NCBI GenBank assembly: GCA_035998445.1 | Contig: DASYHQ010000020.1 | Location: 1-62,712, forward strand | Direction of reading: 5' to 3' | Source of the DNA: Tepidisphaeraceae bacterium | GTDB taxonomy: Bacteria > Planctomycetota > Phycisphaerae > Tepidisphaerales > Tepidisphaeraceae | DNA: 62,712 bases | Shown here: positions 1 through 62,712 of the stretch, one piece after another | Layout of the letters: every line of letters starts with the position of its first letter | Numbering within the stretch: position 1 is the stretch's first letter | The notes under the pieces: generated by a model | Seen by the model: only the letters and a program-made list of their open reading frames with translations | What the model was told of the DNA's origin: nothing | Databases searched by the model: none | Made by a program: the position numbers and the translations under genes

Positions 1-426
1 GGCGAAGGAGAGCAGGACGTTGAGCGTCAGCCGGCCCATGCTGTGGGTCGTGTTGAAGTGCTGCGTCACGCTGACGAAGGCGACCTTGTGCCGGTCGAAC
101 ACCTCCATGAGCTTGGCGAAGTCGAGGAGGGATCGGCTGAGGTGGTCGACCTTGTAGACGATTACGCAGTCGACCTTGCCCGCCTCGATGTCCTTCATCA
201 GCCGCTGCACCGCGGGACGTTCCAAGTTCCCGCCGGTAAAGCCGCCGTCGTCGTAGCGGTCGGGCAGGCAGGTCCAGCCCTCGGCCCGCTGGGATGCGAT
301 GTAGGCTTCGGCACTTTCACGTTGGGCGTCGAGGGTGTTGAACGCCTGCTGCAGCCCTTCTTCCGTGCTCTTGCGCGTGTAGATGGCGCAGCGGATCGTC
401 TTCTGCGGTTCGATGGTCCTTTTCAT
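1..426 (-). CDS. Serine recombinase (resolvase family), 3' part outside window
   Basis: The first 142 residues of a site-specific serine recombinase, running off the left edge. The N-terminus carries the resolvase catalytic signature YTRKS at residues 16-20, where Ser20 is the expected nucleophile. Further along are YDDGGFTGGNLERP and the VDHLSRS motif typical of the catalytic domain of large serine recombinases. These enzymes cut and rejoin DNA at att or res sites through a 5'-phosphoserine link. The ATG (426-424) overlaps the TGA of the DUF2924 gene, so the two are translationally coupled. It is presumably the integrase of another, mostly off-window element. The family call is firm; the att site is unknown. 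Confidence 0.93.
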   Translation of the reverse strand, partial: MKRTIEPQKTIRCAIYTRKSTEEGLQQAFNTLDAQRESAEAYIASQRAEGWTCLPDRYDDGGFTGGNLERPAVQRLMKDIEAGKVDCVIVYKVDHLSRSLLDFAKLMEVFDRHKVAFVSVTQHFNTTHSMGRLTLNVLLSFA

Positions 427-902
427 TTGCTGTCTCCCTGTAAGAGGTTGAAGAACCCGTAGCCGTTCCAGTGGGAGCCGGTCACGGCCTTGGCGACGGC
501 GCTGAGGCTGCGGTAGACGGTGCCGTCCCACTCAAAACCCTTGGGCAGGACCGTCACTTGGATCAGCCGCCCTTGGTACTGGCGGGTGAGGACGGCGCCG
601 GGCATGGGCAACCGGCGGTTCATCGGCGGGGCCGGGAGCGTCACCGTTTGCGGTACAGCGGGCGTGCGGGGCACGGTGGTGCGGAGGTCGGCGTCGCGGG
701 CGATCTCCGCCGCCCGTGCCTTCGCTCGCTCCGATAGCCCGCCTTCGGCCAGCGACTGGACCCGCCAGCTGATGCGCTTGACCAAGAAGTCCTTGTTCCC
801 TGACCGCGACGGCTCGCCGAAGACGTCGGCGTACTTCTGCCGCAGCTGCGCAGGGCTCATCTGCGCGAGCTTGGCCAGTTCGGCCTTCACGTTCGTACTC
901 AT
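423..902 (-). CDS. DUF2924 domain protein, partner of the serine recombinase
   Basis: A 159-residue protein. The start is the ATG at 902 (MSTNVKAEL), preceded by AAGGAGAT. The N-terminus has short helices (LAQMSPAQLRQKYADVFGEP) and a nucleic-acid-binding-like segment (NKDFLVKRISWRVQSLAEGGL). The C-terminus reads GFEWDGTVYRSLSAVAKAVTGSHWNGYGFF, which matches the DUF2924 signature in which a short beta-strand pair and the S(A)VAKAITG motif are conserved. DUF2924 genes commonly lie directly upstream of large serine recombinases in phages and integrative elements, as here with an ATGA overlap. The biochemical role is unknown; a recombination directionality or DNA-binding accessory is an inference from context. 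Confidence 0.85.
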   Translation of the reverse strand: MSTNVKAELAKLAQMSPAQLRQKYADVFGEPSRSGNKDFLVKRISWRVQSLAEGGLSERAKARAAEIARDADLRTTVPRTPAVPQTVTLPAPPMNRRLPMPGAVLTRQYQGRLIQVTVLPKGFEWDGTVYRSLSAVAKAVTGSHWNGYGFFNLLQGDSK

Positions 903-927
903 GTCTATCTCCTTTGTCCTGAGCGTG

Positions 928-1146
928 TTAACCACGGTGTCCCATGTGCTGCATCCGGGCCGACACATCAAGTCGATCCGAGGCCGATTCCGAGTGGGAA
1001 ACAGGACCAAGATTGGAGTGGCTGTCCGGGCCCAAGGCACCACGGCGGTGCAGGCACAGGACGCCTTTGGCGAGGATCGCGGCGACCTCGCGGAGGCGGT
1101 CTTCCACGGTCATGGCGGACGGATCGGTCGGGTCGAGGTACGACAT
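928..1146 (-). CDS. Small conserved protein upstream of DUF2924
   Basis: A 72-residue protein (MSYLDPTDPSAMTVEDRLREVAAILAKG...). The start at 1146 is chosen over the longer in-frame start at 1212 because the helical core MTVEDRLREVAAILAKGVL begins shortly after it. From memory of the family, short proteins with a TVE(D/E)RLREVAAILA(K/R)G core precede DUF2924-recombinase pairs. The C-terminal half is low in structure and ends in RMQHMGHRG. It lies 25 nt upstream of the DUF2924 gene and is presumably the first gene of the operon. No function is known. Confidence 0.7.
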   Translation of the reverse strand: MSYLDPTDPSAMTVEDRLREVAAILAKGVLCLHRRGALGPDSHSNLGPVSHSESASDRLDVSARMQHMGHRG

Positions 1147-1431
1147 CGGGACTCCGGGTGGAGGCGATGCCCGCAACGACCTTCTCTTGGAGACGGGTGT
1201 GCTGCCTGGCAACGGGTTGTCCGGGGACCAACGTGAGATCCCCTACCGGTTAACTACCGGGTTGGGGGGCGAGAGGGGTGGAAAATTGGCAATCATCGCT
1301 GCTGCGAACTCGCGACGCGGTATTCTCTAGATAAGTGGCCAGCGGATCTTAAGCTATGCCAGCGGGTTGAACGGGGGCACCGGTGGTTCCCAATCCCGGC
1401 TCAATCGAATCTGTGTGTGGAGGGACATCAA

Positions 1432-2943
1432 ATGGCGATGGGTCTAGGCGGTGCGCAACGCCCAGCGTTCTTGTCAGTCGGCTTGCTTGTAATGCCCCTT
1501 CTGGCCACAGCGCAGACCGCGTTCGGGCAGGTGTCACAACACATCGTCGCTGCCACGGGCGATGCCGCACCTGGCGGCGGACGATACGGAGACCTGTCAG
1601 GCTTCCGCTACGCAATCAATGATAGCGGTCAAGTCGCGTTCTGGGCCACGTTGGTCGACACGGACGCCCAGTCTGCCATCCTTCGGTCCGACGAAGCCAG
1701 CACGTTCGAGATCGCGCGAAACGTGCAGCAAGCGCCCGGCGGCCCTGGCACGTTTTCGGAGTTCGCCGGTCCCCTCTACCTCAACAACGCTGGGCAAGCC
1801 GCCTTCGCCACGTCTCCCGGGCGCAACGTGTATCGTGGGGACGGAGCGACACCCGTCGTCCGCGTGGCGTCCTCACTGATCTACGATCGCTACGGCTTCA
1901 ATGCACTGGGCCAGGCCGCCACGTACACCGGCGAGACGATCAAGCGCGGCAACGGTCAGTCGGCCACGACGATCGTCAACGTGGGCCAGCAGACGCCGGG
2001 CGGGGCCGGTACTTTCTACGGGGTCTTCGGCGCGTGGATGAACGACGCGGGACGCGTCAGTTTCTTCGCCACCATTACCGATGCCCCAGGTGGCAACGAG
2101 GAGAACGAGGGGCTATACCATGGCGACGGCACCACGCTCGTCGAGGTCACCCGTGAGGGACGCGCCACGCCCAGCGGCGTCGGCGTGTACGCTTCGCTAT
2201 TGCACGGGCAGATCAACAACGCTGGACGGACCGCCTTCGGCGCTTTGCTGCGCGGGACGAACACGGCGAGCGATTGGGGCCTGTTCGCGGTGGACGCCGA
2301 CGGCACGGCGCACGAGTTGGCACGCACGGGACAGGCCGCGCCGGGCGGCGGGTCGCTCGTCTACGCGTCGGCGCACTTGAACTCGTACTCGCACAACAAC
2401 GCGGGACAGATGGCGTTCACGGCGGCGATCTCATCGTCGGTTGGCGGCAATCCTCAGCAGCACGGCCTGTTCGTGTCGGATAACGGGGCTCTGACGGAAG
2501 TGGTACGCTCCGGCTCGCTGACGCCCGATCCGACGCGGCGCTTCACCGGCATCGGCGCCGGCTCCATGGCCTTCAACGACGTCGGCGACATTGCGTTCCT
2601 CGCGTCGATCGCTCGGTCGGACGCGACCGTGTGGAACGTGCCGCCGGACACGCGCAGCGCCCTCTACCTTTACACGGAGGGCGCGCTGGTCGAGGTCGCC
2701 CGCACCGGCGATCCGCTGTTGGGCAGCACGATCAACTTCCTGACCGTGGCGCCAACGGTCGGCTCGATCGGCGACGAATCGAGCGGATTAAACGACCAGG
2801 GGCAACTGGCCTATTATGCGCGATTGGCCGACGGGCGAAGCGTGCTGCTCATGGCAACGGCCGTTCCCGAACCGACGGGCATCGCGGTGGTGGGCATTTC
2901 GGCTGCCGCCACCCTGCTGGTGCGACGTCGACGGAAGTCGTGA
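1432..2943 (+). CDS. Secreted PEP-CTERM protein with repeated beta modules
   Basis: 503 residues. The ATG at 1432 is preceded by TGGAGGGAC. A Sec signal peptide (LSVGLLVMPLLATAQTAFG) is followed by six or seven diverged modules of about 55-65 residues, each built around a phrase such as APGG.G.F / LNNAGQAAF / VNDAGRVSFFATI. This repeat type occurs in planctomycete choice-of-anchor proteins. The C-terminus is a PEP-CTERM sorting signal: VPEPTG, a hydrophobic helix (IAVVGISAAATLLV), then RRRRKS. In this system an exosortase processes the tail at the cytoplasmic membrane and the protein is exported to the envelope or matrix. No catalytic residues are visible. Confidence 0.88.
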   Translation: MAMGLGGAQRPAFLSVGLLVMPLLATAQTAFGQVSQHIVAATGDAAPGGGRYGDLSGFRYAINDSGQVAFWATLVDTDAQSAILRSDEASTFEIARNVQQAPGGPGTFSEFAGPLYLNNAGQAAFATSPGRNVYRGDGATPVVRVASSLIYDRYGFNALGQAATYTGETIKRGNGQSATTIVNVGQQTPGGAGTFYGVFGAWMNDAGRVSFFATITDAPGGNEENEGLYHGDGTTLVEVTREGRATPSGVGVYASLLHGQINNAGRTAFGALLRGTNTASDWGLFAVDADGTAHELARTGQAAPGGGSLVYASAHLNSYSHNNAGQMAFTAAISSSVGGNPQQHGLFVSDNGALTEVVRSGSLTPDPTRRFTGIGAGSMAFNDVGDIAFLASIARSDATVWNVPPDTRSALYLYTEGALVEVARTGDPLLGSTINFLTVAPTVGSIGDESSGLNDQGQLAYYARLADGRSVLLMATAVPEPTGIAVVGISAAATLLVRRRRKS

Positions 2944-3050
2944 GCGCGCAGCCGTTGCGTCCCTCTGCCCCTCCCGGCCGAGGCGGCACAATGGCGGGCG
3001 TGGCCGGCGCGGTGGACGTGATTCACCAGATGGCCTGACAGGAGTGAGCG

Positions 3051-3452
3051 TTGGAGGATGCTGATATAGCGTCGACGACAGGAACCGGTCACGCGCCACC
3101 ACTTGCATACGCGACCGCAACGCGCCCCCGTACGCCGGCCCGCACCTGGGGCAGGGTCTTTCTGGCCTCCGGAGCCTATGTGCTGGCGTGCATCCCCGTT
3201 GTCCTCGTTTTCGAACGGCTCCATTGGGAAGACGCCATTTTGCACATCACGTCGTTCCTCGCGTGCTGCGCGTGTGCCGTAAGTGCCCTGATGTACGTCC
3301 AAGCCGGTCGCACGCCCGGCGCCGGTTACCAAACGAATAGCGTGGTGTACAAGCTCGCCTGTTTGGTGATCCTGCTGACGGCAGCCGCCGTATTAACGCT
3401 AGGCGTTTTCTTCGTGCTGGCTGCCCGGATGATGCGGGACTTCGATAGCTGA
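3051..3452 (+). CDS. Small integral membrane protein, unknown function
   Basis: 133 residues from a TTG start at 3051, with AGGAG 6-10 nt upstream. A soluble N-terminal stretch of about 33 residues is followed by three predicted membrane helices: VFLASGAYVLACIPVVLVF, ILHITSFLACCACAVSALMY and KLACLVILLTAAAVLTLGVFFVL. The C-terminus is short (AARMMRDFDS). No family is recognised. It is separated from the PEP-CTERM gene by about 107 bp and from the next gene by 114 bp, so it is probably monocistronic. Confidence 0.72.
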   Translation: MEDADIASTTGTGHAPPLAYATATRPRTPARTWGRVFLASGAYVLACIPVVLVFERLHWEDAILHITSFLACCACAVSALMYVQAGRTPGAGYQTNSVVYKLACLVILLTAAAVLTLGVFFVLAARMMRDFDS

Positions 3453-3566
3453 AACACCCCAGGCCATGGACCGCCCCCGCATCGCGCGTTCTGGTAAACT
3501 GACAGCCGGCGGGTGCGATGCCGGCCAGCCCGTGAAGGACGAATCGCTAACTGTTCTGGAGACGCC

Positions 3567-4019
3567 ATGTCGGTCAAGCGTATGGACAACGTCGGCATCG
3601 TGGTCGAGGACCTCAACCTCGTCATCGAGTTCTTCACCGAGCTTGGCCTCGAACTTGAGTGGCGCGGGCCCATCGAAGGTAACTGGGCAGGCGGCGTCAC
3701 CGGACTGCGCGACATGCGGGTCGAGATTGCCATGCTGCGAACGCCGGACGGTCACAGCCGGCTCGAGTTGTCCCGGTTCCTCGCGCCGCCCGTGGTCGCC
3801 GATCACCGCAGCGCCCCGGTGAACGCGCTCGGTTACCTGCGCGTGATGTTCACGGTGGAGGACATCGACGATACGCTCGCCCGGCTCGGCAACCGCGGCG
3901 CCGTGCTGGTGGGCGAAGTCGTTCAGTACCAGGACGCGTATCGGCTCTGTTACATCCGGGGCCCCGAGCGGATTCTCATCGGGCTCGCCCAAGAGATCGG
4001 GCAGCGGACCTCCAGATGA
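3567..4019 (+). CDS. VOC (glyoxalase/bleomycin-resistance) superfamily protein
   Basis: 150 residues from the ATG at 3567. It has a typical vicinal-oxygen-chelate layout with two beta-alpha-beta-beta-beta modules. The first is MDNVGIVVEDLNLVIEFFTELGL followed by VEIAMLRTPDGHSRLEL. The second is NALGYLRVMFTVEDIDDTLARLGNRGA followed by YIRGPERILIGLAQE. Members bind a divalent metal and act as dioxygenases, lyases or resistance proteins. Near the usual metal positions are E43-type, H-S-R-L-E-L (the HSRLEL strand) and P-E-R, so metal binding is possible. The substrate cannot be inferred. Its stop overlaps the next start by 4 nt. Confidence 0.88.
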   Translation: MSVKRMDNVGIVVEDLNLVIEFFTELGLELEWRGPIEGNWAGGVTGLRDMRVEIAMLRTPDGHSRLELSRFLAPPVVADHRSAPVNALGYLRVMFTVEDIDDTLARLGNRGAVLVGEVVQYQDAYRLCYIRGPERILIGLAQEIGQRTSR

Positions 4020-4653
4020 GCACCGTGCGGCGGGGGCACATTGTGAGACGACACTTGTTCACCCTCTGCTCGGCCCGCTCGCTGCTGCTGTGCGTTGCGG
4101 TGTGCGCCCTGTGGGTGCGGAGCTACTGGGTTGATGAGAGCGTGACGATCAGGTGGGACAAGCGCGTGACGCTGGAGCAGTCGCTCCGCTACGCTCACGT
4201 AAACTACGGTGCCTACTCCGGTCGGGGGTACCTAATGTTTAACCGTACGTACAACCATCGCCCGACCGCTGACGCCCGGCCTCAGCCGTTCCGGGTCAGA
4301 TGGAAGCGTCGCCGTGATGAGCCGATACGCACGATCGGGCTGTACGGGTTTGCCACCGAAGTTCAGGATTGGGGACCGTTCTGCTGGGCGGTGCACGCTT
4401 CGTCGACCAGCGGGCAGTGGGCGGCGGCGCGGGCAGGCGACCCCCACTACCGCGTCGACCGGGCCTTCGACGTGCCCTACTGGCTGATCGCGTCCCCTGC
4501 CACCCTGCTGCCGCCTGCGTGGTTGTGGTCAGCGTTTCGCCGGTCCCGAGACCGCCGCGCGATGGCCACTGCCCCACCTGCGGCTACAACCTCCGCGCCA
4601 CCCCCGCCCGCTGCCCCGAGTGCGGCACGGGGCGGGGCGAGGCGGTAGAGTAG
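4016..4653 (+). pseudogene. Membrane protein with C-terminal double-CxxC tail, apparently frameshifted
   Basis: The reading frame opened by the ATG at 4016 encodes an N-terminal membrane helix (ARSLLLCVAVCALWVRSYWV), a soluble domain and a second hydrophobic stretch (PYWLIASPATLLPPAWLWSAF). It then degenerates into Ala/Pro-rich sequence and stops at 4648. In the -1 frame the last 30 residues read RDGHCPTCGYNLRATPARCP and then ECGTGRG, the zinc-ribbon tail typical of planctomycete proteins with this same N-terminal architecture. The two halves join between about 4540 and 4562 (around gaccgccgcgcgatgg) if one base is missing. Either the gene is recently broken, or this is an assembly or sequencing deletion. 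The start overlaps the VOC gene stop by 4 nt. Confidence 0.7.
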
Positions 4654-4720
4654 ACGTTGTCGATCGACGCTACTTTCTGATACTCAGCTGCTGGCAGGCG
4701 ATTGGCCGTGAGGTGATTCG

Positions 4721-5482
4721 ATGAATGACCAATTCCTACCCACCTTCGTCCCCGCGACTGCCGAGCAGATCCTCGAGATCGTTCGCGACGAGCACCGGAT
4801 GCAGTCCTGGCTGGACCCGGAAGCGGATCCGGACGCGGTCCTCGGCCGCCAATCCAGCAGCGCCCAGTGGCGCGACGCCTGTGACCTGCTTCCGTGGCGA
4901 CCGCTGGCAGCGGCCTTGAACGCCGCGTGGCAACTCGACATCCCACTATCACAGTGGCGTGCGGTCCTCGATCCGTCGGAGGCTCGGACGCTCGGCGGCG
5001 TGTGCGACCTGCTCGCCACGCACGGCGCGCGGTTGCCGCGGGTCCGCCCAGCGACGTTACTGGGCACCCGCTGCGTCCCGGCGGGCGTGTTCCTGACGGT
5101 CCGCTCGTACTTGGCGCAGGCCGGTGCCGACGTGGGGGACGTCGCGCCGTCGACGCCGCTGGCCGGATACGCGCGTCGACATGCGGCGGTCTTCCTCGGG
5201 CCGGTCGCACGGCTGGTGCCGGGGGCACTGCCACGCGTCCGCATGCGCCAGCCGATCCACGACACGGCGTTGGCGGCGCTGCTGCTGTCGATGCTGGGGA
5301 TCGCCGTCGGGTACGTCGGCGACTGGGACATGCTGACGATCCTCTCGACGCTGGCGGCGGCGGCCTCCTACACGGGATCGTGGGTCGCGGCGCTATGGGT
5401 GAAGCCGGCGCGCGTGGAGTTCGAGGGGCTGCGGACGTTCGGCGACTTATCGCTCGCGCTCGCCGCACGCGTGAGGGTTTGA
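4721..5482 (+). CDS. Hypothetical protein with C-terminal membrane segment
   Basis: 253 residues. The ATG at 4721 is preceded by GAGGTGATTCG. About 180 soluble residues (DACDLLPWRPLAAALNAAWQ, TLGGVCDLLATHG) are followed by hydrophobic helices around residues 183-200 and 208-228 (TALAALLLSMLGIAVGYVG and MLTILSTLAAAASYTGSWVAAL). It then ends in a short basic tail. No domain is recognised. It is the last gene before the accessory region, and the following 340 bp to the tRNA fragment contain no gene. Confidence 0.7.
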   Translation: MNDQFLPTFVPATAEQILEIVRDEHRMQSWLDPEADPDAVLGRQSSSAQWRDACDLLPWRPLAAALNAAWQLDIPLSQWRAVLDPSEARTLGGVCDLLATHGARLPRVRPATLLGTRCVPAGVFLTVRSYLAQAGADVGDVAPSTPLAGYARRHAAVFLGPVARLVPGALPRVRMRQPIHDTALAALLLSMLGIAVGYVGDWDMLTILSTLAAAASYTGSWVAALWVKPARVEFEGLRTFGDLSLALAARVRV

Positions 5483-5749
5483 CGAGCGAGCACCACTGCT
5501 CGGCCTGAGCGCGAGCGACCGACGTCTGCGTCACAAGAACGCCGCATCCCCCCTTTCCGCACCCCTTCCCATACGGCCCCCCGATCCGGACACGGTTGTT
5601 AACTGGAGCGAGGAGATAGAGCGGAGAGACCGAGAGTTCTCAGGTGCGGTAGGCCGGGAGGGTCGAACGTGGCCTAAGAGCGGCGCCCTCTCACTCCCTC
5701 TCTTCATCCCGGCCGGAGCGAAAACAGCCAAATTCTAGCCCGAAAACGA

Positions 5750-5782
5750 GCGAACCCCGCTAACTCAGTTAACAGGGTTCGC
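5750..5782. terminator. Hairpin with 8-bp perfect stem
   Basis: GCGAACCC at 5750-5757 pairs with GGGTTCGC at 5775-5782 around a 17-nt loop that itself contains GTTAAC. There is no long T-run on the plus strand. It sits between the last chromosomal gene and the tRNA fragment, so a terminator or att-associated structure is possible. Confidence 0.4.
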
Positions 5783-5824
5783 CGTGAACTATTATAACAC
5801 ATTACAGGAAAAGAAGTTATGAAG

Positions 5825-5866
5825 CTCGGCAGGTAGGACTCGAACCTACAACGAGCCAGCTAACAC
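5825..5866 (-). other. 3' fragment of tRNA-Asn(GTT), probable attachment scar
   Basis: Read on the minus strand, a T-arm with a perfect 5-bp stem and TTCGAGT loop (GTAGG / CCTAC, 5849-5833) is followed by a 7-nt acceptor 3' strand CTGCCGA and G. Upstream of it are a 5-nt variable loop and an anticodon loop GTGTTAG, which reads anticodon GTT with U33 and A37. The 5' side breaks off here: the opposite anticodon stem is imperfect, and no D-arm or matching TCGGCAG acceptor strand follows. This is the expected product when a tyrosine recombinase integrates into the 3' half of a tRNA gene. The flank on the left would be original chromosome and the element would extend to the right. The intact tRNA is not in the window. 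Confidence 0.62.
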
Positions 5867-6218
5867 CGGGCACGGGCAGATTCGGGTTTCGTAACCGCCG
5901 GATGCGAGATCACAGGGACAGAGGACAGTCGTGATCCAAGTTCAGTAAAAAAAGCTCATCGAAGCCAAGATGATGCGCGATCCCTTGTCGAAGGGAACCT
6001 CCCTTAGAAGTGAAAGACCACAGAGGGCAACGTGTATGCGCCGTGATGCCCTAAGCAGGCGAACGGCTCTCCCCTTCACTGCTGCCCGCATCACTCATGG
6101 AACTTCCGTCTGCCGGTGCCCGTTCGCCGGCCGTTTCACTCGCTGACTTGCGAGGGATCACCAGTCGTCACTGCAGCACGCGAGTGTTAACATACGAACG
6201 CAACCTGACCGGCGTTCC

Positions 6219-6234
6219 TGTGCGAAATTGCACA
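6219..6234. repeat. TGTGCA-N4-TGCACA palindrome, copy 1 (one mismatch)
   Basis: TGTGCG AAAT TGCACA. The left half-site differs at one base from the consensus shared by the other copies. It is the outermost member of the set at the left end of element A. Confidence 0.65.
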
Positions 6235-6594
6235 GCTGACGCGTATAGTCCCTCAATGGACCGAAGTCAGGAAATCAACGTGCAGTCACAATGACTCGCC
6301 AACTCGTGTGTATCACTGGTCTTATGACAGTTAGCCCTCTCGACGCCATTTTGGCGAAGAGATCGCCCTGCCAATGTGGCAATTGTCGACCATTACGAGA
6401 CTTACGGCGACGCATACCAAGTCGCGGCGTAAAGGGCACGGGTCGCGCGTGATGTCGACGGATCGGTTACCTCGCTGCTGCTCGTTTCTGAGCACCCGAT
6501 TGCATGCGTGCGGGCCGCGGATTGGCCTAAACGGGCTCGCTTCGTCCGGACCCGGACATCCCGCGTGGGCACGGCCGGACCCCTTGCTTTACCC

Positions 6595-6638
6595 TGTGCA
6601 TAAATGCACACCCCCACCTGTGCAAGTTTGCACAGGTG
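6595..6638. repeat. Two adjacent TGTGCA-N4-TGCACA palindromes
   Basis: Perfect copies at 6595-6610 (spacer TAAA) and 6619-6634 (spacer AGTT), with starts 24 bp apart. The second extends to 10-bp perfect arms, CACCTGTGCA and TGCACAGGTG (6615-6638). A dimeric DNA-binding protein site or origin iteron is the natural reading. Confidence 0.75.
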
Positions 6639-7280
6639 AGATCCGAACGCCGCTTGGTGCCTTGTTACACGCGGTTGAAGCCGCGCGGGTAGCCGTGGCC
6701 ATAGAAGCGCTTCGGGCTCACGGCGGAAGGGCTTCGACCGTTGGCTTGCGCTCGTTGACCACACCGGCCGCTCGCATCTTCGCGCGGGCGCCAACGCCGA
6801 TCATTCACAACTCACCTAGATGCGCGCCAGGCAGAGGTCCGATTGTCGCCTACGGGGTTGAGTTCCGGTGATGGCCAGGGTCATCGCGCCGGCGCGCACT
6901 CGCCGGTTCGGGGGTCGTTGCTCCCGATCAAAGCAACGGCATTTAGGTAAGCAGATGGGCGATCACCCGAGACGGATGCAGAGGGGCGCAGGTACGTCCT
7001 CGGGCTAATCAAATAAGGGTTCGGCACGAGCGGAACGCAGTGGAACGGATCCAGTACGGCCGTTAAGATGGCGGTCGCGAGGCCGCCGGCGTGCGTGGCC
7101 GGATCGCCGAGGCATCATCGCGTCCCTCCGCGACCACGGTCTCCGCGCGAAGGTGGTCCGCCTCCTGATCCCGCGGGTCGGGCGACGTTCTGGGGCGTGG
7201 AGCGCGTGTACGCTACGCGCGGGATGGCCTGCTCGGATTTGAGCACCCCTGCCCGCTCAATTCTGAGCACCGTATGCAGC

Positions 7281-7310
7281 TGTGCACGCACGCTTGTGCA
7301 TTCTTGCACA
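7281..7310. repeat. TGTGCA-N4-TGCACA palindrome plus an extra half-site
   Basis: A perfect copy at 7295-7310 (spacer TTCT), with an additional TGTGCA half-site at 7281-7286. It lies 168 bp from the 3' end of the primase-like gene. Confidence 0.7.
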
Positions 7311-7477
7311 CACCGTCACCCAGCCGTCGCCGTGCAAGCCGTTTGTTCTCACCTCAGTCGGCGGCGTCAGTCGAGCTGGATTCGTCGCCCGGCGACCTCG
7401 GTGTGCGTACAGTCTCCTTCTTTCTCGACCCAACCCCGTGGCTGGCGCGTAAGACGGTTGGACGTGAGATCGCACGT

Positions 7478-9541
7478 TCATCCGTTGGGCACTAATTCTA
7501 GTTTCAAGTGGCCGCTCGGTGGCTCCGGCCTGCCCAACGGCCACGGGTCCCCACCGTTCGTCCATGGGCCGGCGACGGTCTCGGGAGGCCGGCAGGTCGC
7601 TCCGGGACCCCATACAGTTTGTGAATAGAGAACGCTGTGGGCGGGAGCCACGGCTTCGCCCAAGGCCAGGGGCAGTTCGACGGCGCCGACCGCGTAACGG
7701 CGGCAATACCCCTCGCCCACTTTCGACCCGTCGTCCTCGAACGCACCGGAATTATAGGACCGGCTTGTGCACGTCATCGCGCCGAGGTGCATCAGCAGCC
7801 GGATCGCGTCGGCGACCGCGCGGCCGCTCGTCCGACACCTGAGCGACCGCAGCATGCCCCGGAAACCGGCCGTCGGTATCGGCGTCCCGGCGTGAATTTG
7901 GCGACCGCCGAACCCGGTAGCCTCCAGTGTGGCCGCCTGGGCCTGCTGACGCGCCCGCACGACCTCGGGGATGGCCCCCGACTGCCACAGGGCCTGGTTC
8001 TTCCGCGCGGTGAGGAACACGACCGCCGTCCCGCGGTACGTCGACGTCCCGAGGTCGGCGGGCCGCACCCCGCGCCCTTTCAACTGCTCGATTACTATCT
8101 TGATGTCCGCCTCCGTGAACCAAGTCGGTGCCCCCAAGCCGTTGGTCGCCTCCAGTTTAGCGCGGCGGACCGCCAGGTACCGTTGGACGTCGAACGCGAC
8201 GACGGCGGACGCTCCGTCGCGGAAGTTCAAGAACCTCACCTCTGCGCGGCGGCCCGCGTTGCGGAGCCGGGCGCGACGCTTGGCGTCACACGGTCGTCCC
8301 TCGCCAACGTGCTCGTCGTACAGCCGCTCGGCGAGTTCCTCGGCGTACCGGCCGCCGGTCGCCCGGAGGACGGCGAACACGATTCCGTTCGCCTGCTGGA
8401 CCTTGTCTCCACTGCGAACCATCTCGGCGATCCGCGGGGTGAAGACGCCGCTCGTCCCGCCCGCCGTTCCGCGACCGGTCCCGAACTCGTCCGCGTCGTC
8501 CAGGGCGGCGAGCCGCCGGATCTCTGCCATCCGTTCACCCCATGCCTGCTGGGACGTACTTCGGGCAGGCACGACGGCTCGGGACTGGCCGCCCGTCAGT
8601 AACTCGGTGAGGTCGCCTACCGTTAATGGAGCTGAGCGTTCAAACCAATCGGCGCACGCTCGGAGGCGGCCGCGTGCGACGGACGAGGGTTCGTCGGGTC
8701 GGTGGCAGCACGGGGCGAGCACCGTCGCGTGGTGGCCGACGCGTGGCGCCGTACGGCACTCGAGTCTTTCGCACCGGTGAAACCCTTCGTCGCCGTACCG
8801 GTGGGCGTAGACGTCATAGTGATTCGCGCGGGTGTCGACGTACGCGTGGTCATTGTCGGCCCGGTAGAGGTATGACAGTTCGGGCGGCACGCGGCGGCCG
8901 TCGGTCGGCCACGGCCGGGTCCGCACCCGTTCGGCGGCGTAGGCGGGGTCGTAAAGGGGGTTATCGACCGTCGCCTCGCGAACGCCAGCGAACGCCTCGA
9001 CGACCGGGCTGTCGCCGAATCCCTGTGTACACCTCGCCACGATGGACTCGCCGATCCCCCGGAGCCACGCCGCTCGCTCGGCGACGCGCAGGTGCGAGGC
9101 GTCGACCAAGAGGTACAAGCTGGCGCCTGTGCTACGCGACGGGCAGACGAACCCGCGCCCGCCGAGCACCTCGCGGTTGACGCGGTGGGCGTACGCGACC
9201 GCGCGGTCGGCGCTCGACGCACGTTTGTCGTCGACGTCGAGGCGGTGGAGCGTGACCGCCCCGCCGTCCCGGCTAACGAGGAGCAACACGCGTCGGCTGG
9301 TGGCGTGGGCCGCGAACGACTTGAACGTGAACGTCCGCGGGAAGCGGCGTCCGTCGCGGACTATGGGACGGGGGTCATCGTACGTGTTCTGCCGGTACGG
9401 GCCGTCGCCGGACGGGGTGGCCTGCCAGATGTCCTCGACGTCCACGATCGCGCGGAGCGCTTTCCACAGGCGACGGAGGTCACGCTGGGTGCCCGGGCCG
9501 AAGACGGGTTGGTCGAGGATCTCGGGAGGCTGCACGAACAC
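7478..9541 (-). CDS. Primase-like protein (divergent AEP motifs), element A
   Basis: 687 residues, paralogous to the 28.7-31.1 kb gene along most of its length. After an N-terminal helical segment (DLRRLWKALRAIVDV) come a strand with acidic pair LDVDDKR (D102, D104) and then PSRSTGASLYLLVD (residues 134-147). This order resembles motif I (DxD) and motif II (S-x-x-G-x-x-H) of archaeo-eukaryotic primases, with Ser141 where the histidine is expected. The middle contains C..C/H residues (FHRCERLECRT, APCCHRP) that could bind zinc. The C-terminal part is shared with B (STYRGTAVVFLTARKNQALW, TSRSYNSGAFEDDGSKVGEGYCRRY). The likely role is replication initiation or priming for the element. The start is GTG at 9541, with no clear ribosome-binding site. 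The family assignment is an inference. Confidence 0.6.
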   Translation of the reverse strand: MFVQPPEILDQPVFGPGTQRDLRRLWKALRAIVDVEDIWQATPSGDGPYRQNTYDDPRPIVRDGRRFPRTFTFKSFAAHATSRRVLLLVSRDGGAVTLHRLDVDDKRASSADRAVAYAHRVNREVLGGRGFVCPSRSTGASLYLLVDASHLRVAERAAWLRGIGESIVARCTQGFGDSPVVEAFAGVREATVDNPLYDPAYAAERVRTRPWPTDGRRVPPELSYLYRADNDHAYVDTRANHYDVYAHRYGDEGFHRCERLECRTAPRVGHHATVLAPCCHRPDEPSSVARGRLRACADWFERSAPLTVGDLTELLTGGQSRAVVPARSTSQQAWGERMAEIRRLAALDDADEFGTGRGTAGGTSGVFTPRIAEMVRSGDKVQQANGIVFAVLRATGGRYAEELAERLYDEHVGEGRPCDAKRRARLRNAGRRAEVRFLNFRDGASAVVAFDVQRYLAVRRAKLEATNGLGAPTWFTEADIKIVIEQLKGRGVRPADLGTSTYRGTAVVFLTARKNQALWQSGAIPEVVRARQQAQAATLEATGFGGRQIHAGTPIPTAGFRGMLRSLRCRTSGRAVADAIRLLMHLGAMTCTSRSYNSGAFEDDGSKVGEGYCRRYAVGAVELPLALGEAVAPAHSVLYSQTVWGPGATCRPPETVAGPWTNGGDPWPLGRPEPPSGHLKLELVPNG

Positions 9542-10237
9542 GTCACGAGACGGCCACCGTAACGGGCAGTGGCCGGCCGTTCCTGAAATTGCACGGTGGA
9601 CCCCATCGTCCGCAGTGCGGGCCTGCTCAGCACCGCAAGTTCACGAATCGCGGCGGCCGGTGACCAGTAGGACTTATCGGCGACCGCTGGTCGGTCGCTT
9701 TACCTGTTAAGCTGAGGGCTATGTGCCTGCCAGAGGCTCAAAGATGCGGCGGCCAGGGAAAACCGCTCCTCCCTTGCAGCGATTCGCCCGTCCTGAGTCA
9801 GGTACAAGGGCGGAACGCCGACAAATGAACTCCGTAACGGAAGAGCGCTAACGAAACGGTTCAGCTTGGAAAGTGGGATTTACTCTCACGTGAGATCGCG
9901 GACCATACGAAGCTCCCTCCGGAACGAGTTGACGAATGCGATCAAACGACCGACAGGCGGGCGCGTCGCGAAGGCTCGCGCCCACAACGGATGCCGATCG
10001 GATGGAAGTCGTTCCATCGCTAGACCTCGGTTCATACGCATCCGGACGACCTCCGCTGCTTCGGTCCTACGGCGTCAGGTCAGCCGACGACCAAGCGGGC
10101 GGTGGCATTAGCGCGTGCCATTCCTTTTTCACGTGCGCCGGGCTGTAGCCCCTTGGTCGTTTCTTCCGATACCAAGTACGCCAAGCGGGCGATTCATGTT
10201 GTATCCAGCCGCTAAATTCTGCAAATTGGAACTTCCC
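9542..10237. other. Gene-free 0.7 kb between primase gene and kinase locus
   Basis: No open frame here has a credible start site or composition. I see no strong hairpin or repeat. It must hold the promoter of the leftward primase gene and of the rightward small gene at 10238, but neither is obvious. Confidence 0.4.
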
Positions 10238-10483
10238 ATGCCTTCCATCCTGCCATCGCCTAACGTTTGGGATGAAGTTACCGGGGCAATAGCCATCGTT
10301 TCAAGCCTATCGCCCGTGCAGCGAGCCTACTGGTCAAGTCGGCTGACCGACCAACGCGAGCGGTTGACTGCGGCCCTAAAAGCGATGGATCCCACAGAGC
10401 GCGGCGCCGTCGAATACGTGCTCGACCAGCATCTTCACGCCGTAGTCAGCTCGTTCTTGCAAGCGGTGGCGGAGAAGCGGTAG
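10238..10483 (+). CDS. Small helical protein upstream of kinase-HD
   Basis: 81 residues (MPSILPSPNVWDEVTGAIAI...). The ATG at 10238 is chosen because the sequence upstream of it is compositionally unlike protein; an earlier in-frame ATG exists at 10196. The product is almost wholly helical, with amphipathic segments SPVQRAYWSSRLTDQRERL and ERGAVEYVLDQHLHAVVSSF. No motif is recognised. It ends 76 bp before the kinase-HD start, in the same direction, so the two may be functionally paired even though the kinase gene seems to have its own promoter. Gene reality is moderately supported. Confidence 0.5.
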   Translation: MPSILPSPNVWDEVTGAIAIVSSLSPVQRAYWSSRLTDQRERLTAALKAMDPTERGAVEYVLDQHLHAVVSSFLQAVAEKR

Positions 10484-10547
10484 AAAAACCGCGTTGGGGC
10501 GGCATATTTTGGCGAACGTCTCGGTCGTCCCCGCGCGCCGCGACTGC

Positions 10548-10560
10548 TAGAATTGTGGGA
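10548..10560 (+). promoter_or_regulatory. Extended -10 promoter, predicted leaderless start of kinase-HD
   Basis: TG-C-TAGAAT (TGn at 10545-10547, hexamer 10548-10553) ends exactly 6 nt before the ATG at 10560, which places the expected transcription start on the A of the start codon. No good -35 is visible, as is normal for extended -10 promoters, and no Shine-Dalgarno sequence fits. Confidence 0.6.
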
Positions 10561-12884
10561 TGGCTAAACGCCCCGCTCGCCGGCAAACTTCGACGCCTAC
10601 GCTTCCTCTTTCTGGGAGCTTCCCTCACTATCTCTCCGCGATCGCCAGGGATCTGAGTCGCCGCTACGCGTTCGGGGGTGAGGCCGGGCGAGGAAAGACG
10701 GGCGCGGCTTATAAAATCGTCGACGTGCACACGGATCGCCCTTTCTGCCTCAAAACTTGTTCGCCCGACGTGACGGACGCCGCCGGGCGGGAGCAAGTGC
10801 GTGAGACGCTCTCCACCGAAGTGAAAATCCTGCGGCCGTTGAGCCATCGCTGCCTGCCGGCCATTTACGATGCCCAACTCAAAGCCGAGTTGCCTTATTA
10901 CGTTTGCACGTACCACCCCGGCGTGACGTTCAAACGATTCAGGCTCGAAGGTCGGAAGCTTCCACTGCGTGAGTCGACGTCCGCGATCTGGTCGCTCTTG
11001 GACGTGATGAAGTACCTCCACAATCAGGATCGGCAGCACTGTGACCTTCATTCCGAGAACGTCATGATCAGCCCTGAGGTGTTCCGGGACGGCATTATGG
11101 TGATCGACTTCTCTTCCGGCCACCGCGGTAGTGACAGCTCGCCCGACACGTTCAACCGGGGTAATTTCGCATTCAAGCCAGTTTCCGACCAGCCGCAGGC
11201 GGGACGAAGGGTCACCCGCAAGGTGACGCAGTTCGAGCAGTACGATTTCGCGGGCCTCGGCATGCTGCTGGCTCAGATGAAGGACTCCTTCTTCGCCGGC
11301 GCATCGCGCCAATCTCAGTCCGCCTACGTCGACTTTTGCGGAGCCCTCCGAAATGGCGATATCAACACATGGGACGCAATTGAGGACCGCTTTCTGACGG
11401 TGCTAGACCCGTATCGTATATGGACGGGCAATGCCGATCTCTTTACCTCCGCCGACGGCGGTCCACAGGCAATTTCGCTGCCGGCCGGCGTCGGCGTGGC
11501 CGTGGGCGTGGCCCCGCTGGCCGTTGTAAACACGTCCGCGTTCCAGCGGCTTCGGGGTATTCGCCAACTGTCGTTTTGCGAGTGGTTCTTCCCGGGCGCG
11601 AGCCACACGCGGTTCGAACACTCCCTCGGTGTGTTCGGCCGGGCGAAGTCGGCAATCGAATCGCTCGTGCACGACCGCGCCTTCCGCGACCTGCGTAGCG
11701 TCGCCCAGATCCGCGGCTTTCTACTTGCAGCGCTCGTTCACGACGTCGGTCATTACCCGTTCGGCCACCTCGTGGAACAGTACGCGGCCAGCCGCCTGTG
11801 GAAGTCCGCCGCCGCGAAGGAGGCCGCGTCTCACAGCCGCCACTCGCTGTGGCTTATGGATAACGACGAGGAATTACGGACGGCAATCGACGAGCACTGG
11901 GGACCGGAAGCGAGACTGAACGCCCGGCGGACGTTGACCAAGCAGGTGCCCGTTCTTTCCGAACTCCTCGACGGCCCGATCGACATCGATAAGGTGGACT
12001 ATCTCGCCCGCGACGCGGTCCACTGCGGCGTGCCGTTCGGCGCCGGCCTCGACGTCTCCGGACTGCACCGCGCCCTACGCGTGGTCCACGGCGGCCACCG
12101 ACTCGGGATTGAGTCCGCTGGGGTGCCGGCGGCCGAGGGCCTAATGGTGTTGCAAGATCAGATGTTGTCGTCCGTTTACTGGCACCCCACGATCCGCGGC
12201 CTCATATGCATGTTTCATGGCGTGTTGGCCAATTTGGTTAGCAAGGACGAAGCGCTGTTCAACGGGCTGGTCGAGGAACTGAAGCGGTGTACGAGTGAGG
12301 ACGATGCGATCCGAAGCGTGTTACGCCCCCGTGTGGACATGCTGCCGAAAAAGAAACGCGAATCGGTCCAACGGCTCCTCAGCCCGCTGGTCCGCCTCAA
12401 ATTTTCGGATATCTACGTCCCAACTGTCACGTACGCGCCGACGGATCCCCCGCCGGAGCACCTGCCGTCGGACAACGCGTACCGGTCGATCGTCAAGGAT
12501 TTCACGCATACCGAGTCCACCGCTGCCGAGCCGGTTAACTGGCATAACGTACGTCGACTCCGCACGGCCTACATCGCCGCGCTGATCGAGATGGGCCAGC
12601 CCGCTGACGACCTCCACGTCGTCATCGACGTCCCGTATGGCAAGTCGTCGCGGCAGAACTTGATCGTGTACAGTGACCGGACCGGGGTCGAGAAAGACAT
12701 CACGGACATCTCCCATCTAAAGGAGACAATCTTCACCATGCCCGCGACGTTTCTCTCTCCCGTCCGCGTCTATCTCGCCCCGGAAATGCACGCCCCGGTG
12801 TCCGAGCGAATCTCTCGATTGCGCCAGCGCGCGGAGGAAATCTTCTACGAACGACGCCCGCTAAACGATCACGCCGACGAGTAG
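10560..12884 (+). CDS. Protein kinase-HD phosphohydrolase fusion protein
   Basis: 774 residues. Residues about 35-290 form a eukaryotic-like protein kinase: a Gly-rich region FGGEAGRGKTGAAYKI, the VAIK-type lysine in FCLKTC, the catalytic loop HCDLHSENVMI (Asp161 and Asn166 region) and a DFG-equivalent VIDFSSG (Asp183). Residues about 310-620 are an HD phosphohydrolase of the COG1078/SAMHD1-dGTPase type: FQRLRGIRQLSF, HTRFEHSLGVFG (His near 350), ALVHDVGHYPFGH (HD pair near 394) and DIDKVDYLARDAVHCG (Asp near 478). The last 150 residues are of unknown fold. Separate family knowledge says SAMHD1-like enzymes hydrolyse dNTPs and dGTPases can protect against phage. The fused kinase could sense infection or regulate the HD domain. 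It is cytoplasmic, cargo of element A, and absent from B. Confidence 0.88.
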   Translation: MAKRPARRQTSTPTLPLSGSFPHYLSAIARDLSRRYAFGGEAGRGKTGAAYKIVDVHTDRPFCLKTCSPDVTDAAGREQVRETLSTEVKILRPLSHRCLPAIYDAQLKAELPYYVCTYHPGVTFKRFRLEGRKLPLRESTSAIWSLLDVMKYLHNQDRQHCDLHSENVMISPEVFRDGIMVIDFSSGHRGSDSSPDTFNRGNFAFKPVSDQPQAGRRVTRKVTQFEQYDFAGLGMLLAQMKDSFFAGASRQSQSAYVDFCGALRNGDINTWDAIEDRFLTVLDPYRIWTGNADLFTSADGGPQAISLPAGVGVAVGVAPLAVVNTSAFQRLRGIRQLSFCEWFFPGASHTRFEHSLGVFGRAKSAIESLVHDRAFRDLRSVAQIRGFLLAALVHDVGHYPFGHLVEQYAASRLWKSAAAKEAASHSRHSLWLMDNDEELRTAIDEHWGPEARLNARRTLTKQVPVLSELLDGPIDIDKVDYLARDAVHCGVPFGAGLDVSGLHRALRVVHGGHRLGIESAGVPAAEGLMVLQDQMLSSVYWHPTIRGLICMFHGVLANLVSKDEALFNGLVEELKRCTSEDDAIRSVLRPRVDMLPKKKRESVQRLLSPLVRLKFSDIYVPTVTYAPTDPPPEHLPSDNAYRSIVKDFTHTESTAAEPVNWHNVRRLRTAYIAALIEMGQPADDLHVVIDVPYGKSSRQNLIVYSDRTGVEKDITDISHLKETIFTMPATFLSPVRVYLAPEMHAPVSERISRLRQRAEEIFYERRPLNDHADE

Positions 12885-13322
12885 CGTGTTGATGACGTGG
12901 TCGAGTGGCGCAGCCGGGGGACATGGACCGTCCATGACTACGGTCACGCCGCGAACGTGGTCGTCCGGGACCAATTCCCGGCCGGGCGAAACGTAAGCCT
13001 TAGCAAGGTTGACTCTTAGTTGTAGCAAGGCACCGGCAACGCTTAAGTGAAAACATGTAACGTACGTTCCCCGGCTCTACCCATCGTCACGCCATGACGG
13101 CCCTGCTAAATCGGTGCGCTATTCCTCGGCACGAACCGTCGAATTGGCGACGAGGTCGTGCCTTTCTGCCCGCACCCGTATCACGCCCCACGGACGTAAA
13201 AGATCCACGTCCATCGTGAGGTGCCCCTACCCCCACCTGCCCGAGTCCGTGCGAGATGTGCTGTGCGGTGCAACCTCAGGAATGCACCCCGCCCGTTGCC
13301 AGCGACAAAGGTCATCTAGAGA

Positions 13323-13360
13323 ACCGGCAGGGGCATCGTTTGCCCCACGACCCTGCCGGT
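13323..13360. terminator. Bidirectional terminator-like hairpin between convergent genes
   Basis: ACCGGCAGGG (13323-13332) pairs with CCCTGCCGGT (13351-13360), and the inner bases GGGCA / TGCCC extend the stem. It lies between the 3' ends of the kinase-HD gene and gene X. The rest of 12885-13413 shows no gene. Confidence 0.65.
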
Positions 13361-13413
13361 GCTAACTGTCTCGAACAATCGTGATTTACCGCCAGCAATA
13401 GACGTGTCGATTC

Positions 13414-14700
13414 CTACGCAAGCACTTCAGGGCCAACGTAGGTGTTGGTTTCGATAGCCTTTGCCAATTTCGGCGCTTCGTGAATCAGATGGAGCACCAT
13501 GCCGTCTCCCCATTCCTGAGCGAGCATTCTCAACTGCTCGGTCGCTTCATTGATCGTGTCGCAAACTTCCGTTTCGTGGCCGCCCGTCTCGGGGTCTGGC
13601 TGGTTCGCCACGTCGCACTGCACATGCGAGATGATTCGCCCATCCGCGGTCTCGCCGAGGTATCCCCGCTTGTAAGCGATCGTCTTCCGATGAGCCATCG
13701 GCATCCGGACCACGCCGAGGAGCACTGGCTCACGCGCGCCCTTGCCGTTGTCCGCATAGAGGACCATTCCCTCGTGCACGTCCGCCGGTCTCAAGTTGGC
13801 GAACTCTTCATCCGACGCTGCCCACCAGTCTATCGGACGTCCAGAATGAGTGGCTTTGCTGCCGCGTCGTTCGCCGCACTTGCGGAACGCCTCTCCTGTT
13901 ATTCGGGCGAGATGACGCTCGTCTCGCCGCGGCCACCGCTCGCCGTCACCGGCGATCGTGTCGCGAACGACCATCGCCCAGCAATATTTCGCAGCGTCTC
14001 CTACCGGCGTGTGCGCCACAGCAACCCCGTCCGCCACGAGCCCGCGCTTGTAAAGTTCGGTGGACAACCGATGCAGCGCCACCCATACGATGTTCTCCAT
14101 ACCCCATTGCAGGTCGCGACCTCGGTCGTGAGTTACTCCCCCGAACAATGCCAACGTGCAGCCGGGAGCCGTTAGGCCGGCCAGCGATGGGACATCTGCG
14201 CGCCTCCTCGCGAGCCGGCCCGCATCGCTCACGCTCAGCTGCACGTCGGTCCGCTGCTCGTGGCCAAGCATTGCGAGTTCCGCGACCGCCGCGCGGATCG
14301 AATCGGTTTTCGCCGTGGCGGACACCGCGAAACGGACCGCCGGCGACGACGTTTTTGCCGACGTGACGTCCTCGGCAATTGCAACCTGCATGGCAAGCTG
14401 CTTGGCGACGTCATCGCCTTGCCCGAGAAATCCCCGCATCGTCAACCCGCCCAAAAGCGCGGCAAGCGAATCCGCGATCATCACTCCGAGTTCGGTTCCG
14501 ATCCGCGCGAGGTACCGGCCGTCGACGGCCTTTCCTAACACGACCGGAAGATGAAACGCCGACTCATCGGCGGACCAGTAAACGGCCGCAAGCTCTCGCT
14601 CGACCGTGATGACCTCCTCTTTCGACGCGGCGTTGAACGGGGCGCCCAGCGATGACGCGACTAGGCGTTCGCCGGGGAAAAATTGATCGGAAGTGCTCAT
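13414..14700 (-). CDS. Element core protein X, copy A (unknown function)
   Basis: 428 residues, the same length as its paralog at 38507-39793, and alignable along its whole length. The ATG at 14700 follows GGAGAATTGAC. No known domain is recognised. Conserved blocks shared by both copies include ITVERELAAVYWSAD, GKAVDGRYLARI, MVVRDT followed later by DERHLAR, MPMAHRK(T/A)IAYKRGYLGETADG, and a C-terminal GDGM.LHLIHEAPKLA..IET.TYVGPEV. The composition is that of a soluble cytoplasmic protein. Its promoter is shared in design with gene XII, which suggests co-regulation. Conservation in both elements despite different cargo suggests a core element function, not cargo. Confidence 0.75.
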   Translation of the reverse strand: MSTSDQFFPGERLVASSLGAPFNAASKEEVITVERELAAVYWSADESAFHLPVVLGKAVDGRYLARIGTELGVMIADSLAALLGGLTMRGFLGQGDDVAKQLAMQVAIAEDVTSAKTSSPAVRFAVSATAKTDSIRAAVAELAMLGHEQRTDVQLSVSDAGRLARRRADVPSLAGLTAPGCTLALFGGVTHDRGRDLQWGMENIVWVALHRLSTELYKRGLVADGVAVAHTPVGDAAKYCWAMVVRDTIAGDGERWPRRDERHLARITGEAFRKCGERRGSKATHSGRPIDWWAASDEEFANLRPADVHEGMVLYADNGKGAREPVLLGVVRMPMAHRKTIAYKRGYLGETADGRIISHVQCDVANQPDPETGGHETEVCDTINEATEQLRMLAQEWGDGMVLHLIHEAPKLAKAIETNTYVGPEVLA

Positions 14701-14761
14701 GTCAATTCTCCGAAAAAGGGCTCACGTCACCGCGCGACTTGAACCGAACGATGTTCTAAGA

Positions 14762-14780
14762 CGCAACCAACTCAGTTGCG
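14762..14780 (-). promoter_or_regulatory. Conserved hairpin in the 5' leader of gene X (copy A)
   Basis: CGCAAC, a 7-nt loop, then GTTGCG. The same 6-bp stem occurs upstream of the B copy of gene X (39853-39870). Its conservation among diverged flanking bases suggests an RNA structure in the roughly 200-nt leader, or an operator. Confidence 0.5.
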
Positions 14781-14909
14781 GCCGCGGCACGTGAGGCGGC
14801 GCGCGGTGCCGGACGTACGTGCTGGCCGATCGGGGGCGTCGTGCGACCACACGTCCAATGGCGTAACCAAATCCGTCAGATGCCATACCCTGAACCAAAC
14901 GGCCGGGGT

Positions 14910-14953
14910 ATCATCTCCATGGGATGAAGGTTGTCAGTGTTACCTAGTGATAC
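14910..14953 (-). promoter_or_regulatory. Promoter of gene X, copy A, with tandem heptamer activator site
   Basis: Read on the minus strand: heptamer GTATCAC (14953-14947), spacer TAG, heptamer GTAACAC (14943-14937), then TGACA completing a -35 CTGACA (14937-14932), a 16-bp spacer and a -10 GATGAT (14915-14910). The 26 bp from 14930 to 14955 are identical to 40020-40045 upstream of the other gene X copy, in a background that has otherwise diverged. Distance to the gene X start is 232 bp, against 229 bp in B. An activator bound to the direct heptamers next to the -35 is the simplest model. Confidence 0.72.
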
Positions 14954-15199
14954 TTTCGCGGTAACTGGCAACAGGGCTAGTCGCGGCCCGCGGGGCGCGC
15001 TTCGGTCCTGCCGTATGTTGGTGCAACGCCTTTCGATGACGCAGCCGCACGTTGAATTAGTCGCTCAACATCTTGTTTGGCAGAGCGTGAATCCATTAGG
15101 CCCCGCGAGAGGTTCGGCTGACATCGACGGCGATCGTTACCAGTAGATCTATCCGCGTCGACACGACGGTTTCCCGAGTCTGACGCCGCAGTTATCGTC

Positions 15200-16117
15200 A
15201 TGGCGATGCGTAGACAGAGCACACCCAAGACAATGAATCTCGAATTACCAGCGCGCTCGCGCAGAGCCAACTCGCCCATCGGCATGGATCAGTTCGTCGA
15301 GGCCGCGCATTGGGCGGACGCCACGTTGGCCCAAGTCGACGAATACCTGAGAGACGTCTCGGGCGGCATCGTAGACCGCTTCGGGCGGCCCACCGAGGGC
15401 GAGCTTCGCGTTGATTTCGATCGCGTTTGGGAACGCTGGGAGGAGATGGTACTCGCCGATTATGCGGAGGCAGACCGCAGGCTGCTCGCGGTCGATGCGG
15501 CACGACCTGCGGCATATGAACATATCGTCACTAGCGCTGAATGGGTCATCGCCAAGCGCGGTGACGCACCGATCCTATTGGCTGACCGAGCCTACATCAG
15601 CGCCCTCGCCTTTTGCTCGCGAGTCGTGAGTTTCGTGTGGTCGCGACGCCCCATTTGGCGGTGGACCATCACAAGGAACAAACAGGAACGGCTGATCGAT
15701 ACGCCCGTGACTCTATCCGAGCAACGCGGAGTCTCGTTCCTGAGTCGGCTCTGCAACGGGGGCGTGACCCCGTCCGGTCTTCGCATAATGCGCCGGCGGG
15801 TCACCTCAGAAGCCGTCGCCACTTTAGCCGCATGGCCAAATCTTTATGGAACTCCGGTCCCTCAAGAGCACGGCGTGTACGGCGCAATATGTCGCGTGCT
15901 CCGAGAACGAGGTCCCCTCCACACCGAACCCTTGCTCAGCGCCGCGGGTTACACGAACGCGAAGCCGGTACTCGCAGCCCTCGTTGACATGGGATTGCTA
16001 GTCAGCGACCGGAAACGCGGATATTCGCTCCCGCCGCGTCCGAACGTGCCAGGCCTCTTCTTGCCCACGATTAATTGGCCACAACTCGACAAACATCCGG
16101 AGTCGCAAGGAAAGTAA
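15200..16117 (+). CDS. Element core protein XI, copy A, C-terminal winged-helix-like
   Basis: 305 residues from the ATG at 15200. An alternative ATG at 15284 (MDQFVEAAHWAD) matches the start of the B paralog (MDQKKITSVAGWAD) and may be the true one; neither has a clear ribosome-binding site. The N-terminal half is helical (ADATLAQVDEYLRDVSGGIV). The C-terminal block EHGVYGAICRVLRERGPLHT...NAKPVLAALVDMGLL.....GY.LP has the helix-helix-helix-hairpin pattern of a winged-helix DNA-binding domain and is the best conserved part. It could be the regulator of the X/XII promoters, but this is inference. It is followed 660 bp later by gene XII. Confidence 0.68.
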   Translation: MAMRRQSTPKTMNLELPARSRRANSPIGMDQFVEAAHWADATLAQVDEYLRDVSGGIVDRFGRPTEGELRVDFDRVWERWEEMVLADYAEADRRLLAVDAARPAAYEHIVTSAEWVIAKRGDAPILLADRAYISALAFCSRVVSFVWSRRPIWRWTITRNKQERLIDTPVTLSEQRGVSFLSRLCNGGVTPSGLRIMRRRVTSEAVATLAAWPNLYGTPVPQEHGVYGAICRVLRERGPLHTEPLLSAAGYTNAKPVLAALVDMGLLVSDRKRGYSLPPRPNVPGLFLPTINWPQLDKHPESQGK

Positions 16118-16609
16118 CATCAAAAATCCATAACGACGTTTACCGTTGATAACATACCCGGTATCGAATGGCATGCCGCGCGCCACTAGTCCCCTCGGCC
16201 GCCACGCATGCGGACGCAACAGGTCTACTGGAGCTACTAAATGGTCTTTGTTGAGGAAGACGTTGTCATGGCACGATAGGCGAGCGGCTCGAACATCTTC
16301 ACTTCCAGCGAACCAGGGTGGGTCCCCCACATGCGCGAGGGGGCTTACGGTAGCTCATTGAAACTCTTGCAAGCGACGTCGCGTGCCCGCAGCCTGCCGG
16401 ATGTCGAGCGTGCCGTAGATTATGCCAACACAAATCCCCGAGACATCGGACGGTAGTTCGAAGTCTTGAGGAAGAACTTAGCGCCAGAGCGAGCCCGATG
16501 ATGGTGCGGCAATTGCCTCGAGTTTGCAGTGAGCCTTAGGGTCGCGGCGAATTTCAATTCGCTAGAAGATAGCCAATCGACGACGCCCGATGTTATTGGC
16601 GCTAGCTAA

Positions 16610-16631
16610 CTGTCACTCAGTGTCACTGACA
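16610..16631 (+). promoter_or_regulatory. Promoter of gene XII, copy A, tandem heptamers
   Basis: CTGTCAC (16610-16616), spacer TCA, GTGTCAC (16620-16626), then TGACA (16627-16631) as part of a -35. The layout equals that of gene X and of the B copy of XII. The -35 lies 147 bp before the XII start, against 145 bp in B. The -10 is weak (CCATCT or CATCTT), as expected of an activator-dependent promoter. The remainder of 16118-16777 shows no gene. Confidence 0.65.
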
Positions 16632-16777
16632 CGGCCGACCGCTTAGTCCATCTTGCTCTCCGTCGATCGCGGGTTCAATGCTTAGGGCTTGGATCGGACA
16701 TCGCGAAGCCGAGCGTCGGCCTTCGTCCGTCAAAGATCCGCAAACGCCGTGACCCCGCTCGTCGAAGGAGAATCGAC

Positions 16778-17947
16778 ATGAATAAGAAACTAACAGTGGA
16801 CGGCAATTCGACTACCTCACGCCCGGACGGGTCCCACGGCGTCAACCAAGTCGGCCCGCAGTCGTTAGAGCCGACCGCGGAAGTGCCGCACGGTGCGTCG
16901 TCCGCCAGTGCTAGCGAAGAACGCCGGCGACCCGCTGCGGCGGCCGACGGGCCGGCCTGCGCGTGCTGTCATTCCGTGGGTTCGCCGCCATATGAGCTTG
17001 GGGCAGTCAACATTTTCAACCAGTTCGACTTCCCGGTCGAACCGCGGTCGGAATATTGCACGGCTAGGATGTCGCTCGACCAAGATTACCTGGAGGTCGA
17101 CGACGACCCCGAACACCCCGTGCAGGTCACGCGTTCGGGTGACCCGACGCTCACGCCATTCTGGTTCGGTTTTCCACGCCTCTGCGTCGGTCGCTTGGTA
17201 GACGGCCGGGCCTATGTCGCCCGACTGCGCGACCGCGCGAGTCTTCCCGAAAGCTGCCGCGTCTACGCGTCCCTCGAGCGTCTGATGACACATCTGTGGC
17301 GCGGGCCGAACAGCCATCCGGGACTCTTTTTCATCTTGGGCAAACTGGACTTCGTTCGCTTAGATGTTGCGGCGGTCCGACGCGTGGACCACCGGGCCCC
17401 CGAGCCACCCGGAGAGGCACAATCCCCGTCGGAACGGGACTTGATGGCAGAGAAAAGAACGGTCACCGCGTTCGTGAGCCAAGAGGTGACAAGGCCGGGC
17501 AAAGCCGACCGGGATGATGTCCTCCGAGGCTACTATTGGCCCACAGGCTGGAATGCGGAGGACGCCAAGAAGTTGCCAGCACCGCCGAAGGGATTGAAAT
17601 ACCTTCACGCCTGGTCGCACGACCCCCACGTGCACATGGAGGTGCGTGAACGCAACGGGCAACAGCGTGTGATCCACGTGAAGCCGGCCGACGCTTGGGT
17701 CGAATTTGACCGGTTCGCGGAGACGGTCATCGACCGCCTCACCATGGGCCGGACCGCGGACGGTCGGTTCTACTATTGCGAGGACAACGGCGACACATAC
17801 TGGTGCTGCAGGATTTACCCGGACTTTGCCGACATGGTTTTGGACATGTGGCACCGGGCAGTCCAAGACCCGACGCCCCTAACACTCCTTTACAAGATGG
17901 GGTTCCTCAGCATGACGATTCCGGCCGACGACGAACGTTATCCATAA
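16778..17947 (+). CDS. Element core protein XII, copy A (unknown function)
   Basis: 389 residues. The ATG at 16778 is preceded by GAAGGAGAATCGAC. An unstructured N-terminus of about 55 residues leads to a CACC pair (the B copy has CPVC). A conserved body follows: LCVGRLVDGRAYVARLR, CRVYASLERLMTHLWRGPNSHPGL, LVRLDL-like strand, PTGWNAEDAKKLPAPPKGLKYL and DMWHRAVQDPTPLTLLYKMGFL. Aromatic and charged content suggests a soluble globular protein. No family is recognised. It ends at a strong hairpin and has the same promoter type as gene X, so the X and XII products probably act together. Confidence 0.75.
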   Translation: MNKKLTVDGNSTTSRPDGSHGVNQVGPQSLEPTAEVPHGASSASASEERRRPAAAADGPACACCHSVGSPPYELGAVNIFNQFDFPVEPRSEYCTARMSLDQDYLEVDDDPEHPVQVTRSGDPTLTPFWFGFPRLCVGRLVDGRAYVARLRDRASLPESCRVYASLERLMTHLWRGPNSHPGLFFILGKLDFVRLDVAAVRRVDHRAPEPPGEAQSPSERDLMAEKRTVTAFVSQEVTRPGKADRDDVLRGYYWPTGWNAEDAKKLPAPPKGLKYLHAWSHDPHVHMEVRERNGQQRVIHVKPADAWVEFDRFAETVIDRLTMGRTADGRFYYCEDNGDTYWCCRIYPDFADMVLDMWHRAVQDPTPLTLLYKMGFLSMTIPADDERYP

Positions 17948-17976
17948 CTGGCTCGACGCTCTCGCCCTGCCGCGAG

Positions 17977-18011
17977 CGTGCCACGGAGGCATAAGCCGCC
18001 TCCGTGGCACG
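17977..18011 (+). terminator. Strong hairpin after gene XII (A)
   Basis: 14-bp perfect arms (CGTGCCACGGAGGC / GCCTCCGTGGCACG) around the 7-nt loop ATAAGCC, 30 bp after the stop. An equivalent hairpin with different sequence follows XII in element B. The next 480 bp to 18496 hold no gene I can support. Confidence 0.75.
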
Positions 18012-18496
18012 TGTCAGTCGCAGGCCCGGGTACGGCAAGGACGACATCACATCGGACGCTATTTTTCGCCGAGTACGCTGTCCCTACTACCGCCGCGCGG
18101 CCACGGTCTAGGACGGACGGTGGTAGCGGTCGCTCGGACCGAAGTCGCCAAACGTGCAAACGATTGGCGTTGCAGAGATCGAGAGCGGGACCGCAGGCGT
18201 CGACCGGTCGGCGCAGCGAATGTCCGGTACAAGGGCACCGGTCGACCTCGGGATGGAACGCGGAATAGTCCTGCCGCTGATGTCGTCGCAAGCCTGGAGA
18301 GACCGGATGGCACGATAGGTGTAACGCCCACATCGAGGAAGTGATCGAAGCATTCGGGGTGGCCCCAGCGGATGCAAGGACGAGCCGATAATTCGCCGGT
18401 GATCCGGTGGACGTCGGTTGCAAGATGGATATGGTATTCATGTGATCCGCCTAAAAGCTCTGCCGGCTCACAGTCGCGGCGGAGTTCTAGAATTTG

Positions 18497-19072
18497 TCAC
18501 GCATTGAGTTGCGCCTGGACGCGATTCTTTTGAGCAACGAGATGCGCCCGGTGCACGTGAAGTCGCGGAAGATCATCATCCGATGCTACTGTAATGAGTT
18601 CATCGACTTCGCTAATCGCCTTCGGATATGTCATCCAAGGCGACATATCCTGAAGGCCGAGCAATCGCTTTGCAATTGTCTGATCGATCGCCTTTCGCCG
18701 GGCGGGCGTAAGCGCGTCTGGCTGCTCGAAGTGAATCAGGCGTTGTCCAAGACGCTTAAGCCGGTCATCCGAGAACCTAGTCACGATCGAGGGGCGATTC
18801 TCCCACGACTCGGCGTGAAACTGCTCCATCAATGGAGTGTCTTCATTGGGTATGAATCGTTCGTACAACTGCTCCTCGACATGGTCCGAGGCTTCTTTCG
18901 GTGCCTGCGCTGCGGCACACGCATCGACGAGGCGCTTGCACAAGGTCTGGTTGTTCTTCAGCAACTCGGCGCGACGATTCAGTTCGTCACTGCCGAGTTC
19001 CATGCCTGCCGCATCTGCCGGCGCATCATACTCCGGCATGAGGATCGGATCACCTGCTGGCGATGACCCAAC
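18497..19072 (-). pseudogene. C-terminal remnant of an exonuclease I (SbcB)-like protein
   Basis: About 190 codons without a proper start. The sequence ELNRRAELLKNNQTLCKRLV, HVEEQLYERFIPNEDTPLME and DDRLKRLGQRLIHFEQPDAL follows the order of the C-terminal region of exodeoxyribonuclease I (N..LLK.NP, QLY.GF...D...M, RL..LL.RY.ar..P..L). The DEDD nuclease domain that should precede it is absent. It lies in the disrupted region between gene XII and the truncated integrase, so it is likely debris from a lost cargo gene. Confidence 0.5.
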
Positions 19073-19089
19073 GATGTCGATGCTCGTCG

Positions 19090-19300
19090 AAGTAGCTCAG
19101 CAAAGCTGACATCTTTCGCACTCTGCTGCTTCGGCTCGTCGAAGACCAGCAGGCCGGGATGGTTGGTCGCCATCACTCTCGCGACCTCTAAGAGACCGTG
19201 TAAATATGCCCAAATTGATCGAATCAGGTCGCTTGCGGAAATGCTAGCCTGAAGGTCAAAACCATCATGTTCTGGTCGGTAGGTGTCTGGCGATAGGGTA
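19090..19300 (-). pseudogene. Remnant of an ATPase gene (Walker B region)
   Basis: A frame without a start contains ARVMATNHPGLLVFDEPKQQ and SAKDVSFAELLRRAS. The LLVFDEP string is a Walker B plus D-loop of an SMC/ABC-type ATPase, with flanking helices as in AAA proteins of conflict systems. Both ends are broken: upstream a stop lies near 19305, and downstream the frame shifts into the exonuclease-like remnant. Only about 65 residues are left. Confidence 0.45.
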
Positions 19301-19321
19301 ATTGAAGCTTACGAATCCTCA

Positions 19322-19507
19322 TCAGTTCCCCCCGGTGGGCCTTAAGATCTGAGTAACTGCCTGCTCTGTCAGCTTTTTACCGATCCGCGAAATGAACTGC
19401 TTCTCGGACATGAAGATTCCGCCCATGCCGGCAAGATCGTCCGCGAGGCTGATGACGGCCCAGAACCCACTCTGGGTGGGAAACTCGCGTGTGCGGTCAT
19501 CGGCCAT
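19322..19507 (-). CDS. Small ORF after the truncated integrase
   Basis: 61 residues (MADDRTREFPTQSGFWAVIS...), whose ATG lies one base after the stop of the integrase fragment. No family is recognised. It may be the start of a gene cut by the deletion that removed the integrase C-terminus, or a chance frame. Confidence 0.3.
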   Translation of the reverse strand: MADDRTREFPTQSGFWAVISLADDLAGMGGIFMSEKQFISRIGKKLTEQAVTQILRPTGGN

Positions 19508-19508
19508 G

Positions 19509-19880
19509 TCACGGGGCGGTCCGGGCCCATGCCAGGTAAGCGTCGACCAACCGCGCGACGGTCATCTGCTCCGGTGAACGCTTGAGATCACCTGGCGTTC
19601 GCCCCGTCGCCAGCCACTGCAAGACGGTCCGATGATACTTTGTAAAACTGTCGGGCGAGTTAGCCCGCCCGAGGTAGACCATGCGACCGTCGAGGCGAAC
19701 GTACCCCAGTCGCTTCGCTTTGTGGACGCGATAGGCCGGAACGGTCGGGCCGGTGTCCGGTACATCGCCCGGGTGGCGCCGACTTCGAACGCGTACATCC
19801 AGCGTTTGCCACTTGGCCCCGTCAGCATCGTTTCCGTGCGAAACGGGCTCACCGCCCCAAGTCCGACTTTGTTGCAACAT
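19509..19880 (-). pseudogene. Truncated tyrosine recombinase, element A
   Basis: 123 residues matching only the N-terminal arm-binding part of the integrase at 51730-53097: VPAYRVHKAKRLGYVRLDGR, MVYLGRANSPDS and LVDAYLAWAR are shared nearly word for word. The core-binding and catalytic domains (R, H-x-x-R, Y) are absent because the frame stops at 19509 in unrelated sequence. The start ATG at 19880 follows GAGGTGAGCAG. It is the last gene of the RadA operon, 27 bp after the Gam-like gene. Loss of catalysis means A would need another integrase (for example from B) to move. Confidence 0.8.
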
Positions 19881-19907
19881 CTGCTCACCTCGAAAACGCA
19901 GGAACAA

Positions 19908-20537
19908 CTACTTGACGTACAACCGGTCCGCGGGGGAAACGACCGCGACGCCGTCGGGGACTTCACCGTGTTCCGAAAGGTGACGTCCGAGCGCGTCGCG
20001 GGACACCTGCGTGCGGACCCGCGCGTCCTCGGGCCGAGCACGTTGCCAGACCGCCAACGCCCGTGCCGCGTCGCCCTCGGCCTCGACCGTGACGCGGAGG
20101 GCCTCCGGGAGCGACCGCTCGCACCACCTGACGACGGACAGCTCGTCGACCACGTCGATCCGCCCGACCGAGCGGCGAAGGCCGACAGTCCCGGCCGGCA
20201 GGGGCACGGAACGGGCGCGCCCCCCCCGGCGCGCTAATTCCTGCCGGAGCCATCCCTCGAGCTCCGCCCCGAACCGTCGCAACAGCCATTGCTCGTCATG
20301 TTGCGCACGGCGCAGCTCCTGGTCGGCCGAGCCGCGCACCCGCTCCGCGTAAGACCTGCATTCGACGACCTTGCGAACGACCCACGAAGCAGTCCGCTCG
20401 TCGGTCACACGGAAGCCGTTTTCGATTTCGGCGGCGATGCCGCGGTCTTCCTGTGGTGCGTCGGCCATAGTGTCGTCGGGCGACGCAAGGTAGGTCTTAT
20501 TGTGGCGGCAGCTTGAGGTGGCTGTCTCCAATTTCAT
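19908..20537 (-). CDS. Mu Gam-like host-nuclease-inhibitor family protein, copy A
   Basis: 209 residues. An unstructured acidic N-terminus leads to a long helix (TASWVVRKVVECRSYAERVRG...ELRRAQHDEQWLLRRFGAEL). The beta-hairpin signature LPAGTVGLRRSVGRIDVVDE follows, then VRWCERSLPEALRV. This coiled-coil plus GT-x-x-x-R hairpin is the pattern of bacteriophage Mu Gam, which binds linear duplex ends and blocks exonucleases such as RecBCD. The ATG at 20537 overlaps the stop of the preceding gene (ATGA). The paralog in B is 247 residues. The role in the element would be protection of linear DNA ends during replication or integration. Confidence 0.72.
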   Translation of the reverse strand: MKLETATSSCRHNKTYLASPDDTMADAPQEDRGIAAEIENGFRVTDERTASWVVRKVVECRSYAERVRGSADQELRRAQHDEQWLLRRFGAELEGWLRQELARRGGRARSVPLPAGTVGLRRSVGRIDVVDELSVVRWCERSLPEALRVTVEAEGDAARALAVWQRARPEDARVRTQVSRDALGRHLSEHGEVPDGVAVVSPADRLYVK

Positions 20538-20800
20538 TTGGATCTCCTTAAGGCTTCGATACAGATCAGCGTCAGCCCCATAGCGGCGAGATGAATCGCG
20601 CGGACGTCCGCGTCCCTCGGACAGGCACGGGCCAGCCGGGCGTAGAGGTCTGACCCTCGTTCCATTAGGTAGGACGCTAGTTCCGGTTCGCAGATCTCGA
20701 GCATCCTCATCGACGTGCGGGTCCCGGCGCGCCTCACGCTTCGTTCGGCGGAGCGGATGGCACGGTAATCAATCGACCCGTTTGACATCGTCAACACCAT
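20534..20800 (-). CDS. Small conserved operon protein v, copy A
   Basis: 88 residues (an ATG at 20788 is an alternative). Shared with the B copy are ASYLMERG(S/T).LY..(I/L)..ACPR.ADVR.I followed by LTL(I)C.EA(L/V)RRS. It is all-helical and basic at both ends. No family is recognised. It overlaps the Gam-like gene by 4 nt, implying coupled translation and stoichiometric production with Gam. Confidence 0.7.
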   Translation of the reverse strand: MVLTMSNGSIDYRAIRSAERSVRRAGTRTSMRMLEICEPELASYLMERGSDLYARLARACPRDADVRAIHLAAMGLTLICIEALRRSK

Positions 20801-20865
20801 CCCGGCCGCCCCCTAAGGTCAAATCTACGCCTTCTCAACGTTGCGAGCGTTTGCACGCCACTCGC

Positions 20866-21237
20866 CTAGGAGTTGGCCGGCTGGGTGCCGGTGCCGCCTT
20901 CACCGCGCCGACGCGCTTCTCGTCGTGCCAACGCGGGGTCCAACCGCGAGAGCATGGTGCGCATCTCCGTCTCGCGCCAGAGCCGATAGTGGGCGATCCG
21001 GTACGCCTCCAACGCGAAGAGCACCGCTTCCCAGACGGTTCGGTACATTGCGTCGCTCATTTCGGACGACACGCCTTCGATGCCGCCGAAGCCCGCGCCA
21101 GCAATTTCGGTGACCGAGAAGTAAAGGTGCGGTTCGGTCGCCCGGGCCTGCCGGACGCCCAGGGGGTGCACGTGCTGCGACAGGTAAGCGCGCGCGGCGT
21201 CGACGATCGGGGTGGTGATCAGGTGTTGGTCATTCAT
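20866..21237 (-). CDS. Small conserved operon protein iv, copy A
   Basis: 123 residues, paralogous to 54222-54644. Conserved positions include PI(V/I)DAARA.L and RATEPHLYFSV. A long helix then follows: WEAVLFALEAYRIAHYRLWR with ETE(M/L)...L.RLDP. The tail is hydrophilic and varies between copies. No family is recognised. It sits 69 bp after the RadA-like gene and 65 bp before gene v. Confidence 0.7.
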   Translation of the reverse strand: MNDQHLITTPIVDAARAYLSQHVHPLGVRQARATEPHLYFSVTEIAGAGFGGIEGVSSEMSDAMYRTVWEAVLFALEAYRIAHYRLWRETEMRTMLSRLDPALARREARRRGEGGTGTQPANS

Positions 21238-21306
21238 TTCGGGAGACTCCGTTCATAAAGTTTAAAGAAGGTTCACGGTTGCCGCGGACGGTGGTGACCA
21301 CCTAGG

Positions 21307-22632
21307 TCAGCTGGCAATAGAAAGTCGGTCGACGTCGAGGTCGGGCCAAGCCCGCCCTACCGCGGCCCGCAGGGCACTGACGCCGTACAAGTCACAGCCG
21401 CAGTTCCACGGGAGGAACCTGGCGTCGCCAGCCGGCAGCACCATCCGACGGCCGCGCAATTCGTTGGCGCGCATCGCGGCGTTCGCGGCGGAACAGAACG
21501 CGGTGGGGAGCGGCATGAGTTGGCCGGCGAGGTCGAGTTCTCCGACGACGATGAGGTCCGTCGGCAACTCTCTACACAGGCAAGCGCCCGCGATCGCCAA
21601 GGCGAGCGGCAGGTGGAGCAGGTCGGATCCCATCGTCGTAGAACCGGCATGCATGACGGTGGGCCGGCACAGGACCGAAAGGTCCAGATCGCGTAAAACG
21701 TCGTCCCACTCCAATGCAGTTGCTAGGCAACGCGCGGCGTGCCGGACCTCGTCCCGGGCAATGCCGCGGCACACGTTGACGCGCCCCACCTCCGCTGCCG
21801 GCGAATCGGACGGACGTGACGATAGCGTCGCGGCGGCCTGGACCTGGACGATGCCGTGACCCGGAAGCCACGCGTTCACCGACACGATTTGAGTCGCGGC
21901 GTGCCGTGCCCGATGGAGACGCGTCGTGACGGGATCGATCGTTAGCGGGACCCGACGAAGGACGGCGGGTCCGAACCGATTCTTCGGGACGGTCAGCGTC
22001 CGGCGCCCGCCGCGGCGGTCGAGGTGGACGACGACGTCCACGGCGTGTTCGAGCGTGCGCGGCCCCCGGGCGAGGTTTTGCTTGGTGACGTGGCCGACGA
22101 GGATCGTCGCGATGCCCGCCACCTGCAGGGACCTAGCCGCGTCGACCGCCGCCCGGCAGGCGGCCGCGTCGGTCCCCGCGGTCGCCCCGCCGCCCTGAAT
22201 GCTGTCGAGGACGACCAGCTTCACGTCGCGGTGCGGGGCATTCGCGCCGAGGACCAACCGCTGCACGGCGACGGTGAGATGCCGGGGTTCGAGCTCGATC
22301 GCCTCCATCGCGACCCGCTTTAAGGCGCGGTTGGCGTCTGCGTCACTGAAGCCGCCAGCCATGCGTCGAGCGCGCTCGCTTACGCGCTCGACCGACTCCT
22401 CGCTAAGTAGCAAAAGGGATTTGGATCCGCTGAGAGCTTGATCCAACGCCGACTGGAGCGCGAAGCCAGACTTCCGGCTGCCAGGTAGGCCAATGAGAAG
22501 CGAGATTCCCGCGGAATTGGATTGTCTGTACACGTTCGCGGTCGCGTACAGGGTGGGACTAAGCGACCAGCATTGCCTGGGCCCAGAGTCGAACTGGTCG
22601 GATCGGTTGTCACGCAGGAATCTCTTGGCCAT
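21307..22632 (-). CDS. RadA/Sms-like ATPase without zinc finger, copy A
   Basis: 441 residues. The RecA-type core has a Walker A variant GLPGSRKSG (near residue 50), a Walker B region VKLVVLDSIQ, GHVTKQNLARGPRTLEHAVD and the RadA hallmark KNRFGP. The C-terminal 140 residues match the Lon-like domain of RadA (LPLALAIAGACLCRELPTDL then GELDLAGQLMPLP). Known RadA proteins start with a four-cysteine zinc finger; none is present. Chromosomal RadA is a branch-migration helicase loaded on recombination intermediates, so an element-encoded form could drive recombination-dependent replication. It heads the operon iv-v-Gam-integrase. The start codon lies at the predicted transcription start. Confidence 0.85.
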   Translation of the reverse strand: MAKRFLRDNRSDQFDSGPRQCWSLSPTLYATANVYRQSNSAGISLLIGLPGSRKSGFALQSALDQALSGSKSLLLLSEESVERVSERARRMAGGFSDADANRALKRVAMEAIELEPRHLTVAVQRLVLGANAPHRDVKLVVLDSIQGGGATAGTDAAACRAAVDAARSLQVAGIATILVGHVTKQNLARGPRTLEHAVDVVVHLDRRGGRRTLTVPKNRFGPAVLRRVPLTIDPVTTRLHRARHAATQIVSVNAWLPGHGIVQVQAAATLSSRPSDSPAAEVGRVNVCRGIARDEVRHAARCLATALEWDDVLRDLDLSVLCRPTVMHAGSTTMGSDLLHLPLALAIAGACLCRELPTDLIVVGELDLAGQLMPLPTAFCSAANAAMRANELRGRRMVLPAGDARFLPWNCGCDLYGVSALRAAVGRAWPDLDVDRLSIAS

Positions 22633-22638
22633 GCCTAC

Positions 22639-22667
22639 AGTATGAAGAATAAAATCATGATAGTCAA
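22639..22667 (-). promoter_or_regulatory. RadA-operon promoter (A), predicted leaderless
   Basis: On the minus strand: -35 TTGACT (22667-22662), 17-bp spacer, -10 CATACT (22644-22639). Exactly 6 nt separate the -10 from the ATG at 22632. The 13 bases GTCAAGTTTAAAA (plus strand, 22663-22675) recur at 56070-56082 in element B. Confidence 0.7.
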
Positions 22668-22682
22668 GTTTAAAACTATTAC

Positions 22683-22711
22683 TTGATGCAGATGGCCTTC
22701 ACGCCGATATT
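22683..22711 (+). promoter_or_regulatory. RHH gene promoter (A), predicted leaderless
   Basis: TTGATG (22683-22688), 17-bp spacer, GATATT (22706-22711), then exactly 6 nt to the ATG at 22718. No Shine-Dalgarno sequence precedes the gene. Confidence 0.6.
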
Positions 22712-22717
22712 TTAGTT

Positions 22718-23002
22718 ATGGCCCGGACCAAGCAGAGCGTGAACTTTGCCGTACAGCGTCACCTTGCAGACCGATTCCGCGATTCGACCAAGGAGTATTA
22801 CGGGAAACTCGGCCTTTGTTTTTCCGCATGCATGCTGATGTGGTTGGAGGCTGATCCAGCTGTACAGGCCGAGTACCTCAAGCGGGTGTTCGGTGCTGAA
22901 ATTGACGAGGAGATGGCGGCGGTAATCGAGCAGGCCAAAGCCGAACAATTGAGGCGGATCAAGACTCGCGAAGAGTCGCCCAAGTCGAGAAAAGGCTCCT
23001 AG
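22718..23002 (+). CDS. Ribbon-helix-helix-like regulator, copy A
   Basis: 94 residues. The N-terminus KQSVNFAVQRHLADRFRDST has the strand-then-helix pattern of RHH (CopG/Arc) DNA-binding proteins. The central block GKLGLCFSACMLMWLEADP is nearly identical in the B copy although other residues have diverged. A charged C-terminal helix (EEMAAVIEQAKAEQLRRIK) follows. It is divergent from the RadA operon with 85 bp between start codons, the classical position of an operon autoregulator. Targets may be the shared GTCAAGTTTAAAA block or the TGTAC-N-GTACA palindrome after the gene; this is inference. Confidence 0.72.
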   Translation: MARTKQSVNFAVQRHLADRFRDSTKEYYGKLGLCFSACMLMWLEADPAVQAEYLKRVFGAEIDEEMAAVIEQAKAEQLRRIKTREESPKSRKGS

Positions 23003-23029
23003 CTACCCCTGTTGACGCCCCCTAACCGC

Positions 23030-23040
23030 TGTACAGTACA
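23030..23040. repeat. TGTAC-A-GTACA palindrome at the right end of A
   Basis: A perfect 11-bp palindrome, followed by CG. It lies 28 bp after the RHH stop; the same palindrome lies 16 bp after the RHH stop in B (56438). Related copies occur at 28383, 33892 and 36778. Confidence 0.6.
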
Positions 23041-23644
23041 CGCCCCACCGGCGCAGACCCTCCTCGCGTTCCGCGTCCCGCAGCTGTGCTACCGGAAACG
23101 TACGCCCGCATTAAGTGCGTCAGAGGCTCATCAGCCGTCGCACGTTGACCACGTTACGGGGTAGACGGTGGCCGTGGCTGGGAGGCGTTCCCGCCCGAAA
23201 TGGCGTTGCCCCGTCGTCGTGCGGCCCGCCGAAGGCGGACGGAGCCAGACCCACACGAATGTCGCCCGCGGGTCACGCGCCGGTTGTTGGTCCGGTCGGC
23301 CGATGCTGGCGTGCTACCCGTGAGCGAGGCATCCGAACCGCTTTCGCTGCCCCACGGGTCGGACTGCCGACGTCGAACGAGGCGTGCGAACTTCGGGCGT
23401 GCAGTTCGTTCGCGCTACGGCTCTGGCCAGAATTTAGACGGGTGCTCGGCGTCTGCCAGCTGCGATCCCACTGCTGCGAGGTCCACGCTGGCGGAACGTG
23501 TGGGGAGTCTGCGTGCCGGCGCGATCGGACGCGACGCTATCGAGATCGCCAAACGGATCGCCGCGTGCTGCGTCCAACGCTTCGCCCGCCGTGGGTGACG
23601 CATGGAACGGTCGTCTATTTGCATCCGAGGAGTATGTCATGGCG
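23041..23644. other. Gene-free 0.6 kb right of element A
   Basis: Only Arg-rich frames without start signals. The first 60 bp resemble the matching stretch after the RHH gene of B (cccgca.ct...acgcccgcat), after which similarity fades; the right boundary of A probably lies here. No tRNA or direct repeat of the 5.8-kb fragment was found. Confidence 0.4.
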
Positions 23645-24625
23645 TCATTGAGAGGCTGGAACCGAGTCCCGCGTCGCTGTCGTCGGCGATGACACGGGTC
23701 GCGACGTCGTTGACGGCGCCGTTGCCGGAAGGGAGGTGAAGGCTGACGGCCGTGCTGTTTCGGGCCGGATAGTGGCCGTAGAGGGCGTCGTCGCAGTCGC
23801 CGTAGCCTGTAACGAGGGTTCCAAAATTCTGGCCGAGAGCATCTGCGCGAGTAGGCCGATGGCGACGGCCCATGCGACGCTCATCAATGTTCCGATCAGG
23901 ACGTATTCGGGTTCTTTGCGGGATTCGGCAGTGGCAGTGTCGCCCGTTTTTATTTCGCCGAAGCGGAGGATGGTCTTGGCAGTGATCAAAAAGCCGAGTG
24001 CCGTGTACTGATTTGTGATGACGAATAAGAAGATCAGGAAACGCTCGAGTTGCCCAATCAGCTTTCCAGCTCCCTCAAAGCCCCGCAGTGGCGGTGAAAT
24101 AACATTCGCGTCTCGCTGCGGCTGTAGCCCCTCTTGAAACGGCTTCATCCGGATTCCGATGACCACGCCACCGGTCCAGACGGCCAAGACCGTCCCGGTC
24201 ACGTGGACGAGGATCGTTAGGTACAGGTCCACGGACATAAGGCGGTGCCACGCCGTCTCGCATAGGCTGAGACCCGTTCGTGCGACAACCACGACGAAAA
24301 CAACGATGACGATGATGTGCAGCAGCTGATCCGCCGCTAGTTGAGCCAGTTTTCCCGACCACGTCTCGGCTCGCCGTTTATATATCCAATCAATCAGGAA
24401 GTGGGTGATGGCGACGCTGACCACGGCGAGCCCAAGGATTGACGCTTGCGAACGAGGGTGCAAGCCTAGGAAGACGACGATGCATACCGCGTGGATCAGT
24501 GCATGTTCGATATTTCCCCAGACGCCGGCTTTCTTGCGTTCCAACGCCCGGTCAGTCTGCAGGACAAAGTCTGCGCAGACGTGAGCACTTATCAGACATA
24601 TTGCCAGCTGCCACGCTTGACTCAC
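23645..24625 (-). CDS. DUF3307 membrane protein, partner of SatD
   Basis: 326 residues. The N-terminus (LAICLISAHVCADFVLQTDRALERKK...HALIHAVCIVVFLG) matches DUF3307, whose conserved features are a polar HxxxDFxLQ helix and a following H-A-x-x-H. Further helices follow (VVSVAITHFLIDWIYK, HIIVIVVFVVVVART, LYLTILVHVTGTVLAVWTGGVVIG), then GELKTGD-like soluble parts near the end and a Thr/Ala/Ser-rich tail. About six membrane helices are predicted. It is encoded 63 bp after the SatD-family gene, same strand, probably one operon; this pairing is known from other genomes. Function is unknown; a membrane effector is one possibility. Confidence 0.8.
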   Translation of the reverse strand: MSQAWQLAICLISAHVCADFVLQTDRALERKKAGVWGNIEHALIHAVCIVVFLGLHPRSQASILGLAVVSVAITHFLIDWIYKRRAETWSGKLAQLAADQLLHIIVIVVFVVVVARTGLSLCETAWHRLMSVDLYLTILVHVTGTVLAVWTGGVVIGIRMKPFQEGLQPQRDANVISPPLRGFEGAGKLIGQLERFLIFLFVITNQYTALGFLITAKTILRFGEIKTGDTATAESRKEPEYVLIGTLMSVAWAVAIGLLAQMLSARILEPSLQATATATTPSTATIRPETARPSAFTSLPATAPSTTSRPVSSPTTATRDSVPASQ

Positions 24626-24688
24626 AAGTCACACCTCAATAAGCCATAATGCTTATACAGATGAGTTATAAGCGATTTGGCATGTTTT

Positions 24689-25390
24689 CTATCCATTTGA
24701 CGAGCGATTTGCCCAGACTGTTTCAAAGCGATCTAGCAGCCCGTTGATCGCTCCCCATTCGGCACCGCGAAGATGCTGGGCGACTCCGGCCTGCCGAATC
24801 GCAGGATCCCAAAGCTCCCCGATCGTTTCCTGTTTGATGCTCCGTAGCGCCCCAGTAATCGCACGAGCACGCCCGGCAGACCAATTCTTCTGCACGATCG
24901 CATCCAGGAGCAATGCACAGGCATCCCAGGCAAGCGAATCAGCGCTTGACGGGTCGGGACCCATGAACCGCACCCGCGCCCGGGCGTGAGCACTGCCGCC
25001 CGTAGTCATCTCTTGCAACAACCTTCCCGACCCACGGAAGGCTGGCCCTTCCGCCTCGGACACACGCTCACCAGGGACGAAATCGACGGTACCGACCGCG
25101 ATCGCCATGCGGGTATCAAATCCGCGGAGATTCATCTCGGATAGGAGATAGGCACGATAGAACAGCCCTACTCGAAAAACTCGGCCGGGGTCGGCGACCA
25201 ACATCTGCCAACTATCCCCACTGAAGACCTCGACCTCTAGCGGCACATCGTGACGAAAGTGGAGCCGAATTTGACGGGATGCCTCGTGCATCACGTCCAG
25301 TAGCCGCGCACGCGCGTTAGGCTCAAGTTTCGTCGATCCGACAACATCACCGGTGATGACGCCGTACAACTTTTCCGGGACAACCTCCAC
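24689..25390 (-). CDS. SatD-family protein (cyclase-like N-terminus)
   Basis: 233 residues from a GTG at 25390, preceded by GGAGATCACCC. Longer frames upstream lack a ribosome site. The N-terminus LYGVITGDVVGSTKL followed by VEVFSGDSWQMLV has the spacing of class III nucleotidyl cyclase strands (the DIVGST and GD strands), which SatD-family proteins resemble. The C-terminal third (WDACALLLDAIVQKNWSAGR, ETIGELWD, GVAQHLRGAEWGAI) looks like a helix-turn-helix region. It is translated just before the DUF3307 membrane protein. Cyclase activity is not established; the two metal-binding aspartates may both be present (D in GDVVGS, D in SGDSW). Confidence 0.72.
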   Translation of the reverse strand: MEVVPEKLYGVITGDVVGSTKLEPNARARLLDVMHEASRQIRLHFRHDVPLEVEVFSGDSWQMLVADPGRVFRVGLFYRAYLLSEMNLRGFDTRMAIAVGTVDFVPGERVSEAEGPAFRGSGRLLQEMTTGGSAHARARVRFMGPDPSSADSLAWDACALLLDAIVQKNWSAGRARAITGALRSIKQETIGELWDPAIRQAGVAQHLRGAEWGAINGLLDRFETVWANRSSNG

Positions 25391-25723
25391 GGGTGATCTC
25401 CTTCGCCCATCCTCACCGAGCAGTGCCTTTGGCGACGGACGCGAAATGCGATGAGGCGATGCTCTGCAATCGTCCGGTACGTGACACCATTGCACCCAGA
25501 CCGGTATTATGGCGCGGGACGTCGAACGGCAAATTTCACACCGCATGCCAGGTGACTACGCGAAACCCCGCCGTTAGGCGGCATCTCCGGTGAGATTACG
25601 CGGAGACCCATTTTGATTCCAGATAAGGCCATTCGGCATCCTCTGCCGCGCGAATAACGACGGAAGCTTCACCGACTTCACGATCGTGATGGACACCCTC
25701 ACTTCTACGAACGAACTGTCGCC
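25391..25723. other. Gene-free 330 bp
   Basis: No credible coding frame. It should contain the promoter of the SatD-DUF3307 pair (read leftward) and the end of the membrane-protein gene; no clear terminator hairpin is visible. Confidence 0.35.
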
Positions 25724-26746
25724 TTAACCGGGTCGGGTGGTCCGCTGCGCGGTCTCCACAACCATCACGACAAGCACGGTAAAATAAAAGAAGCGGAAGA
25801 TCGCGTAGACGACCGCGAACCCCTTTGCAACGGTCGACGCCGGCGTGACCTCACCCGCGCTGGCCTGAAACATCTCCATCACCGCTTGGTAGAGAAACGT
25901 GGACAGCGGCACCGTCGCCGAGGCGGCGTCGGGCGTCACGTCGCGGACCTTCCCGCTCGTGACGGTGAAGAACTTCTGTTCCGCGCGGTAACGGATCGCT
26001 GCCCGCCTGATCGCGGGCCCGGCGTCGACCACACGATACCCGCCGTCCTCCGCTTGTTGCACGCTGGGCAACCCGCGGGCATCGGCCAGTTCAACCTCCC
26101 GATCGCCGTGGCTCACGTGGTAGACGACGTACTTGGCCTCGCGAGAAACGATGAGTTCCACGGCGTCGGGTGCGGCGACCAGGTTTACCACAAGGCGGCT
26201 GCCGCGCTTGACGCCCGGTCCCGTAACGGCGTCTGGCGAGGCCATCGAGACCCGCTTGAGTGCTCGGTATGCGACGCCGAACGAGTCGTCCGCGCTTGCG
26301 GCATCGGCAAGTAGATCGCGCGAATTGATCAGTCGGTCGCGGGCGACCTGATCTTCCGAGACGATGAACGCCAGCGGGTCACGCCAGTACAACGCGAAGT
26401 TCACGCAACCGGCGAACACGGCTGTCGCCATCGCCGCTGGGATGAGGACCGCGTACATCTGGTACGGGCCGAGCGTTGCGCGGGCGTGTTTCCAAATCCG
26501 TGCGACCCGCACCATGCAGAGCAGGGAGAGGACGGCCAAGAACATCGGGAGTCCGACGGCGAAGAACAGTCGCCTCCCGATCGCATTGCCGCTGGTGCCG
26601 TAGGCGAACGATAGCAGGATCGCGAGGGAGACGCAGCCCAGGACGAAGATCGTTATGCTCGGCCAAGCCCCTCGGAACAGGACGCGAAATAACAAGGGCC
26701 AGCGCACCTTATCCCGAACGCGGCGGATACGGTCCCAAAGTTTCAA
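25724..26746 (-). CDS. Membrane protein of unknown function
   Basis: 340 residues from a TTG at 26746 preceded by GGAGGTAACCAGA (an upstream TTG at 26773 lacks such a site). There are three N-terminal helices (WPSITIFVLGCVSLAILLSF, RRLFFAVGLPMFLAVLSLLC, YAVLIPAAMATAVFAGCVNF). A soluble domain of about 180 residues with beta-strand pattern follows (RGSRLVVNLVAAPDAVELIV, KYVVYHVSHGDREVEL). A last helix, FAVVYAIFRFFYFTVLVVMVV, precedes the C-terminus. No family is recognised. It lies between the two elements, and no evidence ties it to either. Confidence 0.72.
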   Translation of the reverse strand: MKLWDRIRRVRDKVRWPLLFRVLFRGAWPSITIFVLGCVSLAILLSFAYGTSGNAIGRRLFFAVGLPMFLAVLSLLCMVRVARIWKHARATLGPYQMYAVLIPAAMATAVFAGCVNFALYWRDPLAFIVSEDQVARDRLINSRDLLADAASADDSFGVAYRALKRVSMASPDAVTGPGVKRGSRLVVNLVAAPDAVELIVSREAKYVVYHVSHGDREVELADARGLPSVQQAEDGGYRVVDAGPAIRRAAIRYRAEQKFFTVTSGKVRDVTPDAASATVPLSTFLYQAVMEMFQASAGEVTPASTVAKGFAVVYAIFRFFYFTVLVVMVVETAQRTTRPG

Positions 26747-27601
26747 TCTGGTTACCTCCCGATACCTAAGCAATCTCCCCCATGACGAAAGATGATCGCG
26801 GCCGGCTCCCTGACATCAATTCGAAAAAGCTGAGATCCTATAACCGCGCGTCGCGTCCGCGAACGCAACCCGTCGGGTCGCCCACAGGATGGCTTCTGGG
26901 ACGGCTGTGAAGCCGCGATTCGCGCGGACCGATCTCGTCGAGGCCCCGCCGCGCCGCCTCAATGTTTCGTCCCCCGCAACGTGTCTCCCTCCCCGCAAGC
27001 TTTCGGGCTGCTCGAAATGGAGGAGCGCAGCGGCACTCGGCACGCCGCTGGCGACCGCCGTCAAAGCCGTAACGTGGTCGCGCGAAACCCGGTCCCGCCG
27101 CGCCCGCATCGGGAACTGCCGAAAATCGTGGTGCCGGACGACTATTGGTACGACCTCACGGACCGCGCGCTCCACCTCGTCCGGCCGTGTACCGGACACG
27201 CAGTGCTCCAGACGGCCTGCCCAGCCCGAATATCGCCGACTCTCACCCTGGGAAAACGACGGGTGGCACCGATGTTAGGGGTACAGGACATACGAACGGA
27301 ATCTTGATGATGGCGCCTTGGACGGGCATTTTTTCGATCCGCCGCCGGTGTGCTCGATGGGGGTCACGCCAGCGTGGGGGCTCGGACCAGCAGCGACACC
27401 TTGCCCCCAGGGCATGGGCCGGCGGCAATATGCGCGCTTCGCGCGACCGTAGGGGTGCTCAGCGGTGAGCAGGCAGGCGTCGTCCGCGCCGTGCGGCACT
27501 GCGCAGCCGTGAGCGATATGCCCCCGTACGTTGCCAAGTCATGCGACCCCCGATCGCTGCGCCGACCGGCCCCGGTGAAGCCCGCAACGCGTCCCGCGTG
27601 G

Positions 27602-27633
27602 GCCGCACCGCCGCACCGCCGCACCGCCGCACC
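27602..27633 (+). repeat. Four tandem GCCGCACC octamers
   Basis: Four perfect head-to-tail copies of GCCGCACC (27602, 27610, 27618, 27626), followed by a degenerate GCCGCGCG unit. It lies in the gene-free left end of element B. It may be an iteron array, or a simple GC-rich microsatellite. Confidence 0.6.
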
Positions 27634-27887
27634 GCCGCGCGCCGCGCGTCGGGTTCGGCGGGGGAATCTCAGCGTCAATCGTACGTACCCCCCCCATCCA
27701 CCATGGGCCGTGATCGATGCACCGTGGGCCGAGCGCGGCCCCACGCGGCACCTGGGATCGCACGCTCGACCGCGTCTTGACGGGGCGTCCGCCGCCCCGT
27801 TCCGGTCCACCGCCTGCCGGCGACGGCGGCGTTCAAGCAATCGGCCGACCGCACCGTCCGGCGGTTGCGCGCCGGCGGACGGCCCCG

Positions 27888-27935
27888 CCTGCAATTCTGC
27901 ACAGGTGACGGACGACGTCTGTGCAAGATTGCACA
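27888..27935. repeat. TGTGCA-N4-TGCACA palindromes, element B
   Basis: A degenerate copy (CCTGCA ATTC TGCACA, 27888-27903) and a perfect copy (TGTGCA AGAT TGCACA, 27920-27935), with starts 32 bp apart. They lie about 0.75 kb from the 3' end of the primase-like gene, matching the context in A. Confidence 0.72.
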
Positions 27936-28382
27936 GGGCGACAGGGGCAAGATCACCTGCGCAGTCCTGTACAGGCTCGACCGGTGCGAACGCGCCCCGT
28001 GCGAGGAGGCGCAGGGCCGTTAGTAGCGCTCTGGGGCTCCCGCTCGGACGACCGGCTGGGGGCGGCCCTCCGATGCCCGATCACGCCGGCCTCCGCTGCG
28101 CTCGCTCCCGTCAGGTCCGACGTGGGCCTTCCACGCGTCGCGGGGTGCGCCGTATGATCTGGCGAGGTGCGGCGCGTGAAGCAAGACCGAGGGCCGCCGG
28201 CCCGCCCGCGGGCGTACCGCTCGCGCCGTCCCCGTCGGATCTTTTGCCCGACCACCGTCTCCCATCGAACGGGGTCGCACCGCCCCACCCCCACACCCCC
28301 TACGACCAGCAAACGGTTTACGGACAAAAAGTTACTGCGATCCTGCGCGCGCCGCCACGCTCACGGTGAGCCGCCCAATCAG

Positions 28383-28393
28383 TGTACGGTACA
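28383..28393. repeat. TGTAC-G-GTACA palindrome, left part of B
   Basis: An 11-bp palindrome followed by CG, as at 23030 and 56438, here about 300 bp from the end of the primase-like gene. Confidence 0.5.
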
Positions 28394-28687
28394 CGCGTTT
28401 CTGACACAGCAACCCGCTCTGCGAGCGGCGCGTGTGCCCCGCCCCTCAAAGGCACCCCGCCATCCGGGCCATCCAGATCACGACGAGCCGCTACCTCGTT
28501 TCGTCGCGTAAACCTTGGATCCATCCGTCCACTTCGAGTGCAGGTGCATGCTCGCCCGTACGACCAGCGTACGGCGCATCGACTCCCTGGTTGACCGGCC
28601 AATCAATGATCGTCCACTGCGGGCGGAACCTCGCTTACTGCGCGCCCGTCACAGCTAGGATGGCACGTGCGGGCGTTGCCCGTTCGA

Positions 28688-31078
28688 TCACGTCATCGCA
28701 AACATCGGTCTCTCGTCACCCCGGCGGGCGTCGCCTGGCGGGTCGAGGCCGTCCGGCAACCCTGTTTCGTCGATGGCGGGCACCGCCAGCAACGTCGAAG
28801 GCATCGACGGCCCACCACCCAGCAGGGCCTCGGACTCTATACGGGATTGTGAGAGGAGGACGGGGGAACCACTGCACATGGCCACCGCATCGCCGCAGCC
28901 CAGCAGGTCGGTGCCGCCCAGGCGGTATCGGCGGCAGTACCCCTCGCCCAGCTTAGAGCCGTCCGCCTCGTCGAACGCGCCGGAGTGGTAGGCCCGGCTC
29001 GTGCAGATCAACGCGCCGACGCGCACGAGCAGGTCGATCGCGTCGCCGACCGCCCGCCCGCTCGTGCGACGGCGCCAGTGCCGCAGCATCCCGCCGAACG
29101 CCCGCGCCGGCATCGGTACCCCCTCGCGGACCTGCGCTCCGCCGAACCCGTGCTCGCGCAGGGCCACCGCCTGCGCCACCTGGCGGTCAACGACCGCAGC
29201 CGGCACCGCGCCCCTCTCCCACAGCCGCTGGTTCTTTGCCGCCGTCAGGTAGCAGATCGCCACGCCCGCATAGGTGCTCGTGCCCAGGTCCGCTGATCCG
29301 ACCCCCAGCCTCTTCAGGCCATTAATCACGGCCGCAACGTGCGCGTCGCTGAAGTGCTCGATCGCCGTCGCGCGGGCCACCACCCCCTCCGTCTGGGTCG
29401 CCGCTGCCCGATGTCGCTCGAACGCGTCGACGATCGCCTCGGCTCCACGGTGGCCCAGCGCGATGCTGCCACGGCGACGACCGTCAGCGCCCCCGGGGTC
29501 GACGTACCGCTTGGCCCCCCATCGCAACGCGTGGCGCAGCCGCGTGCGCCGCGCCGCGTCGCAGGGCCGCCCCGCGGCGACGTGTTGGTCGTAGTACCGA
29601 TGGGCCAAGTCCTCGTCCATCCGGCCCCCCGTCGTGCGCAGAGTCAAGAACGCGACCGCGTCCGTCTGTTGCAGCTTGTCATGGCTGCGCAGCATCCGCC
29701 ACAAGCGCGGCGTCAGCAGCGGCCGGCCTCCGCCCCGTCCGCTCGCGTCCCGTTGGGCGGCCTGGGCTTCCTCGTAATCGTCCTCGTCGCCCATGGCCAG
29801 CAGCTGCCTGATCCGCTCGTCCTGCTGGCGGGCCGCCTCCCGGGCCTGAGCCGACGAACGCTGTGACAGTCGGTCGATGGTTGGACGGACCGACCGTTCC
29901 GGCAAACGCTCGCCCATCAGCCTGGCCAGGTCGTTGGGCACGAGGGGGACGGAGCGTTCGAGCCAGCCGGCACAGCGTCGTACCGCGTCGTGCTGCGACC
30001 GCAGCACCGCCGCCTCGCCATCACCCGTGCAGCCCCCGTCCCCAACGCCACCGCTCCCGTGCGCCGGGCGGACGCAGGGGATCAGGATCGTCGAGTGCGC
30101 GTCGAACCGCGGCTCGGTGCGCGGCTCCAGGGCCTCGCACCGGTGGAACAGCCGTCCCTCATAGTGGGTCGTATAAAAGGCGTACGCGTCGGCCCGCGGC
30201 TGAAGGTACGCATGCTCGTCGCCTCGTCGGTACAGGTATGCCGCCTGCGGACGCGGCTGACTGCCATCGACCGGCCAGGGACGGGTCAGGACGTGCTCGG
30301 CGGCCAACGAGGGGTCGAAGCGCGGGTTATCGACGGTGGGGTGGCGGCCGCCCTTGACCGCCTCCACCCGCTCACCGTTTGGCCCGGGCCAGCAGTGGCC
30401 GACGAGTGCGGCGCCAAGGTCGCGGACCCAGGCGGCCCGCCCTTCGAGCGGCACCGTCGTGAGGTCGATCAGCAGATAGATGCTCGCCCCGTTGCGGCGC
30501 GACGGACCGACGAGCCCCCGGCCGCCGAAGTGCGTTAGATTGACCGTGCGCGCATAGGCGACCGCGGCGTCGCTGGGGCGCCCGTCACGGGCAGGGTTCG
30601 TCCCGTCGTCGGGACGCTTGTGGTCGACGTCGACGCGCAACAGCACCCGTGCCGCGCCATCCCGGTTCACCGCGAGCATCGCCCGCCGGCCCATCACGTG
30701 ATCGGCGAACGCCCGCAGCGTCAGCGTCCGCCGGCGGCGCAGCCCGTTCTTGAGCTGGATCGGGTACGGGTTGGCTCTGGGGTTCTGGCGGAACGGGCCG
30801 CGGCCCCACGCATCGGTCCGCCACACGTCGACGCGGTCGACGAGGGGACACAGCAGCTTCCAGAGGCGTTTGAGCTCGGCGCGGAACGTGGGGTCGAGCG
30901 CATCGAGGGCGTCGGGGCCGGGGACGGGGAGGATGGCCGGGAGACTCACGGGGGAACAACTCGGCGCAGCACTGGGACCGGCGAGGGCGTCGACGATCAT
31001 TGCCGCCGCTGCGTCGGCCGCAGGTGGACGCACGGGCCACGTCGCGGGTGCCGCCCCGCTCGCGCACGCGGCGAGCAT
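28688..31078 (-). CDS. Primase-like protein (divergent AEP motifs), element B
   Basis: 796 residues from the ATG at 31078; an ATG at 31000 is an alternative, and alignment with copy A begins only near LKRLWKLLCPLVDRVDVW. Shared motifs in order are a strand LLRVDVDHKRP (acidic pair DxD), VGPSRRNGASIYLLIDL, EHVLTRPWPVDGS, SYLYR/AAYLYRRGDEHAYL, a Cys/His region (LFHRCEALEPRTEP), ERSVPLV.NDL..L, and a long C-terminal part with GTSTYAGVAICYLTAAKNQR and TSRAYHSGAF...DGSKLGEGYCRRYRLG. The DxD strand followed by S-R-x-x-G-A-S-x-Y resembles AEP motifs I and II, with serine in place of the usual histidine. The C-terminus is longer than in A. The role is presumably element replication. Confidence 0.6.
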   Translation of the reverse strand: MLAACASGAAPATWPVRPPAADAAAAMIVDALAGPSAAPSCSPVSLPAILPVPGPDALDALDPTFRAELKRLWKLLCPLVDRVDVWRTDAWGRGPFRQNPRANPYPIQLKNGLRRRRTLTLRAFADHVMGRRAMLAVNRDGAARVLLRVDVDHKRPDDGTNPARDGRPSDAAVAYARTVNLTHFGGRGLVGPSRRNGASIYLLIDLTTVPLEGRAAWVRDLGAALVGHCWPGPNGERVEAVKGGRHPTVDNPRFDPSLAAEHVLTRPWPVDGSQPRPQAAYLYRRGDEHAYLQPRADAYAFYTTHYEGRLFHRCEALEPRTEPRFDAHSTILIPCVRPAHGSGGVGDGGCTGDGEAAVLRSQHDAVRRCAGWLERSVPLVPNDLARLMGERLPERSVRPTIDRLSQRSSAQAREAARQQDERIRQLLAMGDEDDYEEAQAAQRDASGRGGGRPLLTPRLWRMLRSHDKLQQTDAVAFLTLRTTGGRMDEDLAHRYYDQHVAAGRPCDAARRTRLRHALRWGAKRYVDPGGADGRRRGSIALGHRGAEAIVDAFERHRAAATQTEGVVARATAIEHFSDAHVAAVINGLKRLGVGSADLGTSTYAGVAICYLTAAKNQRLWERGAVPAAVVDRQVAQAVALREHGFGGAQVREGVPMPARAFGGMLRHWRRRTSGRAVGDAIDLLVRVGALICTSRAYHSGAFDEADGSKLGEGYCRRYRLGGTDLLGCGDAVAMCSGSPVLLSQSRIESEALLGGGPSMPSTLLAVPAIDETGLPDGLDPPGDARRGDERPMFAMT

Positions 31079-31454
31079 CCCGGGGGCGGTGCCACGTGGG
31101 AACGGACACCTTTATCCTCATCGGACAAACCCGTCCGGCTCCTCCACCGAACCGCGACGGTGAAGCCTCTGCCCTGCCCCGCCCCCGGATGCCCGTCGTC
31201 CGCCCCCGTGATGCTGACGAATTGACCGACGACGAGGAGCCGCGCGTCGCGTGCGGTCTCAGAAGATGGAGACTTCCGCGTAGGACGGCTAAGCACCGCC
31301 GAAAATGGAATCCAGAATAGGTGCGCGGACGCGGCGGCTCCAGGCTGCGCCGATCGTCACTTGCCCGCGCCGTGTCGGCGCCACCCAACGTACGTGGGCG
31401 GCAGCGAACCCGTCGGCGAGAGGACGGACCCGCGCGGACGTGCCTCCCTACTGG

Positions 31455-31613
31455 GGGGTGGGGGGCTTTGGGATCGGCGGGCGATCCTCCAGCCGCAACA
31501 GGGGTATGGCAGGTCCTGACGCAAGGGTCTCAGTGGCCAGCGAACGCCACCGGGGGGGGGTGGTCTGGCAACGGCGCGCGGGCTTCAGCAACGAGGCGGG
31601 CTCGCGAAAAAAT
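31455..31613 (+). repeat. Diverged direct repeat R1, left copy
   Basis: It aligns with 37356-37513 in the same orientation over about 160 bp. Shared strings include GGGGGGCTTTGGGATCGGC, CAGGGGTATGGC, GACGCAAGGG followed by CTCAG, GGTGGTCT, and GGGCTCGCGAAAAAAT. It contains runs of eight or more G. No reading frame is conserved, so it is a structural, regulatory or remnant repeat, not a gene. Confidence 0.68.
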
Positions 31614-31826
31614 ATCCGGGAACGGCTCTAGCACCTGCTTGCTCGACGGCATCATTATCGGATGCAACCGCCGCAGGCGAGAAAAAGGTCAAAAATCTGC
31701 TGATCTTGCCGTGGCAGAGCCCGACGGGTCGCATGTTGGGATTTGGCCCCTTAACAAAGACCAGCAACGGCATCTTGATCCCAACTCTGCCGCCCTCAGA
31801 GCGCTACCGACTTGTGCAGGGGATGA

Positions 31827-31838
31827 TACAATCGCCAC
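31827..31838 (+). promoter_or_regulatory. Extended -10 promoter, predicted leaderless start
   Basis: TG-A-TACAAT (hexamer 31827-31832) ends exactly 6 nt before the GTG at 31839. There is no Shine-Dalgarno sequence and no obvious -35. Confidence 0.58.
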
Positions 31839-33488
31839 GTGGAGCCTGAGGTCGAACAGTTTCTGCGGCATGCTTTCGAACAGGCTGGCTCGAGCAGCTT
31901 TTCTTTTTCCAGCGTGGCGGGCCGGGGCGACGGCCTATGGGAAGCGGCAATCGCGGCCCGTCACGGAATGCTCGCCTTTGACGATACCGAGCGCGGCCAT
32001 CTCACAAACCGCGGGATGGAGTTCGCAACGTCGAAGCTGCTCGCTCGGGGGGCGGAACCGGGCGCGCAACCCGCCGCGACCATTACTGCGCCCGGAACCA
32101 CTCAGACGTACAGCGAGACGTTCGGCATCGGGGGTCGGCTCGGGCCGCCGGCCCCGCGTAAGCTGTTCAGCAATGAGTTTTTCGCGCTCGCCGCCTTTGC
32201 CGCCCATGGCGAGGACTGTCGCGTGGAGCTAGAGGACATCTCACTACTTACCGGCATCGAAGGGTGGCGCGTGCTCCACGCAGTGAAGGACCTCGAATCG
32301 CACGCTGAGATCGACGGCATGGAGGTGCCGGGCACCGGGCGATTGACGGACGGGGGATGGGCGTTGGCTCGTCGACTGGAGGCCGAGCGGCCGCAGTTTG
32401 CGACGCTCCGCCGCGAGATGTCCCGGCGCGTCGCGCAATCATGCGAAATCAGGTCCGGCCTCAATGACCCGGCGGCCCTGGGCGACGACGAGCGCGCGTT
32501 CCTCGCCGCGATCGCCGCCGATAATTTGCTGGCGTACGAGCCGTGGCAATCGATTGCCTCACGTGCTGGGCTGGCAGGCGACGCCCAGCGGGCGAAGGCC
32601 GCCTACCGCGGGCTCGTCGAACGGGACCTGCTTTCGGCCGACATAGGAGACCCGGACCGGCTGCGGACGACCCTGCCAGGCGCGGACCTCGCCCGGAGGT
32701 TGGCGGCCGCTGCCAAAATGGGGTCACCCGCCGCTGATCCTGATCCTCAGGCGGCGCGCGAGACGTTCTTCGAGCGGTTCAAGCGGGCCACGGATCACGA
32801 GGTGATCGGCGGGCTCACCGCCGATGCAATCAAATGGTCCGTGGTGTTCGTCATCAGCCTGCTGATGATCGGCGCGGTTGCTCTAGGGTATGTCCGCCGC
32901 GACTCGAAGTTCGTGCGTCTGGTCACGGCGCAGTTCGCTGATTCGTCTGTCGTTGAGGCGGGCATGGCCGATACCCCCGCGCCGTCCGCCGCACCTGCCG
33001 TGCTACCCGACTCGGCGACGCTCCATGTTACGGGGCCGCAACCAAGTGGCACCACCCCACTGGCTCAGCAAAGCACTGCCCCCGCCTCGGTTCCGGCCAC
33101 AGTACTGACCGAGCCGCCCGCCGCCATAACTCCCGGCGCTCTGCTCCTGGAGATTGAGGTGGGACCGGGACCTCAGCACGGACAGGAATCCAGGGCGACT
33201 GACAACTTTTCCGTCCGCGCTCCTGCCGGCGCCGTCAAGATGTTTTGGACGGTGACCGGTGGCGGTGACGCCTCGACGGTCCGGTTCAATCTCACCGAGG
33301 ACGTGCTGTCCGAGGACGGCCCTCGGACGCTTCGGCTCCAAGACCTCCGCGATATTGGCCGCGACCAGACGGTGTTACCCGCGCTGCGCCACGGTGCAGT
33401 CACCGACCTAGCTACCGGTGACCGGCTGTACATCAGCGGCGTTTCTGGCGCGACGAGCCGATTTACTATCCGCGTCTACGCTCACTGA
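31839..33488 (+). CDS. Membrane protein with possible winged-helix regions and a C-terminal beta domain
   Basis: 549 residues from GTG 31839. The N-terminal half contains two or three repeats with winged-helix-like pattern: EQFLRHAFEQAGSSSF..., SNEFFALAAFAAHGEDCRVE then LEDISLLTGIEGWRVLHAVK, and DDERAFLAAIAADNLLAYEP then WQSIASRAGLAGDAQRAKAA. A single membrane helix (AIKWSVVFVISLLMIGAVAL, about 333-352) leads to a Pro/Ala/Ser/Thr-rich linker and a C-terminal beta-rich domain of about 115 residues (GALLLEIEVGPGP...FTIRVYAH). The orientation suggests cytoplasmic helical modules and a periplasm-side beta domain. No family is recognised. It is element B cargo in the place where A has kinase-HD. 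Confidence 0.75.
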   Translation: MEPEVEQFLRHAFEQAGSSSFSFSSVAGRGDGLWEAAIAARHGMLAFDDTERGHLTNRGMEFATSKLLARGAEPGAQPAATITAPGTTQTYSETFGIGGRLGPPAPRKLFSNEFFALAAFAAHGEDCRVELEDISLLTGIEGWRVLHAVKDLESHAEIDGMEVPGTGRLTDGGWALARRLEAERPQFATLRREMSRRVAQSCEIRSGLNDPAALGDDERAFLAAIAADNLLAYEPWQSIASRAGLAGDAQRAKAAYRGLVERDLLSADIGDPDRLRTTLPGADLARRLAAAAKMGSPAADPDPQAARETFFERFKRATDHEVIGGLTADAIKWSVVFVISLLMIGAVALGYVRRDSKFVRLVTAQFADSSVVEAGMADTPAPSAAPAVLPDSATLHVTGPQPSGTTPLAQQSTAPASVPATVLTEPPAAITPGALLLEIEVGPGPQHGQESRATDNFSVRAPAGAVKMFWTVTGGGDASTVRFNLTEDVLSEDGPRTLRLQDLRDIGRDQTVLPALRHGAVTDLATGDRLYISGVSGATSRFTIRVYAH

Positions 33489-33757
33489 TTTTCGACTGCG
33501 TGCTAACAAGCGGTCGTACCGGGGTCCCATCGATATCGCCGATTCTGGGAAAGGCCTTGGCCGCCGACGTCAGGTGGCTGTTGGCAATCAATGCGTAGCC
33601 GGACGGGGCCGTCACTCCGAATTCGCCAGCGATTGGCCGCCAAAAGCGATGCGGGATTCTACCTACTGTGACGAAAGATGAAAGAGACAGCCGCTGCCAA
33701 CGCATGCTAACGGGGCGCCTTTCCTCGGGTAACAATGCGTACGCGCCTTGGCCGCCC

Positions 33758-33907
33758 GCGACCACTGTCCTGAGGCGGAGGGGGTCGCAATTCACAATCC
33801 GTGCGAATCGAGGCGAGGCAAACGCTTCACGACAAGTCATCTATGCCGCCTTTGTAAGTGGGACTCGGGTGGGGATCCCTGACCAGGACCCTGTACGGTA
33901 CATGGGG
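33758..33907 (+). repeat. Diverged direct repeat R2, left copy
   Basis: It aligns with 36641-36794 in the same orientation: GCGACCAC.GTC, GGGTCGC.AT.CAC, CCGTGCGA, TATGCC.C.TT, GGACC..GTACGGTACATGGG. It ends in a TGTAC-G-GTACA palindrome (33892-33902). The rest of 33489-34371 has no gene; an AT-rich stretch near 34128-34165 may hold the promoter of XI. Confidence 0.65.
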
Positions 33908-34371
33908 ATTTCGGGCCGTGACGACCCCTTGCTCGGGTTAGTCACCTCGGTCGCCGCAACCTCCGGTCCGTCCACATCAGTTCCATCCGGGTCGACGACG
34001 TCGCGCTCGCGTTCAATCGGCTAGGAGCGGCAGGAACGGTCGGTCGAGGACTTGCTGAGAGATTGTGACGACGCGGTGACATCTCGAGGCGAACTGTGCG
34101 AAAACCTTTCACCTCGGTACTGAAATCGGTTCAAATAATTAGTGGACTTTCAATTTTAATACTGACGTTTCGCGCGCCACCATGTACAACCCCGCAGCGC
34201 GGCAGGAGGCAATTGTATGCGGACACAACCGTATCGGCCGCATCGCATGTACCCGACTGCCGTTGTTTAAACTCTGGAACTCTCGTCATCCCCTGTGACT
34301 CCGACCCTGCCCTGCTCAGGCGAAGAGCGTGCAGTGGCGTACCAGCCAACCAATCGTTAGGAGATTATCGA

Positions 34372-35136
34372 ATGGATCAGAAGAAGATCACCTCAGTGGC
34401 CGGTTGGGCCGACGACGTGCTGAAGACCTGCACTCGCTATCTCAACGACGTGTCGGGCGAGATCGTTTGCTCGATTTGCGATCGCCCATCGGTGGAAGAT
34501 CTCGAGACCACTGACCGTTGGTATAACTATGAACTGCTACTGCTTGAGATATACGTCGAAGCCGATATCAGCGTTATTGAGGCATCGAAACGACCCCTAC
34601 CGCCGGACTGGAACGAAGTCTTGAAAGCCGTTCGGACCGCCTGTGCGGTGCGAGGCGATGCGCCGCACACCTTCGACGGCACACCGTACGCGACAGCGCT
34701 GGAGTGCGTGCCCACGCTCTGCCGGAAACTCTCCCACGGGCGTCCCGAGTGGCAGAATTCCATCGGTGAGGCACCTGCCCGTTCCGACGACCTTCTCACC
34801 AGCCAATTGGTGGTCGAAGGCCAGCGATACCTGCAGCGACTTGTTCAGCGACGAATGTGCCTATCGAGCCTCGAAGCGATGCGCATCAGAGTGCGTTCGG
34901 AACTGTCGCTGTTGGCGCGAGCTGTTCCTACGGCCCGCGCGCGACCGCGGGAACAAGGCGCGTACGGCGCGATCCTCGAAGCCCTGAGGCGTCGCGGTCC
35001 CTTGGATGGCCAGGCCTTGATTGACACCACTGGACGATCAAACCTGAAGCCGGTCCTCGCGGCACTAGTGGAGATGGGCGACCTCGAACACGATGGGCGT
35101 CACGGCTACCGGCTCCCCGAGCAGTCCACGCCTTGA
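34372..35136 (+). CDS. Element core protein XI, copy B, C-terminal winged-helix-like
   Basis: 254 residues. The ATG at 34372 is preceded by TTAGGAGATTATCGA. It aligns with copy A from the first residues (MDQ..., WAD...L....YL.DVSG.IV). The region MCLSSLEAMRIRVRSELSLL is helical. The C-terminal block (EQGAYGAILEALRRRGPLDG, NLKPVLAALVEMGDLEHDGR, HGYRLP) has the winged-helix pattern shared with A. It is soluble, with no enzymatic motif. It is separated from XII by 263 bp that carry the tandem-heptamer promoter, so XI and XII are transcribed at least partly separately. Confidence 0.7.
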   Translation: MDQKKITSVAGWADDVLKTCTRYLNDVSGEIVCSICDRPSVEDLETTDRWYNYELLLLEIYVEADISVIEASKRPLPPDWNEVLKAVRTACAVRGDAPHTFDGTPYATALECVPTLCRKLSHGRPEWQNSIGEAPARSDDLLTSQLVVEGQRYLQRLVQRRMCLSSLEAMRIRVRSELSLLARAVPTARARPREQGAYGAILEALRRRGPLDGQALIDTTGRSNLKPVLAALVEMGDLEHDGRHGYRLPEQSTP

Positions 35137-35233
35137 ACCACGGCGCCGGCTCGCGGCCACCGACGTGTTCGTGCCGAGCGTACCTCGGCCGAGGATCGGA
35201 CACGACGGGACGAAAAGCTCGCTCGTCTGAAAA

Positions 35234-35255
35234 GTATCTCGGAGTATCACTGACA
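35234..35255 (+). promoter_or_regulatory. Promoter of gene XII, copy B, tandem heptamers
   Basis: GTATCTC (35234-35240), spacer GGA, GTATCAC (35244-35250), then TGACA (35251-35255) forming a -35. It lies 145 bp before the XII start. This is the same architecture as at 16610, 14953 and 40043, with a weak -10 (CACACT). Confidence 0.68.
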
Positions 35256-35399
35256 TTTGCGGGGAATTCTCCACACTGCTCCGCGTTGGCGACAGGCGTT
35301 TCCCGCACACCCGAACCGAGCGACGCGGAACCGGACGTCGGGCTCCACCGCTTAACGATTCCGAGTGTCGCCGGCCGTCGGTCAACGAAGGAGTTCAAC

Positions 35400-36551
35400 A
35401 TGAGCGACACACATGATTCGGGATCGAAGACTTCCTCCGGTAACGCCCTTGAGGCATGCACGGAGCCGACTTCCTCCTGCGGCGTGGGCAATGAAATGGC
35501 CGAACGGCGTCATCAGGATCACGACGGAACCGCGAGGGCCGAATGTCCCGTCTGTCATTCGGCCAGCCCGGTTGAGGCGAGCGGCTGCTCCAGCAAGGGG
35601 CTTCCGATCGAGCCCTTGGCAGCGTATCGCACCGCCTCGTTCTGGACCAATGCGGATAAGCTTCTCGTGCACGAAGCGTCGGGCCGTTACGAGTGGGTCC
35701 AACGTGAGAAGGAACTGGTCGGGTCCCCGCGGTGGCTGGAACAGCTATCGTTGTACGTGGGTCGGCTCGTCGACGGCCGCGCGTTCGTCGCGGAAGTGCG
35801 ATCGAGGGCCAAACGTGCCAGGCATTGCCGGGTCTATCCGTCGCTCGAAGGCCTCGTGAGACATCTATGGCGCGGCCCCGGCAGCCACGCCGGTCTCCAT
35901 TACGTCATGGCCGAGCTCGGGCTGGTCAGGCTGGACTTGCCGGCGATCAGACGCGTCGATGACGCGGTCACCGCTCACGCTGCGCGGCGCGATGGCCCCG
36001 AGGTACCTCCAACGGCTTCGGACCCATCGTTCGACTGGCTAGCAAGCACGCGCGTCACTCGAACGGAGAAGCCCGCTTTTTGCACGAACAGCGTGCGACC
36101 GCACGGGTACCCGCGCGCCACGTTCGAGAGCGACGACTTCTGCGTGCATTGGCCGTGTGGGTGGACGGACGAGGACGCGGAGGACCTCCCGGCGCCCCCC
36201 GAGGGGGCAAAGTATCTCTCGGCCGTTTCCAAGGATCCGAGACTTCACCTCGAGGTGCGCGAGGGAGACGGCAGCCAGCGTACCGTAGGCGTCTCGTCCG
36301 ATTACCTGGCGAGCTTCAGCCGCCATCACGACACGGTCGTCGACCAGTGCGTGGTGGGCGAGACGGAGGACGATCGGTTTTACGTCTGCGAGGACCTGGC
36401 CGACGAGAACTGGTGTGCCCGGGTCTACGGTAACATGGGTGACCTGATCATGGACTTGTGGCGGGAGGTCGAACAGGAGCCGATGGCGCTCCCGCTACTG
36501 TACAAGCTGGGCGTGCTCAAAATAGATCGGGCACGTCTGTCGGATTGGTGA
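35400..36551 (+). CDS. Element core protein XII, copy B (unknown function)
   Basis: 383 residues. The ATG at 35400 is preceded by AAGGAGTTCAAC. It aligns with copy A through CP(V)CHS, YVGRLVDGRAFVAEVRSRAK, CRVYPSLEGLVRHLWRGPGS, LVRLDLPAIRRVDD, WPCGWTDEDAEDLPAPPEGA, KYLSAVSKDPRLHLEVREG and MDLWREVEQEPMALPLLYKL. The N-terminal 55 residues are low-complexity in both copies. It is probably a soluble two-domain protein; function is unknown. It ends 30 bp before a strong hairpin. Confidence 0.75.
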   Translation: MSDTHDSGSKTSSGNALEACTEPTSSCGVGNEMAERRHQDHDGTARAECPVCHSASPVEASGCSSKGLPIEPLAAYRTASFWTNADKLLVHEASGRYEWVQREKELVGSPRWLEQLSLYVGRLVDGRAFVAEVRSRAKRARHCRVYPSLEGLVRHLWRGPGSHAGLHYVMAELGLVRLDLPAIRRVDDAVTAHAARRDGPEVPPTASDPSFDWLASTRVTRTEKPAFCTNSVRPHGYPRATFESDDFCVHWPCGWTDEDAEDLPAPPEGAKYLSAVSKDPRLHLEVREGDGSQRTVGVSSDYLASFSRHHDTVVDQCVVGETEDDRFYVCEDLADENWCARVYGNMGDLIMDLWREVEQEPMALPLLYKLGVLKIDRARLSDW

Positions 36552-36581
36552 GGACGTTGGAAGGGCTGAACGCCGTCAACC

Positions 36582-36619
36582 GCGTGCCGCGGAGGTCGCT
36601 GAGGACCTCCGCGGCACGC
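36582..36619 (+). terminator. Strong hairpin after gene XII (B)
   Basis: 16-bp perfect arms (GCGTGCCGCGGAGGTC / GACCTCCGCGGCACGC) around loop GCTGAG. It is positionally equivalent to 17977-18011 in A. Confidence 0.75.
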
Positions 36620-36640
36620 TTACTTCGACCCGATCTTAAC

Positions 36641-36794
36641 AGGCGACCACCGTCTAGGTGCGCAGCGGGTCGCGATCCACGACCCGTGCGACCCCCGCGC
36701 AACGCAACCTTGTCAAAACACGTCGTTTATGCCACGTTCGAAAACGCGACTCGCCCTGGGCGTCGTGAGCCGGACCATGTACGGTACATGGGGG
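36641..36794 (+). repeat. Diverged direct repeat R2, right copy
   Basis: Partner of 33758-33907; includes the palindrome TGTAC-G-GTACA at 36778-36788. The two R2 copies flank the XI-XII pair, and the R1 copies flank them in turn. Between R2 and R1 (36795-37355) there is no gene I can support. Confidence 0.65.
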
Positions 36795-37355
36795 CATGGG
36801 ACCGGCGGCTACGCCCCGTCGCGAGCGGCCTCGACCGGCCGCATCGCTCCGCCCGCCGACGCGCTGCGACCGGCCCTGCCAAGCGGCTTCGCTTCGCGGC
36901 GACCGCAGCGCCGACGCCGCCGCTGCGCGATCGTGTGCCTGCCGCCCTTTCCGGCCCCGTGGACGTGGGACTTCCGTGTGGCGGAGATGCGCGTTCGCTG
37001 CAAAGCGAGGACGCGCGTCGCTTCGGGCGACGTACCGCCGGGCGGAATGGCGTCGGCAGCGGCCGGGGGTCGCATCACCTCACCGCCGCGGGACCATGGC
37101 CCCGCGCCTCTCGGTCGGGCCGCGCCTTCTTCGTCACGTGTCGCGTGGGGACCACTCAGGTTCACCAATGGGACGACCGCTGCACACGGCCCCCAGTCGG
37201 AAAAAAGAAAACGAAACTAGGTCCGCAGCCTCGACGGCTCCGCCGCGTCGACGCGCAGGCGGCACCGTATTGCCCCGCTCGCAGACGCAGCACATGCGGC
37301 GACGGCCCGTCCGCCCAGGTGTGAGCGACGGCCGAATGCCCAACGGGGGCGCCCC

Positions 37356-37513
37356 GGGGGGCTTTGGGATCGGCCCGCGACGCACCGGGGGGACCAGGGG
37401 TATGGCGGGGCGCGACGCAAGGGGCTCAGCCGAACGGACGCCCCCCGGGGGGTGGTCTATCCAACGCGCGAACGGGCTTCACGACAAAGGTCGGGCTCGC
37501 GAAAAAATCGGGG
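37356..37513 (+). repeat. Diverged direct repeat R1, right copy
   Basis: Partner of 31455-31613. It ends in GGGCTCGCGAAAAAATCGGG, 60-70 bp before an IS110 transposase remnant. Confidence 0.65.
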
Positions 37514-37579
37514 CTGGTTGTGTTAATGATCACGTGTTAGTGTTTCCGATTATCGGACGCGAACGTTGGTGGCCCCAGT

Positions 37580-37709
37580 AGAAGCTAGTCGCGTCGGCCA
37601 GCAAAATCGCGATCGTCTCGAAATCGTGATGCGACCTCGTGGCATCCCTCGCGCACCCGACAGTCTTGATCTTGGCCCTCTCCAACGCGATGTTCTTCTC
37701 GAAGCCCAT
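37580..37709 (-). pseudogene. N-terminal remnant of an IS110-family transposase
   Basis: About 45 codons from an ATG at 37709 (preceded by GGAGGTTCGC) read MGFEKNIALERAKIKTVGCA and HHDFETIA. This matches the start of IS110 transposases, including the one at 41620 (MGFPKIIALDLGKFKTVACV). The catalytic Asp of IALD is replaced by Glu-Arg, and the frame then turns into unrelated sequence. It is a dead fragment. Confidence 0.6.
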
Positions 37710-38126
37710 GCGAACCTCCCATGGTACGAGAGCCGACATTCGGCTGTGTCGTCGACGGCGAGCTTAAAGGCGCCGCTCCGAACGAGCTGAAAAGCCACAC
37801 AGTTGTCTCCCCGAGGACCCGTTACCGCGCCAGCGTGGCGTCGACGAGGCATCGGCGCGTCCGTCCTCCCCGCCACGACCGATGACGCGTTCAACAAAAC
37901 GGCGGCTCGTTCTCTATCAGTCAACCGCTACTGTCGAACTTGGGCTCGATTCGTTTGGGTGAATCGCTGGGTGCCGCACGCCCGTCAAGTAGCGTATCGA
38001 TTCGGCGCAATCAGCTGCCTGGGATGACCAGGTGCTCCATGCAGCGGTCCGGCGGCCAGGTATGCATATGAACCCCGCACCTTACTATCATCTGATACGG
38101 AAGAAACGACTCCTCACGCCATTCGG
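37710..38126. other. Gene-free 0.4 kb
   Basis: No convincing coding frame or repeat. It is flanked on both sides by transposase debris. Confidence 0.35.
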
Positions 38127-38330
38127 ATGGGTGCTGCATTCGGTTTCAACGGCGACGGGAAGGCGACCGCGCGGGTCGCACTGCTGCCGCACGCGCCGCC
38201 CGTGGCGGCCGGGGCGGTGGTGCTGGCGGACAGCAACCACGACTCGGCCCTGCTGCACCGGGACGCGGCCGGTCAGGCGGGCACGTCGGGGGAGTGCGTG
38301 GCTGGCGCCCCCTACGCACCCGCCCGAGTT
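38127..38330 (+). pseudogene. Possible DDE (IS4-like) transposase remnant
   Basis: The frame contains APPVAAGAVVLADSNHDSAL followed by LHRDAAGQAG. VLAD(S/A)N(Y/H)D and the helix after it are typical of the second catalytic Asp region of IS4-type DDE transposases. About 65 codons remain, with no N- or C-terminal domain. This is a weak assignment. Confidence 0.35.
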
Positions 38331-38506
38331 GGCTTGTGCGGTTGCGATTGGAATATTGCCCCCAACGCTGGCGACGACGGAAATATATTGGGAACGGGCA
38401 GGTTCACCGTGTCCTCCCGATGAACTGCCGGCCCGCTTCCGCCCGATCGATCGTGATTTGCCGCTCAACATGTGTCGGCGGCATTCAACGTGCAGCCGTG
38501 CGATTC

Positions 38507-39793
38507 CTACGCGATCACTTCAGGTCCGACGTAGGTGTCGGTCTCGATGGCGCGTGCAAGCTTCGGCGCTTCGTGAATCAGATGGAGCATCATGCCGTCC
38601 CCCCAGTCTGCGGCGAGCATTTTTAACTTCTCGGTAGCTTCATCGATCGTGTCGCGCACTTCTGTTTGGAAGCCGCCGGTCTTGGGATCTGGTTGGCTCG
38701 GAACGTCGCTTTGGACATGTGGGACGATTCGACCATCCGCAGTCTCTCCGAGGTAGCCCCGTTTGTAAGCGATCGCCTTCCGATGAGCCATCGGCATCCG
38801 GACGACGCCCAGAAGCACCGGCTCGCGTGCACCCTTTTCGTTGATCGCGGACAAAATCATTCCCTCGTGCACGTACGCCGGCCGCAAGTTAGCGAACTCG
38901 TCGTCCGCCGTGGCCCACCAATCTTCGGAAGGACCGGTAGGTGTTGCCTTGCTGCCGGAACGTTCACCGCACCTGAGGAATGCCTCTCCCGCAACCCGGG
39001 CAAGATGACGCTCGTCACGCCAGTGCCGCCGCTCGCCTTCACCGGACCTCGTATCGCGAACGACCATTGCCCAGCCGCAACGCGCGGCGCCTCGCATCGG
39101 CGCGTGCGCAACGGCAACGCCGTCCACCACTAGCCCGCTCTTGTAAAGTTCGGTGGATGTCCGATGAAGCGCGACCCACACCATGTTCGCCGTGCCCCAT
39201 CGCAGTTCACGTTCTAAATCTTGCGGCACCTCCCCGAAAAGGGCCAACGTGTAGCCGGGTGCGGTTAATCCCGCCAGCAACGGGCGGTCCGCGCGCCTCC
39301 GCGCGAGACGGTCCGCTTCGCTGATGCTCAGCGGCACGTCAGTTTGCGGCTCGTAGCGTAGCGTTACGAGTTCCGCGACCGCCGAACGGATCGACTCGGT
39401 CTTGGCCGTGGCGCAAATCTCGAGCGGGCCCCCCTGCGGCAATGTTCTTGTCGGCGTGACACCTGCGGCAATCGCCACCTGCATAGTTAGCTGCTTGGCA
39501 ACGTCGCCGCTATGCCCGAGCAATCCCCGTGCCGTCAGCCCTTCCAATAACGCGGCAAGTGACTCCGCGTTCAACACCCTGGGTTCGGTACTGATCCTGG
39601 CAAGGTACCGGCCGTCGACCGCCTTTCCTATTGCGACCGGAAGATGAAGCGATGACTGATCGGCGGACCAGTATACGGCCGCAAGTTCCCGCTCGACCGT
39701 GATCACATCTTCCTGCGCCGCAGCGTTGAACGAAGTTCCAACACCTGACACGACTACGTGTTCGCCTTCAAAAAACTGATCTGACGTGCTCAT
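38507..39793 (-). CDS. Element core protein X, copy B (unknown function)
   Basis: 428 residues from the ATG at 39793 (GGAGATTCGC upstream), the same length as copy A. It begins MSTSDQFFEGEHVVVSGVGT and aligns throughout. Shared blocks are VITVERELAAVYWSADQSSL, GKAVDGRYLARIST, VKQLTMQVAIA-like helix, MRG/GAARCGWAMVVRDT, VRMPMAHRKAIAYKRGYLGE and HLIHEAPKLARAIETDTYVG. No known domain is recognised. Compared with A it has moved from the left to the right side of the XI-XII pair and points leftward, with its own promoter 229 bp upstream. Transposase debris between XII and X suggests the rearrangement was linked to insertion sequences. Confidence 0.75.
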   Translation of the reverse strand: MSTSDQFFEGEHVVVSGVGTSFNAAAQEDVITVERELAAVYWSADQSSLHLPVAIGKAVDGRYLARISTEPRVLNAESLAALLEGLTARGLLGHSGDVAKQLTMQVAIAAGVTPTRTLPQGGPLEICATAKTESIRSAVAELVTLRYEPQTDVPLSISEADRLARRRADRPLLAGLTAPGYTLALFGEVPQDLERELRWGTANMVWVALHRTSTELYKSGLVVDGVAVAHAPMRGAARCGWAMVVRDTRSGEGERRHWRDERHLARVAGEAFLRCGERSGSKATPTGPSEDWWATADDEFANLRPAYVHEGMILSAINEKGAREPVLLGVVRMPMAHRKAIAYKRGYLGETADGRIVPHVQSDVPSQPDPKTGGFQTEVRDTIDEATEKLKMLAADWGDGMMLHLIHEAPKLARAIETDTYVGPEVIA

Positions 39794-39852
39794 GCGAATC
39801 TCCAAACAAGCCTCACGTCGCCGCACGACATGGACTATACGACTCTCTAAGA

Positions 39853-39870
39853 CGCAACCACTCAGTTGCG
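39853..39870 (-). promoter_or_regulatory. Conserved hairpin in the 5' leader of gene X (copy B)
   Basis: CGCAAC, 6-nt loop, GTTGCG; counterpart of 14762-14780. Confidence 0.5.
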
Positions 39871-39999
39871 ACCACGGCAGGTGGTGCGGCGTGCGGCACC
39901 GGACACACGTGCTGACCAATCGGGGGCGTCACGTGACGACACGCCTCTGACATGACGAAGTTCGTCAGAGGCCCGTACATTTACCGTAAGGCAACAGGC

Positions 40000-40043
40000 A
40001 TCATCCGGACGGGACGACCGTTGTCAGTGTTACCTAGTGATAC
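40000..40043 (-). promoter_or_regulatory. Promoter of gene X, copy B, with tandem heptamers
   Basis: Minus strand: GTATCAC (40043-40037), TAG, GTAACAC (40033-40027), -35 CTGACA (40027-40022), 16-bp spacer, -10 GATGAT (40005-40000). The -35, spacing and -10 are the same as in A. Confidence 0.72.
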
Positions 40044-40807
40044 TTATGCGGGCGCTGCAGAACGCGGTTGACCACAAATACGGCATCGGGTTCGCCGCCG
40101 TCCCTGTGCTATGCCAGTGCCTCATGGCACTCGAAGAGTGCGAGGCAGCCGTGGCGGCATTTGAACGAAGTGATCGCCATGTATCCGGGCGATGCGTCGA
40201 TATGACGCGCGGCGCTGGTGACACCGTAAGTGGCGAAAAGCCGACTCCGGTTCATTATGCGGGCCGCCTCGACCCACGTGCGGATCGTCTTTCGCGCGCA
40301 GTCCGAACTTCAGCGCCAGCGTAGAGAACGCTGCACATTCCGGAATTGGCCAGCTCGCCCGACGGTCGGCGGCCGAAGCGGCACGTCGGCGGCGTACGCG
40401 GTCGCGGTTTTCGAACTCTCACTAAGGTTGTGCGAGAAGTGGGTTACCGTCGACTAAGCTGACATGCGCGATATCCTCGACATCATGTCTTCGCATTTTC
40501 GCCTTGATTGACTAGGTCTTTGCCACGAAAGGAACAGCCCTTCGCCTAGCTCACCGAAGTGCTTCTTGTCTTATACAGCGGAGAGGACAAGACACCGGTC
40601 GAACTTTTCTTTAAAGCTTCGCTCGATGTTTCCCCGTGATGTCGCACAATCGCCGCCATGCGCCGCAATCACTCAACACACTGGAGATAAGCCGACTCGT
40701 GAATACGCGTAAGATGTTTATCCCATACTCACTCGTAGATCTTCAAGATCGCGGCGGCGTTTTGAGGAGCCTGCGCTGTCCGGTATCCGCGGAAAGTAAT
40801 CTTCAGC
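40044..40807. other. Gene-free 0.76 kb
   Basis: Short frames only. One (about 40060-40170, LQNAVDHKYGIGFAAVPVLC) has some protein-like composition but no start signal or continuation. No hairpin or repeat stands out. Confidence 0.35.
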
Positions 40808-41530
40808 TCACCCAAACCATTCTCGGGCTCGGCTGGTATGTCCGCGGACGGCGTTTCTCCTGATCGCATTCAACATAACGTTAAAGGCGAGCGGTGTCTG
40901 CTCGGGATTGAGCCTATCAAACGCTTTGTGGAAGAAGGCGTCGGCATGCTCAAATTGATTTAGCTCCTCGTAAAGACTGCCAAGGTTGATGTAGGCCATG
41001 GCGAGCTTTATCTGATCCAGAATGTTAAGCGCCTCGAGAATCTCGATTGCTTCCCTAAACTCCACTTTTGCCGCTTCAAACGCCTTGCCCGCCAGATATG
41101 CCAGGGCGAGATTGTTTGCCTTCGTGGCGCATTCTTCGGAGTATTTGCCGTGATTCGACTTGGCCTGCCGATAGCTTTTGAGAGCAGTCGGGACCGGCCC
41201 ATCTCGCATACCGAGAATTGCGAGTTTCGCTTCGATGCCCTTAATCACCCTTCGGTTTTTTGCCTCGTTCGCATAGCGCTTGGCTTTACGATAAGCGCGA
41301 ATCGCCAGTTCGGTTTCAGCTCGTCGCTCATTGATGTTTCCCAATTGAAAATAATGGTCTGCTGCCTTGGCAATGAATAGGCCGCGGCTGAGCTTGGCGG
41401 CTTTCAACATGATGATAGCGGCGAGCGACGCTTTGTGAGCCTCGTCATAAGCGTCTCCAGCAACAAACCACTCCGCGACCCGAAGGCGTTCACTGGCCGA
41501 GCCGACGACCACTAGAACTACGGTAACCTC
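40808..41530 (-). pseudogene. TPR-repeat protein, 5' end lost at IS110 insertion
   Basis: About 235 codons of tandem tetratricopeptide-like repeats: SRGLFIAKAADHYFQLGNIN, TELAIRAYRKAKRYANEAKN, ATKANNLALAYLAGKAFEAA and LAMAYINLGSLYEELNQFEH. The apparent N-terminus (from a start at 41608) is encoded by the leader of the IS110 copy, so the original start is missing. TPR arrays bind partner proteins and are common in conflict-system sensors. It is probably the C-terminal half of a larger protein disrupted by the insertion sequence. Confidence 0.65.
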
Positions 41531-41544
41531 CCCGCGGCCGCGGA

Positions 41545-42770
41545 CCAGTGCTGAGAACCCATGCAATCCCACCGCTGACGTGTGAAGATCAGCGGCGTCC
41601 CTTACCACAGGAGGACTTCATGGGTTTCCCGAAGATCATCGCTCTGGACCTGGGCAAGTTCAAGACCGTCGCCTGTGTGATGGACACCGCCACGCGGGCG
41701 CATCAGTCGAGACGATCGCCATGTCGCCGGCCGACATGCACGACCTGCTCGCCCGCCACGTCACCGCGCCCGACCCGTCCGACACGCTCGTCTGCTTCGA
41801 GACCTGCGACACCGCCGGCTGGGTCCACGACGTGTGCGCCGCGCTGGGCACCGCGACCACCGTCGTCAACGCCAACGACGAACGCTGGCGCTGGCGACGC
41901 GTCAAGCGCAAGACCGACCGCGACGACGCCCTCAAGCTCGCCCGCCTGGCGCTGCTGGACCAGCTGGGTTCGGTGCACATGCCCGCGCCCGACGCCCGCC
42001 AGCGACGCCGCCTCATGCTCCACCGCCGCTCAGTCGTCAGCCGTCGCACGCAGAGCCGCAACGCGGTGCGCGCGATCTTCAACCAGCAGGGCTTGTCGCT
42101 CGCCAGGGGTGGCAAGCAGTGGACGCTCGCCGGCGTCGCGCAACTGCGCGAGCACGCCCGCCCGATCGCCGCGTGCGCCGACGTGATGGACCTGTGGCGC
42201 GGCCGCCTTGCGGTCGAGCTGGACCTGATCGCCGCCACCGACGCGCAGCTCAAGCTCCTCGACGACAAGCTCGACGAGCTGGCCAACCTCGACGCCCGCA
42301 CGCAGCTGCTCCGCACGTTTAAGGGCGTCGGCCCGCGGTTGAGTGAAGCCGTCGTGCTGTACCTCGACGACGCGCGCCGCTTCAAGAGCGTCGCCGAGGT
42401 CGCGAGCTACGCGGGGCTGGTCCCCAAGCAGATCGAGAGCGGCCAGATGAGCCGCAACGGCCACATCACCGGCCGCGGCCCCGGGCTATTGCGCAGCCTG
42501 CTGGTCGAGGCGGCGTGGACGGTCTACCGCTGCCACGACTGGGCCCGCGCGTGGGTCGACAAGGTCAGCCGTGGCGCGAAAGGTCCTGATCATCTGCTGG
42601 GGCATGCTCAAGACGAACACGCCGTTCCGCGAGCCGACGATGACGATGCCGACACGCGAGATGACGATGCTCGCGCGCGAATGACGACGACCGGACCCGT
42701 GACCGGCGACAGTTGCTTTGCCCCAAGGCGTGCGCGCCGTGCGTACGGGCCCGACGACCGCGACTAACCA
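41545..42770 (+). mobile_element. IS110-family insertion sequence, degenerate
   Basis: The extent is approximate because IS110 elements lack terminal inverted repeats. The transposase starts at the ATG at 41620 (AGGAGGACTTC upstream; MGFPKIIALDLGKFKTVACV). Frames change at about 41697 (TATRA then SVETIAMSPADMHDLL) and again at about 42577, where the expected C-terminus continues as KVLIICWGMLKTNTPFRE to a stop at 42684. It retains DRDDALKLARLALLDQ and the C-terminal transposase_20 block (TFKGVGPRLSEAVVLYL, YAGLVPKQIESGQMSRNGHI, LLRSLLVEAAW). IS110 enzymes are DEDD transposases guided by an RNA from the non-coding end. With two frame changes this copy is inactive. Confidence 0.82.
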
Positions 42771-43569
42771 TATGGAGGCCGCGACCTCCGATGCAGCGAA
42801 TGCGGCGTGCGGGCCTTTGCCTGGGTGAATGAGGCTCGGGACCAACGAAGGCGTCCCCGATGACCATCGAATAGTCGTCTGAAGCGCACCGGCCGCCACC
42901 GGCGAAGCGACCCGAGAGCCGACCACGGAAGCGAAACGCGTCTGGTAAACGAAAAGACCGCCGCCACGGGGCGGAGCGGGAAGAGGGTCTGCGCAAGTTC
43001 TACACTTGACCCCAAACGGGATTCATAGTCGGCGTGTTAGTCGCCCGGCCCTACAGCCGCAACTCGGTGAACTTCGGCACCCATCGTGTCGTTCCAGGCA
43101 TAGCCTGGAAACCATCGCTACGAGGCCATAATTCCAATCCAGGAAGTTGGCCGGCGCAAGTTCGTCAAAAGTGACGATGTAAGTGCGGCGTGCATCCTGC
43201 CCTATCTGGGAACCGAAGCATTGACCTTGCCTTGGATGCTCACCGCATGGGGGGGTCGGCTGTCGGTGTGGCGAGGTTGACGAACCGGGAGGACGACCAC
43301 GGTCATACGCCTAAGGGGGTCACGCGCGGGTCGTCCCAGCGGTCCCCGCGCCTCGACCCGCGCGGCAACCGACTCGCGCGCTTGGCCTTAGCGGCGCGCC
43401 CCTGCCTCCCGTCGGACGCCCGTACCGGCGACCGCTTCCCGTGTACCATACACGCCGCCCCCCGACCGGATTCCACCTGTTTCCGCTTGACATCGGATGC
43501 GTGTCAATGGCACCATCGCGGGCCGACACTGTTTCCGTGTCAATGACGGTCCCATCGGAGGGCGACGCT
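42771..43569. other. Gene-free 0.8 kb after the IS110 copy
   Basis: No credible gene. A degenerate TGTACCATACA palindrome lies at 43442-43452. The sequence directly before 43570 has GGAGGGCGACGCT, the ribosome site of the next gene. Confidence 0.4.
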
Positions 43570-44271
43570 ATGCTGTTCGAATTTCGTTTCTTGGGACGGA
43601 CCTCGCTTGGTCGGCGTTCCCCGCGGACGTCGTTGGCGGGGTATGCGCGCTGTGAACGGCGGCCGTGGCGACCGCTGATCACGTCAGTTGTACTGACGTG
43701 CAGCGGCCTGCTGGCCGCTACGTTGGGGTGTGATCAACAGAGTGACCGCGGTTCAGCCAGCAACTCGGGCGCCCCCACGCCGACCGCCGCCCCGATTGCG
43801 GTCACGGTGGCCCCCGCGGACGCCTATCGCCAGCGGATCGCGCCGCTCGTGGAAGAGCTGCAACGGATGCGCGTCCTGAGCGACGGCCCCTCGCAGGTCG
43901 CCCCCGCCGAGTTCCGCCGCCAGATGCGCGAGGTCCGGCTCCGCCGCGACCAGGCGGCGGCCAGCCTCGCCGCCGCCGACCGCGCCCGCCCCACCTGGGC
44001 GCGCGTGGGCAAGGCGATCGACGCGCTCGATGCGATTGAGCGCGGGCTACAGCGGATCGACAACCTCACCGCCGAGGCGCTGGAGCGGAAGGCGGCCCTC
44101 CCCCGTGACGGGGTCACGATGGAAGACGCGCCAGCGCTGATGCAGGGGATGCAGGCGTCGCTCGCCGCCGTGCAGGAAGTCGCGCGGCTCGACACCGAGA
44201 TCGCCGACAACCATGTCGTAGCCGGGGAGCAGATCAGCCGCTTGGAGATCGAGTTGGGCGACGAGAAGTAG
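43570..44271 (+). CDS. Possible secreted or lipoprotein-like coiled-coil protein
   Basis: 233 residues from the ATG at 43570. A hydrophobic helix preceded by arginines (WRPLITSVVLTCSGLLAATL) ends in LGCDQQS, which fits a weak lipobox (T-L-G-C), so membrane anchoring through a lipidated cysteine is possible. After a Ser/Thr/Ala/Pro linker the rest is helical with heptad character (RQRIAPLVEELQRMR, FRRQMREVRLRRDQAAASLA, IDALDAIERGLQRIDNLTAE). No family is recognised. It is followed 119 bp later by the J-domain gene. Confidence 0.62.
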   Translation: MLFEFRFLGRTSLGRRSPRTSLAGYARCERRPWRPLITSVVLTCSGLLAATLGCDQQSDRGSASNSGAPTPTAAPIAVTVAPADAYRQRIAPLVEELQRMRVLSDGPSQVAPAEFRRQMREVRLRRDQAAASLAAADRARPTWARVGKAIDALDAIERGLQRIDNLTAEALERKAALPRDGVTMEDAPALMQGMQASLAAVQEVARLDTEIADNHVVAGEQISRLEIELGDEK

Positions 44272-44390
44272 TTCATTTGCACGACAGGCATCCTGCACCG
44301 TTCGGTCGCACGACCGCGCACCCGTGACCGGTCCCCTGGGGCGCGGGGTCAGGCAGACGACCCGTCCGCAACGTTTAGACACACGTGGCC

Positions 44391-45224
44391 ATGCCGATCC
44401 GAGACACGGTGACCCTACCGAACCCCTACCTCACTTTGGGCGTCGGTCGCTCGGCGACCGTCGCCGAGATCCGCGCGGCCCACCGTGCACTCGTGCGCGC
44501 CTGTCACCCGGACGCCGGTGGCGGCCGCGACGCTGACGCGCGGCGGTTCCAGGCCGTACAAGCAGCTTGGGAATCCCTACGGAACGCGGGACGCAGAGCC
44601 GTGATCGACCGCCGCCTAGACGAGGAGGCTGCGGCCCGGCAGAGCCGCCTGCGGAACCGGCCACCTCACGAGGCTCCGCCGAACGCTGAGCCGGCGCCGC
44701 GGCCGCCCTCCACGGTGCCGCCGACCCCCGCTCGTCCAGCAGATGACGCGGCTGCAGCCGCTGATGCGCCGCGTTCGCGGGAAGGGCAAGATCCCTGGTC
44801 GGTCCGGTTCGCGCGACGGTCCAAGCCGGTGCGTCCCAGTCCGGCGCAGCAGGCTGACAACCGTTGGAACAACCCGCCGACGGACGTCGCCGACGGTGGC
44901 ATGGCCGACCCGTCCGGACAGGAGGCGTCCGCGGATTATTTCGTCGCGGAGACGACGCCCGACGCTGACAGCCGCCGTCCTTGGAGGCAGCGACGGTGGC
45001 GTCACGCAGCTTCGAAGCAGTTCCGCAGGCGCCACGTCGTGATCGGGGCAAGCGTCGCGGTCGGGCTGGGCATCGCGACGCTGTTCGCGACGTGTGACTT
45101 CGTCACGGCGACCGGGACCCTCGCCTCCGTACTCAGCCTTCTGCTGTTCGGCCCGCTAACGGTGATGGCATTGGTCGATATTTGTCGAAGACTGAGGCAT
45201 GCGATCGCGCATCTCAGGAGCTGA
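44391..45224 (+). CDS. J-domain (DnaJ-like) membrane protein
   Basis: 277 residues; the start is ATG 44391 or GTG 44385, and ribosome-site evidence is weak. The N-terminal J domain spans residues about 8-70: NPYLTLGVGRSATVAEIRAA, the HPD motif in RACHPDAGGG, and FQAVQAAWESLRNAGRRAVI. This is followed by a 110-residue Pro/Ala/Asp-rich linker and two C-terminal membrane helices (VVIGASVAVGLGIATLFATC, ASVLSLLLFGPLTVMALVDI). J domains stimulate DnaK-type ATPases, so this could recruit Hsp70 to a membrane. It is cargo of element B with no counterpart in A. Confidence 0.82.
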   Translation: MPIRDTVTLPNPYLTLGVGRSATVAEIRAAHRALVRACHPDAGGGRDADARRFQAVQAAWESLRNAGRRAVIDRRLDEEAAARQSRLRNRPPHEAPPNAEPAPRPPSTVPPTPARPADDAAAAADAPRSREGQDPWSVRFARRSKPVRPSPAQQADNRWNNPPTDVADGGMADPSGQEASADYFVAETTPDADSRRPWRQRRWRHAASKQFRRRHVVIGASVAVGLGIATLFATCDFVTATGTLASVLSLLLFGPLTVMALVDICRRLRHAIAHLRS

Positions 45225-45546
45225 CAACGCCGTAGCAAGCTGCTGAGCCGGTGCGGTTAGAACTTGAGGGGGATCACGTCGTGACCGATGGGGCACCTTG
45301 TGCGCCCCAAGAGGGACCGGAATTCATAGAACGATTAGGTTAAATAGTGACGTCACCGAGCGCAAATGCAATACGGGCGTGGGTTGCGGCAGAGGTGAGT
45401 TGCCGCCGCATCTGAGCGGCATGCCTATTGAAACGCGCCGTGGCCTCGCAACGCCGATACCTTTTGCTTTCGCACTGCGTATGCGGCTAGGATCCGGGAG
45501 TCGGAGGTTCGGTCGCACAGGGGTTCGGCCCCCTTCTCCTGCATTG

Positions 45547-45571
45547 AAAACCCCGGATTTTCTGGGGTTTT
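45547..45571 (+). terminator. Rho-independent terminator
   Basis: AAAACCCC / GGGGTTTT 8-bp stem around GGATTTTCT, running into TTTTT. Confidence 0.75.
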
Positions 45572-45586
45572 TGCATGTCGAAATCT

Positions 45587-45610
45587 ATTCTTGGCGCAAT
45601 TCTTGGCGCA
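45587..45610 (+). repeat. Tandem direct repeat ATTCTTGGCGCA x2
   Basis: Two perfect, abutting 12-mers, 15 bp after the terminator. They may be a protein-binding site or an integrase core remnant. Confidence 0.55.
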
Positions 45611-45703
45611 AAATCACCAGCGTTCTTGGGAACTTTGTGCCTTTCGGAACGATCTGGAAAAGCGGGCGACTGCTGACTATCGTGCGGGCGAAAGGGAGGA
45701 ACC

Positions 45704-46408
45704 ATGGAACAGCTGAAGGTTTTACAAACGCTCGATCAGGTCATTTTTGAGATCGGGATGTGGCCGCGAGATGTCGCGCGTCGTCTTAGGTCTGCGTTCG
45801 TACCGTGGCGCGTCCACCGGGACATCAAAGAGGAATGGGCTAAGGAGCCTGCCCTGCGATTCAGGAACGGGATATCACCCAACCTGTTCTGGATCTTGTC
45901 GGTGCTGGTGCCGTATTTCTTGTTGCTCGATCACTACTTCCGCGCGGTTGCCGAGCGTTACCCGCAAATCGGAAATCTTGCGGCCCAGCCGTGGCCGCTG
46001 CGGATGATGGTGCTGGCCGTGGTCCTAGCGGCTTGGCCAATGAGTTGTTCGTTGCTCATAGCAAAACGAAGTGGCCAGGCTCTCGATCGGGAAGCCACGA
46101 AGCGGCTGTTCGCGACCCACTGCGTCGTCCTCGTGCCGGCGTCGCTGTCGCTGCTCACGTCCCTGGTTCTATGTGCGCTTTTCCAAGAGCGATCGCGGAC
46201 GATGAATGGGGTCTTCTTCTACGGATTCGTTGTGCTGGGCTTCTACGCGCAGGTGGCGATCGCGATGGCCGAAATGCCACCTGGGTGGTTCCGGCGGATC
46301 GAAACAATGTGGGATTGTTTCGGCCGCACCCTCGGGCACGCTATCGTCATCGCATTGGTCGGACTCACGCTGATTATGTTGGGGCTTGGGCGGATGCCGA
46401 TCCCATGA
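45704..46408 (+). CDS. Polytopic membrane protein, unknown function
   Basis: 234 residues. The ATG at 45704 is preceded by AAGGGAGGAACC. A soluble N-terminus of about 60 residues is followed by about five hydrophobic helices: LFWILSVLVPYFLLLDHYF, MMVLAVVLAAWPMSCSLLIA, CVVLVPASLSLLTSLVLCAL, GVFFYGFVVLGFYAQVAIAM and AIVIALVGLTLIMLGLGRM. This spacing resembles Yip1/DUF1282-like membrane families, but I cannot confirm it. It is followed by the 164-residue gene 33 bp downstream. Confidence 0.7.
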   Translation: MEQLKVLQTLDQVIFEIGMWPRDVARRLRSAFVPWRVHRDIKEEWAKEPALRFRNGISPNLFWILSVLVPYFLLLDHYFRAVAERYPQIGNLAAQPWPLRMMVLAVVLAAWPMSCSLLIAKRSGQALDREATKRLFATHCVVLVPASLSLLTSLVLCALFQERSRTMNGVFFYGFVVLGFYAQVAIAMAEMPPGWFRRIETMWDCFGRTLGHAIVIALVGLTLIMLGLGRMPIP

Positions 46409-46440
46409 AGGTGACAACCTGTTGAGTCGATCATGGTTCC

Positions 46441-46935
46441 ATGGCACTCACCAGCGAACAAATCCAGCGGCTGTTCAAAGTAATGGGCAAGGTCATTTTC
46501 CTGCACCAGCGGGCACCGGGCGACGCGACCGCCTACCGCAAGTTGATGTCGGCAACGATCGACCAATCCGTCAGCGGTGCGGCTAGCGACGCCAACACGA
46601 TCACGCGGTTTCTCAATCCGTTCACCACGCAGATCAACGCTACGATCTCGGCCCTGGATGCCACGCCGGCTCAGGCGAGGACGATGGGGGCGACGTTCCT
46701 TCAGCAGTGCATTGCGCCGGACATGGGGTTCGGTGCCGGCTCCCAATTATCGCAGATCGACACGCGGTTGATGGCGGACATGACGGCCGCTGATGAATCG
46801 GTTGCCCCGTCCGGCGACAACATGGCCAACGATGACTGCTTCGCGGCGTTCTTCGCGACGCAGTACGGTATCGTTTTGCGGCAGGACGCCGACCCGTCGA
46901 TTCCGGACGCCTACATCGACGACGATGTTGTCTAA
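46441..46935 (+). CDS. Hypothetical protein, cargo of element B
   Basis: 164 residues (MALTSEQIQRLFKVMGKVIF...). It is helical, with NAFTTQINATISALD-like repeats, an acidic C-terminus (DPSIPDAYIDDDVV) and several Met and Cys residues. No family is recognised. No Shine-Dalgarno sequence is clear before the ATG. Its 3' end overlaps the 3' end of the convergent HEPN-like gene by 4 bp, which is unusually tight. Confidence 0.6.
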   Translation: MALTSEQIQRLFKVMGKVIFLHQRAPGDATAYRKLMSATIDQSVSGAASDANTITRFLNPFTTQINATISALDATPAQARTMGATFLQQCIAPDMGFGAGSQLSQIDTRLMADMTAADESVAPSGDNMANDDCFAAFFATQYGIVLRQDADPSIPDAYIDDDVV

Positions 46936-47597
46936 ACGGCCTTTAGCTTGTCGCGTAGAGTCTTACCGCCGCACGTCACGCATAGTCGAAGATGAAGGTC
47001 TTCTGGATGCACGGCAATATGCACGCCAGTCCTTTGCGCGTTACTAATGTTCCTTGGCCAGTCGGCGAGAATCTTACTCACCTTCGGCGGGATCGATGGA
47101 TCGGCATTGCTCCGCTGTTCAAGCCGAAGGAGAACTTCAAGAGTTTCCAGGTTGCGGGCCCCAGCAACGGTCTGCGTCCAGTCGTTGCCGAACAATAACT
47201 GCCCGTAATCCATGAGATCGCAAAAGGCTTCAACGCATCTGGCTTGACTGACGTTCAGGTCTAACAGGTGCGTCGAATGGAAGAAGTCGTTCCTTCGCTT
47301 TCTGCGTTCCGTCATGTCGTCGTGAAGACGTTGCACGACCGGAACGTCCGCGGCTCGCTTGGCCTGAAACACACCCTTTACGTCCGATAGAACGTCGTGG
47401 TAGTTCTTGAACTTGCCGTTCGCCTTTTGGTCTGACCAATGCTTGTTGTCCGTAAGCAGAAACAGTTTGGACGTCAGTTCCGTGTAGTCATCGCAAAGGA
47501 TGAACGCCGTCTTTACGTATTGGCCACCGCTGCGGCCGGTGAAGTAAACCTCGACGCCAGCACAGATTTCCTCCATCAGGTATCGTAAGCGGCTCAT
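46932..47597 (-). CDS. HEPN-like protein (R-x4-H motif) in the restriction operon
   Basis: 221 residues from the ATG at 47597, which overlaps the stop of the specificity-subunit gene (ATGA), so translation is coupled. It is mostly helical. Residues 102-107 read RNDFFH, an R-x4-H motif with a polar residue after the arginine, as in the active site of HEPN ribonucleases. Flanking helices carry KNYHDVLSDVKGVFQ and LNVSQARCVEAFCDLMDYGQ. The C-terminus has CVTCGG, a single CxxC. HEPN RNases act as toxins in abortive infection. A HEPN effector coupled to a restriction-modification unit would be analogous to anticodon nucleases carried by type I loci. The HEPN call rests on motif and helical content only. 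Confidence 0.62.
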   Translation of the reverse strand: MSRLRYLMEEICAGVEVYFTGRSGGQYVKTAFILCDDYTELTSKLFLLTDNKHWSDQKANGKFKNYHDVLSDVKGVFQAKRAADVPVVQRLHDDMTERRKRRNDFFHSTHLLDLNVSQARCVEAFCDLMDYGQLLFGNDWTQTVAGARNLETLEVLLRLEQRSNADPSIPPKVSKILADWPRNISNAQRTGVHIAVHPEDLHLRLCVTCGGKTLRDKLKAV

Positions 47598-48976
47598 CGG
47601 TTCCCCTCCTTTCCGAGCAATCGGTGCTCGAACCTTTCCTTCGCCTGCTGCCATTCTCTTTCCGCTTGCTCGCGAAGGTCGCGGGCTCGACTGCGTCGAC
47701 GCTCGACCTCGTCAACTATGTCACGTTGAACGGCTGGCAATGGAATCGGTACCACAAGCCCGACGACGTCATCATTCGCGAGTCGCGGGTGGGTGTTACC
47801 GGTGGTCATGTGCTTCGTCTGATTCAAAATCAAAGACGATCGTAAAGCGACGGCGAGATAGTCCGGCAGGACTTCATCCCTGGGATCAACTGCTGGCCTG
47901 ATTCGGATGACGTGGAACTCGGGTGAGCAAATCCCGGCCCGCTCGGCTCTGTGGACCTTGTTGAGGTACGGTCGGAGCCTTGCAAACAGGATGTCGTTCT
48001 CACGGAACTCGAAGCACTGTCCCTGCACATCTTCGTTTGTCGCTAGAAGCTCGCCGGTGTCACTTTGGACGCTCGCCAATCCAAGGTAAAATTCGGATGC
48101 AGACCTATCGGTTAGGTCGCGTGCGAAATCGGCAATCACGTCCAGTCTAGTTGTGCGAATTCCCGCCCTCTCCTGCTGCATAGCTTTGATCGCCAGCAGT
48201 CGCTCGGGATGGAAATAGGCGGCGTTCGCTCGTCCGGCGTCGCGCAGGGCACCCAACCTTACGGCGTAGGTTTGCCGGTCGCTTGAGGTCGCGGGTGGCA
48301 CCTGTAGCTGTTCAACCAAATAGCCATCTAGGCCACGGAGAAGATCGGACGCGTCATTCAGCTTCGAGTTGCGGCTCGCCCGTGCTGCATCTAGCTCCTG
48401 CGCCAGTTCTCGCTGCGTCTCGACATCTGGGGGGAGTGGGATCTGCAGAGCGCGGAGTTCTTCCGCGTTGATGTTCGACATGCCGGCAATAGGCCGGCTC
48501 ACCCGGTCGATCTGAAGTCGGCCAGCCTTTGTATTCAGGAATGCGGACACGAATTCAGGCGTCGTCTGCGCATCGTCGACGACGACGCGGATCAAATACG
48601 AGGCGTAGACCCACGTTCCCGGTTCGCCGAACACTTCGCACTTGCCCACCAACTCTGCGGAGTTCGTTCGGTTAAATAGGATATCGCCTGGATTCAGCCG
48701 GTATCGCTCTACCTCGTGCGTCGGGAGGTCGACGTACTTCAGATCGGTAAGGTCCCAGCCATCCCGCTGGAGGTTGTTCATGCGCAGAACGGGAACGCCG
48801 ATCTGCTCTTCGCTGGCGAGCTGCGACGTGCCGTATTGCGCGTACCTAATGATCGAGTCGAGAGACTTCAACGCGTACTTCGGTGCGCTGTACAGCCGAT
48901 CGAACTCGACCGCCCCCGCGGCAAACTTCACGTCCGCTCGGATGCTGATATCTCCCCGCCGCACTGCGAAGCACAT
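47594..48976 (-). CDS. Specificity (S) subunit of the restriction-modification system
   Basis: 460 residues with two target-recognition domains. The first is at residues about 35-200 (VLRMNNLQRDGWDLTDLKYV, LNPGDILFNRTNSAELVGKC, RPIAGMSNINAEELRALQIP). The second is at about 255-420 (YLGLASVQSDTGEL, FRENDILFARLRPYLNKVH, MTTGNTHPRLANDDVVGL). Each is followed by a conserved helix (QRELAQELDAARASRN, QRDIVDEVERRRSRARDLRE), which is the standard HsdS layout. It recognises a bipartite DNA sequence and docks the methylase. It lies 23 bp after the RM subunit and overlaps the HEPN-like gene by 4 nt. Confidence 0.88.
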   Translation of the reverse strand: MCFAVRRGDISIRADVKFAAGAVEFDRLYSAPKYALKSLDSIIRYAQYGTSQLASEEQIGVPVLRMNNLQRDGWDLTDLKYVDLPTHEVERYRLNPGDILFNRTNSAELVGKCEVFGEPGTWVYASYLIRVVVDDAQTTPEFVSAFLNTKAGRLQIDRVSRPIAGMSNINAEELRALQIPLPPDVETQRELAQELDAARASRNSKLNDASDLLRGLDGYLVEQLQVPPATSSDRQTYAVRLGALRDAGRANAAYFHPERLLAIKAMQQERAGIRTTRLDVIADFARDLTDRSASEFYLGLASVQSDTGELLATNEDVQGQCFEFRENDILFARLRPYLNKVHRAERAGICSPEFHVIRIRPAVDPRDEVLPDYLAVALRSSLILNQTKHMTTGNTHPRLANDDVVGLVVPIPLPAVQRDIVDEVERRRSRARDLREQAEREWQQAKERFEHRLLGKEGNR

Positions 48977-48999
48977 TGCTTTGCCAGCGGTGGCGGGGA

Positions 49000-50928
49000 T
49001 TAGACGAAAAAAGGTTTGGGTGCCTTTTCAAACTTCCGGTACTGCCCCAGTATGCCGGTGTTTGGGATGATCTCGTGCGGCTTCTCAACCCAGTTCTCGC
49101 CCTGCCGCTCGAACCTCACGCGCACGTCGAACAGATCACACCGCTGCACTTCCGTGCGGATGCTGCCTTGCGTCTTCGTCTCGATGACTTGATAGCTTTT
49201 TCGTCCTGTGGCGTCGTAACCGATGTTCTCCGCGAGGGCCATGAACACCGGCTCAGCGTCGTTGACCTTTTCATGAGACGCCCGCTTGCGGACGAAGATC
49301 ACGCTTGCCTTCACCGCGGCACCGTAGTGCGCGAAAGCGGTCTGCGGAATGCTGACAACTGAGAGAAGCTGGAACCGCTCGAAAAGGAAATCCCTGACGT
49401 ACTGAAGCGATGCGTTGGTGAGGATGCCTTCCGGCAGAACGATGGCTGCGCGGCCGGTCCCTGGCTTGAGGAATTGCCAGATGCGCTCGAGAAAGAGAAT
49501 CTCGGTCTTCTGCGCTTTCCGAGGTTTCTTATTCCCCTTGGCGTCCAGCTGATTCCCAAGCTCATAGTCGGAAAGGTATGGTCGTTCGGTTTGCGTGATC
49601 GTCGCGCCGAACGGTGGATTGGTTAGGATCAGGTCGAACCGATCGGCTTTGAACCCATGGTTCCGCGCGTAGAGATGGTCCATCCGCTCAAGCGCGTCAC
49701 TCCCAACGACGTTCGTGTGACCGTCGTCGTGAATGATCATGTTCATTTTCGCCACGCGTGCGATTTCATCGTTGATCTCAATTCCGAAGAGGTTTTTCTG
49801 GGCGAAGTCGTGCCAGTGTCGATAGTGCTCTTCGCTCCCCTCCTCGTGATACTCGCTCGCTTCGCGCCGGACGGAATTGAGGGCATGAAGCAGGAAGCCG
49901 CCCGATCCGCACGAGGGATCTAACACGAGGTCGGTGTTTGTCGGCTCCAGCATCTGCACGGCAAAGTCGATGACCTCGCGCGGCGTGAAATATTGGCCAA
50001 AATCGCCCTTGAAAAATCCGTCCATGAACTGCTCGAAGGCTAGTCCTTTAGTGTCTAGGTCAGTCTTGCTGAGATTGATGCCTTCCAAGTGCGACACGAT
50101 CGTTCGCAGCGTCGCGTCATCAATCTTGATGCTTTCGGTAAACACCTCGGGATCGCGCTCCTTCTGCGTCTCGTAAAGAGCGCGGATGCGATCGGACAAT
50201 CGGCGGCTCGATTCGTACGTTTTGATTTGAAACTCGTAGGCGTCGCCCTTCTTCCGCTTCGCCTGCTCGTCGCTGATTTTCACGAAGATGATCTTACACA
50301 ACTCCCCGAACGCGGAAGGCGGCGACAAGCGTCCTCCTCCCCACAATGTCTGATGACATTTGCGGATCGCCGCGATCAACTCCTCTTTATTGACAATCTG
50401 GATGTCGGTTGGCCCGCCCTTGAGATACTTGAACTCCTCCGGCCGGCCGTACTGAACGGGCAGGTCAGCGATGATGTTCTCTTCGCGTTCGAGCACACCG
50501 TAGCGGCCGGAGAAATCGAACGCACGGCGGGTCGCACCTGCGACGACCATGACGAAGTCGGCGCGGAACTTGGCCCACGTTCCGTTTCCACAGGCCTGTT
50601 CGACGGCCTGATTGAACTCGGCATCCGAGATGCCGTCACGTTTGCATTCGATGACGGCGAAGGGTCGCTTGCGTGCGTCGTCGCGGAAGACAACTAGGTC
50701 GGCACGGTCTGAGGGGGTACGGTCCGCTACAACGACTTCGACGCCGATCCGAGCCGGTTCATATCCGTAGCGATAGACCAATTCAGCCCAAAACTCGGCG
50801 CGTACGCGCTCCTCTGCATCGGAGAATTTCTCGGTCCAATTGACCGTGAGGTAGGTGATTTTCTCGCTCTTACCTTCGCCGCTGATGCGTAGAAGCCCGT
50901 CGTTCACAGCCCGTTCCAGATAGCTCAT
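49000..50928 (-). CDS. BcgI-like fused restriction-methylase (RM) subunit
   Basis: 642 residues from the ATG at 50928 (GGGAGAAGGC upstream). The N-terminal domain has a PD-(D/E)xK-type arrangement: SDRADLVVF (Asp77) and FAVIECKRDG (Glu94, Lys96), as in HsdR_N-type nucleases. The central and C-terminal part is an N6-adenine methyltransferase: LDPSCGSGGF (motif I, near 336), ILTNPPFGA (motif IV, near 436), then FKGDFGQYFTPREV upstream of both. No separate HsdR translocase gene is present, so this is not a classic type I system. One nuclease-methylase chain plus an S subunit is the composition of type IIB enzymes such as BcgI, which cut on both sides of a bipartite site. It is cargo of B. Confidence 0.85.
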   Translation of the reverse strand: MSYLERAVNDGLLRISGEGKSEKITYLTVNWTEKFSDAEERVRAEFWAELVYRYGYEPARIGVEVVVADRTPSDRADLVVFRDDARKRPFAVIECKRDGISDAEFNQAVEQACGNGTWAKFRADFVMVVAGATRRAFDFSGRYGVLEREENIIADLPVQYGRPEEFKYLKGGPTDIQIVNKEELIAAIRKCHQTLWGGGRLSPPSAFGELCKIIFVKISDEQAKRKKGDAYEFQIKTYESSRRLSDRIRALYETQKERDPEVFTESIKIDDATLRTIVSHLEGINLSKTDLDTKGLAFEQFMDGFFKGDFGQYFTPREVIDFAVQMLEPTNTDLVLDPSCGSGGFLLHALNSVRREASEYHEEGSEEHYRHWHDFAQKNLFGIEINDEIARVAKMNMIIHDDGHTNVVGSDALERMDHLYARNHGFKADRFDLILTNPPFGATITQTERPYLSDYELGNQLDAKGNKKPRKAQKTEILFLERIWQFLKPGTGRAAIVLPEGILTNASLQYVRDFLFERFQLLSVVSIPQTAFAHYGAAVKASVIFVRKRASHEKVNDAEPVFMALAENIGYDATGRKSYQVIETKTQGSIRTEVQRCDLFDVRVRFERQGENWVEKPHEIIPNTGILGQYRKFEKAPKPFFV

Positions 50929-51252
50929 GCCTTCTCCCGTCGCCATCCTTAGCGCAGAGACCGAATCCAGCCGCCAGTGCGCTGGCACTGTGGTTGTGTA
51001 GGTCGCGACGCATGTCAAGGGGATGGCGTGGGTAGACGGGAAGCAGCTGCCGCTGGACAGCGGCAGATTCAGCCCTCGAAAGCGTACATCCTTGCAGCCG
51101 TCGAGGATCGTCGTGGCACCCGTCCGTCCCTAGACAGGATAGCTTTCACAATTTATCGGACATTACGGTTGGCGAGCTTGAGCGTACCTAGATTGCGTAC
51201 GGCTGCTGCGGGACGGCACAGCTAGAGTGGCCGGGGGAAGTCACGAGGGTGC

Positions 51253-51543
51253 TTACAAATTGTCGGGCATCACGTCAGCCAGTTCTTGCGCGTCGCTCGC
51301 GTGATTTGCATCGAACGCCTTGACCATCAGGGCGAATAGTCGCCGGTTGAACGCGTTGGCGGGGAAGAGCCGGTCGCCGTATCGCGGGATGGTGACGCCG
51401 CCAGCCGAGGCGGTCAGCGCGGCGGCGGTGCCGTCCGTGATCGCGTCGCACGTTACGAGCCACGTGCGGGTATGGGAGACCTTGCCATCCTTGATCGAGG
51501 ATCGGCGGCGGTCGAATCGTTCGGCTACGTCGGTGACTGGCAT
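51253..51543 (-). CDS. Small protein downstream of the integrase (unknown)
   Basis: 96 residues, ATG at 51543 preceded by GGGGAAGAC. It has beta-rich character (HTRTWLVTCDAITDGTAAAL, GGVTIPRYGDRLFPANAFN) and a helical C-terminus. No firm family can be given; a resemblance to phage structural small proteins is too weak to use. It is third in the gene order integrase, 59-residue ORF, this gene, with 10 bp after the 59-residue ORF. Confidence 0.55.
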   Translation of the reverse strand: MPVTDVAERFDRRRSSIKDGKVSHTRTWLVTCDAITDGTAAALTASAGGVTIPRYGDRLFPANAFNRRLFALMVKAFDANHASDAQELADVMPDNL

Positions 51544-51553
51544 GTCTTCCCCT

Positions 51554-51733
51554 TTAGGCGACCGATAGGAGGTCGCGGGTGGCTTCGGTGTTCATGAACT
51601 GCGCGATCGCGTGGCCGCGGATCTGCGATGACCTGCTGTCGGAGTGGCCGAGCCGGCGAGCGGCTTCCGCGGCGGACGTGCCTTCCAGGTAGATCATCAC
51701 CGACCTATGGCGCCGGCGGTTGCCGCCCATCAT
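51554..51733 (-). CDS. 59-residue ORF coupled to the integrase
   Basis: Starts MMGGNRRRHRSVMIYLEGTS and contains AAEAARRLGHSDSRSSQIRG. Its ATG (51733) overlaps the integrase stop (51730-51732), implying coupled translation. The AARRLGHSD string looks like a helix-turn-helix or the region before the catalytic tyrosine of XerC/D-like enzymes. A small DNA-binding excision factor is possible. There is no counterpart left in element A. Confidence 0.5.
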   Translation of the reverse strand: MMGGNRRRHRSVMIYLEGTSAAEAARRLGHSDSRSSQIRGHAIAQFMNTEATRDLLSVA

Positions 51734-53097
51734 CCAAGTTCGGCCGCGATGGCCCGCGCCGTAGCCACGTCCGCCTCGGCGTAGTCCAGCGTCTGGTCGA
51801 CCGTCCGGTGGCCCAGCAGGACCCGCGCCGCCTCCAGCCCCTTTTCCCGGCGGATCGCCGTCGCGTGTAGGTGCCGCAGTTGGTGCGGGTGCCAGTACTG
51901 CGCGACGGCGAGCGTGCCCGCCACAGTTGCTGCTCGCATCGCGTAACGCAGCGCCCGATGATAGCTCCGCGAGTTATAGCGACCGCTGCCCGCTGGCGAC
52001 CCGGCCCGACGGGTTGGGCAGGTCTTCGGATGCCCGCACTCGCCATCGCTCGCAGACTTGTCGCTCAGCCGCCGCTCGGCCATCGCTTGTGCTGGTGAGA
52101 ACACCCACGCCTGCGGGTCGTGGGGCCGCAGGAACGGGCCGAGGACAGCCCGGCCCCGCGGGCCGATACACACGACGCGGCGTTGCCCGCGGTACGCCGT
52201 CTTGTGCGTCGCAGGGGCGTAAAGCCACACCGCCGCCGCAGCTCCGCCGCCGCGATCGACGTCGGCCGTTCGCAGGGCGCACAACTCGCCCGACCGCATC
52301 CCGGTCAGCCGCTGCAGCCGGACCATCGCCCGCAGCGTCGGCGGCAGGTACGGCAGGACCGCCTCGACGTGTGCGTCGGGGACCGGCCTCACCGGCGCCG
52401 TCTCCCGCGCGCCCGAGCGGCCGCGCCGCAGCGGCTCGACCGCCGCCAGGGCCGTCAGCACGCTCGGCGCGACGAGCTGCTCCGACACCGCCCAGCGGAA
52501 AGCCCGCTTAACGCAGGCGACCCGCTGGTTCACGACGTTGCGGCACAGGTCGTCGGCAACCAGCGCAGCACGCACCGCGCGTAGGGCAAGCGGGCCGAAC
52601 GCCGCCGCCGCCGTCTGCCCGTATAGCGCGCACAGCGCCTTCGCACCGGCCTCCAGCGGTCCCAGCCCCGCGCTCGCCCGCCCCGTCGCCGCGTCGACGT
52701 AGTACGTGCGGGCCCACCGCAGGTACGCCGCCGCAAGCGACGCCACCGTGAACACATCCCCTGCGGCAGAAGCCCGTGATGACTGGGGCAGTTGGCCGGT
52801 GGCGAGCCACTCGCCGAGCGTGCAGCGATATCGCTCGTGGCTCACGGGCGAGTTGGCTCGCCCGAGATAGACCATGCGCCCCGCCAGCCGCACGTACCCG
52901 AGGTTCTTCGCCCGGTGCACGCGGTAGGCCGGGACAGATGCCGAGGTGGCACGTGCTCGAACGCGCCCCTCTGCCGATCGGCGGACCGGTATCGCATCGT
53001 CGTTTCGGAACGCCCGGTGGGTCGCGGGAGTACCGCTCGCCACATCGGAACCCGGGGGGACGGCGGACGGCAAAGGTGGGTGCGGCTGGGCGAACAT
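51730..53097 (-). CDS. Tyrosine recombinase (integrase), element B
   Basis: 455 residues. The ATG at 53097 is preceded by GGAGGACGAGACG. The N-terminal arm-binding part (YRVHRAKNLGYVRLAGRMVY) is shared with the fragment in A. It is followed by a SAM-like core-binding domain (FGPLALRAVRAALVADDLCR). The catalytic domain has R in LTGMRSGELCALR (near 266), K in the beta-hairpin (THKTAY), HQLRHLHAT (H-x-x-R, near 404), LLGHRTV (second H, near 430) and Tyr in TLDYAE (near 439). All catalytic residues are present. The last 200 residues include an unusual insert with CGHPKTC. It is the terminal gene of the RadA operon and presumably integrates element B. Confidence 0.93.
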   Translation of the reverse strand: MFAQPHPPLPSAVPPGSDVASGTPATHRAFRNDDAIPVRRSAEGRVRARATSASVPAYRVHRAKNLGYVRLAGRMVYLGRANSPVSHERYRCTLGEWLATGQLPQSSRASAAGDVFTVASLAAAYLRWARTYYVDAATGRASAGLGPLEAGAKALCALYGQTAAAAFGPLALRAVRAALVADDLCRNVVNQRVACVKRAFRWAVSEQLVAPSVLTALAAVEPLRRGRSGARETAPVRPVPDAHVEAVLPYLPPTLRAMVRLQRLTGMRSGELCALRTADVDRGGGAAAAVWLYAPATHKTAYRGQRRVVCIGPRGRAVLGPFLRPHDPQAWVFSPAQAMAERRLSDKSASDGECGHPKTCPTRRAGSPAGSGRYNSRSYHRALRYAMRAATVAGTLAVAQYWHPHQLRHLHATAIRREKGLEAARVLLGHRTVDQTLDYAEADVATARAIAAELG

Positions 53098-53137
53098 CGT
53101 CTCGTCCTCCGGGACCTGCTCGTTAGGGGTCGGCGTC

Positions 53138-53881
53138 TTATTTCACGTACAGGCGGTCCTCGGCGACCGTCAGCGTCGCGCCGTCGGGCAGGTCCCCGGT
53201 CTCGGCAACGTACCGCTGGAACGGCTGACGCATCAGGCGCGTCGTCAATCGCGCATCGTCACGGAATCGGCGGTGCCAACGGGCGAGCTCCCCCGCCGCC
53301 ACTCCCTCGGCCTCGACGGTCACGCGAAGCGCGTCGCGCAGGTGTCGCTCGCACCACGCCCGCGCCGCTGGCTCGTCGACGACGTCGAGCGTCGGCGGGC
53401 GTCGCCGCAGGCCGACCGTGCCAGCCGGCAGTGCCACGGACCGGGCCCCGCCGCCGCCCCGCCGCCGCAGCTCGTCGCGCAGCCAGGCCTCTAGCTGCGG
53501 GCCGAACTGTCCCATCAGCCACCGCTCGTCCCGCTCGGCACGACGCAGCTCACGGTGTGCCCACGCCTCAACGCGCTGCGCGTGGGCGCGGGCCTCGACG
53601 ATGCGGCGGACGACCCAGGAGGCCGTCGCCTCGTCGCAGACGCAGAATCCGTCGGCGAACTGCGTTGTCACGCCGAGCTCGTCCTCGTCGCTACCCCCGC
53701 CGCTGCCGTCATCCTCCGCAGCAGTACTGCGGTCTCGGCCACCCCCCTGCCGCTCTGCTGGTGGTGCCTTCCACCGGTCGGCCACGGCCCCCGTCCCTTG
53801 GAGGTGACCAATGGCCGAGGCGTCGTCGTCCGCTTCGACGACGTGGCTTTCACCGCGATGTTGGCTACTTTTCTTCATCAT
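53138..53881 (-). CDS. Mu Gam-like host-nuclease-inhibitor family protein, copy B
   Basis: 247 residues. The start is the ATG at 53881 (MMKKSS), which overlaps the stop of gene v by 4 nt. The longer open frame upstream belongs to other genes. An acidic Ser/Gly-rich N-terminus of about 70 residues leads to the conserved coiled coil (ATASWVVRRIVEARAHAQRV, ELRRAERDERWLMGQFGPQL) and the Gam-type hairpin LPAGTVGLRRRPPTLDVVDE. A final domain (FQRYVAETGDLPDGATLTV) matches copy A. The order and overlaps are the same in both elements. It is likely to bind linear duplex ends and block host exonucleases. Confidence 0.72.
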   Translation of the reverse strand: MMKKSSQHRGESHVVEADDDASAIGHLQGTGAVADRWKAPPAERQGGGRDRSTAAEDDGSGGGSDEDELGVTTQFADGFCVCDEATASWVVRRIVEARAHAQRVEAWAHRELRRAERDERWLMGQFGPQLEAWLRDELRRRGGGGARSVALPAGTVGLRRRPPTLDVVDEPAARAWCERHLRDALRVTVEAEGVAAGELARWHRRFRDDARLTTRLMRQPFQRYVAETGDLPDGATLTVAEDRLYVK

Positions 53882-54138
53882 CTGGATCTCCTGACCGCCT
53901 CGACGCAGGTCAAGGCCAGTGCAAGTAACTCCCGCTGGATCCGCCGCACGTCCGCGTGCCGCGGGCAGGCCGCGTCGATCAATCCGTACAATTGCGTGGC
54001 CCGCTCCATCAAGTAGGAGGCCAGCAGATGCTCGTCCCGTTCCAGCTGACGCAGGGCACGCTGAGCGCCGCCGCGTCGGCGTCGAACCTGCCAGTCGCAA
54101 CGACGGATGGTCCGAGCGGTGATCGTTCGTCTGGCCAT
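53878..54138 (-). CDS. Small conserved operon protein v, copy B
   Basis: 86 residues from the ATG at 54138. Basic N-terminus, then LLASYLMERATQLYGLIDAA, CPRHADVRRIQRELLALALT and C-terminal EAVRRSR, aligned with copy A. No known family. It overlaps Gam by 4 nt, as in A. Confidence 0.7.
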   Translation of the reverse strand: MARRTITARTIRRCDWQVRRRRGGAQRALRQLERDEHLLASYLMERATQLYGLIDAACPRHADVRRIQRELLALALTCVEAVRRSR

Positions 54139-54221
54139 GAGCCGGTACGCCTTCTAACGGGTCGGCGCGCACGGCGTCGAACAAGTGAACACCCCTTTGC
54201 CTATGGACGTAAAACCGACTC

Positions 54222-54644
54222 TCATGGTGCGTTCGGCGGCGCATCGCTGCTGCCGTCGTTGAAGTCCCGGTTCGGGCGGTCGCCGCCGCGGGGCCGTTTC
54301 GACTGTGAGGGTGTGAGGCGGCCTGCCTGCTCAGGGTCCAGCCGGGCAAGGAGCGCGCCGAGCTCCGTGTCGCGCCAGAGCTCGTAGTGGGCCGTCCGGT
54401 ACGCGTCCAGCGCCAGCAGCACCGCCTCCCACACCGCCCGGTGCGCCGCGTCGTGCACCTCCGACGGCAGGTCCTCGACGCTGCCCAGCGCGTTGGCCGC
54501 GTACCGGCAGACCGCGTAGTACAGGTCCGGCTCGGCGCGGCGCACCTGCTGGATGCCGATCTGATGGCCGTCCCGCGCCAGCCGGGCCCGCGCGGCGTCG
54601 ATGATCGGCTCGCTGATCAGGTGCCCGTCATCCTTCGGCATCAT
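54222..54644 (-). CDS. Small conserved operon protein iv, copy B
   Basis: 140 residues (start 54644 or the adjacent ATG 54641). It shares PIIDAARARLAR, VRRAEPDLYYAV, HRAVWEAVLLALDAYRTAHY and LWRDTELGALLARLDPEQAG with copy A, and has a longer hydrophilic tail. Unknown function. 52 bp after RadA and 83 bp before gene v. Confidence 0.7.
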   Translation of the reverse strand: MMPKDDGHLISEPIIDAARARLARDGHQIGIQQVRRAEPDLYYAVCRYAANALGSVEDLPSEVHDAAHRAVWEAVLLALDAYRTAHYELWRDTELGALLARLDPEQAGRLTPSQSKRPRGGDRPNRDFNDGSSDAPPNAP

Positions 54645-54696
54645 CGCTTCCTCGCTAGCTGGTGGTCGTCGTCGTAGTGTGATGGCGTATTTTGTG

Positions 54697-56040
54697 CTAC
54701 GTGCCGATCAGCAGTGCTATCCCGGCCGCGTCGAGGTCGGGCCACACCCACGCCACCGCGTCGGCGACGGTTTCGACGCCGCTCAGCTCGCAGCCGCAGT
54801 TCCACGGCAGGAACCGCCGATCGTCCGCCGGCACTAGCAGCCGCATGGCGGCCAGCTCACCCGCCCGCATCGCCGCCGTCGCCGCGGTGATCGCCGCGCC
54901 TGGCAACGACCGCACGCGCCCCGCGAGGTCGACCTCACCGATCGCGACCAGGTCGCTCGGCACCGTGCGGCACAGGGTCGCCGCGGCGATCGACAGGCAC
55001 AGCGGCACGTGCAAGAGGCTCGCGTATCCGCCTGAAGACGATCGAGCGCCAAGCAACGGATCGTCGCGATCGCTCAAGGGCCTGCACGCGATCGACAAAT
55101 CCAGCTCGCCGGCGACCGCCGCCATGCCCGGGAGGCTGCCGAGGCAGTGCAGCGCGTACTGCACCTCGGCGCGGGCAATCCCACGGCAGGCGAGCAGGCG
55201 GCCGGCGGCACGCCCCGACGGCGGGGCGAGCGCCGCGGCAGTTTGGACCTCGACGCCGCCGACGTGCGGCAGCCACGCGCGGGCAGTGGCCACGTGGCGT
55301 CCCGCAGCCCCGCCGGCGGGCCGCGCCGGCATCAGGCGCGTCGTCGCCGGGTCGATCGCCAGCGGGACCGGTTGGAGGACGGCCGGGCCGAAGCGGTTCT
55401 TGCTGACGGTGAGCGTGCGCCGCCCGCCGCGGCGGTTCAGGTGCAGGACGACGTCGACCGCGTGCTCGAGCGTCCGCGGGCCGCGGATCGCGTTCTGCTT
55501 CGTCACGTGGCCGACCAGGAGCGTGGCGATGCCGGCGGACTGAAGAAGCCGCGCGGCGTCCAAGGCCGCCCGGCAGGCCCGCGCGTCGGACCCGCCCGCG
55601 CCGGTCGTGCCCTGGATGCTGTCAAGCACGACAAACTTGACTCCAGCGTGCGCGGCATCGGTGGCGACCACGTGCCGCGCGACGTACGTCGGCAGGTGGG
55701 CCGGATCATTAGGCGTCGCGAGCAGTGCGAGGTTTTTGAGGCAGCGTGCCACGTCCACCTTCGTACGGCCCGTCATCATGCGCTCGGCACGCGCGCGGAC
55801 GCGAGAAACGTGCTCTTCGCTCAGCAGGATTAGGGACTTTTCATCGCGAGCCGCAAGGTCCAAGGCGGTTTGCAGGGCCAGGCCGGTCTTGCGGCTGCCG
55901 GGTGGTCCGACGAGTAGTGAGATGCCAACGCATCTCCCAGACGAATGGTGAGGCCACGCCAATGGAAACTGAGCATTAATTCCGACGCTTAGCGTCGAAT
56001 CGGAGCGGGCTGGAAAAGTCGAAATCGAATGAGCAACCAT
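54697..56040 (-). CDS. RadA/Sms-like ATPase without zinc finger, copy B
   Basis: 447 residues. Walker A variant GPPGSRKTG, Walker B VKFVVLDSIQG, GHVTKQNAIRGPRTLEHAVD, the hallmark KNRFGP, and a RadA/Lon-like C-terminal domain (VPLCLSIAAATLCRTVPSDL, GEVDLAGRVRSLPG). No N-terminal zinc finger is present, as in A. The serine-arginine in place of the usual glycine-rich loop residues (GSRK) is shared between copies and may mark this subfamily. It heads the operon ending in the integrase, with the start codon at the predicted transcription start. Confidence 0.85.
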   Translation of the reverse strand: MVAHSISTFPARSDSTLSVGINAQFPLAWPHHSSGRCVGISLLVGPPGSRKTGLALQTALDLAARDEKSLILLSEEHVSRVRARAERMMTGRTKVDVARCLKNLALLATPNDPAHLPTYVARHVVATDAAHAGVKFVVLDSIQGTTGAGGSDARACRAALDAARLLQSAGIATLLVGHVTKQNAIRGPRTLEHAVDVVLHLNRRGGRRTLTVSKNRFGPAVLQPVPLAIDPATTRLMPARPAGGAAGRHVATARAWLPHVGGVEVQTAAALAPPSGRAAGRLLACRGIARAEVQYALHCLGSLPGMAAVAGELDLSIACRPLSDRDDPLLGARSSSGGYASLLHVPLCLSIAAATLCRTVPSDLVAIGEVDLAGRVRSLPGAAITAATAAMRAGELAAMRLLVPADDRRFLPWNCGCELSGVETVADAVAWVWPDLDAAGIALLIGT

Positions 56041-56046
56041 ACGCCC

Positions 56047-56074
56047 ATAATAATATCCTTTACGACAATGTCAA
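56047..56074 (-). promoter_or_regulatory. RadA-operon promoter (B), predicted leaderless
   Basis: Minus strand: -35 TTGACA (56074-56069, consensus), 16-bp spacer, -10 TATTAT (56052-56047), then exactly 6 nt to the ATG at 56040. The block GTCAAGTTTAAAA (plus strand, 56070-56082) is shared with A. Confidence 0.75.
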
Positions 56075-56102
56075 GTTTAAAAATTAACTATAGCGATAAA
56101 GC

Positions 56103-56131
56103 TTGCTCGCTGGTTGTATTGATCGTCTAAT
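56103..56131 (+). promoter_or_regulatory. RHH gene promoter (B), predicted leaderless
   Basis: TTGCTC (56103-56108), 17-bp spacer, TCTAAT (56126-56131), exactly 6 nt to the GTG at 56138. No ribosome-binding site. Confidence 0.65.
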
Positions 56132-56137
56132 CTTGTT

Positions 56138-56422
56138 GTGCCGAGACGCAAGCAGACCATCAGTTTTTCTATTGATCCGTTGCTGGCCGATCGCTTTCGA
56201 GAAGCGACAACCGCTTATTTTGGGAAACTCGGCCTTTGTTTTTCAGCATGCATGTTGATGTGGCTAGAAGCAGATCCTGAAACGCAGGCCAAGTACCTCA
56301 AACGTGTGTTCGGTGCCGAGGTCGACGAGGAGTTGCTGGAGCTAATCGAACAGGCGAAGGCAGAACAACTGAAGCGAATCAAATCTCGGGAAGATGTCTC
56401 CAAGCCCAAGCGCGGCTCTTAA
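56138..56422 (+). CDS. Ribbon-helix-helix-like regulator, copy B
   Basis: 94 residues from GTG 56138, the same length as copy A. QTISFSIDPLLADRFREATT is a typical RHH strand and first helix, and GKLGLCFSACMLMWLEADPE is almost unchanged from A. The C-terminus (ELLELIEQAKAEQLKRIKS) is charged and helical. It is divergent from the RadA operon with 97 bp between starts, and likely represses both promoters. Confidence 0.73.
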   Translation: MPRRKQTISFSIDPLLADRFREATTAYFGKLGLCFSACMLMWLEADPETQAKYLKRVFGAEVDEELLELIEQAKAEQLKRIKSREDVSKPKRGS

Positions 56423-56437
56423 GCCTTCTAACGACTC

Positions 56438-56448
56438 TGTACAGTACA
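56438..56448. repeat. TGTAC-A-GTACA palindrome at the right end of B
   Basis: A perfect 11-bp palindrome followed by CG, 16 bp after the RHH stop; counterpart of 23030. Confidence 0.6.
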
Positions 56449-56792
56449 CGTTCTCACATAAGGCGCTCTCTCTTCACGGTGCCCCGCAACTTGTACATGC
56501 GCCCGCATCCTCCGACACCTGATTGCCATTGACCTTCGATGTGCTCGGGCGCCGACCCCCTTCGGGGGAAGACGGTGGTCGCGCCCCGCATCGGTGCTGC
56601 ACCCGTTTCAGGGGTCGAGGAGACCATTGTATTACGCAGTGCCTATCGCTCCCGCAACGCCAATGACAGCGGTCCTGGTGGTCAGCCACGGCTGAGGCCA
56701 ATTAGCCGCATTGGGTGTGACTGCCTGCTTTGCCCGTCGGGAGCGAGAGGCAATGATCGCCGGTCTCGCTGTGAGGGATGCACCCCAAAGAT
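56449..56792. other. Right junction of element B with chromosome
   Basis: 344 bp without a gene. Contains a short GC hairpin (CCCCC TTC GGGGG, 56556-56568) followed by GAAGACGGTGG, which also occurs (GTAGACGGTGG) at the matching place after element A near 23160. The boundary of B is probably within this stretch. Confidence 0.5.
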
Positions 56793-58145
56793 TCAGGACC
56801 GGCCTGTCCGCCCCGCTGCTCCGACCACCATTGTCGCCAGTTCCACGGGACCAATTGGCTTGGTCACGTGCATCGTGAAGCCGGCCGACACGGCCCGCAC
56901 GCGATCCTCGCTGCGTGCGTACGCGGTCAGCGCGATGGCCGGGATGTTCCAACCCTTGCCGTCGCCGCGACTGCGTATCTGACGAATGAGGTCGTAGCCG
57001 TCCTGTTCCGGCATGCCGATGTCCGAGACCCACACGTCGAACTCGCGTTCCGTCAGGTGCCCCAACGCCTCGTCCACGCTGCCAGCGGTCATGACCACAG
57101 CGTTGCGATCTTCCAGCAGGCGCTGGATCAACGTCCGCGCGTCCGGTTCGTCATCGACCACCAAGACGCGGATGCCCGTGATGTCGTCGCACGACTCCGG
57201 CAGTCCCACCATCATAGGGGCCGAACGGGGATGGCGGCTCTCCACCTCAGGGTCGGCCTTGCCCTGCACGACCATCGGCGGCAACGCAACCACAAAGGTC
57301 GAACCGTGACCCGGCCCATCGCTGCATACCTCGACGCAGCCACCGTGAAGCTCGATCAATTGCTTCACGATGGATAGCCCGAGTCCCAGTCCGCCGTGAC
57401 GGCGCGTGGTCGAGGGATCGGCCTGACGGAGGCGGTCGAACACGTGGGGCAGGAACTCGGGCCTGATGCCCTCGCCGTTGTCGGCGACGGTAATTTCCAC
57501 GTGCGAGTTCACGCGCGCCAGCGTCACCTGCACGCGACCGCCCTTCGGGGTGAACTTCACCGCGTTCGTCAGCAGGTTCCAGAAGACCTGTTGCCAGCGG
57601 TTCGGGTCGCCGCTGATCGGCCCAGCCATCGGGTCGAGAACGACGCGCACTCGCACGCCCTTGGCATCGGCGGCAGGCTGGACGCGCTCGGCGGCCGCTC
57701 GGACTGTGCCTGCGAGGTCCACCGGCTGCACGTCCAGCCGCACCTTCCCCGAAATGATCCGGCTCATGTCGAGCAGGTCTTCGGTTATGGTCGTCCGCGC
57801 CCGCGCGTTGCGCTCGATGGTCTCCAAGCGCTGTCGGATGTCCTCGGGGTCCGTAGCGTTGCTCGACCGGAGGACTTGCGACCAGCCGAGGATCGCGTTC
57901 ATCGGCGTGCGAAGTTCGTGGCTGAGCGTAGCGAGGAACTCGTCCTTCATCCGGCCCGCCCGCTCGGCCTCGGCTCGGGCGTCCCGCTCGCGCGCCAAAA
58001 GGTGCTCCCGATCCTCGGCCGCACGGTGCTGCTCGGTCACGTCCGTGCTCGTCCCGAACCACTGCACGACGTGACCCGACTCGTCGCGCACCCCCTGCAA
58101 AGGATAGCCGGCCATGCAATCGCGGATACCGTGCCCCCTTAGCAC
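56793..58145 (-). CDS. Hybrid histidine kinase, N-terminally truncated
   Basis: 450 residues. It begins inside a PAS/PAC domain (YPLQGVRDESGHVVQWFGTS then TDVTEQ). It continues with a HisKA dimerisation helix containing the phospho-acceptor (LATLSHELRTPMNAI), an HATPase domain (NLLTNAVKF, VADNGEGI, GGLGLGLSIV) and a receiver domain (VLVVDDEPDA, VWVSDIGMPEQDGYD with the acceptor Asp, TKPIG). Upstream of 58145 no frame supplies the missing first two-thirds of the PAS domain or any input domain, so the gene is 5'-truncated and probably lacks its sensor. It might still be expressed as a soluble kinase fragment. Confidence 0.85.
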   Translation of the reverse strand: MLRGHGIRDCMAGYPLQGVRDESGHVVQWFGTSTDVTEQHRAAEDREHLLARERDARAEAERAGRMKDEFLATLSHELRTPMNAILGWSQVLRSSNATDPEDIRQRLETIERNARARTTITEDLLDMSRIISGKVRLDVQPVDLAGTVRAAAERVQPAADAKGVRVRVVLDPMAGPISGDPNRWQQVFWNLLTNAVKFTPKGGRVQVTLARVNSHVEITVADNGEGIRPEFLPHVFDRLRQADPSTTRRHGGLGLGLSIVKQLIELHGGCVEVCSDGPGHGSTFVVALPPMVVQGKADPEVESRHPRSAPMMVGLPESCDDITGIRVLVVDDEPDARTLIQRLLEDRNAVVMTAGSVDEALGHLTEREFDVWVSDIGMPEQDGYDLIRQIRSRGDGKGWNIPAIALTAYARSEDRVRAVSAGFTMHVTKPIGPVELATMVVGAAGRTGRS

Positions 58146-58343
58146 GGCTGGGAACTGCCAGACGGGGGGGCGCGTATAACCGCGTGTCGATCGGCCAACA
58201 CTTGTCAGAGCCCGTGGTGGAAAAAGTAGCGGCCGTGGTCTTTGGGGAACGCAACTGGGGTACCGTTTTACGCTTCAACTTGTTTCAGGCCGGATAAAGG
58301 CAATCGACAAGCGAACCGGCATTTACACGTATCGGGACAATGG

Positions 58344-60218
58344 CTACTGCGGAAACGGATACGCCGCGAGGACGTTCCCTTCTGGGGAGACGAGTCGCAC
58401 GTCGCGTAGTTCCACCTTGCCGATGCTATTGAGGGGGTCGATCCGCAGGCCACGCAGATTGCCGTCGGGCTGGATCTGGATCTCCTCGGTTTGCCAGACG
58501 TTCGGTTCACCGATGACAAAGTCCTTGCGCTGCTCACGGGTGAACGCCAGTTCTTTGCCTTCGGCCCAGTAGACGTTCCCGTCGCCGCCGTCAGCGCGAA
58601 GGTCGAACCGCAGAACGACCGCCTGCTTCGCGACGTTAGGGACATACTCGGTGATCAGCTGTGGGTCCGTCCCGGTCGCCTCGACGTGCAGCACGCCTTC
58701 CTTCACCGACACGCGAGACTCGCCTTTGCTATGCCAGTACCCGGCAGTGTTGCCGGCATAGCGTGCGTTCTTCGCGGGGATGAGTGCACCGGTCTTGTTC
58801 AGGTGCGCGTGAAGGGTAGCGCGCATTGACTCCACGCGCTGCGGTTCGGCGGCGGCGCGGTTGTCGGTCTCGCTGGGGTCGTTCGCCAGGTTGTACAGTT
58901 CGAACCTGTCAGACTGATCGGCGGCGTCGTTGTAGATGCGGTAAAGCTTCCAGTCACCGTCCATGATCGACGTGCTCGGCAGACTTATCTGCCGCACGTA
59001 GGGGTGCGGGAAATGCGAGACAATCGGCTCCGGGCGGTCGTAAGCCTCGCCGCGCAGCGCGGCGGCAAACGTGTGACCGTCGACGTGTACCTCGGGCCGC
59101 TGGGGGAGCCCGGCGAGGTCCAACAGCGTCGGGAAGAAGTCGGGGGACGTGACGACCGCTCGACTCGTTGTACCGGGCGCGACGACACCGTCGTACTGCA
59201 CGACCAGCGGCACACGCACGCCGCCCTCGTAGTTCGTCCCCTTGCCGCCACGCAGGGGCGCGTTGCTCGTCGGGTAGATGCCGCCCGGCCGCACGTCGAA
59301 CATGTTGCCGCCGTTATCGCTGGTGAAGATGACGATCGTCTCGCGTTCGATGCCCTCGGCCTTGAGCGTGTCGAGCACCTTACCGATCGCGCGGTCCATC
59401 GTCTCGACCATCGCCGCCATCTCGGCGCTATTCTGCGGCGCGGGAAGATTGGCCTTGCTGTACTTCTCGATCAGCGCCGCCTCGGCTTGGTACGGGGAAT
59501 GGACGTTGTACGGCCAGAAGCAGAGCAGGAACGGCGCGTCGCGGTCGGTGGCGATGAACTTGGCGGCCTCGCCGGCTAGCACGTCATCAACATGCGTGCC
59601 AGCGGGCACCACCGGTAACGAATCGAGTTGCCACGGGCCGAAATAACCTGGTGGTGGTGGACCGGGATTTTCGCGACCACCGACGACCACATCGAAGCCG
59701 AACGCCTCGGGCAGATGCGGCGCGCGGCCCAGATGCCACTTGCCCATTAGCGCCGTCGCGTAGCCGTGGCGTTTGAACTCGGCACCGAGCGTTTGGTAGT
59801 CCAAAGGCAGTCGCGTGCGGCTTTGCGGGTTGGTCGCCTTGTACTGCGGCGCCGCGTGCTCGGGCACGATGGCGTCGAGGATCACTTCGGGGTAGTGCCC
59901 GTTGGGCCGCGTGAGATGGAGCCGGCCGGGGTAGTGCCCGGTGAGCAGGCTCGCGCGGGTCGGGCTGCACAGTGGGCTTGCGGAGTAGGCGCGTTCGAAC
60001 TGCATGCCGCGGGCCGCCAGCGCGTCGAGGTTCGGCGTCTGATACGACGCGCTACCGGCGAACCCGACGTCGCGCCAGCCGAGATCATCGGCGAGGATAA
60101 ACACGATGTTCGGACGAGCCGGCTGTGAGGTCGGCGACTGGCCGAGCGCGGTGGAGATTGCCCCGGCGATCGTCGCCGCGGCGGCCGTAAGTAAGCAGGC
60201 GCATTTTTTGAACGTCAT
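58344..60218 (-). CDS. Secreted type I sulfatase
   Basis: 624 residues. Signal peptide (ACLLTAAAATIAGAISTALG), then a sulfatase domain with N-terminal metal ligands PNIVFILADDLGWRDVG, the formylglycine signature LCSPTRASLLTGHYPGR (Cys converted to formylglycine by a maturase), LMGKWHLG, FTSDNGG and a C-terminal GGKGTNYEGGVRVPL. About 120 extra C-terminal residues form a beta-rich module (GVLHVEATGTDPQLITEYVP, VWQTEEIQIQPDGNLRGLRI), probably carbohydrate-related. It is likely to remove sulfate from polysaccharides outside the cytoplasm. The start overlaps the stop of the next sulfatase by 4 nt, so the two form an operon. Confidence 0.92.
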   Translation of the reverse strand: MTFKKCACLLTAAAATIAGAISTALGQSPTSQPARPNIVFILADDLGWRDVGFAGSASYQTPNLDALAARGMQFERAYSASPLCSPTRASLLTGHYPGRLHLTRPNGHYPEVILDAIVPEHAAPQYKATNPQSRTRLPLDYQTLGAEFKRHGYATALMGKWHLGRAPHLPEAFGFDVVVGGRENPGPPPPGYFGPWQLDSLPVVPAGTHVDDVLAGEAAKFIATDRDAPFLLCFWPYNVHSPYQAEAALIEKYSKANLPAPQNSAEMAAMVETMDRAIGKVLDTLKAEGIERETIVIFTSDNGGNMFDVRPGGIYPTSNAPLRGGKGTNYEGGVRVPLVVQYDGVVAPGTTSRAVVTSPDFFPTLLDLAGLPQRPEVHVDGHTFAAALRGEAYDRPEPIVSHFPHPYVRQISLPSTSIMDGDWKLYRIYNDAADQSDRFELYNLANDPSETDNRAAAEPQRVESMRATLHAHLNKTGALIPAKNARYAGNTAGYWHSKGESRVSVKEGVLHVEATGTDPQLITEYVPNVAKQAVVLRFDLRADGGDGNVYWAEGKELAFTREQRKDFVIGEPNVWQTEEIQIQPDGNLRGLRIDPLNSIGKVELRDVRLVSPEGNVLAAYPFPQ

Positions 60219-61588
60219 GGTGTTGCCTTTCGGATCGTAAACAGGGACTCGGCCGGCACGACTGGGTCGCCCGGGTAGGTCGCCGTCGCCGGCGTCGTCT
60301 TCATGCCCGGCCAGTGGGGCACGTGGCCAAGGATGAGCAGTGGGTCGGCGGTAGCGCGCACGTTCTGCGCGAGGCGGTCGCGCAGGATGGTGGCGATCGG
60401 GGCGGCAGCCGGGTCATCGATCAGGTTGCGCGTTTGGCGCGGGTCGACGGCCAGGTCGTACAGCGCCTCGGTGGGCTCCGGGTCGTCGGCCCAGCCGCGG
60501 GCGGTCATCGCGGTGCGCGTCGGGCCAGGATCGCAGTTCGGCAGCACGCGGCGCCGCGACCGGTCGAACCGCCGGACGTACAGGTGTGCCGCCGTCCGCA
60601 CGCTGCGCATCGGCTCGTACGCCGCGTGGTAATTCACTTCGCCGAAGACCACGTCGTGCAGCTTGTCGGTCTCACCGGCCAACAGCGGCAGCAGCGACTT
60701 TCCATCCAGGACCGCGTCGGGCACTTCGCCCAGCATGGCGAGGATCGTCGGCAGGACGTCCAAGTGCGTCACCAACGGCGCAATGCGCCGCCCGCCCGTC
60801 AGACCGCCGGGGCCGCGCAGGATGAGCAGCACGCCGGCCCCGGCGTCCGTGAGGCGCGACTTGTGGCCCGGAAACGGCACGCCGTGGTCGGTGGTGCAGA
60901 TGACCAGCGTGTCGCCCGCGCGCCCGGCGGCGTCGAGCGCGTCGAGCACGATGCCGACGCAGGCATCGAGCCGGTCGAGCGCGACGTTGTAATCGGCGAT
61001 GTCGGCGCGTACCGCCGGCGTATCGGGCCACTCCGGTGGGACGCGCACGCCGGACGGATCCCCGAGCGGTGAGGCGGCGGCGTTGAACGCCTGGCTCTCG
61101 TGGCCGGCCGTGCGGTGCGTGGTGAAGAAGCCGCACGACAGGAAGAACGGTCGGTTGTGCTTGCGCTCGATGTACGCCGCGGCGGCGCGGGCGATCGCCG
61201 GGTCCTGCGTGGCGACGTCGTCGACGCCGACGCGCTCGAGCACCTCATCGTACGGCATCGCACGGTGCTGATCGCCGGCGAACTCATGCTGCATGCCCGA
61301 CAGTGCCGTGCGATAACCCCGTCCGCGCAGAAGGGCCGCCAGGTGGCGATCCGGGTCGGCGAGGCGCGAGCCGCGGTGCGCTAAGCCGATCATCCCGTTC
61401 TTACGCGGCATCTGCCCCGTTAGCAGACAAGCGCGGCTGGGCGAGCACGTCGGGCTTGGGGTGTACGCGTTTTCGAATAGTATACCCGATGTGGCAAGCC
61501 GCTCGAAGTTCGGCGTGGCATGCGGATAGCCGTACGGCGAGACCCATCGGCCGGTGTCGTGCGAGTGCAGGTAGACGATGTTCAGCAT
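60215..61588 (-). CDS. Sulfatase without signal peptide
   Basis: 457 residues. The ATG at 61588 is preceded by GGAGGGGAC. Begins MLNIVYLHSHDTGRWVSPYG, with the formylglycine signature TCSPSRACLLTGQMPR, FFLSCGFFTTHR, CTTDHGVPFPGHKS and DVLPTILAMLGEVPD. The first metal-binding aspartate pair is replaced by HSHD, as in the heparan-N-sulfatase-like group of sulfatases. No signal peptide is visible. Overlaps the decayed rhamnosidase gene (7 nt) upstream and the secreted sulfatase downstream, suggesting a glycan-degradation operon. Confidence 0.9.
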   Translation of the reverse strand: MLNIVYLHSHDTGRWVSPYGYPHATPNFERLATSGILFENAYTPSPTCSPSRACLLTGQMPRKNGMIGLAHRGSRLADPDRHLAALLRGRGYRTALSGMQHEFAGDQHRAMPYDEVLERVGVDDVATQDPAIARAAAAYIERKHNRPFFLSCGFFTTHRTAGHESQAFNAAASPLGDPSGVRVPPEWPDTPAVRADIADYNVALDRLDACVGIVLDALDAAGRAGDTLVICTTDHGVPFPGHKSRLTDAGAGVLLILRGPGGLTGGRRIAPLVTHLDVLPTILAMLGEVPDAVLDGKSLLPLLAGETDKLHDVVFGEVNYHAAYEPMRSVRTAAHLYVRRFDRSRRRVLPNCDPGPTRTAMTARGWADDPEPTEALYDLAVDPRQTRNLIDDPAAAPIATILRDRLAQNVRATADPLLILGHVPHWPGMKTTPATATYPGDPVVPAESLFTIRKATP

Positions 61589-62335
61589 GTCCCCTCCAAC
61601 TCGTGCAGGCCGAGCCCGATCTCATGCGGGGGGTGATCTGTCGCCTTCACACCGCTCGGCAGTGTAACCCGGGCTGATGTGCCGGGTGGGAGCACAATCG
61701 CCCAGCGGAACCGATTGCCCACCAGCGACCAGGACGACTCGATTCGCCCGCATGGACCTTCGTGCCATGCCCGCGCCCGTTTGAGTGGCCCAGCACCGTG
61801 TGGCCGCATGGTAAGTCGATCGAGCCCCCGAGCGTCTGCGTCGGCATCGATGCCCGCGATCAGCCGCCAGAAGGTTTCGCACACCGCGCCGAAGGGGGGG
61901 ATGGTTTCGCGAGCGCTCGCGATACGGGGTGGTGCCGGGCTGCCAGAAGTATTCGTACAACGCGGTGGCGCCGTCGTGATGGATCGACCATGGTAGGCCG
62001 GGGAAGCGGTCGTTGGTCATCATCACGATCGCTTCATGAGCGGGCGCGACACACAGCATCGCCTCGACAACCCGACGGTAGCCCCAGAAGCCACCGACGC
62101 GCGGCAGGTGCGGCGTGTTGGCCTTCCACTCGACGATCCCGGCCGTGGGCTCGTTCACCGCAAGAACGACTCGCGCTTCAGCGATCGCGGCGTCCTTCGG
62201 AAGGTCGAAGTGACAAACGAACCGCTGCACGTCGGTGGTGCCGACATTGACAGCGAGCCAGTGTCCAATCTCGCCGGCGGCGTAATGGCCTGCGAGGGCC
62301 GGGGCAGCAGCGCCAATCCAACGGGGTGCGCTCAT
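61582..62335 (-). pseudogene. Decayed alpha-L-rhamnosidase (GH78-like) gene
   Basis: The frame from the ATG at 62335 contains GGFWGYRRVVEAML, a DGATALYEYFWQPGT region and SRNHP, then turns to nonsense. The other frame continues FGAVCETFWRLIAGIDADAD and RLTMRPHGAGPLKRARAWHE, which is the normal C-terminal end of GH78 rhamnosidases. The junction is a run of seven C (plus-strand G7, 61894-61900); six would restore the frame. The catalytic (alpha/alpha)6 barrel is also mostly missing: the N-terminal part jumps directly into the end of the barrel. The ATG overlaps the stop of the ABC ATPase gene. Pseudogene with a large internal deletion. Confidence 0.72.
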
Positions 62336-62712
62336 GATAGTAGCCCCGCAGTCAACGCGTCGGGCAACGGTGTAAGTTCGCTCTCGGTCAATGACGCGGT
62401 GCTCAGCGGCCGCATTTTTCGGTCCGGGTCGGCGCTGGGAATCGCCGACAGCAACACGCGCGTGTACGCGTGCCGCGGCGCGTCGAAGATCGCCTTGGTC
62501 GCGCCCGCCTCGACGATCCGCCCGCGGTACATGACGACCACGCGGTCGCAGGCCTCGCGCACGACCGACAGATCGTGCGACACGAACAGGTACGTCAGGC
62601 CCATCTCGCGTTGGAACGCTTTCAGCAGCCGCAGCACCTGCGCCCGCACGGTAACGTCGAGCGCGCTGACGGCCTCGTCGGCGACGACGAACGCGGGGCG
62701 TAGGATCAGCGC
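62332..62712 (-). CDS. ABC transporter ATP-binding protein (oligopeptide type), partial
   Basis: The C-terminal 126 residues of an ABC ATPase, cut by the right edge. Present are the Walker B region and D-loop ([20 protein letters not shown]), the H-loop ([20 protein letters not shown]) and the C-terminal element [36 protein letters not shown], which marks the OppD/OppF-DppF group. The usual Walker B reads LLLADEPT; here Glu-Ala replaces Glu-Pro ([10 protein letters not shown]), as seen in OppF/DppF. Probably energises uptake of peptides or oligosaccharides for the adjacent glycan locus. Confidence 0.9.

Follow-up and report, generated by a model that had tools for sequence, protein, structure and literature searches.

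The window analysed here, i.e. the whole stretch of 62,712 nucleotides (contig C20, positions 1-62712), comes from a 5.84-Mb draft genome in 64 contigs, the host of which we take for a Phycisphaerae-class planctomycete. It contains two regions that lie next to each other in the same orientation, A at approximately 7.1-23.2 kb and B at approximately 28.2-56.6 kb, separated by unshared genes at 23.2-27.0 kb. Script-based gene calls, followed by an all-against-all comparison with blastp and tblastn, yielded nine full-length gene pairs (Table 1). Ten shared genes had been listed in a preliminary description of this DNA; the tenth, the integrase, is whole in B only and is reduced in A to a stump of 132 aa. 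Amino acid identities are 44% for the primase-like protein, 71% for X, 35% for XI, 42-43% for XII, 50-54% for the Gam-like protein, 45-47% for iv, 52-53% for v, 55% for the RadA-like ATPase, and about 66-67% (66% over 94 aa) for the RHH-like small protein. Third codon positions are the most divergent in all nine pairs, so these are genes that evolve as proteins. X precedes XI and XII in A and follows them in B, and the two regions carry different cargo.

The label "primase" found no support in sequence searches against Pfam, PHROGs, NCBIfam, or PDB, the last of which returned only four chance-level matches (E ≥ 0.83). A DxD-like stretch can be seen by eye, no AEP profile was matched, and the primase-like protein of B had no match in phage or plasmid records. 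Structure models of the primase-like protein (pLDDT 35) and of X (pLDDT 33) were set aside. X, the family of which is unknown, is the least diverged pair (third-position difference 0.34, followed by v with 0.41), and its 75% nucleotide match extends about 0.2 kb past the gene on both sides. Combined with its changed place relative to XI-XII, this extension indicates that X behaves as a unit of its own. Several cargo genes resemble defence genes; for example, the kinase-HD protein of A matches PD-T4-6 kinase models with a best E value of 1.1e-18.

Table 1. Coordinates of the features in the window and of the end sites of element C
Feature	Position	Strand	Remarks
Intergenic repeat copy, about 245 bp	5581..5825	+	Dispersed; flank, not element-specific
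tRNA-Asn 3' half and trailer	5811..5871	-	61 nt, 92% to C23 gene; adjoins dispersed repeat
31-bp site, left border of A	7130..7160	-	Strict pattern and matrix
Primase-like, A	7478..9541	-	No Pfam match
Kinase + HD cargo, A	10560..12884	+	Defence-like; PD-T4-6/mad6-type kinase models
31-bp site between units of A	12934..12964	-	Matrix search
Gene X, A	13414..14700	-	Conserved unit about 13247-14961
Gene XI, A	15284..16117	+	Pairs with XI of B
Gene XII, A	16778..17947	+	Pairs with XII of B
31-bp site left of recombination module, A	18097..18127	-	Matrix search
180-aa ORF, A	18497..19039	-	PF08411, exonuclease I C-terminal domain only
Integrase stump, A	19509..19907	-	No catalytic domain
Gam-like, A	19908..20537	-	PF07352 E 3.8e-5, 24.1 bits (cut-off 28.3)
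Small protein iv, A	20534..20800	-	Pairs with iv of B
Protein v, A	20866..21237	-	Pairs with v of B
RadA-like ATPase, A	21307..22632	-	Lon-like C-terminal domain
RHH-like small protein, A	22718..23002	+	Fold by inspection only; no Pfam match
31-bp site, right end of A	23145..23175	+	Homology with B and C stops about here
31-bp site, outer left of B	27051..27081	-	Matrix search
31-bp site, left border of B	28248..28278	-	Strict pattern and matrix
Primase-like, B	28688..31000	-	No Pfam match
Cargo, B, unknown	31968..33488	+	Called gene
31-bp site in B	33758..33788	-	Strict pattern and matrix
Gene XI, B	34372..35136	+	Pairs with XI of A
Gene XII, B	35496..36551	+	Pairs with XII of A
31-bp site in B	36643..36673	-	Strict pattern and matrix
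Gene X, B	38507..39793	-	Conserved unit about 38320-40051
IS110-family transposase, B	41721..42767	+	Pfam and NCBIfam
31-bp site in B	43293..43323	-	Strict pattern and matrix
DnaJ-domain cargo, B	44391..45224	+	Element C holds a similar DnaJ-domain gene
Type I specificity subunit cargo, B	47594..48976	-	mad5-like, under NCBIfam cut-off
N6 DNA methyltransferase cargo, B	49000..50928	-	mad2-like, under NCBIfam cut-off
Tyrosine integrase, B	51730..53097	-	455 aa; catalytic residues conserved with C8 copy
Gam-like, B	53138..53881	-	PHROG 2205 at 9e-4; no Pfam match alone at E 0.01
Small protein iv, B	53878..54138	-	Pairs with iv of A
Protein v, B	54222..54644	-	Pairs with v of A
RadA-like ATPase, B	54697..56040	-	Pairs with RadA-like of A
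RHH-like small protein, B	56138..56422	+	Pairs with RHH-like of A
31-bp site, right end of B	56552..56582	+	Homology with C stops 14 bp beyond
31-bp site, element C	C8: 2312	-	End site, inverted relative to the other
31-bp site, element C	C8: 18037	+	End site, inverted relative to the other

The recombination module and its relatives

The genes for the integrase, the Gam-like protein, iv, v, the RadA-like ATPase, and the RHH-like protein form a recombination module. Among 40 window ORFs there is a single Pfam match to Phage_integrase, and the module integrase is the sole tyrosine recombinase found in A and B. Residues 22-131 of the B protein are matched in A at 19518-19853. Without its integrase, A would depend for any movement on B or on the third copy, C, described below. 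The integrases of B and C keep the residues R-K-H-R-H-Y, which we take to be the tyrosine recombinase catalytic motif. The Gam identity follows from PF07352, which is matched by four of the five Gam-like family members (best 2.1e-12), and that of RadA from a match to PDB 5lkm (RadA) at 2.3e-27. Alignment inspection revealed that the N-terminal zinc finger is absent from the RadA-like clade. The 180-aa ORF of A was taken for a probable exonuclease I fragment. A PHROGs search with ten core ORFs returned only integrase, Gam, DnaB-like helicase, families of unknown function, and a "transcriptional repressor", the last being a weak match of the RHH-like protein (E 0.049). In viral contigs, the RadA-like, primase-like, X, Gam-like, and XII proteins had no relatives.

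Element C lies on contig C8 at approximately 2312-18067, and its module (13488-18081) has the order Int-Gam-iv-v-RadA-RHH. Nucleotide identity of this module is 66% to B, and 61% over the part shared with A. The left part of C contains genes resembling those of B at 43570-45224. The primase-like gene, X, XI, and XII are absent from 40 kb around the C8 copy and from the examined stretches of G005 and G008, two genomes of the host's own family; the ten genes therefore do not behave as one set.

A profile built from five RadA-like proteins was applied to 396 other genomes of the class, sampled evenly from a larger group. Members of the clade were matched at E ≤ 5.8e-115, and the next best matches (3.1e-38 or weaker) were taken for housekeeping RadA. 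The RadA-like gene was found in 6 of the 396 genomes and at L073, a locus in a planctomycete MAG from Lac Pavin. A large serine recombinase is present at all seven of these loci, and a Gam-like gene, a tyrosine integrase, and a tRNA gene within the examined stretch are each present at five. Gam is missing from G163 and from G104, the contig of which stops past RadA. Of the five tyrosine integrases, four are located no more than 0.6 kb from a tRNA gene. In G008, 22 of 25 positions of the tRNA-Ser 3' end are repeated directly 18.4 kb away, which is an ordinary island signature. The best direct ungapped tRNA repeat scores were 16 in G008, 14 in L135 (not at the tRNA 3' end), and 11 in L133, and the same search reported none in L134 and G005. 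The recurrent core is a recombinase together with Mu-Gam-like and RadA-like genes. Hence, the earlier expectation that the core genes would co-occur near tRNA genes held for RadA-like and recombinase genes, mostly with Gam, and failed for the primase-like gene and X, each of which is present in one of 397 class genomes, the window's own, and in none of the other 396.

Neighbourhoods were inspected at 18 of 35 loci (L068 being G005 and L069 being G008), and L076 and L097 had no usable gene calls. L070, L071, L072, and L074, which hold distant RadA-like relatives, showed no Gam-like or recombinase profile match and were left out of the family. The first three adjoin proteins whose HNH matches are weak and do not reach the cut-off; a type I restriction gene is a further neighbour of L072, and L074 adjoins a helicase.

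The 31-bp paired-arm site

Repeats shared by A and B, as claimed in the preliminary description, are real. They take the form of a 31-bp near-palindrome, GCGACCMCCTTC-N7-GACSGTGGTCGC, with a 12-bp arm, a variable 7-bp centre, and a second 12-bp arm. The 12 copies in A, B, and C (10 in the window and 2 on C8) are the new feature of this study. The strict pattern has 9 matches in 5.84 Mb, of which 7 have the site's 13-base spacing and all 7 lie in the elements; the backward control gave 0. Within the window there are 6 strict matches vs. a shuffle mean of 0.01. A palindrome search blind to the motif recovered an 8-member cluster at the 12-7-12 geometry, and the largest cluster in three shuffles had 4 members. 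A matrix was built from the seven strict copies; the five sites outside this training set score 18-29, and the highest score in 225 kb taken from elsewhere in the genome is 12.4. Three looser sites with a variant right arm (scores 21-32) were detected, one on C24 and two on C63, where the pair is in direct orientation, 7.0 kb apart, around UvrD_C-like and DUF6036 genes. With up to 3 mismatches allowed, the genome search returned 39 matches, among which some places were matched on either strand, vs. 9 in the backward control, so the weakest of the 39 are chance matches.

All 10 window sites fall outside script-called genes (chance about 6e-6). The left and internal sites are on the minus strand in 9 of 9 cases and the right-end sites of A, B, and C on the plus strand in 3 of 3, which gives each element imperfect inverted repeats at its two ends. 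Homology between the copies ends no more than 14 bp from the outer edge of the right-end site, and 7130 (-), 28248 (-), and 2312 (-) would be the true left ends. The sites divide A into blocks with the primase-like and kinase-HD genes, with X, XI, and XII, and with the module. From left to right, the blocks of B are a 1.2-kb block without a called gene, the primase-like gene with cargo, XI with XII, X with other genes and IS110, and the cargo that includes the methyltransferase and specificity subunit together with the module. The arms are conserved, the centre is variable, and by eye the flanks have no sequence in common. Core sites of tyrosine recombinases consist of paired arms around a short centre. 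The 31-bp sites fit such core sites in their geometry, intergenic place, and uniform polarity, and in that homology stops at the right-end site. Centres differ within one element, and at matching places of A, B, and C they are partly similar by eye, which argues for old positions and not for recent shuffling.

No such sites were found in the examined stretches of the Gam-RadA relatives (best score 12.8), where a serine recombinase is used. Relatives of the integrase at E ≤ 1e-40 occur in 149 of 397 class genomes, including the host. At 10 related-integrase loci of other genomes and 2 further loci of the host genome, no comparable site array was detected; the largest palindrome clusters there, with 5 members in L166 and 4 in L164, are GC-rich or evenly 108-bp-spaced stretches.

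Comparison with known element classes

Pfam was scanned with 40 window ORFs (31 of them within 7.1-56.6 kb) at E 0.1 or E 0.001, a set that excludes some small ORFs and the RadA-like, iv, v, and RHH-like genes of B. Relaxase and type IV secretion genes, as expected of an ICE or IME, are absent among these ORFs, as are capsid, portal, terminase, and packaging genes of prophages or phage satellites, also in PHROGs searches with the ten core ORFs. This agrees with the earlier statement that capsid, conjugation, and relaxase genes are missing. The module shares PF07352 with Mu Gam and homology with housekeeping RadA (Sms). However, its RadA-like protein forms a separate clade without the N-terminal zinc finger and phage structural genes were not found. 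In this comparison, phage and plasmid records gave partial matches only (26 and 93), none covering 80%.

Integrons are platforms of a tyrosine recombinase with serial gene cassettes that are parted by short imperfect palindromes and share one orientation. The islands likewise have a tyrosine recombinase and serial units parted by palindromes in one orientation, but the integrase is under the NCBIfam cut-off, the units measure 1.2-13 kb, and the sites are 31 bp. Against the integron integrase model TIGR02249, the B protein was not listed at E 0.01 and the C8 protein reached 17 bits vs. a cut-off of 265. Rfam had no match in the window at gathering scores, whether or not it includes an attC model. 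Genomic islands that integrate at tRNA genes possess a tyrosine integrase and direct repeats of the tRNA 3' end at both ends. Similar features occur in the module's relatives, in the form of the tyrosine integrases near tRNA genes and the tRNA direct repeat described above. In the host, by contrast, a tRNA-Asn fragment lies left of A and C only, ARAGORN found no tRNA gene in the window, and the sole tRNA in the first 40 kb of C8 is tRNA-Arg at 28.1 kb.

According to their description, SEs are integrative, carry tyrosine recombinases, and have imperfect inverted end repeats around a 6-bp spacer; their core is intA-tfp-intB-srap with two catalytic recombinases, and their synteny blocks are from Gammaproteobacteria and not from other taxa (PMC10214605). 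The islands share with SEs the tyrosine recombinase and the imperfect inverted end repeats around a short spacer. They differ in that one integrase with Gam-like and RadA-like proteins takes the place of a two-recombinase core, every border carries a complete arm-7-arm site, and further sites lie in the interior. The two-recombinase operon of SE/GInt elements was not encountered among the 40 window ORFs, which have one Phage_integrase match. No matching element was found in the portions of the literature at hand, and the islands look like an undescribed kind of mobile island.

Origin and proposed mobility of the islands

A and B are real islands, specific to their lineage and partly decayed, that combine a recurrent recombination module with an array of sites particular to the elements. 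The three module copies, the recurrence with recombinases in relatives, and the sites between blocks and at the right end are best read as integrative islands of this lineage that are made up of exchangeable units, some of them related to defence. That A, B, and C form a diverged family of integrative islands in which the integrase of a core module exchanges islands or units at the 31-bp sites has, in our view, an even chance of being correct; recombination at the sites is inferred from the sequence. The core parts would be a tyrosine integrase, a Mu-Gam/Ku-like DNA-end binder, a RadA-like branch-migration ATPase, two small proteins, and the RHH-like protein. The integrase would bind the 12-bp arms and exchange strands within the 7-bp centre, and whole islands as well as single units (defence genes, primase-like, X, XI-XII) could be gained or lost at the sites. 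Gam may shield the free ends of excised or incoming DNA, and RadA may drive strand exchange or branch migration with a resident copy; nothing was found that links either protein to such a site exchange reaction. The mutually inverted end sites of C count against this island model, since simple recombination between them would give inversion and not excision.

If the sites are true recombination sites, the lineage can collect multi-gene defence units by a route distinct from integrons, ICEs, and phage satellites, and recombinase plus Gam plus RadA would be a new recombination module that occurs with either a tyrosine or a serine recombinase. A more far-reaching version, a non-integron cassette system in which the integrase with Gam-like and RadA-like helpers swaps multi-gene, partly defence-related units at lox-like 31-bp sites in a Phycisphaerae lineage, is speculative and rather unlikely. 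Under a conservative reading too, the mobile set of RadA-like, Gam, and recombinase genes can serve as a marker for planctomycete islands.

A serious alternative, although a doubtful one, is that the sites are bound by the RHH-like or another element protein and serve as operators, centromeres, or replication sites; A, B, and C would then be plasmid-like elements that have integrated, and the integrase would act elsewhere, e.g. at the 3' end of tRNA-Asn. This alternative draws its weight from the differences between the centres, the inversion of C's end sites, and the absence of comparable arrays near related integrases elsewhere. The dyad of half-sites would suit a dimeric binder. In all three copies, the distance from the end of the RHH-like gene to the right-end site is 128-143 bp, and relatives of the module adjoin tRNA genes. 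A genome search with the tRNA-Asn gene gave partial copies with trailer at two places only, one left of A and a weaker one (80%, 60 nt) left of C, 35 bp from C's first site. The remaining matches of the tRNA-Asn search were the intact C23 gene, C41 (83%) and C52, both taken for other tRNA genes, and two bits of the 245-bp repeat. The fragments suggest past integration at tRNA-Asn, and the one left of A is possibly an old attachment remnant; no second copy turned up beyond the opposite end of A/B or of C. On the other hand, the sites are kilobases apart in gene gaps, several of them between convergent genes, and are not clustered; Pfam revealed no ParA or initiator family among the 40 window ORFs; and C has two sites yet no primase-like gene.

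It is quite improbable that the exchangeable islands proposed here are instead ordinary, decayed, immobile genomic islands with transcription terminators or insulators at gene ends as their "sites". The truncated appearance of the A integrase and the exonuclease-like gene, the IS110 transposase inside B, and the location of the sites in gaps between genes would suit such decay. However, the strict site with its spacing occurs nowhere else in 5.84 Mb (three looser sites on C63 and C24 aside), no T run is visible by eye on either side of the sites, and the integrases of B and C look intact.

The earlier view of A and B as two diverged, related elements was upheld. That they arose by an old tandem duplication of one element in this chromosome and not by separate acquisition is very improbable. 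Adjacency and the same orientation would fit such a duplication, as would a tree of 13 RadA-like proteins that joins A, B, and C in one clade (100/100) but does not settle the branching order among them. However, 23 of 26 sliding windows place B nearer to C, on another contig, than to A (in 20 of the 26, B-C ranks first among the three pairs), the RHH-like proteins of B and C are 94% identical vs. 67% for A, and cargo and gene order differ between A and B. Gam protein identities (A-C 66%, B-C 61%, A-B 54%) hinted at an exchange between A and C in this gene, but the nucleotide windows did not, and the idea was abandoned.

Position 5825, formerly regarded as the element start, is the edge of a repeat of about 245 bp that occurs at 19 places of the genome, three of them partial. 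Counted by eye, 15 of the 17 copies that lie outside A and C have as their nearest right-hand neighbour a gene that runs towards the repeat, the exceptions being C36:21919 and C48:13683. The repeat was therefore rejected as an element end and treated as intergenic sequence dispersed through the genome. The short open frame in it was also dropped, as the start or frame is lost in several copies.

Dispersed GTTAAC repeat and a multi-copy recombinase element

An intergenic repeat of approximately 245–280 bp, which contains a strong GTTAAC inverted repeat, is dispersed over 19 places in the genome, three of them partial. The gene to its right points towards the repeat in 15 of the 17 copies that lie outside islands A and C, and the sequence may be a 3' end that has been repeated, or a terminator element. 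One copy directly adjoins the tRNA-Asn gene.

At the left contig edge lies a further multi-copy element, in which a DUF2924 protein is encoded together with a serine recombinase of the large type. Additional copies, with identities of up to 94%, are present on C23, C31, C36, and other contigs.

Features and their coordinates (C numbers, contigs of the same genome)
Feature	Position	Other copies
Dispersed repeat	window 5581-5825	C36, C25, C23, C53, C3, C31, C8, C24, C38, C32, C13, C49, C10, C48
Serine recombinase/DUF2924 element	window 1-1146	
7.0-kb block (L141)	C63:21518-28548	
Locus with long open frame (L143)	C24:40886-52999	

31-bp sites outside the islands

Two of the near-palindromic 31-bp sites known from islands A, B, and C flank, in direct orientation, the block on C63, the contents of which include a UvrD_C-like gene and a DUF6036 gene; no integrase was found among the five of its genes that were scanned. 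On C24, a long open frame of at least 4038 codons begins 0.3 kb past such a site and runs to the end of the stretch examined.

Distant RadA-like relatives

A distant branch of the RadA-like ATPase family is represented by three loci (L070, L071, and L072) in non-planctomycete MAGs. The RadA-like gene is adjoined by a weak HNH match in each, and also by a type I restriction gene in L072.

Follow-up and report, generated by a model that had tools for sequence, protein, structure and literature searches.

The motif II histidine of AEPs

AEP-type (primase-polymerase) proteins carry a histidine in motif II as a rule, and the initial annotation of the locus described here took this residue to be canonical. 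The rule is not universal, however. One study reports AEP families with Gln, Gln/His, His/Gln/Tyr or Arg/Lys at this place, and PolpTN2, which has a Gln there, makes primers, its motif IV arginine being essential (PMC5862659). Some SF2_hel AEPs of mriyaviruses have Ala or Arg for the histidine, and the authors still suggest activity (PMC10962738). For human PrimPol, a third source describes His169 as essential for both primase and polymerase activity, the H169A, H169Y and H169N variants being inactive (PMC10778844).

Exceptions also occur in genomes related to the host of this locus. Among their PF09250 Prim-Pols, 27 of 29 keep the motif II histidine and two (L032 and L039) have Gln (30 loci, less the partial L056); among their PF22548 AEPs, one of ten is without it (13 matches, less the partial L089, L093, and L094). 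The latter, L096, is a TOTE-type AEP from the same genome as the present locus (contig C35, 8958-9428) and has an Arg at the histidine place (SNGDGGYRLW). No report of a serine at this place was found in the literature consulted on such replacements, which does not prove its absence from print.

Two diverged genes with a serine in motif II

The window, meaning the whole stretch of 62,712 nucleotides analyzed here, contains two AEP-like genes. Protein A (7478..9541, minus strand; GTG start) has 687 aa, and protein B (28688..31078, minus strand) has 796 aa. The codon use of A is of the coding type (GC1/2/3 = 0.70/0.55/0.83), and B is its sole further copy in its own 5.84-Mb genome (search at E up to 10). 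The two proteins are 44% identical over 700 columns (BLASTP), with conservation in residues 370-620 of A about equal to that of the core. Their genes have diverged to an NG86 dN of 0.50 and a dS of 1.09, the latter near saturation, and by codon position they are 66% identical at second and 46% at third positions. The third positions are thus the more altered ones, and with this dN and dS both A and B appear to be under constraint.

The DxD strand and the following PSRSTGASLYLLVD, on which the initial annotation was built, are present in the open reading frame 7478-9541. Motif I, hhhDhD/E in AEPs, reads LDVDD in A and VDVDH in B. In A, D102 and D104 are the two acids of the strand RLDVDDK (residues 100-106), of which LDVDDK (residues 101-106; 9224..9241, minus strand) is the motif; the aligned columns of B hold VDVDHK (residues 149-154; 30617..30634, minus strand). 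Motif II corresponds to PSRSTGASLYLLVD in A (residues 134-147; 9101..9142, minus strand) and, in the aligned columns of B, to PSRRNGASIYLLID (residues 192-205; 30464..30505, minus strand). The sxH of AEP motif II is absent from both: B has a Ser at the histidine place, and A has Ser141 or Leu142, a choice that hinges on a one-residue gap, as profile alignment gives Ser141 and the ungapped pairwise alignment of L095 with A gives Leu142. Neither protein has a His at motif II, the only histidines conserved between them being those at 79, 232, 255, 271, and 411. That the serine is common to both copies and is not an error, as had been claimed, is borne out, because A and B retain the two Asp residues and the Ser despite their divergence.

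Upstream of motif I, residues 72-79 of A (9305..9328, minus strand) form a T-x6-H stretch whose spacing equals that of T2...H9 of the TOTE-type AEPs in the alignment. Downstream of motif II, the proposed motif III (hD/E) is VVEAFAG (residues 180-186; 8984..9004, minus strand), in which E182 is conserved as E239 of B. A profile of six TOTE-type AEPs sets this candidate opposite PEAFPK, as does the pairwise alignment of A with L095, for which 57 of 500 shuffles were as good. R188, which follows E182, is conserved in A and B, but the sequences could not be aligned to motif IV so as to place the arginine of that motif. Five His and Cys residues common to A and B (H255, C257, H271, C278, and C296, within residues 255-296 of A; 8654..8779, minus strand) make a possible zinc site.

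Possible consequences for catalysis

The chances seem even that A and B are paralogous AEP-type replication proteins on integrated mobile DNA that keep the core acids and hold the nucleotide without the histidine. Residues ~60-215 of A would then be an AEP-like core with D102, D104, and probably E182 as its metal-binding acids, and the incoming nucleotide would be held by Ser141 together with conserved basic residues (e.g., K106, R107, R129, R136, and R188) instead of by His. Plasmid Rep proteins are laid out as an AEP, a helical part and a DNA-binding part. Like those of plasmid Rep primases, the middle and C-terminal parts of A (370-620) may serve in oligomerization and in the recognition of DNA or of an origin.

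The serine had been offered initially as the mark of either a new primase subfamily or a non-catalytic initiator. Taken alone it shows neither, since other AEPs are also without the histidine (PMC5862659; PMC10962738); given these known replacements, it is compatible with catalysis either kept or lost. It looks like a change of an already known kind, with a residue not encountered in the literature consulted. An active and an inactive state of A and B are about equally likely.

An active primase with an altered nucleotide pocket, in which Ser141 and conserved Arg/Lys residues would stand in for the histidine and which would form a new AEP subfamily, is a possible reading that falls short of an even chance. 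It agrees with the conservation of the acids in A and B and with the existence of other AEP families without the histidine, one of them proven active (PMC5862659), whereas no conserved motif IV arginine can be placed in A or B and a serine at this place was not encountered in the reports consulted. The other possibility, about as likely, is an AEP-fold initiator that keeps the fold and the acids and binds DNA or a partner without synthesizing primers. The inactivity of the human PrimPol variants H169A, H169Y, and H169N (PMC10778844) points in this direction, as does EAFAG in A, where the Lys of the TOTE-type FPK stretch is not conserved. On the other hand, A and B, at 44% identity, both retain E182 and the Asp pair of motif I, and PolpTN2 makes primers with a Gln at this place and an essential motif IV arginine (PMC5862659).

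A probable relationship to AEPs, by profile and predicted structure

A relationship of A and B to AEPs is likely, at the limit of detection. Neither protein gave a useful match in Pfam, PHROGs, NCBIfam, PADLOC, or the PDB sequences (hmmscan and PDB sequence comparison). Neither matched PF22548 AEP-TOTE (threshold E of 1 for the whole proteins and of 10 for the domains), and with PF09250 Prim-Pol both stayed below the Pfam cut-off. In hmmsearch with four AEP profiles, A did not rise above shuffles and B did so once only (E 0.21); pairwise scores of A with single AEPs were ordinary.

More was obtained by hhalign of an A+B profile (A residues 50-240) against seven targets (plan, plantote, PF09250, TOTE, p4, p6, and p10), with AEP profiles built from genomes related to the host and with shuffle counts uncorrected for the number of targets. 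The p6 profile comprises six TOTE-type AEPs (L095-L099 and the viral-contig locus L102, with L100 and L101, TOTE proper, left out). Against it, the alignment runs over 159 columns (E 0.0067, nominal probability 5.7%) and brings the T-x6-H stretch and motifs I, II, and III into register, placing Ser141 at the His and E182 opposite the Glu of PEAFPK; none of 150 column shuffles was as good. With five AEPs in the profile, the alignment covers motifs I and II in 85 columns and is equaled by 1 of 100 shuffles, and the PF09250 profile, which no shuffle of 150 equaled, has motif I in register and motif II out. The remaining profiles do less well: p4, of four sequences, fails (42/150 shuffles as good), p10 is out of register, plantote is out of register with top scores near those of the best shuffles (0/100 as good), and TOTE likewise scores near the best shuffles (2/100 as good). 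AEP families are hard to connect by hhalign even to each other, PF09250 reaching only 19% with TOTE and 67% with plan.

Structure prediction was made with a two-sequence input. AlphaFold gave a mean pLDDT of 34.9 for full-length A and of 43.6 (pTM 0.44) for a 206-residue model of residues 45-250, in which blocks across model residues 51-130 reach a pLDDT of 57-71. The order of elements in this low-confidence model is beta-beta(motif I)-alpha-beta-beta(motif II)-alpha, and the full-length model has the same elements minus one strand. As modeled, this order fits that of the AEP core. Generic ferredoxin-like folds lead the fold matches, ahead of any AEP; because the model is of low confidence, this order is not counted against an AEP. 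In VIA-align, the AEP Prim-PolC (5op0) gives a Z of 5.5 over 94 residues, which is the longest alignment shown and not the top Z.

The description of A as AEP-like with a serine at the histidine place is the best reading, with moderate support. It is favored by the three motifs aligned with p6 and by the predicted strand order, and is weakened by the profiles that fail or fall out of register (p4 altogether, PF09250 at motif II), by the low model confidence, and by the generic top matches. Neither of the outcomes that the initial annotation had named as contrary to it appeared, that is, a motif II histidine elsewhere or a clearly unrelated fold. It is rather unlikely that A and B are not AEPs at all and that an unrelated ferredoxin-like domain has acquired the DxD and S-x-x-G-x-S by chance. 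The lack of a family match, the lead of unrelated ferredoxin-like folds in the fold search and the failure of several AEP profiles all speak for such a coincidence; it would, however, have to account for one profile that sets three motifs and the upstream T...H in register, for the AEP strand order in the domain-only model, low in confidence as that is, and for the replication-type genes nearby.

A family nearly restricted to two copies

The A/B family is very rare and almost restricted to its two copies. No relatives were found in GTDB contigs, viral contigs, public plasmids, or public phages, and among 26 genomes of the family only the host's own contains them. Besides that genome, searches with the A+B profile in 392 genomes of the phylum and with B in 397 genomes of the class returned weak rows only. 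Seven of these weak rows (L004, L005, L008, L010, L012, L018, and L022) were opened and judged unrelated by eye, a rejection that covers these seven alone. Nucleotide patterns written for conserved A/B words each hit the viral contigs once, by chance (L103 and L104).

A 61-residue stretch in another genome of the family (L011/L057; G023:C385:10920-11135) resembles the N-terminal part of B, with no shuffle of 2000 doing as well against B and one of 2000 against A, and is likely, from its sequence, a broken relative. It lies in a short broken frame (L057, 10773-11225), and the contig also bears a PF09250 Prim-Pol. Free alignment of the next frame, which contains 'EPSRRAEGAYG', does not reach motif II, and when it is placed there the alignment is weak (194 of 5000 shuffles as good for A, 3748 of 5000 for B); for these two reasons, the Tyr that it would put at the motif II place is not relied on.

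Mobile arrays and their 27-bp sites

The window contains two related arrays, and A and B each lie at one array end. Sulfatase and DUF7453/PEP-CTERM genes suggest that the host is a planctomycete. Besides A/B, the arrays share the pairs 15200/34096, 16778/35133, and 20866/54222, as well as a small protein (22718/56138). A 428-aa protein (13414-14700 and 38507-39919), 71% identical between its copies, is among the best conserved of the array pairs and occurs in one of the 397 class genomes searched, its own. Array 2 also holds the M and S genes of a type I restriction-modification system (47594-51018), and a full R gene was not found among the genes scanned.

A module of an integrase, a Gam-like protein, a small protein, a RadA/Sms-like ATPase, and a divergent 94-aa protein is present in three copies in the genome, each with different cargo: at 19512-23002 (with an integrase fragment only) and 51730-56422 of the window, and at 13490-17906 of L109, which is a third array on contig C8. 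In the window, the tyrosine recombinase (integrase) is encoded at 51730..53097 (minus strand), with the second-copy fragment at 19512-19907; the Mu Gam-like protein at 19908..20537 (minus strand) and 53138-54349; and the RadA/Sms-like ATPase at 21307..22632 (copy 1, in which AAA_25 and ChlI-like parts are recognized) and 54697..56040 (copy 2), both on the minus strand. The C8 array has no A/B gene, so the AEP-like gene is present in two of the three arrays found and is not required by every array of this kind. A small protein of array 2 (43441-44271) and one of the C8 array (L109 2447-3283) are 37% identical, and each lies just inside a 27-bp site.

These sites, common to the arrays, are imperfect palindromes of the form GACCMCCTTC-N7-GACSGTGGTC (10+7+10, with a variable center). 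They divide the arrays into units: A lies with a kinase-HD gene in unit 7132-12962, and B with gene 31839 in unit 28250-33786. The A unit has its left site at 7132..7158 and its right site, with 2 mismatches, at 12936..12962; the B unit has its sites at 28250..28276 and 33760..33786, all four on the minus strand. Further sites lie at 18099-18125, 23147-23173, 27053-27079, 36645-36671, 43295-43321, and 56554-56580 of the window and, in the C8 array, at L109 2314-2340 and 18039-18065. The rightmost site of each array has the other orientation. At up to 3 mismatches, the window holds 10 distinct places in 13 rows (3 places match both strands), against 0.05 rows expected and none of 100 shuffles reaching 13, a count that is circular for nine sites (seven found by BLAST and two by a fuzzy scan), as the pattern was composed from them, the rest being new. 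In the whole genome there are 20 distinct places (25 rows), against 4 rows for a backward control pattern; at up to 2 mismatches there are 12 places, 9 of them within the window or the C8 array. Inspection by eye gave no evidence of a target-site duplication at these sites. Their 10+7+10 layout is that of a tyrosine-recombinase core site, and they are possibly the core sites of the array's own tyrosine recombinase in an integron- or pdif-like cassette system.

The divergent neighbor of A in its unit (10560..12884, plus strand) is a Ser/Thr kinase fused to an HD phosphohydrolase-like domain, and the kinase part matches the PD-T4-6 and mad6 defense kinase models. The divergent neighbor of B (31839..33488, plus strand) is a protein of 549 aa for which no useful family match was obtained. 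It is unlikely that A and B are cargo, for instance half of a defense pair with the kinase-HD or the 31839 gene, and not replication genes of the element: each unit does hold one different divergent gene, the kinase does match PD-T4-6/mad6-type models, and the reading is retained because an A/B gene is missing from the C8 array, although its integrase module is the same, but the partner genes are unlike each other while A and B are conserved, and no defense model matches A or B.

Our best guess is that A and B are Rep-type replication proteins of their units. They may be used when the excised element replicates, together with the RadA-like ATPase or a host helicase; no helicase domain was found in A or B by hmmscan. 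A search for iterons or origin repeats beside A and B turned up short repeats in two copies and loose inverted repeats, and nothing further. A far-reaching version, which we regard as improbable, would make A and B a new AEP subfamily with a Ser in motif II and the Rep of ~5.5-kb units that are bounded by the 27-bp sites, excised as circles by the array's tyrosine recombinase, and self-replicating, so that the whole would be an integron-like array with cassette-borne replication starters.

Comparison with known AEP systems

Activity in A or B would offer a natural experiment on the extent to which an AEP can remodel its site for the incoming nucleotide, a point of interest because human PrimPol loses activity when the same residue is changed (PMC10778844). 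Inactivity would instead exemplify the conversion of an AEP into an initiator. Either way, a very rare replication-type gene lies in a mobile array together with directly testable sites and an integrase.

Among described systems, the mriyavirus SF2_hel AEPs share with A and B the replacement of the motif II histidine, by Ala or Arg, but are viral helicase fusions (PMC10962738), whereas A and B are without a detected helicase domain. The PrimPol-PV1 supergroup, PolpTN2, and RepB' are, like A and B, AEPs of mobile elements, and several of them lack the motif II histidine and keep the acids; they have Gln, Tyr or His there and a conserved motif IV arginine (PMC5862659), unlike A and B, which have Ser and in which that arginine is not placed with confidence. 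With the Prim-Pols (PF09250) of related genomes, A and B have in common motif I, the overall size, and the arrangement of an AEP part at the N terminus ahead of a long C-terminal part; they differ in giving no model match, in a motif II that is out of register in the profile comparison, and in lacking the histidine, which 27 of the 29 Prim-Pols keep and two replace by Gln. The TOTE-type AEPs (PF22548; L096 and L095) differ from A and B, which do not reach the PF22548 model, have a loop that is one residue shorter, lack the conserved FPK, and replace the His by Ser, where L096 has Arg. At the same time, over 159 aligned columns, they share with A and B the order of T-x6-H and the DxD of motif I, the small-residue loop and strand of motif II, and the E-x-F that follows the helix.

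Follow-up and report, generated by a model that had tools for sequence, protein, structure and literature searches.

A protein kinase fused to an EF1143/SAMHD1-type HD domain in a Tepidisphaeraceae bacterium: a rare and patchily distributed protein with a possible role in defence

Introduction

HD dNTPases are toxic effectors that need restraint. In animals, SAMHD1 is controlled by phosphorylation; the kinases involved act in trans, and the PDB contains SAMHD1 with the phosphomimetic T592 as well as forms of it phosphorylated in vitro. In Clover, which consists of the dGTPase CloA and the nucleotidyltransferase CloB, the answer is a nucleotide signal, i.e. an HD dNTPase defence effector comes with built-in control (PMC12265719). 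The antiphage dGTPase of Tal et al. 2022 (NF041026; dGTPase in PADLOC) also belongs to the HD superfamily and has no kinase, and the same is true for EF1143 (the HD dNTPase of Enterococcus faecalis; 2o6i, 3irh, 4lrl), 2hek and BT4208 (2q14).

Here, we describe a gene in a 62,712-nucleotide stretch of DNA from a Tepidisphaeraceae bacterium (the window) that joins a protein kinase and an HD domain in one chain. Both parts are of known kinds; the fusion itself was not found in PADLOC-DB, NCBIfam, Pfam or open-access papers, in agreement with the first-pass annotation of this DNA, which knew of no described system with this architecture. In its fold, the HD half resembles EF1143, 2hek and BT4208 from end to end (Z 29-33) and shares with them the metal ligands and a QRxR stretch, while these proteins differ in having Arg at the position of Q532 of the fusion and a Glu directly after the position of H425 (HE). 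With SAMHD1, it shares the fold and the catalytic His/Asp set, and the phosphorylated forms of SAMHD1 offer a parallel to the fused kinase; unlike SAMHD1, the fusion has no SAM domain and has Gln in place of R366. As in Clover, an HD-superfamily nucleotide-depleting enzyme would be combined with dedicated regulation. However, the regulator would be a fused kinase rather than a separate nucleotidyltransferase that makes p3diT; no CloB-type nucleotidyltransferase was found at the fusion loci examined, and the flanking genes in the window have no confident Pfam match. With the PD-T4-6, MAD6 and Stk2-type defence kinases, the fusion has the protein kinase domain in common. If the kinase in the same chain is the regulator, it would provide a different and very direct restraint that mirrors the control of SAMHD1 by phosphorylation. 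The fusion may be a one-protein antiviral switch, and this rare pairing recurs in unrelated bacteria.

Results and discussion

One chain joins a complete kinase fold to a complete HD dNTPase fold

The frame of the fusion gene (Table 1) is open throughout and its codon-position GC (0.64/0.45/0.77) is coding-like. Pfam identifies Pkinase at residues 38-194 (8.2e-16), HD at residues 351-453 (9.3e-5) and, with a score below Pfam's own cut-off, HD_assoc_2 at residues 512-565 (6.5e-4). Hits of the C-terminal half among PDB sequences are 2hek, EF1143 (2o6i), BT4208 (2q14) and SAMHD1; those of the N-terminal part are DAP kinases and, when a profile is used, also PknB. None of the matches listed is a PDB chain with both domains.

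An AlphaFold2 model based on a 19-row alignment has a mean pLDDT of 77, with values of ~90 in the cores of both domains and low values at residues 187-224 and 614-659. Using VIA-align 2, residues 291-733 superimpose on EF1143 with dGTP and dATP (3irh_C) with a Z of 32.6 over 335 residues (rmsd 3.5), and residues 297-770 on SAMHD1 with a Z of ~28. The kinase domain modelled alone has a pLDDT of 88; compared with complete protein kinases, the kinase half reaches a best Z of 22.6 over 233 residues (rmsd 2.7) and its two-lobe fold is complete. Structure prediction, which the first-pass annotation had proposed as a check on both domains, together with Pfam and the homologues thus bears out its reading of a kinase and an HD domain in a single chain, and the models confirm that the predicted folds of both, the second of the EF1143/SAMHD1 type, are complete.

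Two full-length relatives were identified, one by a genome scan in a Nitrosomonadales metagenome-assembled genome (L003) and one by a class survey in another genome of the family to which the window belongs (L004 in G086). The three proteins are 42-45% identical from end to end, and we refer to them as subfamily I. Because these homologues share the domain order over the whole chain, the fusion is no assembly or frame artefact. A possible 81-aa ORF lies just 5' of the fusion; it has no relatives that we could find and is absent at the loci of the other fusions (L003, L004 and L055). Since the larger genes on either side run in the opposite direction, the fusion is a lone gene or, at most, forms a pair with this ORF.

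Table 1. Features of the window referred to in the text
Feature	Position	Strand	Basis or remark
Kinase-HD fusion gene (P0001), 774 aa	10560-12884	+	ORF, Pfam, homologues
Protein kinase domain, residues ~28-289	10641-11426	+	Pfam, alignment, structure model
EF1143/SAMHD1-type HD phosphohydrolase domain, residues ~291-769	11430-12866	+	Alignment, structure model
Q532 codon (CAA), position of SAMHD1 R366	12153-12155	+	Alignment
Possible 81-aa ORF	10238-10483	+	
Element A, holds the fusion (~7.5-23.0 kb)	7478-23002	.	Extent from genes common with element B
Sister element B (~28.7-56.4 kb)	28688-56422	.	Many genes common with A
Integrase fragment of A	19509-19907	-	Homologous to residues 22-131 of B's recombinase; catalytic half missing
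Tyrosine recombinase of B, full, 455 aa	51730-53097		
Shared primase-position gene, family unknown	A 7478-9541, B 28688-31078		
Unrelated 549-aa gene of B beside the primase-position gene	31839-33488		
R-M-like cargo of B: type I-like specificity subunit and N6 methyltransferase with HSDR_N_2 N-terminus	47594-51018	-	

The HD active site is conserved but for Q532 at the position of SAMHD1 R366 and a missing Glu

In an alignment of 25 HD proteins, R351, H354, H394, D395, H403, H425, D477, D480, Y481 and R484 are invariant. Among these are the four metal ligands of the H...HD...D set (H354, H394, D395 and D477), which are present in 25/25. The window protein also keeps H398, E406, K478 and D485 as well as the EF1143-like stretch N324/Q329/R330/R332. 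H403 and E406 correspond to the catalytic His and its partner acid (H215/D218 in SAMHD1; HxxE in dGTPases), an equivalence set by motif and alignment.

One exception is Q532. It faces the Arg of the SRYxM motif in gap-free alignments to 2hek and EF1143, and it precedes Y540 by eight residues, the spacing of R366 and Y374 in SAMHD1. All three subfamily I fusions have Gln here, while 20 of the other 22 aligned HD proteins have Arg, one Leu and one Lys. The three also lack the Glu after H425 (position 426) that is present in all other aligned HD proteins. In SAMHD1, R366 touches the substrate and R366A lowers kcat ~300-fold (PMC11074143); R366H lowers activity unevenly between dNTPs and in this way shifts the relative activities (PMC8843919). 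The claim in the first-pass annotation that all expected metal ligands are present is correct; what does not follow from it, given Q532, is an ordinary dNTPase. Because of Q532 and the loss of the Glu, hydrolysis of dNTPs by this domain appears plausible but not assured, and because the substrate-contacting Arg is replaced we refer to the HD half as dNTPase-fold rather than as a dNTPase.

The change at Q532 also keeps alive two alternatives in which the HD domain does something else, and it provides a sharp handle on the question whether this domain acts as a sensor or as an enzyme, be it on dNTPs or on a new substrate. In one of them, the protein acts in defence or conflict and Q532 reflects a substrate other than canonical dNTPs, e.g. 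a modified nucleotide, an NTP or a nucleotide second messenger. A replacement of Arg that is fixed in three proteins as diverged as these would fit with this idea, as would the altered dNTP preference of SAMHD1 R366H. However, the fold is closest to that of dNTPases and a diverged fusion, P0003 (see below), retains Arg; a change of substrate is a proposal that we regard as unlikely.

The kinase half keeps its catalytic residues and lacks an APE motif

K65, E87, H160/D162/N167 (HCDLHSEN) and D183 (DFS) are invariant across the three close fusions. An APE motif is absent from the window kinase in an alignment with 12 kinases, which is weak in this region, and the activation segment (residues 187-224) is poorly ordered in the model; that of P0003 is more ordinary. 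In other words, the catalytic residues are intact, as the first-pass annotation had it, in a kinase that has no APE motif. Because the catalytic residues of both the kinase and the HD domain are invariant at this level of divergence, we argue that both activities are under selection. The matches of the kinase to PD-T4-6 and mad6 in PADLOC (at most 66 bits) were rejected as a sign of defence; four ordinary kinase-domain controls score 230-330 bits, i.e. four to five times higher, and the matches are therefore non-specific.

That protein kinases can serve on their own as defence effectors counts in favor of the main rival to the model that we propose below. Here, the roles are reversed: The HD domain would mainly be a nucleotide sensor that binds dNTPs or another nucleotide but hardly hydrolyses them, and the kinase a toxic or signalling effector that phosphorylates host or phage proteins and is triggered by a change in the nucleotide pool during infection. 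The changes at positions 532 and 426 in all three subfamily I proteins would then reflect altered catalysis with the binding residues kept, including those of the conserved Q/R stretch, which lie along the allosteric site in relatives of SAMHD1 and EF1143. By contrast, invariant metal ligands and a retained H403/E406 pair (E406 is absent in P0003) would be unusual in a pure sensor, P0003 keeps the Arg at 532, and the missing APE motif speaks against an ordinary trans-acting kinase. We consider reversed roles rather unlikely.

The fusion is rare, patchy and outside the family's chromosomal HD lineage

Besides the subfamily I proteins, we found one diverged fusion in the window's family. This protein, P0003 (locus L055, genome G080), has 932 aa and matches Pkinase (1.1e-25) and HD (3.4e-6); it has Gln for H398. 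Kinase-HD fusions are present in 3/26 genomes of the family (two of them subfamily I) and in four genomes overall, while most of the 26 carry an unfused chromosomal HD protein of ~430 aa. No further fusion was found among the sampled genomes of the class (397) and the phylum (392), none beyond the source genome among 300 genomes of the order of the Nitrosomonadales protein and 398 of its phylum (Pseudomonadota), and none in 396 genomes with P0003 as the query; these scans scored few candidates per genome, so that diverged copies may be missed. An 866-aa frame in genome G482 was rejected as a further fusion because its upstream part is spurious, a GC-rich frame that contains no domain. Thus, the kinase-HD fusion is rare and patchy.

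Phages, plasmids and viral contigs gave solely HD-alone or kinase-alone matches. Three HD proteins on viral contigs (L110:5257-7374, L111:5911-7851 and L121:3014-5518, all +) are unusually long (705, 646 and 834 aa versus the usual 420-510) and may be other HD fusions; no kinase was found in them.

In a tree of the HD domains, subfamily I is a single clade (100/100), and a strongly supported branch (99/97) separates this clade from the unfused HD proteins encoded on the family's chromosomes. Within the clade, the Nitrosomonadales protein groups with L004 (98/70). Because L004 pairs with this protein rather than with the window copy from its own family, the tree suggests horizontal transfer of the fusion between distant lineages. 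With respect to P0003, the trees are compatible with one fusion event or with two independent ones: it is on a long branch in the HD tree and its placement is without resolution; in the kinase tree, a single fusion clade is not rejected (p-AU 0.33).

Neighbours of the relatives

The relatives lie in chromosomal settings and outside elements of the type present in the window. The Nitrosomonadales fusion is located between nifH/DRAT and rnf-like genes, directly downstream of a TcmP and DUF5131 pair (L003:6064-7800, +). It starts 137 bp after the DUF5131 gene, which is the PADLOC candidate PDC-M30B/M41B (377 bits); the TcmP gene is the candidate PDC-M41A and a gene for a TIR protein is close by. 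L004 adjoins dxs and a DUF4062 gene. The start of P0003 is overlapped from upstream by a gene for an M78 peptidase (L055:4056-5174, -) that is CapP-like (48 bits), and the two could possibly form a two-gene unit. No recognised defence system is present beside the fusion in the window or at G086. Overall, the gene content around the relatives is suggestive of defence, short of proof.

A model for the fusion in defence

Based on these data, we tentatively suggest that the fusion is a horizontally spread defence protein in which the kinase controls, in cis, an HD domain that depletes dNTPs, a model to which we give somewhat less than an even chance. In this model, the C-terminal HD domain, once active, would hydrolyse dNTPs or nucleotides closely related to them, so that a phage or element entering the cell would run short of precursors for its DNA. 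The kinase at the N-terminus would hold the HD domain off or turn it on. It would probably do so by phosphorylating the chain to which it is fused, either in its own activation segment or in the disordered insert at ~614-659, and in the oligomeric state adopted by this HD family. The observed basis for the model is the fusion itself, the two folds, the conserved catalytic and metal residues and the patchy distribution over four genomes; from these we infer a dNTP substrate, control by the kinase in cis, an infection trigger and an antiviral function.

In favor of the model, the HD half fits over its full length on nucleotide-bound EF1143 and on SAMHD1 and keeps metal, catalytic and EF1143-like residues; the complete kinase fold retains its K/E/HxD/N/D set in the diverged members; and the HD tree sets the fusions apart from the chromosomal HD proteins. 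The DUF5131, TcmP and TIR genes in Nitrosomonadales, the CapP-like peptidase at G080 and the precedent of Clover point in the same direction. Against it, Q532 occupies the position of a residue that SAMHD1 can hardly lose and E426 is gone in 3/3; no phage-defence family matches specifically, with the antiphage dGTPase model NF041026 giving 17.6 bits against a cut-off of 400, in addition to the kinase scores above; two of the fusions have no recognised defence system alongside; and activity is predicted.

A bolder variant, which we consider doubtful, is a nucleotide-sensing kinase switch made of one protein. In this variant, the HD domain with its altered pocket would read the dNTP pool and control the kinase in cis, or be controlled by it. 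Such a switch would represent a so far undescribed class of immune protein that arose in, or diversified into, at least two subfamilies.

The fusion lies in one of two related elements

The chromosomal flanks of the window encode a glyoxalase, a PEP-CTERM protein and sulfatases. Between them are elements A and B; the bounds of A are the span of the genes common with B rather than mapped ends. The first-pass annotation considered the fusion to be cargo of a mobile element, at a site where the sister element has a different cargo gene. The fusion does lie in element A; however, because only the N-terminal part of its integrase remains, A is not obviously mobile now, and the other fusions are found elsewhere. 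Similarly, B does have an unrelated gene beside the primase-position gene, but the other shared genes are ordered differently in the two elements. In the 26 family genomes, there are no copies of the primase-position gene beyond the two of this contig.

The elements bear on two non-immune explanations. In the first, the fusion would have an accessory role in regulating nucleotide pools or the replication of the element itself, and the kinase would tie dNTP level to the state of growth. Both elements carry genes of DNA metabolism (Mu Gam-like, AAA_25/KaiC and the primase-position gene), and the common chromosomal HD relatives may be housekeeping proteins. We nevertheless find this explanation quite unlikely: the other fusions are outside such elements, their distribution is sporadic and transfer appears to have connected distant lineages. 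In the second, the fusion no longer functions and is carried along by an element that is itself broken. The truncated integrase would agree with decay, but the full-length open frame with coding-like codon bias and the intact catalytic residues make it very improbable.

Two further observations concern these elements. Element B contains an IS110-family transposase (41721-42767, +). In element A, positions 18497-19039 (-) encode a 180-aa Exonuc_X-T_C fragment (2.9e-14) without the N-terminal exonuclease part, and this fragment matches RTasSbcB of PADLOC (2.8e-23), a DRT-associated SbcB-like protein.

Follow-up and report, generated by a model that had tools for sequence, protein, structure and literature searches.

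Adjacent -10 hexamers in divergent RHH/RadA-like cassettes predict leaderless mRNAs in a Tepidisphaeraceae bacterium

The window, a stretch of 62,712 nucleotides of a Tepidisphaeraceae bacterium (contig DASYHQ010000020.1), carries two elements, in each of which a gene for an RHH-type small protein diverges from a gene for a RadA/Sms-like ATPase (Table 1). The RadA-like gene is followed in its operon by two small ORFs and by genes for a Mu Gam-like protein and a tyrosine integrase. The intergenic region between the RHH and RadA-like genes is 85-97 bp long and AT-rich, in a host genome of 64% GC; it spans 22633-22717 in element 1 (85 bp) and 56041-56137 in element 2 (97 bp). A third copy of the cassette was found on host contig C8 (G000 C8 13490-17909; L012). 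There, too, the RHH gene diverges from a RadA-like gene, accompanied by an ORF of ~130 aa, an ORF of ~88-99 aa, a Mu Gam-like gene and a tyrosine integrase gene, and the RHH protein is 94% identical to that of element 2.

Several further features of the elements were observed. Of the integrase, element 1 retains no more than the initial ~130 residues (window 19509-19907), and this copy therefore looks degraded and unable to move by itself. An imperfect palindrome of ~31 bp, GACCCCCTTCGGGGGAAGACGGTGGTCGCGC, is dispersed over the window at 7128(-), 23147(+), 28246(-), 33756(-), 43291(-) and 56554(+), and over C8 at 2310(-) and 18039(+). Its plus-strand copies lie ~130-145 bp beyond each RHH gene, with inverted copies ~13-16 kb leftward, and the palindromes are possible recombination sites bounding the elements. 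In several genomes of the class, the Mu Gam-like protein (window 53138-53881 and 19908-20537; L173, L175 and L176) occurs together with a RadA-like ATPase or an RHH gene, and Gam and the RadA-like ATPase may form a conserved module for handling DNA ends.

Table 1. Features of the two cassettes in the window. Promoter elements and operators are assigned from sequence resemblance.
Feature	Position	Strand	Remarks
RadA/Sms-like ATPase gene, element 1	21307..22632	(-)	441 aa; ATG at 22632; heads leftward operon
-10-like hexamer CATACT, RadA-like, element 1	22639..22644	(-)	ends 6 nt before ATG 22632
-35-like hexamer TTGACT, RadA-like, element 1	22662..22667	(-)	spacer 17
Candidate RHH operator, element 1	22663..22686	.	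conserved GTCAAGTTTAAAAC; function inferred
-35-like hexamer TTGATG (4/6), RHH, element 1	22683..22688	(+)	spacer 17
-10-like hexamer GATATT (4/6), RHH, element 1	22706..22711	(+)	ends 6 nt before ATG 22718
RHH-type small protein gene, element 1	22718..23002	(+)	94 aa
Mu Gam-like gene, element 1, operon-internal	19908..20537	(-)	SD aaGGAGatccaaATG
RadA/Sms-like ATPase gene, element 2	54697..56040	(-)	447 aa; ATG at 56040; heads leftward operon
-10-like hexamer TATTAT, RadA-like, element 2	56047..56052	(-)	ends 6 nt before ATG 56040
-35 hexamer TTGACA (6/6), RadA-like, element 2	56069..56074	(-)	spacer 16
Candidate RHH operator, element 2	56070..56082	.	conserved GTCAAGTTTAAAA block overlapping RadA-like -35; function inferred
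-35-like hexamer TTGCTC (3/6), RHH, element 2	56103..56108	(+)	spacer 17; identical in C8 copy
-10-like hexamer TCTAAT, RHH, element 2	56126..56131	(+)	6 nt before GTG 56138; identical in C8; gap shared with G022
RHH-type small protein gene, element 2	56138..56422	(+)	94 aa; GTG start
Mu Gam-like gene, element 2, operon-internal	53138..53881	(-)	SD caGGAGatccagATG
Tyrosine integrase gene, element 2, operon-internal	51730..53097	(-)	SD cccGGAGGacgagacgATG

Compared with NCBIfam TIGR00416, the RadA-like proteins scored 70 and 90 bits, for a cut-off of 403, and matched only in the ATPase core; the match to RadA in the PDB extended over about 90 residues. Judged by these matches, the cassette ATPase is RadA-like, not RadA. 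For the RHH protein, family searches returned no match at all, including none to a Pfam RHH family. Its predicted helices (residues 14-27 and 31-44) follow an extended N-terminus, and five of 12 Foldseek matches were RHH proteins, with no E-value below 1 and with TMt 0.79 and rmsd 1.5 against CopG. This helix pattern and the matches to CopG, KacA, AtaR, NikA and CdbA, weak but in agreement, are indications of an RHH fold. An alignment scan of IMG/VR with the RHH protein found no relative, the corresponding RadA scan found two distant relatives, and a PADLOC search gave no match.

The upstream regions of the four divergent genes were read directly from the sequence. The RadA-like and RHH promoters have the layouts TTGACT-17-CATACT-6-ATG and TTGATG-17-GATATT-6-ATG in element 1, and TTGACA-16-TATTAT-6-ATG and TTGCTC-17-TCTAAT-6-GTG in element 2. 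An earlier note on this DNA had stated that a -10-like hexamer ends exactly 6 nt before each of the four starts (22632, 22718, 56040 and 56138), with a -35-like hexamer at a distance of 16-17 bp, and direct reading bore out both statements. Scoring agreed on the position of the -10: when its end was scanned from 0 to 29 nt upstream, the top joint -35/-10 score fell at gap 6 for all four starts. The RadA-like promoters matched sigma-70-type hexamers at 9/12 (element 1) and 11/12 (element 2) positions, their -10s having the A and the T expected at positions 2 and 6, and a promoter scanner found both unaided. The RHH promoters have sigma-70-type spacing and score 8/12, the -10 of element 2 being without A at position 2; they fell below the threshold of the scanner. 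A joint score of at least 8/12 at one fixed gap was reached by ~3 of 1158 host genes. Taken singly, the hexamers are unremarkable (4-5/6 matches, P 0.6-10%; element 1 hexamers, weak with 4/6, 9-10% by local shuffling; element 2 hexamers, 1.7% each), so the case draws its weight from where they lie, from their recurrence and from the host context.

No usable Shine-Dalgarno (SD) sequence was found within reach of the four window starts, in agreement with the earlier note; an AAGGA ~15 nt upstream of the RadA-like start in element 2 is too distant and is not conserved. The start codons of all four genes are well determined. None has a common start codon in frame upstream. In element 2 and C8, the RHH start is preceded by an in-frame stop at a distance of 18 nt, and the conserved RHH N-terminus starts at the GTG codon of these two copies.

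The C8 promoters read TTGCTC-17-TCTAAT-6-GTG for the RHH gene and TTGACA-16-TATTAT-7-ATG for the RadA-like gene. The -10-to-start gaps of the six cassette promoters are thus 6, 6, 6, 6, 6 and 7, the last belonging to the C8 RadA-like gene. The start of this gene is ambiguous, because an in-frame ATG lying 9 nt upstream has a perfect TATAAT of its own at gap 6. On comparing element 2 with C8, all 24 promoter-hexamer bases were identical, compared with 48 of the 74 other intergenic bases (Fisher P = 1.7e-4), and third positions of the RHH gene differed at 43 of 94 codons. As the hexamers had been defined in the earlier note without the C8 copy, this comparison is out of sample. The earlier note had concluded that the layout is under selection since it is repeated in two diverged copies. 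That argument is insufficient, because related copies can share sequence by descent; the hexamers kept in C8 amid a diverged remainder do speak for selection. Between elements 1 and 2, the letters of the hexamers differ, but their positions are kept. RadA homologues in five other genomes were considered as a test of the layout and set aside: at least the one in G003 sits directly behind a Gam-like gene, and such homologues do not test promoter layout.

The two kinds of genes in the cassette differ in their SD sequences. An SD precedes the Gam-like gene in all three cassette copies (GGAGatcca.ATG) and the integrase gene in two of them, element 2 and C8; the SD sequences of the first small ORF of the operon are weaker. 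Operon-internal genes thus carry an SD, whereas the two promoter-proximal genes do not. Within the cassette, a leaderless state is suggested only for these two regulated, promoter-proximal genes.

We then considered the host genome, of which 1.94 of 5.84 Mb, sampled by regions, was scanned with genes from a simple codon-based caller. The hexamer TANNNT ended at gaps 5, 6, 7, 8, 9 and 10 in 4, 38, 30, 19, 20 and 17 of 1181 genes, respectively, over a background of 6.9 per gap; the excess at gap 6 has a Poisson P of about 2e-16. Such a sharp left edge at gap 6 is a prediction of leaderless transcription. In the 87 genes with gaps of 6-8, -35-like hexamers stood at spacers of 16, 17 and 18 in 7, 11 and 6 cases, compared with ~1 at other spacers, and TTG starts numbered 0 of 87, compared with 56 of 1071. 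No TANNNT peak was present at 27,875 internal in-frame start codons of the host, and the signal was almost missing in genes that follow a co-directional neighbour at a distance below 30 nt. The gap-6 peak recurred in two other genomes of the class (G004, 7 vs 1.0, 6.8x; G388, 11 vs 1.7, 6.6x) and was absent from a control of 200 kb of E. coli K-12 (0 vs 2.3 expected).

The excess over gaps 6-10 amounts to 7.7% of host genes; as the count took in strict TANNNT hexamers alone, this figure is a lower bound. SD sequences are otherwise commonly used in the host, and the 16S 3' end retains the anti-SD CACCTCCTT. Two approaches were dropped. Genes with an adjacent -10 appeared depleted of SD sequences (6% vs 35%), but the control hexamers ATNNNT and TTNNNT gave 0%: an adjacent -10 takes the place of an SD, so that most of the depletion is mechanical. 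Free EM motif models settled on SD or compositional motifs instead of the -10 and were replaced by direct positional counts. The best reading of these counts is that leaderless expression from an adjacent -10 would be a regular minority mode of the host, used by at least about 8% of its genes. The earlier note had read the four cassette genes as producing leaderless mRNAs; a gap-6 signal that runs through the host and two further genomes of the class, and not E. coli, supports this reading and suggests that the note understated it.

A palindromic sequence lies over the -35 region in the cassettes. In element 1, the inverted repeat TCAAGT (22664-22669) / ACTTGA (22681-22686) covers the RadA-like -35 and touches the RHH -35. 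The conserved GTCAAGTTTAAAA block, which lies over the RadA-like -35, extends to this repeat in element 1 and to an 11-bp inverted repeat (91% complementary) in C8, and is a plausible candidate operator for the RHH protein.

We consider it likely that the intergenic region is a two-way promoter from which divergent mRNAs with leaders of 0-2 nt are produced on both the RHH and the RadA-like sides. This reading starts from four observations: the sequence layout, its retention in the C8 copy, the gap-6 signal across the host and the SD sequences carried by the internal genes. From these we infer that RNA polymerase with the housekeeping sigma factor would read one -35/-10 pair per strand. With a -10 ending 6 nt short of the start codon (7 nt in one of six promoters), transcription should begin at, or 1-2 bases from, the first base of that codon, and 70S ribosomes would initiate on the resulting leaderless mRNAs without an SD. 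The cassette would thereby use the leaderless mode of its host for the two promoter-proximal genes and ordinary SD sequences for those behind the RadA-like gene. The RHH protein probably binds the candidate operator GTCAAGTTTAAAA(C), which covers the -35 region, and would repress both genes.

The RHH half of this proposal is less secure than the RadA-like half, because the RHH -10s depart from the -10 grammar of the host. The hexamers TCTAAT (element 2, C8 and G022) and TGTAAT (G388) are without A at -11, hexamers with this mismatch showed no enrichment upstream of host genes, and the mismatch classes of the element 1 hexamers were not enriched in the host either. One of the RHH homologues of G388, on C9, is without a -10 next to its start. 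It is conceivable, though unlikely, that only the RadA-like side is leaderless from a sigma-70-type promoter, while the conserved T(C/G)TAAT motif beside the RHH start codon serves mainly as an operator half-site or as the promoter of a different sigma factor, with RHH transcription beginning elsewhere. The departure at -11 fits this explanation, as do RHH -35s in the window that match at just 3-4 of six positions. TCTAAT also recurs near RHH starts as the binding site of a regulator might, at gap 6 in three places (element 2, C8 and the homologue of G022, another genome of the class, TCTAAT-6-ATG) and, in the RHH paralogue L122 (G000:C52 near 50553), 8 nt before the ATG. An operator, however, needs no fixed gap, and of seven RHH homologues five show the exact 6-nt gap, element 1 among them with its different hexamer GATATT. 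The other homologue in G388, itself another genome of the class, has a good -35 at 18 bp (TTGACG-18-TGTAAT-6-ATG), and farther upstream in the three cassette copies no better promoter was found. Possibly the RHH promoter is a weak one by design, depends on another factor, or contains a motif that serves as operator. A broader proposal, which we regard as doubtful, is that leaderless initiation with a fixed 6-nt gap is a mode of expression throughout the class and that the RHH family keeps this gap with its own non-standard -10, T(C/G)TAAT without the A at -11; in a mobile element, one regulator or alternative sigma factor would then link an autorepressor and a recombination operon that are both leaderless.

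It is very improbable that the genes have ordinary leaders from promoters within neighbouring coding regions and that the adjacent hexamers are chance matches. The intergenic region is indeed AT-rich for this genome and single hexamer matches of this quality are unremarkable, but recurrence at a specific position, conservation in the third copy and a host-wide signal at gap 6 speak against this, and there is no conserved SD that such a leader could present. Least probable is a layout shared by descent alone without selection, since, although the three cassette copies are clearly homologous, the hexamers of element 2 and C8 are unchanged while their other intergenic bases and third codon positions diverged, and those of element 1 changed letters in place.

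The preferred reading, leaderless divergent mRNAs beside an RHH repressor, can be compared with known systems. Autoregulated operons of RHH repressors exist, as for CopG and the KacA/AtaR-type antitoxins. The cassette resembles them in having a small RHH-like protein, with a predicted fold similar to CopG, KacA, AtaR and CdbA, beside a promoter with a palindromic sequence over the -35. Unlike in those operons, its RHH gene diverges from a RadA-like/Gam/integrase operon and not from a toxin gene, and its operator is a candidate one.

Leaderless mRNAs from adjacent -10 hexamers are well known elsewhere, and the present case is a clear one at the level of a class, with no new mechanism. In this little-studied bacterial class, there is clear sequence evidence that leaderless mRNAs, made from conventional -35/-10 promoters, are a regular mode of expression for a minority of genes; a phylum-level prediction follows, and start-codon annotation there would improve. 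Leaderless genes were surveyed across bacteria by Zheng et al. 2011 (PMC3160421), who did not name Planctomycetes among the groups in which they detected such genes. From a single planctomycete genome, Nakagawa et al. 2017 (PMC5397173) inferred for Planctomycetes a bias described as 'leaderless mRNA and/or RPS1'. In the host, PF07596 was matched 36 times, with no match in 14 control genomes, and 16S probes matched closely but not exactly; by themselves these two results make Planctomycetota likely, whereas PF07583, taken as a planctomycete marker, was absent.

Leaderless expression of this kind is established in Deinococcus-Thermus (PMC12340547) and in Actinobacteria including Mycobacterium (PMC3898074), and toxin-antitoxin transcripts of M. 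tuberculosis are predominantly leaderless (PMC8485053). As in Deinococcus-Thermus (PMC12340547, PMC3160421), a TANNNT -10 stands directly before the ORF without an SD, the leaderless transcripts known there being predicted here. Unlike Deinococcus-Thermus, the host shows a -35 peak at 16-18 bp and uses SD sequences as the commoner mode, and its detectable leaderless genes, a figure from sequence alone, make up about 8%, compared with around 40% predicted in Deinococcus-Thermus. With Mycobacterium and other Actinobacteria (PMC3898074, PMC3160421) the host shares the adjacent TANNNT -10, ATG or GTG starts and a mixture with SD-led genes, although it belongs to a different lineage, the Planctomycetota.
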